Below, piece after piece: positions 1 through 21,063 of a DNA stretch of 21,063 nucleotides. This stretch comes from Spirogloea muscicola (lineage: Eukaryota; Streptophyta; Zygnematophyceae; Spirogloeales; Spirogloeaceae): positions 720,444 to 741,506 of the forward strand of contig WELB01000056.1 in NCBI GenBank assembly GCA_009602725.1. Direction: 5' to 3'. How positions within the stretch are numbered: the first letter of the stretch is position 1; each line of letters opens with the position of its first letter. The notes below the pieces were generated by a model that saw nothing but the letters and a program-made list of their open reading frames with translations, did not search any database and had not been told where the DNA came from. Both the position numbers and the translations under genes were made by a program.

Positions 1-279
1 TGACTAGCTCTTGTGCCAGCAGCTAAGGCTCGACCAGCTTTCTGATGCAGAGCATACGCCTGAGCTCGTTGCAGACAGGTTGACACTCGACGTCGCAGAA
101 ATGACAGATAGGCTGCCGGCATACCCATCTGGGCTGGGAGCATATCCTCGCGTCGTGCATATCCCAGACTCGCTATGTTCTCGAGTAGGGTATAAGGGAA
201 GGAACAACGGTATGTAATTCCCCATCCTCGTGCCATCCTCCCCCCCCTCGCTCGGGCATCGTCCCTCGCCTTGGCGGCC

Positions 280-930
280 ATGGCGGCCCGAGCGGGCGGC
301 TCTGCCGGCGCCGCGCGCCCGACTGCCGCCGCCCGGCTTCGAAGGTTTGCACCAGTGCTTCGCCTGCTGGGAGGCACCACAATCAAGGTGAAGACGCTGA
401 CTGGCAAGGAGATTGAGATCGACATCGAGCCCACGGACACAATCGAGCGCATCAAGGAGCGCGTGGAGGAGAAGGAGGGCATCCCACCCATCCAGCAGCG
501 GTGTGCCGCCGGCGCCCTCTCTGCCTTGCGCCTCGCTTGCCCCCTTCCCCCTCCTCGCTCGCCAGCTCACTTGCCGCGCTCGCTTGCTCCCAATGAGCAC
601 CTCCTCACCCTCCTCTCCCACGACCACAGTTCCGGGGCCCGCCACTTCCCCCCTCCCCTGACACTGCTGCTCCCTTACCGCGCCAGGCTCATCTTCGCCG
701 GCAAGCAGCTGAACGACGACAAGACCGCCAAGGAGTACAACATCGAGGGTGGCTCTGTGCTCCACCTTGTGCTGGCACTGCGTGGCGGCTGCGCGTTGAG
801 TCCCCGGAAGACTAGCACGCTCCCCTCTTGTGAGATTGTTGTTCTCGTTGACAATGAGAACGGGGGGCTGTCGCCCGTGCTATCAGCCAACTCTGACAGA
901 CAAAGACATCCCACAGTGGCAGAGGATTAG
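280..930 (+). CDS. RUB1: NEDD8/RUB1 ubiquitin-like modifier, two exons seen
   Basis: Exons 280-500 and 687-930 join across a GT-AG intron (501-686) to restore [10 protein letters not shown], giving 154 residues. NEDD8/RUB1 is conjugated to cullins to activate cullin-RING ubiquitin ligases. The core starts at [19 protein letters not shown] (about residue 35) and ends LALRGG; Ala before the final LRGG (Ala72 in NEDD8 numbering) separates NEDD8 from ubiquitin, which has Arg there. The ATG at 280 lies in a GCGGCCATGG context. Residues 1-32 are an Ala/Arg-rich leader ending LRLLGG. Plant RUB1 genes are ubiquitin-RUB fusions with LRLRGG before the RUB moiety, so this may be a remnant of, or the end of, a ubiquitin unit; a splice acceptor at 354-355 (CCAG) would allow an upstream ubiquitin exon outside the window. 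The usual Met1 of RUB is Thr here, so the moiety cannot start by itself. A 46-residue tail follows GG and would be removed by a deneddylase. Confidence 0.88.
501..686 (+). other. Intron of the NEDD8/RUB1 gene, stop-free and in frame
   Basis: The donor is CAGCG|GTGTGCC and the acceptor CGCGCCAG|GCTC. Its 186 bp is a multiple of three and contains no stop in the reading frame. Removal restores the conserved ubiquitin-fold strand, and the intron-encoded peptide is Pro/Leu/Ala-rich with no resemblance to ubiquitin. Retention would insert 62 residues. Confidence 0.85.
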
Positions 931-1027
931 CTGATTGCTAGAGTATTGCTAGTGTTATGCTTCTGATCTCTCAAACAGCCACGCCCTCACTCCTTCCCTT
1001 GTGTCCATGTACCTGGCCATTGTCGTC

Positions 1028-1032
1028 TGTAA
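1028..1032 (+). terminator. Candidate TGTAA poly(A) signal for RUB1
   Basis: TGTAA lies about 100 nt after the RUB1 stop. UGUAA is the known polyadenylation signal of chlorophyte algae. A five-base match can occur by chance. Confidence 0.35.
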
Positions 1033-1472
1033 CACTCCAGAGCTGAAAGTCAGCAAGTTGCTCCTGATGAGTATTTAGCTGAGTACTGGCCATGGCATCA
1101 ACAGGTTGACAGTGCTTTCTTTGATGATGCTGGGCACCATACAGATGGACTGTCGATTGTGCCGTGAATGTTGTAGGACTGTACACATACGGTGCAGCCG
1201 ATACAAGTTGCTGTGCTGGACCCACAGGTCTGATGGAAATTGCTTGATTCTGCCGCGAACAGAGGCCATCTGTATCAGCGACTGCCACTGTTTTCACTCA
1301 GCAAGCGTGGTCTTAACTCTCATTTTATTCTCAGAATTTGACGCCTGCATACATGAATCTCAGGTCGCAATGTAGTTCTGCGGAGTGCCTTCAGTGCAGC
1401 AGATTCTGGTGTACGATGACAGAACTATCCAAGACTTGACCTGCTATTTGCAGATACGTGTGGCCAACTTGG

Positions 1473-1477
1473 TTACA
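1473..1477 (-). terminator. Candidate TGTAA poly(A) signal for the WrbA-like gene
   Basis: TTACA on the plus strand reads TGTAA on the minus strand, about 180 nt after the stop at 1655. Another TGTAA overlaps the stop codon itself (1655-1659). Confidence 0.3.
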
Positions 1478-1654
1478 CAAGCTGCAAAATTTCGCGACCA
1501 TTTGCATGATAAATTACTGCCCTAGTACAGTTGGCGGCGTGCTCCGCTGAAAGTAGGCACCACACCTCAATCTTGAGAAAGATCTCCATGCTACCGAGAT
1601 TTGAAGCGACTGTCGTGACTGTGCAGTGCTATGACTGGGGCTGTGTATGTTCGA

Positions 1655-4157
1655 TTACAACAATGTTGGCTTAAGCTTGCGTGCCACAGTCGCCATCAGC
1701 TTTCCTTGGTGCGTTGCCAGTGCCAGCTCCTCTGGTAGAGGAGTTCTGGAGAAAAAAGCGGCGGCGATAGTCAGGCCCCTGTGCAGCACTAGGTCAAGTA
1801 CATCTGTGTCATCTAGCATCTGCACTGCCATATCGAATCTGGACTGCAAGCATGACTGGCCCTTCTATGATAGCACGCAACCCGCATACCTGGACCCATC
1901 CCCTGCAAATGTACCAGCTCCGTAAGGTGAGCCTCCATGCACATCCAGGCTGAACATCTGAGCTCCCAACGTATACCCAACCGGCACATAAAGCATCCCA
2001 TGGTGGCAGAGTTGGCTAATGGCTGTCATTCTGCAAGGAAAAGAGTCAAAACATATGAGGCCAAGAGGTGGGCCATGATACAGGCAATGACACCAAGAGG
2101 TCGGCGAACGAAAGAGGCAAGCTGTCTTGCAAGTCTGCTTATCCTGGTCCACCGGCAATCAGGTGATAGATAGACTGAGCACGCACCTTTCTTGCATGTC
2201 TGCTTAATAAGGCCTGCAGAACAGGAACCCATGCACTCTGCAAGGACTGCCAGAAGAGTCTAGTGCAACACTTGACTCTCGCAGGAGCGTGGTGCTTTGT
2301 AGAGGTGCACTTACGCAGTTGTCTCCTGACCGCCTGCCTGCGTGCCGGTGCTGAAGAAAAATCCAGCTGGCTTTCCAGCAAGACCTTGAGTCTGCCACAG
2401 ACTACCTGTTGTATCGAAGAAGGCTTTCATCTGAGCGCACATCATGCCAAATCTTGTGGGGAACCCAAACAAGATTGCATCCGCCTCTGTCAACTGCTTA
2501 GCAGTGATGAGTGGAATGTCCATCTTAGCTGGAGCTCCCATCTTCTCAAGAACAGTATTTGGCAGAGTCTCAGGAACCTGTAGCCCAGGCATTGCACTCA
2601 GCTCATAAGACCGAGACATAGGTGGCAGGCAGCTCCTTTGTTGGCGTGCATGCCTCAGGAACATGGTGTTTCCAAAGACATCCACTCTGTAATGTAAAGT
2701 AACTAGAAGGCAGAAGATTTGTGGTGGGTTCTTCATGTCAGGCCAGACTTTCTAACTTTGCAGCATCATCTATGCCTAGACGCCATAGGAGCACCACTTG
2801 TTCAACACGACATCTTCAAGCAGGCGGCAAATGTGAGCTGATTTAGGGCAGACAGTGCAGTGCAGAATGAAAGAGAGTGAGAATTCAGGGCACAGGACCT
2901 GAAAGAGGAACCCTTCTGCACCCTCGACCATGTCAACGCCCTCCTTCACTTTTTCGGCAAGCTTGGCCACATGACCATACATGGAGTAAAAACTGGATAT
3001 TTTTGACAAGGCAGAAGTGTGAGCTGGTACCCTTAGAAAATCCCAAAAACCATCTAGCGTCGAATTGGACATCCACAAAGCCTATATCCTGTCACAATAG
3101 GACCTGCAGCCACTAATACCAGCTTCTTCCAGCAACCTTTTCCACAAAGAGCTAGCTTGGGTTGCAGACTGTCGCAGTGAGCACAATACCACAGTGGCTT
3201 GCACATGTTTGTAAACAGGGTAAACAGCGGTGCCAAATCAAGCTCGACAACAGCTGCCATCAAGCTGCCATCATGCTGGCAAGTGTGAGCTGAAGTAGTA
3301 GAACCCAAGCTGCTCAGGTTGGCACTCACACAATGTAGACCTTTGAAGTTGCAGGCGACGTGAGCGGTGAATTGGTCGTCGCAGCAGAGTTGGGGGTGGC
3401 ACTGGAAGCAGTCTGCGCCGCAGCTTGTCCCGTCACGGCCGTGGCCGTCGCAACAGCGGCTCCTGCAGTGGCAAGAGCGGCCCCCGCCGACCCTGCAGCA
3501 AGCAAGCGCAGCTGTCAAATACTTTTGTGAACTGGGTGGCCTCGTCCGACTAGCAGGCTAGCCCGCTATCGGCATTCTTGGGCCCCGTCGGGCAGCAGAG
3601 CGTGCCATCAGAGAGAAGCAAGCTGCACTTTGTGGCACAATTGTCACGAGCTCAGAGCCTGGGACTCATTCCCATGACAGCCTCGGCCGAAGGCGCCGCA
3701 CTGCCCTTGCCACCGAGCCGAGGACGCCGCTGGGACCATGCTGAGCACTCGTGGCCGAGAGCCAGGGAGCACTAGTGGCCCAGAACGGGGTCCTGAGCAA
3801 CCTGCTAGTAGGGTGCCTGCATTGGAAGGGTGAGTGGTAGCAGGCCATCGGCGGCGCCAGGCCTGCGGGCGGGCAGGCAGGTGAAGCGGAGCTGCCCGCG
3901 CCCGTGGCGCGCGTCGTGTGAAGCCGATCGGCCTGGACAGTGGGCAGGGCTACAAGGGTGGGGGGGGCAGGCGGAGCCGGGCAGGCGGCGCCAGAGGCGG
4001 GGCAGGCCAGAGAGGAGGCCGCTCACCTCCAGTGGCGGTGGAGACGGGCAGGTCGGCCGCCGGCTGCAGCGCCGGGTTCTTGGTGGCAGCGGATGCGGCA
4101 TGGCCGGTGCCGACGGGGGCAGCGGACGGGACGGCGGAGCTGCGGCCGGGCGCGNAG
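1655..4157 (-). CDS. NAD(P)H:quinone oxidoreductase, WrbA/FQR1 type (5' end missing)
   Basis: This FMN flavoprotein family carries out two-electron reduction of quinones, limiting semiquinone and ROS formation. Six minus-strand exons fit in phase: 4157-4027, 3492-3330, 2992-2899, 2577-2315, 2030-1890 and 1745-1655. Together they give 293 visible residues. Family landmarks, numbered from the first visible codon: [13 protein letters not shown] (94-106, FMN phosphate loop), VPETLP (130-135), FGFPTRFG (166-173), [12 protein letters not shown] (205-216), HHGM (226-229), [15 protein letters not shown] (250-264) and a C-terminal HQGK. The fold is preceded by at least 93 residues rich in Ala, Thr and Ser; plant FQR1-like proteins also carry an N-terminal extension. 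No in-frame Met occurs in the 5'-most exon, which is preceded by a long C tract and CAG, so an upstream exon must exist; it was not identified. One base of this exon (4155) is N. Intron 2898-2578 uses a weak GTCCTG donor. Confidence 0.9.
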
Positions 4158-4220
4158 CTGGAAGGGGGGGGGGCCTGGGCCCTAGCCCGCAGGCTGTCGC
4201 CCGGCCGCTCCAAACAGGAA

Positions 4221-4392
4221 GCGCGGCCAGATTGACTGGTGGCTGGGAAAGGCCAGCCCAAAGCAATGGACAAGGTCTGGAGGAGCCGGAATACGAAGGA
4301 CTAGGACTGAGACATCAGCCAGGGAACGCTCAGTAACCTCTAGTCAGGAGATGCAAGTCTGAGTAGCTAGCCGGCGGAAAGACGTCGCCATA
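4221..4392 (-). mobile_element. 5'-truncated LINE-like copy A
   Basis: Read on the minus strand it gives the end of an ORF (ASYSDLHLLTRGY, stop at 4330-4332), then a short 3' UTR and a GGCTGG-type hairpin at about 4240-4259, ending near GGCCGCGC. It is closely similar to copies at 9563-9712 and 14085-14432. It lies immediately upstream of the 5'-most visible WrbA exon and in the same sense, so it probably sits in that gene's first intron. Confidence 0.8.
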
Positions 4393-4395
4393 GGA

Positions 4396-4447
4396 GCGAC
4401 GAGCTCGCCAATGGAGAATAGGGGCTGGCAAAGCCAACCCAACCAGG
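4396..4447 (-). mobile_element. LINE-like 3'-end fragment L (hairpin and terminus)
   Basis: The minus strand reads GGGTTGGCTTTGCCAGCCCC, then CTATTCTCCATTGGCGAGC. This is the hairpin plus terminal motif of the family, with little else retained. It abuts the 5' end of copy A, so two copies lie head to tail. Confidence 0.7.
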
Positions 4448-4817
4448 AGTGGACAATGTCCTCGCCTCGGCGGTGGAGGCGCGCGATTCTCCCCTCCCCC
4501 TCGTTGCGGGCTGCCCTCTCGCCGCCGCTGCTGCCTCACGCTGGAACCGCCGTTGCCCCTTTGCGGGGAAGCGGCATCGTCGTCGCCCACCGTCTCCTCC
4601 ATCCGCCCGTCTGCTCCCACGGCCCCCGCTCCACTTGGCCGCCGCCTCCCCGCGCTCCCCCCCCGCCTCGCCCTCTGCCTGCCTGCCACGCGCCCCACCC
4701 CCCTTTCCAACCAAAACAAAAAGCAGAAACAAAAGGGAAAACAGGATGCGGCTGCTGATACCGAATGAGCAGCTGTAGAAGCCAAACCCAGGCTCACGGG
4801 CCCAGGTCTATCGCATG
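4448..4817. other. GC-rich low-complexity stretch, no assigned gene
   Basis: Open frames exist in several phases because of the base composition. On the minus strand an ATG at 4602 begins a hydrophilic Arg/Gly-rich frame (MEETVGDDDAASPQRG). It could be a first exon of the WrbA-like gene or of another transcript, but no splice junction ties it to anything. Confidence 0.25.
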
Positions 4818-4900
4818 CGCTTATCGAAAGGGCTCGCCCATTGAGCATTAGGGGCTGGAACAGCCAGCCCCAAAAAGTATAGAACAAAGTACGCTTATCG
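4818..4900 (-). mobile_element. 65-bp LINE-like 3'-end insertion K with 9-bp direct repeats
   Basis: CGCTTATCG occurs at 4818-4826 and again at 4892-4900, flanking 4827-4891. The insert read on the minus strand is the family's 3' tail: the GGGGCTGG/CCAGCCCC hairpin, then a variant of CTATTCTCAATGGGCGAGC and a final CTTT. This looks like a target-site duplication around an extremely 5'-truncated retrotransposition event. Confidence 0.75.
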
Positions 4901-5097
4901 GCTCCCTTCAGCGGTCCATTGCACACGCCTTGCATCTGCGTGATGGCCTCGCTGCAGCCTCGGGATTCCGCCAAGGGGATTGTTTTTCGGCAGCTAGTCT
5001 GTCGGAATTGAGGCTTGTCGGTTTTGAGGCTCCTCACTCGTTGCTACTAAGTGGTCCCTCCTGTTCTAAAATAGCGCTTTAGGCCCCTCCGTCAGTT

Positions 5098-5185
5098 TGC
5101 CCCTTCGAACCTTCGTCAATTCGTTTTGGGCTGGCTTTTCACAGCCCTTCCCCCCATTGGGAGTGCCACTTCTTCTCTTGGAAGA
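5098..5185 (+). repeat. Decayed LINE-like 3'-UTR unit
   Basis: It has the family order CCCCTTCGAAC, TTCGTTTTGGGCTGG, CTTTTCACAGCCC and then ATTGGGAGTGCC. The hairpin's right arm carries an extra CA. This variant tail (CACAGCC...TTGGAAGTG) recurs elsewhere in the window and forms a second subfamily. Confidence 0.65.
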
Positions 5186-5202
5186 GCCACTTCTTCTTCT
5201 AA

Positions 5203-5345
5203 ACACCTTAGTTTGCACCTTAGTTTAGGTCTCCGTATTATGTAGCCCTGTTTAGTTTGCCCTAGACTCTGCCTGAACAATGTATCGGCTTGAATTGGCC
5301 TCCATTTCATTACATGCGCCCCGCGCGCCTTCTCTCTTCTAAACC
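5203..5345 (+). repeat. Dispersed repeat R2, copy 1
   Basis: The block from TCTCCGTATTATGTAG through GCCTGAACAATGTATCGGCT to CCCCGCGCGCCTTCTCTC recurs almost intact at 20758-20895 and partly at 6284-6372. Reverse-strand relatives are at 5700-5850 and 9388-9500. It is non-coding as far as I can see and may be another part of the same retroelement's 3' region or an independent family. Confidence 0.7.
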
Positions 5346-5396
5346 CAGGCGCACCGCATGCATGGCCAAGAGGACGTGCTACTTTTCCGCGGGCTG

Positions 5397-5600
5397 GCCC
5401 CTTCGAACTCTGTTCACTCCTCTTTCTGTGCTGGCCGATCACAGCCATCGCCCTCTACTGGAAGTGTCTTCCTCTGTTTGCACCCCTCGCCCCCTTCTCT
5501 TCTTTAGGGTGTGCTTTAGCGTCTTTCTGGCTCCTTCGAACTCTGTTTTCTTTTTCTTCTGGGCTGGTCTCTCACAACCATTGCCGTGAACATGGAGAGC
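5397..5600 (+). repeat. Two further decayed LINE-like 3'-UTR units
   Basis: CCCCTTCGAACTCTGTTC followed by a degenerate GCTGG...CACAGCC occurs at 5397-5480. CTCCTTCGAACTCTG followed by GGGCTGGTCTCTCACAACC occurs at 5520-5600. Both have the hairpin with CACAGCC or CACAACC right arms, like the unit at 5098. Confidence 0.6.
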
Positions 5601-5699
5601 TATTTCTGCTGCATGAAGAGTCTGTCTCCTTCTCTCCTTTACAGGAGTGAGCTCTTCCAAGAAAAGGCGCGCAATTGCGCATGTAATGATTGGCCAACA

Positions 5700-5850
5700 A
5701 GTGGCCAATCCAAGCCAATTCAATCCAAGCCAATACTTGTATTGGCTTGTACATTGTTCAGGCAAGAGCTAGCGCAACAATCGGGCTAATCTTAGAAAAG
5801 TCCTATGATGCTAATGTGGCTAAGGAAACAGTGTGACAAAGGGGGCAGTG
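5700..5850 (-). repeat. Dispersed repeat R2, inverted copy with internal palindrome
   Basis: On the minus strand it contains GCTCTTGCCTGAACAATGT, as in the R2 core. The segment continuing to the AACAGTGTGAC motif (about 5829-5839) matches 9388-9500. A perfect 11-bp inverted repeat with a 2-nt centre (CAAGCCAATAC / GTATTGGCTTG) lies at 5726-5749, preceded by imperfect CCAAGCCAAT direct repeats. Confidence 0.6.
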
Positions 5851-5958
5851 GCTGCGAATGTCCAGCCCGGAAACACGGACAAGGTCCAGAGGGCCGAAAC
5901 AGTATCAAACAATTATGGAAGAGCCTACAGCGAAGGTGAGCTTATAAACCCCAAGACA

Positions 5959-5989
5959 GCAGCTGCAAGTCGGAGTAACTTGCAGCTGC
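5959..5989. repeat. Perfect 12-bp inverted repeat with 7-nt loop
   Basis: GCAGCTGCAAGT and ACTTGCAGCTGC flank CGGAGTA. It lies in repeat-rich DNA with no convincing gene. The left arm resembles the GATGCAAGTCTGAGTAGC segment of the LINE-like copies, so it may be a rearranged remnant. Confidence 0.55.
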
Positions 5990-6169
5990 AAACGAGGCAC
6001 CCCAATGAGACCCAGGAGGAGCAGCCAGAGCGTGGCCTGCCCGCAAAGGCACTGCGTGACCCAGGGAACGTTGGAAGGAAGAGCTGCTTCCTCCCCATCG
6101 GCCAGGCTTCGCCAACGGGCACGGCCTCGAGCCCCGTGGGGCGCTCGTCGCCTCACTTTGCGCTTTCCG

Positions 6170-6600
6170 GCCCCCAACTTAGCATGCCGGATCTGTGACG
6201 TGGTCACTCGTGGTTATTGAACACCCCTTTCAGCCAATCGTTGCAAAGTCACTGCAGCCCCCTCAGCAGAGAATCACTTGTGTAACCCAAGTCTCTGCAC
6301 TAGCTTTTGCCTAAACAGTGTGTTGGCTTCAGTTGACCTGCCTTTCAATCAATGGGCACCGCCCCCCTTCTCTCTTTCGGCCCCTTCGGACCTTTCTACT
6401 TCTCTTGGGCTTGGCCTTCCACAGCCCTTCCCTTCGGTTGCTTACCGACCATCCTTCTTGACACTTGCTTAAGTATGTGTATCAGCGCTCTCCTGCCCCT
6501 TCGGACCTTGTTCATTTGTTTCGGGCTGGCTTTTCACAGCTCTCGCGCCCTTTGGATGAGCCTACTTTCACAGCCATTGCCCCCCTTTCAAGTAACCTCC
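6170..6600 (+). repeat. Cluster of decayed element ends (ORF terminus, R2 piece, two 3'-UTR units)
   Basis: At 6190-6220 a frame ends D-V-V-T-R-G-Y-stop, a degenerate version of the family's C-terminus. A partial R2 follows (6284-6372). Two 3'-UTR units with CCCCTTCGGACC and a GGGCTTGG or GGGCTGG hairpin start follow at about 6375-6440 and 6486-6560. No host gene is visible. Confidence 0.55.
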
Positions 6601-6611
6601 GCTCTTCTGGA

Positions 6612-6668
6612 AAGAAACAGCTCGCCCGTAGAGAAGAGGAGCTGGCAAAGCCAGCCCAAAAAGAACTT
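6612..6668 (-). mobile_element. LINE-like 3'-end fragment M
   Basis: The minus strand reads TTTTTGGGCTGGCTTTGCCAG, CTCCTCTTCTCTACGGGCGAGC and then TTTCTTT. It is closest to the tail of the copy at 20110-20533. No convincing direct repeats were found at its edges. Confidence 0.7.
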
Positions 6669-6890
6669 CCTGAAGAATTCCTCTACCGCCCCTCATTACC
6701 AGCGAGGCAGGCCTCTCCTTCCCTTGCTGGCGTCTCGTCGCCCCACTGAAAATACTTCTTTCCGCTTGCCTTGGATTGACGGGGGCTGTGATACTCATGG
6801 TTTCCAATGCTGCCCTCTCAAGCTGACCAGCGGCGCCCGCAAACAGGGTGCAGCACTTCCTAAAGACTCGGTGCCTTCGGAGTGTGTCCT

Positions 6891-7048
6891 GCTACCGCAT
6901 GCGTCTATTCATGTCCCTCCACCGTACCCAAGCGCTTGCTTTGCACCGCCGGGCCGGTCGCGCCTTTGCAGCAGCCTCTGGCTTGCGCAGCGGGGTTGCT
7001 GTTTCCCTCTCAGCTCACCTGACTTGCTGTTGCTGATACGAGGGTACC
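6891..7048 (+). pseudogene. Fragment of the LINE-like ORF C-terminus, frameshifted (copy G)
   Basis: Frame 2 encodes YRMRLFMSLHR and then RRAGRAFAAASG, matching YRMRLAVSLQR / RAGRAVAAASG at 15.8 kb and FRMRLSVSLQR / RAGRALVAASG at 20.3 kb. The terminal S-P-D-L-L-L-L-I-R-G-Y lies in another frame with no stop after it. This is a decayed 5'-truncated copy. Confidence 0.7.
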
Positions 7049-8880
7049 AAGAGTGCCTTGCATGCCTAGCCCGTGGCTCCGCTAGGGTTATGTACAATCT
7101 CTGTATGCACCTGGCTGGCTATTGCAGTCGCTCTATTACTATACCTGTATGCAACTGGCTGGCAATCCACAGTCGGTTCTTGAATAGCAGCCGCAGCTCT
7201 GCTTTTACAGCTTTGGCCTCGTAGAGGGCGCGCGGTGTGCCTAAAATCAAGGGAGGCCAAGCGGGAGCTATTACATTGTTCATGCCAAAGACAAGGGAAA
7301 AGCAAGGTTAGGGCTACATAGCAAGGCCCACTGCTTTGTCCTGGGCATCCTCAGCATCCCCTGCTCAACTCCGACAATAATGCTGCCGGCTCTTTGGCTC
7401 TTGCACATCGTCTGCGTCTGTCCATGTCGCTGCAGCGTTTACTGAAGTTATCCCTTGTTTCTGTATGCTGCCTCTGACAGCAAGACTTGCAGCAGGACTG
7501 CCCATCACCCTCAAGCTCAACCGTCTCTTAATCTCATGCGCACCGCGCGCCTTCTCTCTTTGTGACAAGGTTGCTGAGTGGTCCCTCCTAGCCGGGGCTT
7601 TTATGTTGTACACACTTAATCCTGGACCAAATTATGCACGTGGCCTTACAGCCGGCCTTTAAGGTCAGCAATAGTTCTCTTCTGAAGTCCCCATCTACTC
7701 TTCCAACATCCACTGACCAACTCCGCTGCTGTACAAAGCCAGAAGCAGAGGCCTGACCACCTACTGGCGACGGGTCATCAAGACTTCGGCTCAGTGATCA
7801 TTCAACTTGTCCTCTCGCACAATTCGACCATGCCCGGTTACAGTGGATCCTGTTTGACCAGCATCATAAATAATGCCAAGCTTTGGCATCCACCAGGCCT
7901 TTCTCAGGAATGCCCTTGTAGGTGCACGACCGGGGTGACCGTATTCAGGAGGGCTACTAAGAGAGCATAGCTTCTTGCGTATGGGAATGGGACGAGAACC
8001 GAATCAGTGTCTCAGCAAAGCTACTGCAAGCGCTGAAATGGTGCAGTATGCAGACGAGCGCAAATGGCCTCGACTGAAGTCAGAGCACCCCGCCACCAAC
8101 CACGTTATATTATTCCTTTGGCCTCCCTCGAGAAACAGAATACACGAAAATTCCTTTGGGCTCCTTTCCTTTTCATGTGCACCCCCGCTCCTTTTCCTCC
8201 CTCCGGGTTTCAAAGCACGCTCCAACCCTCCCGTGCTTCCTTAGCCCCTCTTAGTCTGCGATTTCGCTTTGTTTGGTCCCGTTCTTTGCACTTCATTGAC
8301 TTTTCATACGAGCAGTATTTCTGTATGAGCAGTATACTGGCACGGCTCAGCTGCAATGACATTTCAAAGCGGACCGCGCACTCTCCCTTGCAGCCTGCAT
8401 CACTGCGTTAATCAGAGGCGGCGGCTGCCCTACTTGACAACTTGAGTAGCAGGACGGTACACTCTTTGAACGAATGCCCTTTCTGGAGTGCCACAAACGC
8501 CCTTCTTGAGCCCGGTGTGCTCCAACTCCCTGGTTTCCTTGCTTCCTGCAAGATGCTGTGTGCGGCTATGAAGTCATGCAAGTGCTTTTCTTGATGGGAC
8601 GGGGCGCTCGCCTGGCCGCCTTGGCGTGTGTGAGCGACCACGTGAACGGCTCTGATTGGAACGTATCTGGCAAAGTATCTCGCAAAGCGGAGGAGCTGCT
8701 GCTAGAGAGCTGCCAGGACTGCCAGCTGACGTGCCTGCAGGCAGTGACAGCAGCGTGCACGCCTGAGTCTGCGGGCTGAATGCACAAGATGACACAACAA
8801 GGTCGATGTATGCATCATCGGGCCCCATCTTTGACTCAGTGGAGCCTTTGCTTGAATGGGCTCAAGCTACACACCAGATG
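7049..8880. other. Long stretch without an identifiable gene
   Basis: No recognisable protein, tRNA or rRNA was seen. Scattered R2-like pieces occur (CATGCGCACCGCGCGCC near 7535, and a diverged CATGTGCACCCCCGCTCC near 8180). Open frames on both strands are short and mutually overlapping. Confidence 0.45.
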
Positions 8881-8887
8881 AATATCA

Positions 8888-8919
8888 GTGTGTCCCCTTC
8901 GCTGCGGGGGGGGACACAC
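8888..8919. repeat. Perfect 10-bp inverted repeat with GC-rich loop
   Basis: GTGTGTCCCC (8888-8897) pairs with GGGGACACAC (8910-8919) around a 12-nt loop. No U-tract follows on either strand and no gene is adjacent. Confidence 0.5.
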
Positions 8920-9387
8920 CCGACACCCCGACATCCCAACATTCACCGTGACGGTTATTGTCGGGGCGACTGACATGTGTGCCCTGGAAACAGGGATTTC
9001 GCCACCGCATGCTGATATGCTCGACCAGGAAGCGGGATACGGGCATGTGCATCTGGAGGTGCACGAGGAACGCAGGTGTAGTCCTCGCACCGCGAGAAGG
9101 GGCTGTTCTGTATACAGAGCACTTGTGTGCTGGAGCAGAAGGGGCGAGAGGCAGATCGCCAGGCGTGTACTATGTCGGGCATGTGGCTGGGTGTCGACGG
9201 GCAGGGCGAGCGATCAGCATCAGCGGCTCTGGAGGGATGTGTCCTGGGGGCATTACTTCAGTGAGTAACTGAATCGCTCATGGAAAGGGAGCTGCTGGGG
9301 ACGACGGCGGCGGGGGCGGGGGCGTGGGCGTGCATCGGGCGAGAGCGATGGTAAAGAGCCCGCGGTGCGCATGGAGAAGAGAAAAGG
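8920..9387. other. Unassigned sequence
   Basis: A plus-strand frame (8888-9268) and a minus-strand frame overlap here, but neither shows a known motif, signal peptide or splice-supported extension. I do not call a gene. Confidence 0.35.
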
Positions 9388-9500
9388 GGCCAATTCAAGC
9401 CACCACATTGCTCAGGCAAAAGCTAGTGCAAAGTATGGGGCTACATCAGACGAAGCCCCATGCTACGGTGGCCACGAAAACAGTGTGACGTAGTAGTACC
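9388..9500 (-). repeat. Dispersed repeat R2, second inverted copy
   Basis: On the minus strand it holds CTAGCTTTTGCCTGAGCAATG and then GGTGGCTTGAATTGGCC. It shares the distal AACAGTGTGACG motif with the copy at 5700-5850. It sits just left of LINE-like copy B. Confidence 0.6.
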
Positions 9501-9562
9501 CACAGGTGGAGCACATGCAACCCCGACAAGCTGATCTGGGGAGCCGGAGCACCCGGCAGAAA

Positions 9563-9712
9563 GAAAGCGCGGCCAGATTGACTGGCGGCTGGGAAAGGCC
9601 GGCCCAAAGGAATGGACAAGGTCTGAAGGAGCCGGAGTGCGAAGGAATAGGACTGAGACAATCAGCCAGGGGGCGCTCAGTAACCTCTAGAGATGCAAGT
9701 CTGAGCAGAGCA
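9563..9712 (-). mobile_element. 5'-truncated LINE-like copy B
   Basis: It is nearly collinear with copy A (4221-4392): GCGCGGCCAGATTGACTGG, hairpin, then GACAAGGTCTGAAGGAGCCGG and the ORF end. A deletion of about 5 nt next to the last codons turns the usual S-D-L-H-L-L-T-R-G-Y end into S-D-L-H-L-stop. It lies about 120 bp upstream of the SDR start codon and points away from it. Confidence 0.8.
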
Positions 9713-9834
9713 GTGGGGCGCCGCGCGGCGGGGGGCGCATGCACAGGGCCGGAGGCGCCGGCGGCCCAGGCTGCCCCTCATGCATGCGCGCGCGCCCCTG
9801 CCTCCCCTCGGCCCCCGCCCTCCCCACCGCCGCC

Positions 9835-11739
9835 ATGGAGCTCACGCACGCCGTCCTCAACCTCGTCGTGCCGCCCTTCCTCCTTGCCAACCTCGTCCTG
9901 CTCTACCCCCTCCTCCTCCTCTGGCGCCTCGCCTCCACCCTCTACCGCCTGCCCTACCCCGAGGACGTCCGCGGCAAGGTCGTGCTCATCACCGGCGCCT
10001 CCTCCGGTATCGGCGAGGTGAGCCGAACGGGCGCTGGGCCCTCCCCCGGCCTGGCCGCCCTCCCTTGGCCCGTGGCCGCAGGCCCTGTGCTGGCCGTCGC
10101 CCGGGCCGGAGGGCCTGCCCTCCGTCGCGCTCGCTCGCATCGCATCTCCGGCGGCAGCTCGCGGTCGCCTTACTCGGACCGGTACTCCCGCCGAGCCTGT
10201 AGCAGCCTGCACCCGCGCATACGACCGCCGCAATTTCATCATCACCTCTGCCCCCCAATCTGGGCTGCATGCAGGAAACCGCCTACCGCTATGCTGAGCG
10301 GGGTGCCAAGCTGGTGCTGTCTGCTCGAAGGGAAGACCGCCTGCGCCACGTGGCCCAGGAGTGCAAGCGCAAGGGTGCCATGGAGGCTCTGGTGTACAGA
10401 GCAGACCTGCGCGAGGAGGAGAACAACAAGCAACTGGTCGACTATGTGATCCACAAGTTTGGCCGCTGTGAGCATCTGCCTCATCCGGCTCCTCCTGTGC
10501 CCCCTAGAAACTGCATCGCCAGGTGTTGCCGAGTCTCTCATGGCGTGTGAGTCGTGGACGGGTAGACACCGTTGCATGCATGGCCACCCGCGCTCCAGTG
10601 AACCTGTCGTCCCGATCACTGGTGATACTCTGACCAGCCCTCCACTGGAACCTTGTTGATTGCCCAGTGGACCACTGCTTTGCCAATGTCGGCGTGGCGA
10701 TGGCCTTCCACTTCGAAGATGCACCAACGACAAAGGCATTCAGGGAAGAAATTGTAAGCCTGATGCTGCTTGGTGAACTGGGGCTGCCTGACTCCTGCCA
10801 CAGGGGCCACCGCTAGTGGCAGACAGTGCTGGTCACTTCATTCGAGTCAGCGGACCCGAAGATGAAACCGATGCCTTCACGACATATCTCACAAGTACGG
10901 ACACTTGATTGCAGGCATCAACTTTCTGGAGTGATGTGTACACAATATACTACGCACTACCCCATCTGAGGCAAAGGAAAGGCGTCCTGCTGGTCATGGC
11001 CTCTGCAGCTGCGTTCACGCCCTACCCGTACATGACGTCATACAATGCTGCCAAGGCTGCCATTGCCAACTTAGCAGACACCATCAGAGTCGAAGAGGCA
11101 GGCGAGGTACACGTCACTGTCATCGAGCCTGGATGGGTCGAAAGCGAGATGACCATGGGCAAATTCATCAATGAGGAGGGTAACATTGTTTGGGACAAGA
11201 ACAAACGGGATGTGAGCAATCTGCAACCCTTGCCCCTCTGGCCGCATCTGTGGCGCTTTCATGTTGCTCTACGCCCATTGTCTCTGTCCGCTGCAGTCTG
11301 CATGCCCATGTGCAGGTACCCAATAACATGCTTGTGTCCTGCTCGGAGCAGTGTGTTGTGGGACCAGTCCCTGTGGAGCGCACCAAAACTTGCTCCGAGA
11401 CGATCATTGATGCGGCCCTCAGAAGAAAGATGCACAGGATTACACCAAAGTGGTTTGCGGTCATGCTTTACTACCGCACCTTCGGCCTCAAGATTCTGGA
11501 GCCGTATCTTCGGACGATGTTCTGTGCTCCAAAGGGTCAGGTACGCGACCAATGCAGCATAGCTGCTGCCTGACGTCTTGAATTGCACCTCAGTTGAGAT
11601 GTATCTGTGCTTGCAGCACGTACGCTGATGCAGGACGTTTTTGTAATATGTCCCATGGCTGCAGAAGCCATTCAGCAAGATGCTAGTGGAGCTCCCTCTT
11701 CTGCAACAGATCCTGTACCCAAAGACACTACGACAGTAG
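9835..11739 (+). CDS. Steroleosin-like hydroxysteroid dehydrogenase (SDR family), six exons
   Basis: Exons 9835-10017, 10275-10467, 10668-10753, 10915-11211, 11352-11540 and 11665-11739 join in phase to 340 residues; the introns are 257, 200, 161, 140 and 124 bp. The start lies in GCCGCCATGG. Residues 7-30 form a hydrophobic, Pro-containing anchor like those that place plant HSD/steroleosins on ER or lipid droplets. The NAD(P) motif TGASSGIG is at 53-60, and the catalytic Ser184, Tyr197 and Lys201 (TSYNAAK) are present. Further family matches are EPGWVESEMTMGKF, the VGPVPV segment straight after the exon 4-5 junction, and the C-terminal ILYPKTLR. Two usual residues differ: NNAG is ANVG (131-134), and the Asn before Phe-Trp of the SDR tetrad is Thr157. 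The length is close to plant HSD1. Substrate is unknown; an 11-beta/17-beta-HSD-like oxidoreductase is the family role. Confidence 0.9.
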
Positions 11740-11755
11740 AAGGCTCCGCCTACTC

Positions 11756-11760
11756 TGTAA
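11756..11760 (+). terminator. Candidate TGTAA poly(A) signal for the SDR gene
   Basis: TGTAA begins 16 nt after the SDR stop codon. This position would give a very short 3' UTR, so a later unrecognised signal may be used instead. Confidence 0.35.
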
Positions 11761-12115
11761 GGTGCTTAGAAAGCGCCTTGGATTAACTTGGAGCGAAGTA
11801 CAAAAATACAACAGTGCCACTCTTGCCTGCCGTGTGCATTCTTGCAAGAAGCACATTCACTACCTTGTCCAAAGACCTGGGACCACACATTGATGTCTAC
11901 TGAGAATATAGAAGAGCTTGCAGCTACTTGCCACCACAAAACAAGTACGTAGGGTCCTCGACAATGGCGACAGTTGCCAAAGTCGTGGCCATCATTTGTT
12001 CAAGTACATGTCCTTCTGCAATACAGCTGCAGTTGCCGTGCCCCCATGGTGCATGACCTCTTTCGGGGGCCAACGCTGAAGAAGCTTTAGTAGCACACGT
12101 ATAGTTTTGTTGCTT
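11761..12115. other. SDR 3' flank without a gene
   Basis: I see no coding or repeat structure in this interval, which runs up to the palindrome at 12116. Confidence 0.4.
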
Positions 12116-12150
12116 GCACTGGAACATTATATTAAATAATGTTCCAGTGC
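12116..12150. repeat. Perfect 35-bp palindrome (15-bp arms, 5-nt loop)
   Basis: GCACTGGAACATTAT and ATAATGTTCCAGTGC flank ATTAA. Its right end coincides with the start of homology to the LINE-like ORF C-terminal domain at about 12150. A second palindrome of identical geometry sits at another copy's junction (19865-19899). Confidence 0.85.
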
Positions 12151-12395
12151 GTGGGCCTCGTCTGCTCCTGGACGTGGTACTGATCGACGCGTACAAGGCT
12201 GGCGCACCCACGTCAACCGTGTCCGGCTGAGCCCCGTCCAGCGCGGAGCGCAAGAAGGAGCGGCACTACCAGGACCATCCCCGAGGATACCATCTTTATC
12301 CGTGTGCCATGGATATCTACGGAGGCTATGGCGTAAAATGGTCCTCCCTAATCCAGCATCTGGCCCGGCTGGTTGATGTGCGTCGTCGAAATCGG
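12151..12395 (+). pseudogene. Relic of a LINE-like ORF C-terminal domain (diverged copy)
   Basis: The frame reads GPRLLLDVVLIDAYKAGAP, STVSG, an in-frame TGA, then AERKKERHYQDHPRGYHLYP, AMDIYGGYG and LIQHLARLVDVRR. It parallels the segment at 15.5-15.8 kb (GGPRLLLDVV..., HGALCARWLELLNQLSRH). In retroelement ORFs the LDV(T/V) strand followed by an AK/AERK...HP.GY...P.A.D.YG block is a typical C-terminal arrangement (from memory). The one stop codon and lack of any upstream ORF mark it as dead. It is not closely similar in nucleotides to the other copies, so it may come from an older or different lineage. Confidence 0.65.
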
Positions 12396-12491
12396 GGGGG
12401 CAGCTTGGGCCACTCCAGAATTCCGCAGGCCTTAGTTGCAAAATACAAGCTAAATACAAGCTAAACAGGGCCACGCAGTCTCAAGCTTGCA

Positions 12492-12615
12492 GCGTGTGCA
12501 CAAATGGGACACAGGACGACACATCAGAGAGCTGTGAGTGCAAAGGAGATCGTCCGCAGCAGGGGCCGCACATTAAGTGGGTATGTGACGGGCTGCCCCC
12601 CTGCAAAAGAGTGAT
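12492..12615 (+). other. Candidate Cys-rich exon (weak)
   Basis: After a TTGCAG acceptor-like site the frame reads VCTNGTQDDTSESCECKGD and then HIKWVCDGLPPCK. Cys spacing and a K-W-V-C motif resemble the minus-strand Cys-rich exon at 13093-13485 (QAKWVC). No start codon or partner exon is visible, so this could be chance or a fragment. Confidence 0.25.
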
Positions 12616-12917
12616 GCCATTGAGAAGTGCACGTCAAAGAGCTGTTGGGAAGCCACATGCATCCCACTTCTGCAGTGGCGTCAGCTGATAATATGCCATC
12701 TTTGCTTGATCCGCAGTCCTCAACTGCAAGCTGGTCGATGAGCTGCCTACACCCCCGCGGACGTTACGAAGAAACCGCCATAGTGCAAGACCTTCACTCA
12801 CTTGCAGCACAGAACAGTGCCAGGGCGGTCGAATGGCCTTTATTGGAAGCAAAGCCAGCACTGCAGGAGCACGTGTACATGTTCAGCAGGACATGCTGCT
12901 GAGGTACAGCAACAGTG

Positions 12918-13716
12918 TTGTTGACGTTCTGGCACGTTGCCTTTGAATCGCCACCTGATTGCTGGCAGCAGTTTGTGCTGGTGCCAGAGACGCAGGCCTG
13001 CTGAACGCAGGGCAAGAGTGCTGTCGACAGTACACATGGGTGGCCCAGATCAGTTACCGCAACCTGGAGCGAGCTGAAACTCATGCGCTTACGGTGTCAG
13101 CTTGTCGCTCGTCTTTAGTCTGAGGTGTTGGTCAGCTGTCCAAGGACCAAGCCCAGCAGCGATGCACCAGTCCACGCAACCAGAGTGAAGGGCTGCGGGG
13201 ATCAGGTTGTCAAACTTCTCTGATTCTTTTTCGAGCTCATGATCGCAATGGCAGACGCAGGCGAGGCCTGAAGGTGCTACGCGGGCAGCTGCTGGCTGCT
13301 TGCCGCAGAATGGCGGAATGTATAGGTTGCCCAACACCACCCTCTGGTAATTGGGGTCGTTGCATACGCAGTCGTCGTAACCCATGGGGTAGTTGGGATC
13401 AGAGGTCACACAGACCCACTTGGCCTGGGGGTCGCCAGGGCCCCCTCCAAGGTCCGTCTGGCAACTGGCATTGCTGCCGTAGCCTCTGCTACCCAAAAGA
13501 AGGGTCAGGTGCCGCTGGAGAAATGTTGCATGCCCTTCTCATGCAATGAGTCCTCTATGAAGTTCCTCAACGAGGAACGAGAGGAGCCCATCGGCGGTCA
13601 ACAGCGCTTGCTGCTGGAGTGTTTTCACGACAGCACTTACATTAAGCATAGGCAGACGAGGGATGGAGGAGGACGGATGCCAGCAGGACGAGGGCCATGC
13701 TGCTTGCGACCGCCAT
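12918..13716 (-). CDS. Probable secreted Cys-rich protein, exon 1 disrupted
   Basis: An ATG at 13716 in a GCAGCCATGG context begins a classic signal peptide, MAVASSMALVLLASVLL, ending S-A-Y-A. It is followed at once by TAA and then a perfect GTAAGT donor (13640-13635). An acceptor (GTAGCAG) opens exon 13485-13093, which encodes at least ten Cys, including KWVC, DDCVC, CVCHC and VDWC, and ends at a GTAAGC donor. A further Cys-rich frame (QACVSGTSTNCCQQSGG, then ATCQNVNN) lies at about 13030-12918, but its junction is not resolved. Exon 1 is 76 nt; one more base would remove the stop and match the phase of exon 2. So a 1-nt deletion, real or an assembly error, is likely. The family is not recognised; an extracellular matrix or wall protein is a guess. 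Confidence 0.45.
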
Positions 13717-13852
13717 GGCTGCGGGCGGGACTGCGTGCCACCGGGGTCAGGGACTAAAAGTGCGTGGGAAGGAGGGGGGGGGTGGCAACCGCGACCATGA
13801 GTGAGGACAGGTCTGAAGAGCTGACTAGCTAAAGAGCTAGTGAGAAAAAAGA
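13717..13852. other. Upstream flank of the Cys-rich gene
   Basis: This short region would hold the minus-strand promoter of the Cys-rich gene. It contains a G run at 13774-13781 and AGCTAAAGAGCTAG near 13829; no recognised promoter element was found. Confidence 0.3.
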
Positions 13853-13948
13853 GGCGAGGGTGCTGATAAAAAGAAGCAAGTGCTCGCCCATTGAGAATAG
13901 GGGCTGGAACAACCAGCCCGAAAAAGAAGGCGAGGGTGCTGATAAAAA
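13853..13948 (-). mobile_element. 56-bp LINE-like 3'-end insertion J with 20-bp target-site duplication
   Basis: A perfect 20-bp direct repeat (GGCGAGGG...GATAAAAA) lies at 13853-13872 and 13929-13948. Between them, 13873-13928 read on the minus strand is only TTCTTTTTCGGGCTGG, loop, CCAGCCCC, TATTCTCAATGGGCGAGC and ACTTGCTTC. The same sequence ends the longer copy at 19586-19750. This is a complete, extremely 5'-truncated retrotransposition event. Confidence 0.85.
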
Positions 13949-14084
13949 AGGGGAAAGGGGGTGGAAAATGGGAGAGCGTGCTATACGTCAAGAAAGAGAG
14001 AGAGTGGGANCCCGTGTGCGCCCCGGGCCCGACGGCGCCGGGGGGCGGCCCGCTCCGATCGGAGGGGCATCTCTCGGTAGGAGG

Positions 14085-14432
14085 AAAGCGCGGCTGGTGG
14101 CTGGGAAAGGCCAGCCCGAAGGACTGGACAAGGTCTGACTAGCATCGCTGATCTGCGGCTGCTTAGCAGCGGTTACTGAGTGATTTGTAGCTGCTTTGTT
14201 TCTGTGTGTGCTTGTTATTCTTAGCGCTTCCCCTGGCCCCCTTCTCGTACTTTGTTCATCCTTTTTTGGGCTGGCTTTTCCAGCCCCTATCCTCAATGGG
14301 CGAGCACTTTCTTCTGATGGAGCCGGAGTGCGAAGGACTAGGACTAAGACATCAGCCAGGGAACGCTCAGTAACCTCCGGTCAGGAGATGCAAGTCTGAG
14401 TAGCTAGCCGGCGGAAAGACGCCGCCCTGACG
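14085..14432 (-). mobile_element. LINE-like copy C, interrupted by copy D
   Basis: The halves 14432-14318 (ORF end S-D-L-H-L-L-T-G-G-Y-stop, then UTR) and 14138-14085 (hairpin and terminus) together match uninterrupted copies A and B. The break falls between GACAAGGTCTGA and GGAGCCGGAGTGCG, which are adjacent in copy B. Confidence 0.85.
14139..14317 (+). mobile_element. LINE-like copy D nested in copy C
   Basis: The plus strand gives ADLRLLSSGY-stop, a UTR of about 90 nt, the hairpin GGGCTGGCTTTTCCAGCCC at 14268-14286, CTATCCTCAATGGGCGAGC and ACTTTCTTC. TCTGA flanks it (14134-14138 and 14313-14317); part of this may be microhomology. It is nearly identical in layout to the minus-strand copy at 19586-19750. 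Confidence 0.88.
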
Positions 14433-15164
14433 GAAGCCGGAGGCCGCCGCCAAAGCTCGGCCTGCGCGCAAGTGATCCGCGAAGGCGAGGCACCGCGGCA
14501 GCGAGATGGCCAAGCGCATTCGGAAGACTTGAGCGAAGGAGGGCCCGCCTTAGGTTGGGGATGGCGGCCGGGGAGACCGGCGCTGCCGGTGGGCCTCCGC
14601 CGCCGTCGCGGGAGGGGCCGTTCGGATGAGCGCGCGAGATAGAGCCGGAGCGAGCGCGCGTGCGCGGCGGCGATGGCGGACGGGCGGGCGGGCGGGGCGC
14701 CGCGCCAGGCGTAGCCGCCCGCGGCCGGGCAAGCCGGCCCGATCCAGGGAAAATCTCGGGTTTAAAGGCATCTTAGTTGAATCAAATCTTGCTGAACGAG
14801 CTTCGCCATGATGAGAAACTCTCGACACGCTCAATGACCTTCGCAAATCCGCTAACGGGCAGTATGTTAAAGTAATTCTGTTGATGCGCAGCCAAGTGGA
14901 GACACTCTTACGAATGCCGTTCTCTGCTGTCCGTGGAAGGCTTCCAGCCATCAAGCGCCCAAGCCGGCTGGCAGGTCCCCAAATAGCGGAAAGAGTTATA
15001 TGGCACTCTCGCACCCACTCTCGTCAAGAAGCGTGCTCCTCGCGACATGGACAAATGTCGCGTGCTGAGATCATCTTACTGTCTTCAAATAGTCACGCGA
15101 GATCCGTACTCGCTTCGTGAGACGGATGGCGTGAACTGCGAGCAGGCCGGCCGCACCTGGCAAG
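14433..15164. other. CpG-rich then ordinary sequence, no assigned gene
   Basis: 14433-14750 is very GC-rich with open frames in several phases but no motif. From 14760 the composition drops sharply and no coding or RNA feature was recognised. Confidence 0.4.
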
Positions 15165-15270
15165 GAGTGGAGGGCTCGCTCATGAAAAAAAAGGGGCTGG
15201 CTTTGCCAGCCCAGAAAAGAACGGTCCGCAGGCCTCAGAGAAGAAATGGCACTCCCAATGGGGGCTGTGA
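15165..15270 (-). mobile_element. Composite of LINE-like 3'-end fragments (N)
   Basis: The minus strand reads TTCTTTTCTGGGCTGG, CAAAG, CCAGCCCC (hairpin at about 15193-15212), an eight-T run and GAGCGAGCCC. Next to it, 15243-15268 is a piece of the other tail variant (TTCACAGCCCCCATTGGGAG on the minus strand). Two tail fragments appear joined. Confidence 0.65.
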
Positions 15271-15294
15271 AGCCTGCCGCCGCCATGTTTCCAG

Positions 15295-16125
15295 GGTGTG
15301 CAAGAGTGCGAATGTGGCGAGCGAGGGGCCGAGCCTGGGGAGCTGGCCGCTCATGATCTGCGCTGTTCCCACAGCGGAAAGCGGACAGCGGCCCACGACC
15401 ATCTCCGGGATGCGATGCATGGCATTCTTGTGGAGGCTGGCTTCTCGGTGGCAGCCGAGAACTCCGCCGACATGCCGCTCCAGCGACGGGCCGACGGTCT
15501 CCACGCTCTGCGCGTCGACCTTGTGGCCACCCCACCAGCCGGCGGGCCACGTCTTCTCCTGGACGTGGTGACCACTCTCATATGACCGCTCACACTCAGC
15601 CCAGTGTGCCACCGAGGCTGGTATGCGGTAGCCTGCGCCGCTCGGGCCAAGGAGCTAGAATGCGTAGATCAACCGCGGGAAGATAAATCTTCCCGCTCGC
15701 CATCGATGCACGGGGCGCTTTGCGCTCGGTGGCTCGAGCTGCTCAACCAGCTCTCACGCCACGCCATTGTCCGCCGTTTCCATGGGGAACAGGTGGACTC
15801 CCATGCAGCAGGGTCGCTAGCGCAGGTGTACCGCATGCGCTTGGCCGTCTCGCTGCAGAGGTCTATGGCCCGCGCGCTGCACCTGCGTGCAGGCAGAGCC
15901 GTCGCTGCTGCCTCCGGCTCTGGCCAGGGGACCGCTCCCAGGAACCCAGTCTCATGGACCTGAGGCTGCTTAGCCAGGGTTACTGAGTGCTTCGTAGCTG
16001 CTTCGTTTCTATTTGGTGCTTGTTCTTCTTCGTACTTCCCCAGGCCCCTTCTCGCCCTTTCTTCATTCCTTTTTGGGCTAGCATTTTCCAGCCCCTATTC
16101 TCAATGGGCGAGCCCCTCTCTCTCG
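15295..16125 (+). pseudogene. LINE-like ORF C-terminal domain and 3' end, longest copy (E)
   Basis: From 15295 the frame gives CECGERG, HDLRCSHSGKRTAAHDHLRD and AMHGILVEAGFSVAAE, then RRADGLHALRVDLVATPPAG and GPRLLLDVVTTLI. In retroelement polyproteins this Cys/His motif plus an R-x-D...LDVV strand is the usual region C-terminal to the reverse transcriptase (from memory); the RT itself is absent. Damage: in-frame TGA at 15583-15585; a frame change near the palindrome 15675-15696 (10-bp arms), where F-P-L-A-I-D-A-R-G-A lies in another frame; an apparent 2-nt loss just after; and a last shift before M-D-L-R-L-L-S-Q-G-Y-stop (15984-15986). The 3' UTR, hairpin (16075-16094) and GGGCGAGC follow. 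Confidence 0.78.
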
Positions 16126-16317
16126 CTGTGAAAGGGCCTCAGAAGGCCACAAAACAGTGCCAGGAAAGACAAAGGGCAAGGAGGGGCATGTCGAGCGGCA
16201 TGCAGCTATGCCCGCTCGAGGCAGGAACGTGGGTCACGGTAGTCCGGCTGCGCAGCGCAGGTGTCTAGCATCGAGCATACTCACACCCCCATCGACATGG
16301 ATTCTTCTATCCGGCAG

Positions 16318-16543
16318 ACAACCATAGTAGATTCCCGGAGCTGGTGGCAACAGGCCGACTGGGCGATTCCCGGAAGGTGGCTGGCCGAGAGGCATGGTCT
16401 GCTCGCTCCTCGACTGGGCCGGTGAAGTCACAGAGTAGCTTTCCTCAAATGTTCCGTCACCGAGAGGTGGTATTTGAGAAACCGGCATCCCTGGTGCCGG
16501 AAGCGTCCCCGCCACTTGGCCACCAAGCAAGCCGGCTGGTCCT
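16318..16543 (-). other. Candidate Gly/Pro-rich exon of an unrecognised gene
   Basis: After CGCATGCAG on the minus strand an open frame reads GPAGLLGGQVAGTLPAPGM, then SQIPPLGDGTFEESYS and later NRPVGLLPPAPGIYYG, before a GTTGTC donor-like site. Composition and phase look coding, but no domain, start or partner exon was recognised. Confidence 0.3.
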
Positions 16544-16549
16544 GCATGC

Positions 16550-17138
16550 GGCCGTGGCGAGCTTGCTAGCCTCGCTCCCCTCACGCCGATGCGACGTTGG
16601 CCTCACCGTGGCAGCTTCCCACCATCTCTCGTCACCCTCTGAGAAACCGCCACGCTGCGGAGCATGGTGCAGCTCGCCTCGTCTCGGTCCGGCGACGGAC
16701 GCCCCCGCAGTTCTTGGTGGCCCAACTCACTGCTCGTTCGGCACGCTGAGCTGCGCCCGCTGAGCCCAGATCGATCGTGGAAGCGCTTGCATGGGCATGG
16801 CTGCTTCCAACAAATGGCAGCGACTTGCCCTGCAGATAGATGCTCGGCCCTTTCTGCGCGTCCTTAAGCTCCTCCTCCTCCCACTGGGAGCTTGACACCT
16901 TCATGCCACGCCATGACACTCCCCCTTAGTGTGCTGGTGCTGCTCCTATGCGATATCTCCTATCCGAAATGTGGTCATGCCTATTGATTGCTGTGTGGGA
17001 TCAAGTATGGCTAACTCATCACTTGCGGGCAGCCTGCTGAGCTTGGCTTAGTGCGGCTGCAGCCTCGAGGCGTCCGCCAACATTTATCTGCTGCGAATCT
17101 GCGTGCCAGCAGGCCTGACCGCCTGAAGCAGCAACGGC
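16550..17138. other. No assigned gene
   Basis: Open frames occur on both strands up to about 16900 without recognisable features. The remainder is ordinary non-coding-looking DNA. Confidence 0.35.
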
Positions 17139-18517
17139 ATGGACCAGAGCGCAAACCCAAGGACGAGCGAGAAAGATTCGCCCGCCTTGAAACGGGTCAA
17201 GAAGAGCCTTCTCCAGATGCTAGGAGATGGCGAGTATTACATCTGCAAATCAGACTTCAACCTTGTGGAGGTAGTACTTAATTGTATTGGCAGCGGCAAT
17301 GGCGACTATGAGAAGCTGCCACCAGGAAAGGCATAGTTCAGAGCGAGGGCACCGGATAAATCGGGGCGGCAGGTTGACTCCGATCATGGGCGTTCATGGT
17401 AGTACGTTGAGGTCTTTGAGATCGACACGCTCGACAAGGTAGTGAGCACACCTTACGTCAGCTGTGATGTGGCAGATACTCCAGCACTTGCCGAGGTGCT
17501 TTCATTGCCTGTCACTCCACGTGCGATTGTAGACCTGACCAAGTCTGTCTCTGCTTGTTAGGTTGCGCTCGTAAAGTTGCACCCACTGCTCACTTTGTTG
17601 ATTACTCAGATGGCACCTAAAGAACACCAGCAGCAGCCCCACGTTGACGGCAATCACAATGGTCCATCGAACTTCGTCATCAATGACGAGTCTCAGCAGG
17701 GCTTCAGTCATTTACCAGGGTGCTGTGGTGGTTCATCTCACAGGCACAAGCGCTGATAAAAATCATGCAGCAAGCATTTGCGCGCCAGATCTTCTTTGCC
17801 TAGATGTCTCGATTCACTGTACTGTCGTGTGTACCTATCTCCAGCAGGTAGCCTCGACTGTCTTTCTCGTGTTCCTCTTGAGAACATGCCTTGAGTAGAC
17901 CCATTTGCAGGTTCTTACCATGGTGACATCGGCTATGTCTCAGATGACATACTAGAATATGACGTATGTGTCTTTATTTGTCCTCAAAAATCTGCTTGCC
18001 TAGGATTACCCATTGCTCGTGGCAATCAGGAGCAAGTGTAGACTGCAAGGCAAACTTGTGGTTGGATTTAGGTCAACCAAAGCCTTGAATTGTTGCTGTG
18101 TGCTAAAATGTGGAAAACCAGTAAATCCAGATTGTTGCAAACTGGACCTTAAAACTCAACCCGTGCCTCAGAACCTCGTATGTGCAGTTGAGAAGGGGCG
18201 AGTACAGACCTTCCGGTGCCAAGGTCTCAAGGGCACGCACCCTTCTGCAGCGTGACCAGTCTCACAACCCCCGAGCGGATCTCAACAAATCACGAAGTCC
18301 TACATAAAGCTCCACTTCTGATGGCCCATCGCTTGACTTTCGGGTTGGAAGCCCTGAATACTCATTTACTTAGTTCACTTTAGCGACACCTGAAGCCATC
18401 AAACCCTACAGCTTGGACAATGCAGGACACTGGCTATCATGGACATCTTCCAGATGCATCTGTCACAAATGTCACAAATGTCAGGGATATCATGTGCATG
18501 AGCTTACAAAGCAGCAC
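17139..18517 (+). CDS. Unrecognised multi-exon gene (tentative)
   Basis: An ATG at 17139 (GGCATGGACC) opens 44 codons ending GEYYICKSDFNLVE at a GAG|GTAGTA donor (17270). Exon-like pieces with acceptor and donor sites follow: 17403-17438 (YVEVFEIDTLDK, phase 0 at both ends), 17911-17963 (SYHGDIGYVSDDILEYD, with a GTATGT donor), a frame from 18004 (DYPLLVAIRSKC) and 18426-18517 (DTGYHGHLPDASVTNV, then RDIMCMSLQSS, with a GTAAGA donor). The proposed 40-bp intron 17964-18003 is much shorter than others here. Exons between 17439 and 17910 are not resolved; a hydrophilic frame, MAPKEHQQQPHVDG, lies at 17610. I recognise no family, and the pieces may not all belong to one transcript. Confidence 0.35.
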
Positions 18518-19369
18518 GTAAGATACAATAACACGTGCACTATCAAGGTGATGGGAGCCTCATTGGTACCAGCAGTGTCTTTTGCAGATTCTAGATCGAG
18601 TTGCCGTGTAAAGGGGGACGATAACATGCTATGAACATCTGATGTCAATCTGTTTGGAGGCTCGTCACTCGTAGGTGCATAGACGAGCGAGCCAACCCTT
18701 GCCAGGTAGATGTTCGTGTAGTAGGAGCCAGACTCCTACACACCGAAGCGACTGCGCACACAGCCCAAAGGAAGACCTCACTCTGTGGCGCACCTCAAGG
18801 CGGCTCCACCACCTCCTTGGCACCAGCCAGCGAATTGTTTTGTGAGCGGCGCAGCCACGGACCCCTCGCAGCGAGGTGCCGGCAGAAAGTAGTGGCAATG
18901 GGCTGCGACAGCAGGCAGCAGCACAACTGCCTCACTCTGGGCTCCACTGGCACGAGCACTCTCCGGCCCTCTCTTTGGACCTCGTCCTTTCGTTGTATGA
19001 GGCTGGCGATTTACAGCCGATGCCTCGACGTTGATGGACCTTGTCCTCTTTGCGTAGGCTGGCTTCCGTGTCACCACCCCCCTTTTGCTTCATGCGCACC
19101 GCGCGCACCTCCCGTCCATGGCTTTTGGGGCTTGCTCCCAAGGCCACCACCCCGTGGGGGCCTTTTGAGGGCCACCCTAACGACAGTCCGAGGGCCACCT
19201 GAGGACAAAGTGAGGGTCGTCTGGTCTTTACCTGAAGCCACCAGAGCGTCAACTGAGGGCCACCCGGACTAGCCCGGTGGGTACACGGGACCGTCACCGC
19301 GCGTCCCGAGGCTGACGGCCTCGTACCTCGGGGAGGGTCAGCGGAATTTGCCTGCAGCTGAAATTCTCG
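18518..19369. other. No assigned gene; short imperfect GAGGGCCACC repeats
   Basis: GAGGGCCACC occurs at 19167, 19190 and 19255. A weak hairpin-like GGCTGGCGATTTACAGCC lies near 19002, and an R2-like CATGCGCACCGCGCGC near 19093. The long plus-strand frame (18817-19272) has low-complexity, repeat-derived content. Confidence 0.4.
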
Positions 19370-19393
19370 TTGCATTACCAGCACGGAGGGCGT

Positions 19394-19560
19394 TTACGAT
19401 TGCGGAATGCAAAGCAAGCAATCACTGAGGACCGAATCACACTAATACTGGTGGACGCAATGGAGGGATCCGTGTCGCGCGGTGTTTGGGACGCCCTGGA
19501 GTGCACAAGCTTGCCACGCCGAGGCCAATTTGTGCAATTGCGTCAAAGTGTGAATCGGCC
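19394..19560 (+). other. Candidate coding fragment next to element copy I
   Basis: The open frame reads RNAKQAITEDRITLILVDAM, EGSVSRGVWDALECTSLPRR and then GQFVQLRQ, which has protein-like composition. It runs directly into the tail of copy I without a stop, as if a gene or element ORF were interrupted by the insertion. No family was recognised. Confidence 0.3.
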
Positions 19561-19585
19561 GAGGGTCAGACATCCAGCTCCGAAA

Positions 19586-19750
19586 AGAAGAAAGTGCTCG
19601 CCCATTGAGAATAGGGGCTGGAACAACCAGCCCGAAAAAGAATGAACAGAGTACGAGAAGGGGGCCAGGGGAAGCGCTAAGTAACAGTCACAAAGCTGCT
19701 ACGAGATACTCAGTAACCCCTGCTAAGCAGCCGCAGATCAGAGATGCTGG
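19586..19750 (-). mobile_element. 5'-truncated LINE-like copy I
   Basis: The minus strand gives ISDLRLLSRGY-stop (19710-19712), a UTR of about 75 nt, CGGGCTGGTTGTTCCAGCCC, CTATTCTCAATGGGCGAGC and ACTTTCTTCTTTTC. Its truncation point nearly matches copy D (both start within about 10 nt of the same element position), and its tail matches copy J. Confidence 0.85.
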
Positions 19751-19864
19751 GCTCCTGGAAGTGGAAACAAAGCTCGAAGTGATGGCACCCGTCCCCATCA
19801 TCCCGCCTGATTGGCCGGAGGCGTTCTTCAGGCCATTCGATCAGGACGCGGCCAAGCTGACTCT

Positions 19865-19899
19865 GACGACGGCGCCCTTGCATTAAGGGCGCCGTCGTC
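19865..19899. repeat. Perfect 35-bp palindrome (15-bp arms, 5-nt loop)
   Basis: GACGACGGCGCCCTT and AAGGGCGCCGTCGTC flank GCATT. Homology to the element's 3' UTR (CTGGCCCCAACTTTGTTC) begins a few bases to the right, so the palindrome abuts the 5' junction of that fragment, as at 12116-12150. Confidence 0.85.
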
Positions 19900-19985
19900 T
19901 CTCTGGCCCCAACTTTGTTCATTCTCTCTTGTGGACTGGACCTCTCACGGCCACCGCCCTCTCCTGGAAGCATCCTTTCTTCTCG
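19900..19985 (+). repeat. Decayed LINE-like 3'-UTR unit
   Basis: CTGGCCCCAACTTTGTTCATT, a degenerate GACTGGACCTCTCACGGCC hairpin and CTCCTGGAAG follow the order of other units of the CACAGCC subfamily. It contains no ORF portion. Confidence 0.6.
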
Positions 19986-20109
19986 CAAACCCAACAACCC
20001 CTGCGTCTCCCAGCACGGCCATCGAGGCCCTTCTTCGACCAGAACGAAGGCACAATTAAGAAATCACTTGACACTTCTTTCCAATACTCCTCCTTTTTCG
20101 CTTCTTCTG

Positions 20110-20533
20110 CCATAGACGTCCACGGGGCTTACGGCAGCGGCTGGCTGGATCTCCTCCAGCGGCTTGCCCGCCAGGCCATGGAGCGGCGGCCGGGTCCGCC
20201 AGGGGGGCTGCCCGGCTTCAACGCGGCCGGCTCCCTGGCCCAGGTTTTCCGGATGCGGCTCTCCGTGTCCCTTCAACGCTCACTCGCTCATGCCGTCCAC
20301 TCTCGCGCGGGCCGTGCTCTTGTTGCTGCTTCCGGGTCTCGCCCGGCTGCATCTTTTCCAGCCTCGAGCTACTCTGACCTGATGTTGCTCACCCGCGGGT
20401 ATTGAACTTCGCGTGGTTCCGTCATGTCTAGTTGTCTAGATGCCTAGCGAGTGTTGGAGCTCTTTGGATATTGTCCATTCTTTTTTTGGCTGGCTTCTGC
20501 CAGCCCCTCTCTTCTATGGGCGAGCTCATCTTC
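20110..20533 (+). pseudogene. LINE-like ORF C-terminus and 3' end, undamaged reading frame (copy F)
   Basis: The open frame runs from AIDVHGAYGSGWLDLLQRLA through AAGSLAQVFRMRLSVSLQ and RAGRALVAASG to SSYSDLMLLTRGY-stop (20403-20405) with no stops or shifts, unlike copies E and G. The hairpin GGCTGG-CTTCTG-CCAGCC (20488-20505) and ATGGGCGAGC follow. The 5' side is abruptly unrelated. It is a truncated, probably younger insertion that shows what the intact C-terminus looks like. Confidence 0.78.
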
Positions 20534-20629
20534 TACGGCCGCATTTCGGAGGGGCTTCTTTGTCTTGCGATTGTAATGCATCGTAGTGAGGAGTGGAGGT
20601 GGGCCGACACCTCGGCAGATCAAGCTTGT

Positions 20630-20690
20630 ACAGAATCTGTTTGGGCTGGCCTTTTGACAGCCACCTGTCTTCTTTTAGTGAATCCTTTCC
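20630..20690 (+). repeat. Decayed LINE-like 3'-UTR unit
   Basis: CTGTTTGGGCTGGCCTTTTGACAGCC is a diverged family hairpin. Nothing else of the element is recognisable around it. Confidence 0.5.
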
Positions 20691-20757
20691 CGACGCAGGC
20701 AGCAGCCACAGCGCTATCGCGGCAAGCATGTATGTTGTAGAGGAGGGGAAGCAGCTC

Positions 20758-20895
20758 TTCTGTGTACCTTAGATTAGGTCTCCGTATTATATAGCATTGT
20801 TTAGTCTGCACTCGACTCTGCCTGAACAATGTATTGGCTTGAATTGGCCTCCCTTTCAATTCATGCGCCCCGCGCGCCTTCTCTCTTCTGTGAAA
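20758..20895 (+). repeat. Dispersed repeat R2, copy 2
   Basis: It closely matches 5203-5345 over about 130 bp, from TTAGGTCTCCGTATTAT to CGCGCGCCTTCTCTCTTCT, with scattered substitutions. In both places it lies downstream of LINE-like tail units. Confidence 0.7.
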
Positions 20896-21063
20896 TGCCA
20901 GCTCAAGTACCGAGAACCTGTTGGATTGTGGAGCCTTTGGAAGGAGCACACAGCGGCGGAGGCGGTACAGAATCAGCAGGCGCATCTTCCGGGGCGGGAG
21001 GCGCCGCCCCGGCCTCCCGCCGCGATCTGCGCGGCCCCCGGGTCAACCCGGCGTCAAGCCCCC
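20896..21063. other. Window end, GC-rich, no assigned gene
   Basis: Short GC-rich inverted repeats (GGGGCGG/CCGCCCC at 20991-21010, CCGGG/CCCGG at 21038-21051) occur. No gene was recognised before the window ends. Confidence 0.35.

Follow-up and report, generated by a model that had tools for sequence, protein, structure and literature searches.

The window, that is, the whole 21,063-nt stretch of Spirogloea muscicola DNA analysed here (contig WELB01000056.1), carries short repeats that share a 3' module of hairpin and tail (Table 1). The exact hairpin GGGCTGG-N2-10-CCAGCCC occurred five times in the window against 0.01 expected, and a model of the 3' module detected 16 tails in both orientations between 4217 and 20529 (E < 0.001, window), eight of which were themselves rows of the alignment used to build the model. 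The fixed order described for these copies was found in lineages A, B and C, in which the ORF end is followed by a UTR, the hairpin, ~12 nt, GGGCGAGC and CTTTCTTC; in the other lineages the letters 3' of the stem differ. The subfamily with CACAGCC proved to be real and corresponds to lineages D, G and H, with a shorter stem. As had also been noted, poly(A) tails are absent: in each of 55 consecutive tails, the 25 nt that follow were free of runs of five or more A. Rfam and tRNA searches of the window gave no match.

Table 1 Copies of the element and associated features in the window (training row: row of the alignment used to build the 3'-module model)
Position	Strand	Feature	Hairpin	Remark
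4216-4382	-	167-nt copy of lineage E with ORF end (..LHLLTRGY*), UTR, hairpin, tail	4240-4259	
4399-4456	-	C/F-like tail and hairpin		Training row
4826-4893	-	A-like short copy	4852-4870	Flanked on both sides by GATAAG
5113-5171	+	Lineage D tail	5128-5147	CACAGCC-type hairpin; training row
5410-5472	+	Lineage H tail	5428-5447	Training row
6508-6566	+	D-like tail	6523-6542	Training row
6612-6677	-	F-like tail	6639-6657	
9561-9705	-	Lineage E copy	9586-9605	Training row
13853-13872 and 13929-13948	+	Target-site duplication, 20 bp		Two identical copies
13873-13928	-	Lineage A copy, 56 nt	13901-13919	Between the 20-bp duplications
14084-14426	-	Lineage E copy	14098-14117	Split by insertion 14139-14314
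14139-14314	+	C-type copy inside E copy	14268-14286	Both junctions TCTGA
15170-15228	-	F-like tail	15194-15212	E = 0.00058
15272-16117	+	Longest window copy: frameshifted C-terminal coding part, UTR, hairpin, tail	16075-16094	P0002 = 15586-15960
19585-19764	-	Lineage A copy	19615-19633	
19915-19978	+	Lineage H tail		Training row
20103-20529	+	F-type copy: coding end 20103-20402 (..SDLMLLTRGY*), UTR, hairpin, tail	20487-20506	Training row

Exact hairpins numbered 9,197 in the whole genome against three for the reversed control; because the pattern equals its reverse complement, counts on both strands refer to the same places. Exact tails (TATYCTCAATGGGCGAGC) numbered 2,790 + 2,690 and exact ORF ends 2,664 + 2,662, the control being 0 for each, and a complete tail followed 24 of 24 exact lineage A hairpins on contig C1 in a by-eye comparison. 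A SINE reading of the repeat at 4216-4382, 9561-9705 and 14084-14426 was rejected, since this repeat terminates an ORF and has long coding relatives. No SINE partner sharing the tail was identified in the window, whose sole SINE-like repeat is a LINE lineage.

Long copies and their encoded protein

Lineage A includes five long copies that shared 99.65-99.98% identity over ~4 kb, with a single ORF of ~1,325-1,357 aa. Pfam RVT_1 was detected in the ORFs of lineages A (8.5e-16), F (2.4e-13) and E (1.1e-14), and the best PDB matches of the RT were R2 proteins (4.7e-08), PDB covering few LINE clades. C-terminal to the RT, a restriction-like endonuclease signature, D..D plus KX2KY, was invariant in A, E and F at the level of the motif; for the domain itself, neither profiles nor the PDB gave a match to a solved endonuclease. 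It is preceded by an invariant Cys/His motif with the spacing CX1CX12HX3C, that of the zinc knuckle being CX2-3CX7-8HX4C, and two N-terminal zinc-finger-like motifs were recognised by eye in A, with a best Pfam match of 0.093, below the cut-off.

The three ORFs had no Pfam match up to E = 1 to the protease or RNase H-integrase domains of LTR elements, whereas three LTR-element ORFs included as a contrast did show LTR-element domains. The ORFs of A, E and F likewise had no match to APE; PF14529 gave no match across the genome, although this alone does not prove APE to be absent. The use of RVT_1 as a route to other LINEs was given up, the five fetched loci (L009-L013) being LTR-type elements, with integrase and RNase H in three scanned ORFs and the other two judged by eye. 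The long RT-bearing copies, along with 5'-truncated copies bearing target-site duplications, bear out the proposed LINE identity. What the window holds are 5'-truncated LINE copies, the tails of a large R2-like group that has recently been active in this photosynthetic eukaryote.

According to PMC4640811, the RLE-encoding LINE clades are CRE, R2, R4, NeSL with Utopia, and HERO, and the KX2KY endonuclease motif is described in PMC5678591. The present element resembles R2 and the other RLE clades in its one ORF with RT and C-terminal KX2KY endonuclease motif, perhaps also in its candidate N-terminal zinc-finger-like motifs and its Cys/His motif, and R2 in particular in the best matches of its RT. 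Unlike R2, however, its copies were dispersed on contigs, the duplication sequence differed from copy to copy, and no fixed insertion target, such as a single 28S rDNA site, was seen. HERO is described as a clade with many non-specific families (PMC4640811).

Conservation of the hairpin and truncation of the copies

Lineages A, E and F, whose proteins are 64-71% identical, all terminate in the hairpin, which followed a common ORF end in all lineages examined. Of 39 readable ORF-end loci chosen by their C-terminal codons, blind to the hairpin, 32 had it at a distance of at most 230 nt (1.9 expected); the sample was one of 40 loci, one of them unreadable, hand-picked among 100 listed of 5,326 with rare codon variants favoured. 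Three of these 32 owe the hairpin to an inserted copy. The seven ORF ends with no recognisable hairpin, as well as L007, which stops just past the hairpin, count against the explanation that we prefer below. A hairpin common to separately evolving RT-bearing lineages fits the RT recognition element of the original prediction, but the argument from covariation does not hold and short copies sometimes lack the hairpin.

In the aligned 3' ends, the column majority was 0.92 and 0.95 for the stem, 0.71 for the loop and 0.70 for the spacer. The flanking blocks were also conserved (TTGTYCATTC, 0.84; GGGCGAGC, 0.86), and the recognised element may thus be larger than, or other than, the hairpin. The covariation said to be visible in the stem was not recovered in 47 aligned 3' ends: the score (0.097) did not exceed that of shuffles (0.099), of which 252 in 500 were at least as high, and 2 of 329 stem cells were changed on both sides, so that sequence and structure are indistinguishable. 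This alignment was derived from 98 distinct flank-defined 3' ends by removing 24 by eye and using 47 of the remaining 74, with one row re-trimmed and lineage G left out. A candidate second helix directly 3' of the stem, the stem included, gave 13 and 9 double-changed cells against 5.4 and 2.9, counts reached by 0 of 500 shuffles; it is not retained here because it involves few lineages, its two registers conflict and, by reading, it is broken in the E copies L096 and L097. An outer helix of TTGTTCATT and AATGGGCGA, predicted in four of eight folded ends, was dismissed as a general feature, since no more than 3 of 26 sequences reached p <= 0.05 in the shuffle test, and one of the three formed a different helix.

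Contrary to the claim that even the shortest copies keep the hairpin, 7 of 55 consecutive tails started inside or beyond it, tail starts being set by script as the point where homology to other tails ends; the start at C1:962813 is probably an inserted repeat rather than a truncation. Between 2 and 159 nt, truncation occurred at an even rate of about 0.5-1.2% per nt, and the hairpin was therefore rejected as an RT stop point. Target-site duplications of at least 6 bp flanked 20 of 42 truncated copies against 5.4 expected, these 42 not surely all being independent because the same flanking repeat occurs at a few loci. Hairpin-less copies with duplications, named beforehand as evidence against the recognition element, do exist, as in the tail at C1:690044, which carries the repeated 12-nt word CCATTAGCCTGG. 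Under target-primed reverse transcription, however, the RNA template may keep the hairpin though the DNA copy stops short, so that this touchstone was badly chosen, and target-primed copying allows tails that start inside or beyond the hairpin.

Possible roles of the hairpin

Instead of serving RT recognition, the hairpin might direct the 3'-end formation, stability or export of a poly(A)-less transcript, as the stem-loop of histone mRNA does. The precise 3' end and the lack of a poly(A) run in all 55 tails accord with such a signal, but cleavage of histone mRNA takes place a few nt beyond the stem whereas the DNA of the element ends ~25-40 nt past its own, and Rfam revealed no known family in the window; we regard this role as fairly unlikely, and it could also coexist with RT recognition. 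A motif that acts through its linear sequence, or is simply kept by descent, with folding incidental, is unlikely, too: the near-invariant, non-covarying letters of the stem and the conserved flanking blocks speak for it, but the arms are conserved and complementary around a loop of variable sequence and length, and the UTRs of the lineages have diverged. The terminal hairpin of a Helitron or other DNA transposon, which a short GC-rich hairpin close to a fixed 3' end would recall, is ruled out with hardly any doubt by the RT ORF of the long copies, the duplications around 5'-truncated copies and the CTTTCTTC end, Helitrons having a Rep/helicase protein, no duplications and the end CTRR.

We thus consider it probable that the repeats are 5'-truncated R2-like RLE-type LINEs of at least three recently copied RT-bearing lineages, the hairpin of which is bound by the element protein. 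In the scenario that we propose, this protein would bind the hairpin on its own RNA, the CUUUCUUC RNA end would be brought to the nicked target, and reverse transcription would begin at this end and mostly halt after ~100 nt. The stem may be the handle that all lineages share, with lineage specificity lying in the loop, as described for zebrafish L2 LINEs (PMC4176376). More tentatively, the loop might act beside the invariant shared handle as a lineage address that separates the RNAs of co-resident lineages, and the CUUUCUUC end might pair with nicked older tails, new copies, some of a few dozen nt, stacking head-to-tail.

How a LINE protein selects the RNA that encodes it is still being worked out, mostly on R2 and on L2-type hairpins. 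The present genome has at least three young RT-bearing lineages whose proteins are 64-71% identical and whose hairpins combine one stem with different loops, and protein and loop swaps between them could show whether an R2-like enzyme reads stem and loop separately. L2 LINEs are APE-type LINEs, unlike the present element with its RLE signature and no APE match. The element resembles the stringent L2 LINEs UnaL2, ZfL2-1 and ZfL2-2 in its hairpin near the 3' end and in a common stem with a variable loop, which fits stem-general, loop-specific recognition (PMC4176376); recognition was tested by assay for the L2 hairpins, and is proposed here from sequence comparison. For R2, a 3' UTR of ~250 nt is described, of which a small core is recognised (PMC10499050); the part common to the present lineages is a ~19-nt hairpin, and their minimal 3' element could be much shorter than the R2 3' UTR. 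RandI/Dualen of Chlamydomonas are green-lineage LINEs as well, and a plant L1 lineage also has a 3' hairpin, there with reported compensatory changes (PMC3747384). Dualen encodes both APE and RLE (PMC4640811), unlike the present element with no APE match, and the 3' end of RandI is (ATT)n or (CTATTT)n (PMC3747384), unlike the CTTTCTTC end.

The tail-on-tail insertions make self-targeting via pairing of the RNA end testable. They resemble the nesting of Zepp, a LINE of Chlorella that inserts into its own older copies and so forms nested arrays. Zepp belongs to the L1 clade and has a poly(A) end (PMC3747384), unlike the present element. With a looser motif (background 5.2%), 9 of the 42 truncated copies lay on older tails of matching orientation and 1 on a tail of opposite orientation, two of the nine and the single opposite case being judged false by eye. 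With exact motifs, seven of 42 lay directly on older tails of matching orientation and none on tails of opposite orientation.

Hairpin-ended tails and the ORF they follow

The window contains 5 exact matches to GGGCTGG-N2-10-CCAGCCC, with 0.01 expected, and the genome as a whole has 9,197, with 3 for the reversed control; because the pattern equals its reverse complement, both strand counts denote identical places. With a covariance model of the 3' module (59 positions), 16 tails in both orientations were detected in the window (E < 0.001), of which 8 had served as rows in the training alignment; this agrees with the original prediction of at least 14 truncated copies in both orientations.

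A search pattern for DNA encoding the ORF terminus LL[ST]RGY* matched 2,664 + 2,662 times in the genome, and its reversed control 0 times. Among 40 of 100 listed places, chosen blind to the hairpin and favouring rare codon variants, a hairpin of the form GGCTG..CAGCC, with no more than one mismatch, lay within 230 nt of the ORF end in 32 of 39 readable loci, compared with 1.9 expected from shuffles. Three of these 32 (L027, L032 and L052) belong to a copy inserted at the locus, and the seven loci without a hairpin (L014, L026, L029, L033, L037, L047 and L048) appear mutated, rearranged or of another kind. The hairpin accompanies the LL[ST]RGY* ORF. Five loci taken as contrast for their top RVT_1 scores or large frames were LTR-type, three of them by scan; on contrast loci L009-L012, the covariance model matched only outside long ORFs (L010, once; L012, twice).

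Long elements of lineages A, E and F

A long element with a reverse transcriptase domain (RVT_1, 8.5e-16), of the kind that the proposed check by 5' extension sought, exists in the genome. The coding end P0002, ahead of the hairpin at 16075, gave 150 scored matches among 12,878 first-look candidates in the genome, several within open frames of 1,290-1,357 aa. Lineage A copies L004, L005, L007 and L008 are 99.65-99.98% identical to reference L006 over 3,968-4,108 bp; all five share the start base, immediately preceded by TCTGG in four. L004, L006 and L008 end at GAGCACTTTCTTC, L005 ends differently, and L007 ends just past the hairpin, at CCCCTATTCTC / CTATTCTC. The sequence of L094, an F copy, likewise changes just 3' of the hairpin, at CTCTTTCTT; perhaps reverse transcription started internally at a tail-like word in both. 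Matches at C30:122697, C119:327124 and C181:19127 lie in open frames as long as 6,591 to 10,765 aa, which possibly reflect N runs read as open, as in L013.

E-type and F-type coding-end queries gave 14,942 and 18,540 first-look candidates, respectively, 150 being scored for each. Among the F copies L094, L095 and L098, DNA identity is 99.72-99.91% across about 4.28 kb, and their open frames measure 1,393-1,418 aa. L096 and L097, both E copies, show no difference over 3,564 bp and have open frames of 1,521 and 1,196 aa. At C1:1708379-1708727, three E-type ORF ends follow one another on the same strand at intervals of exactly 164 bp, a short array of LINE ends in tandem.

The A, E and F proteins share 64-71% identity across 985-1,245 aligned residues. 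The only PDB matches of the long ORF below 1e-3 are R2 retrotransposon proteins, which are also the best matches of a profile built from the complete A, E and F proteins (4.7e-08). Two C2H2-like motifs were seen by eye (best Pfam 0.093, under the cut-off), and the C-terminal region carries endonuclease motifs, with a Cys/His motif, HD, RRxDLVA..DVVTTD (x variable), AKExKY and GxxW invariant among the lineages. KX2KY is the published catalytic signature of LINE restriction-like endonucleases (RLEs), with GXW as a neighbour (PMC5678591). Here GxxW replaces GXW, and the C..C..H..C spacing differs from the published one. Searches of the endonuclease region against PDB, by phmmer and by profile, found neither R2 nor any endonuclease. 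PF14529 (APE-type) gave 0 matches genome-wide, a zero that is not proof of absence.

Conservation of the stem

The stem is common to seven tail types (A, B, D, E, F, G and H), among which the preceding UTR has diverged. In a 47-row alignment of 3' ends, the mean majority fraction was 0.92 and 0.95 in the inner stem columns, 0.71 in the loop and 0.70 in the spacer; the flanking blocks reached 0.84 (upstream TTGTYCATTC) and 0.86 (GGGCGAGC). The visible covariation claimed by the original prediction did not hold up: the score was 0.097 versus 0.099 in shuffles, 252 of 500 shuffles scored as high, and both sides had changed in 2 of 329 cells. What supports the stem is that its two inverted arms persist while the loops between them vary, and structure and sequence are thus inseparable here. 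On folding, an outer helix appeared in A, B, C and F ends (z -2.8 to -4.9) and none in E, D and H ends (z -0.8 to -1.8); in the test of this helix, p was <= 0.05 in just 3 of 26 sequences.

Zebrafish L2 LINEs combine general recognition of the 3' hairpin's stem with specific recognition of its loop (PMC4176376). A fixed stem with variable loops, as seen here in an R2-like element, fits that scheme. In R2, a small core of the ~250-nt 3' UTR is recognised (PMC10499050). PMC3747384 covers the Chlamydomonas elements RandI/Dualen as well as a lineage of plant L1 elements that bears a 3' hairpin. A search of openly accessible literature showed no paper on algal RLE LINEs carrying this kind of hairpin; the families may already be described in subscription journals or Repbase.

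Copying, insertion and surroundings

Among the first 55 consecutive tails of contig C1, all of them read, starts were evenly spread (0.5-1.2% per nt at risk) from 2 to 159 nt upstream of TATYC (median 70 nt), with no peak at the hairpin; 7 of the 55 started inside or beyond it. Repeated junction words of at least 6 bp flanked 20 of 42 copies with a mapped start, and of at least 8 bp 7 of 42, compared with 5.4 and 1.0, respectively, with shuffled partners. By eye, a complete tail followed all 24 exact A hairpins on C1. Even truncation, junction duplications and complete tails are what target-primed reverse transcription predicts, and we infer from these sequence features that the copies probably arose by it.

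Directly upstream of 7 of the 42 truncated copies lay the terminus of a further tail that pointed the same way and often belonged to a different lineage, compared with 0.8% at random window positions and 2.0% at other positions in the same flanks; an opposite-orientation tail on the downstream side was found in 0 of 42. This stacking suggests that base pairing could occur between the RNA end CUUUCUUC and an older tail at its nicked end. Most RLE LINEs are target-specific, HERO being the clade with many non-specific ones (PMC4640811).

Features in the window of contig C56
Feature	Position	Strand	Detail
Ubiquitin-like host gene piece	196-930		Pfam 1.6e-23
FMN reductase-like host gene piece	2311-2751	minus	1.8e-10
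Second repeat family	5214-5340, 20763-20889		copies 91% identical; end ..GCGCGCCTTCTCTCTTC
Short-chain dehydrogenase host gene piece	9691-11562		match in 10909-11562; 1.9e-12
Inverted repeat	12117-12149		two 14-nt arms, 5 nt between (CACTGGAACATTAT..ATAATGTTCCAGTG)
56-nt copy	13873-13928		perfect 20-bp duplication
Copy inside E repeat	14139-14314		empty site visible in uninterrupted E copies
Coding end P0002	15586-15960		

The 153-Mb genome has 68 matches to PF00504, a light-harvesting family, indicating that the host is photosynthetic. Neither Rfam nor a tRNA search gave a match in the window. The second repeat family has a pyrimidine tail in the style of the LINE tails, without the GGCTG hairpin, and at L015 one such repeat seemingly interrupts an E copy, with TTG on both sides.
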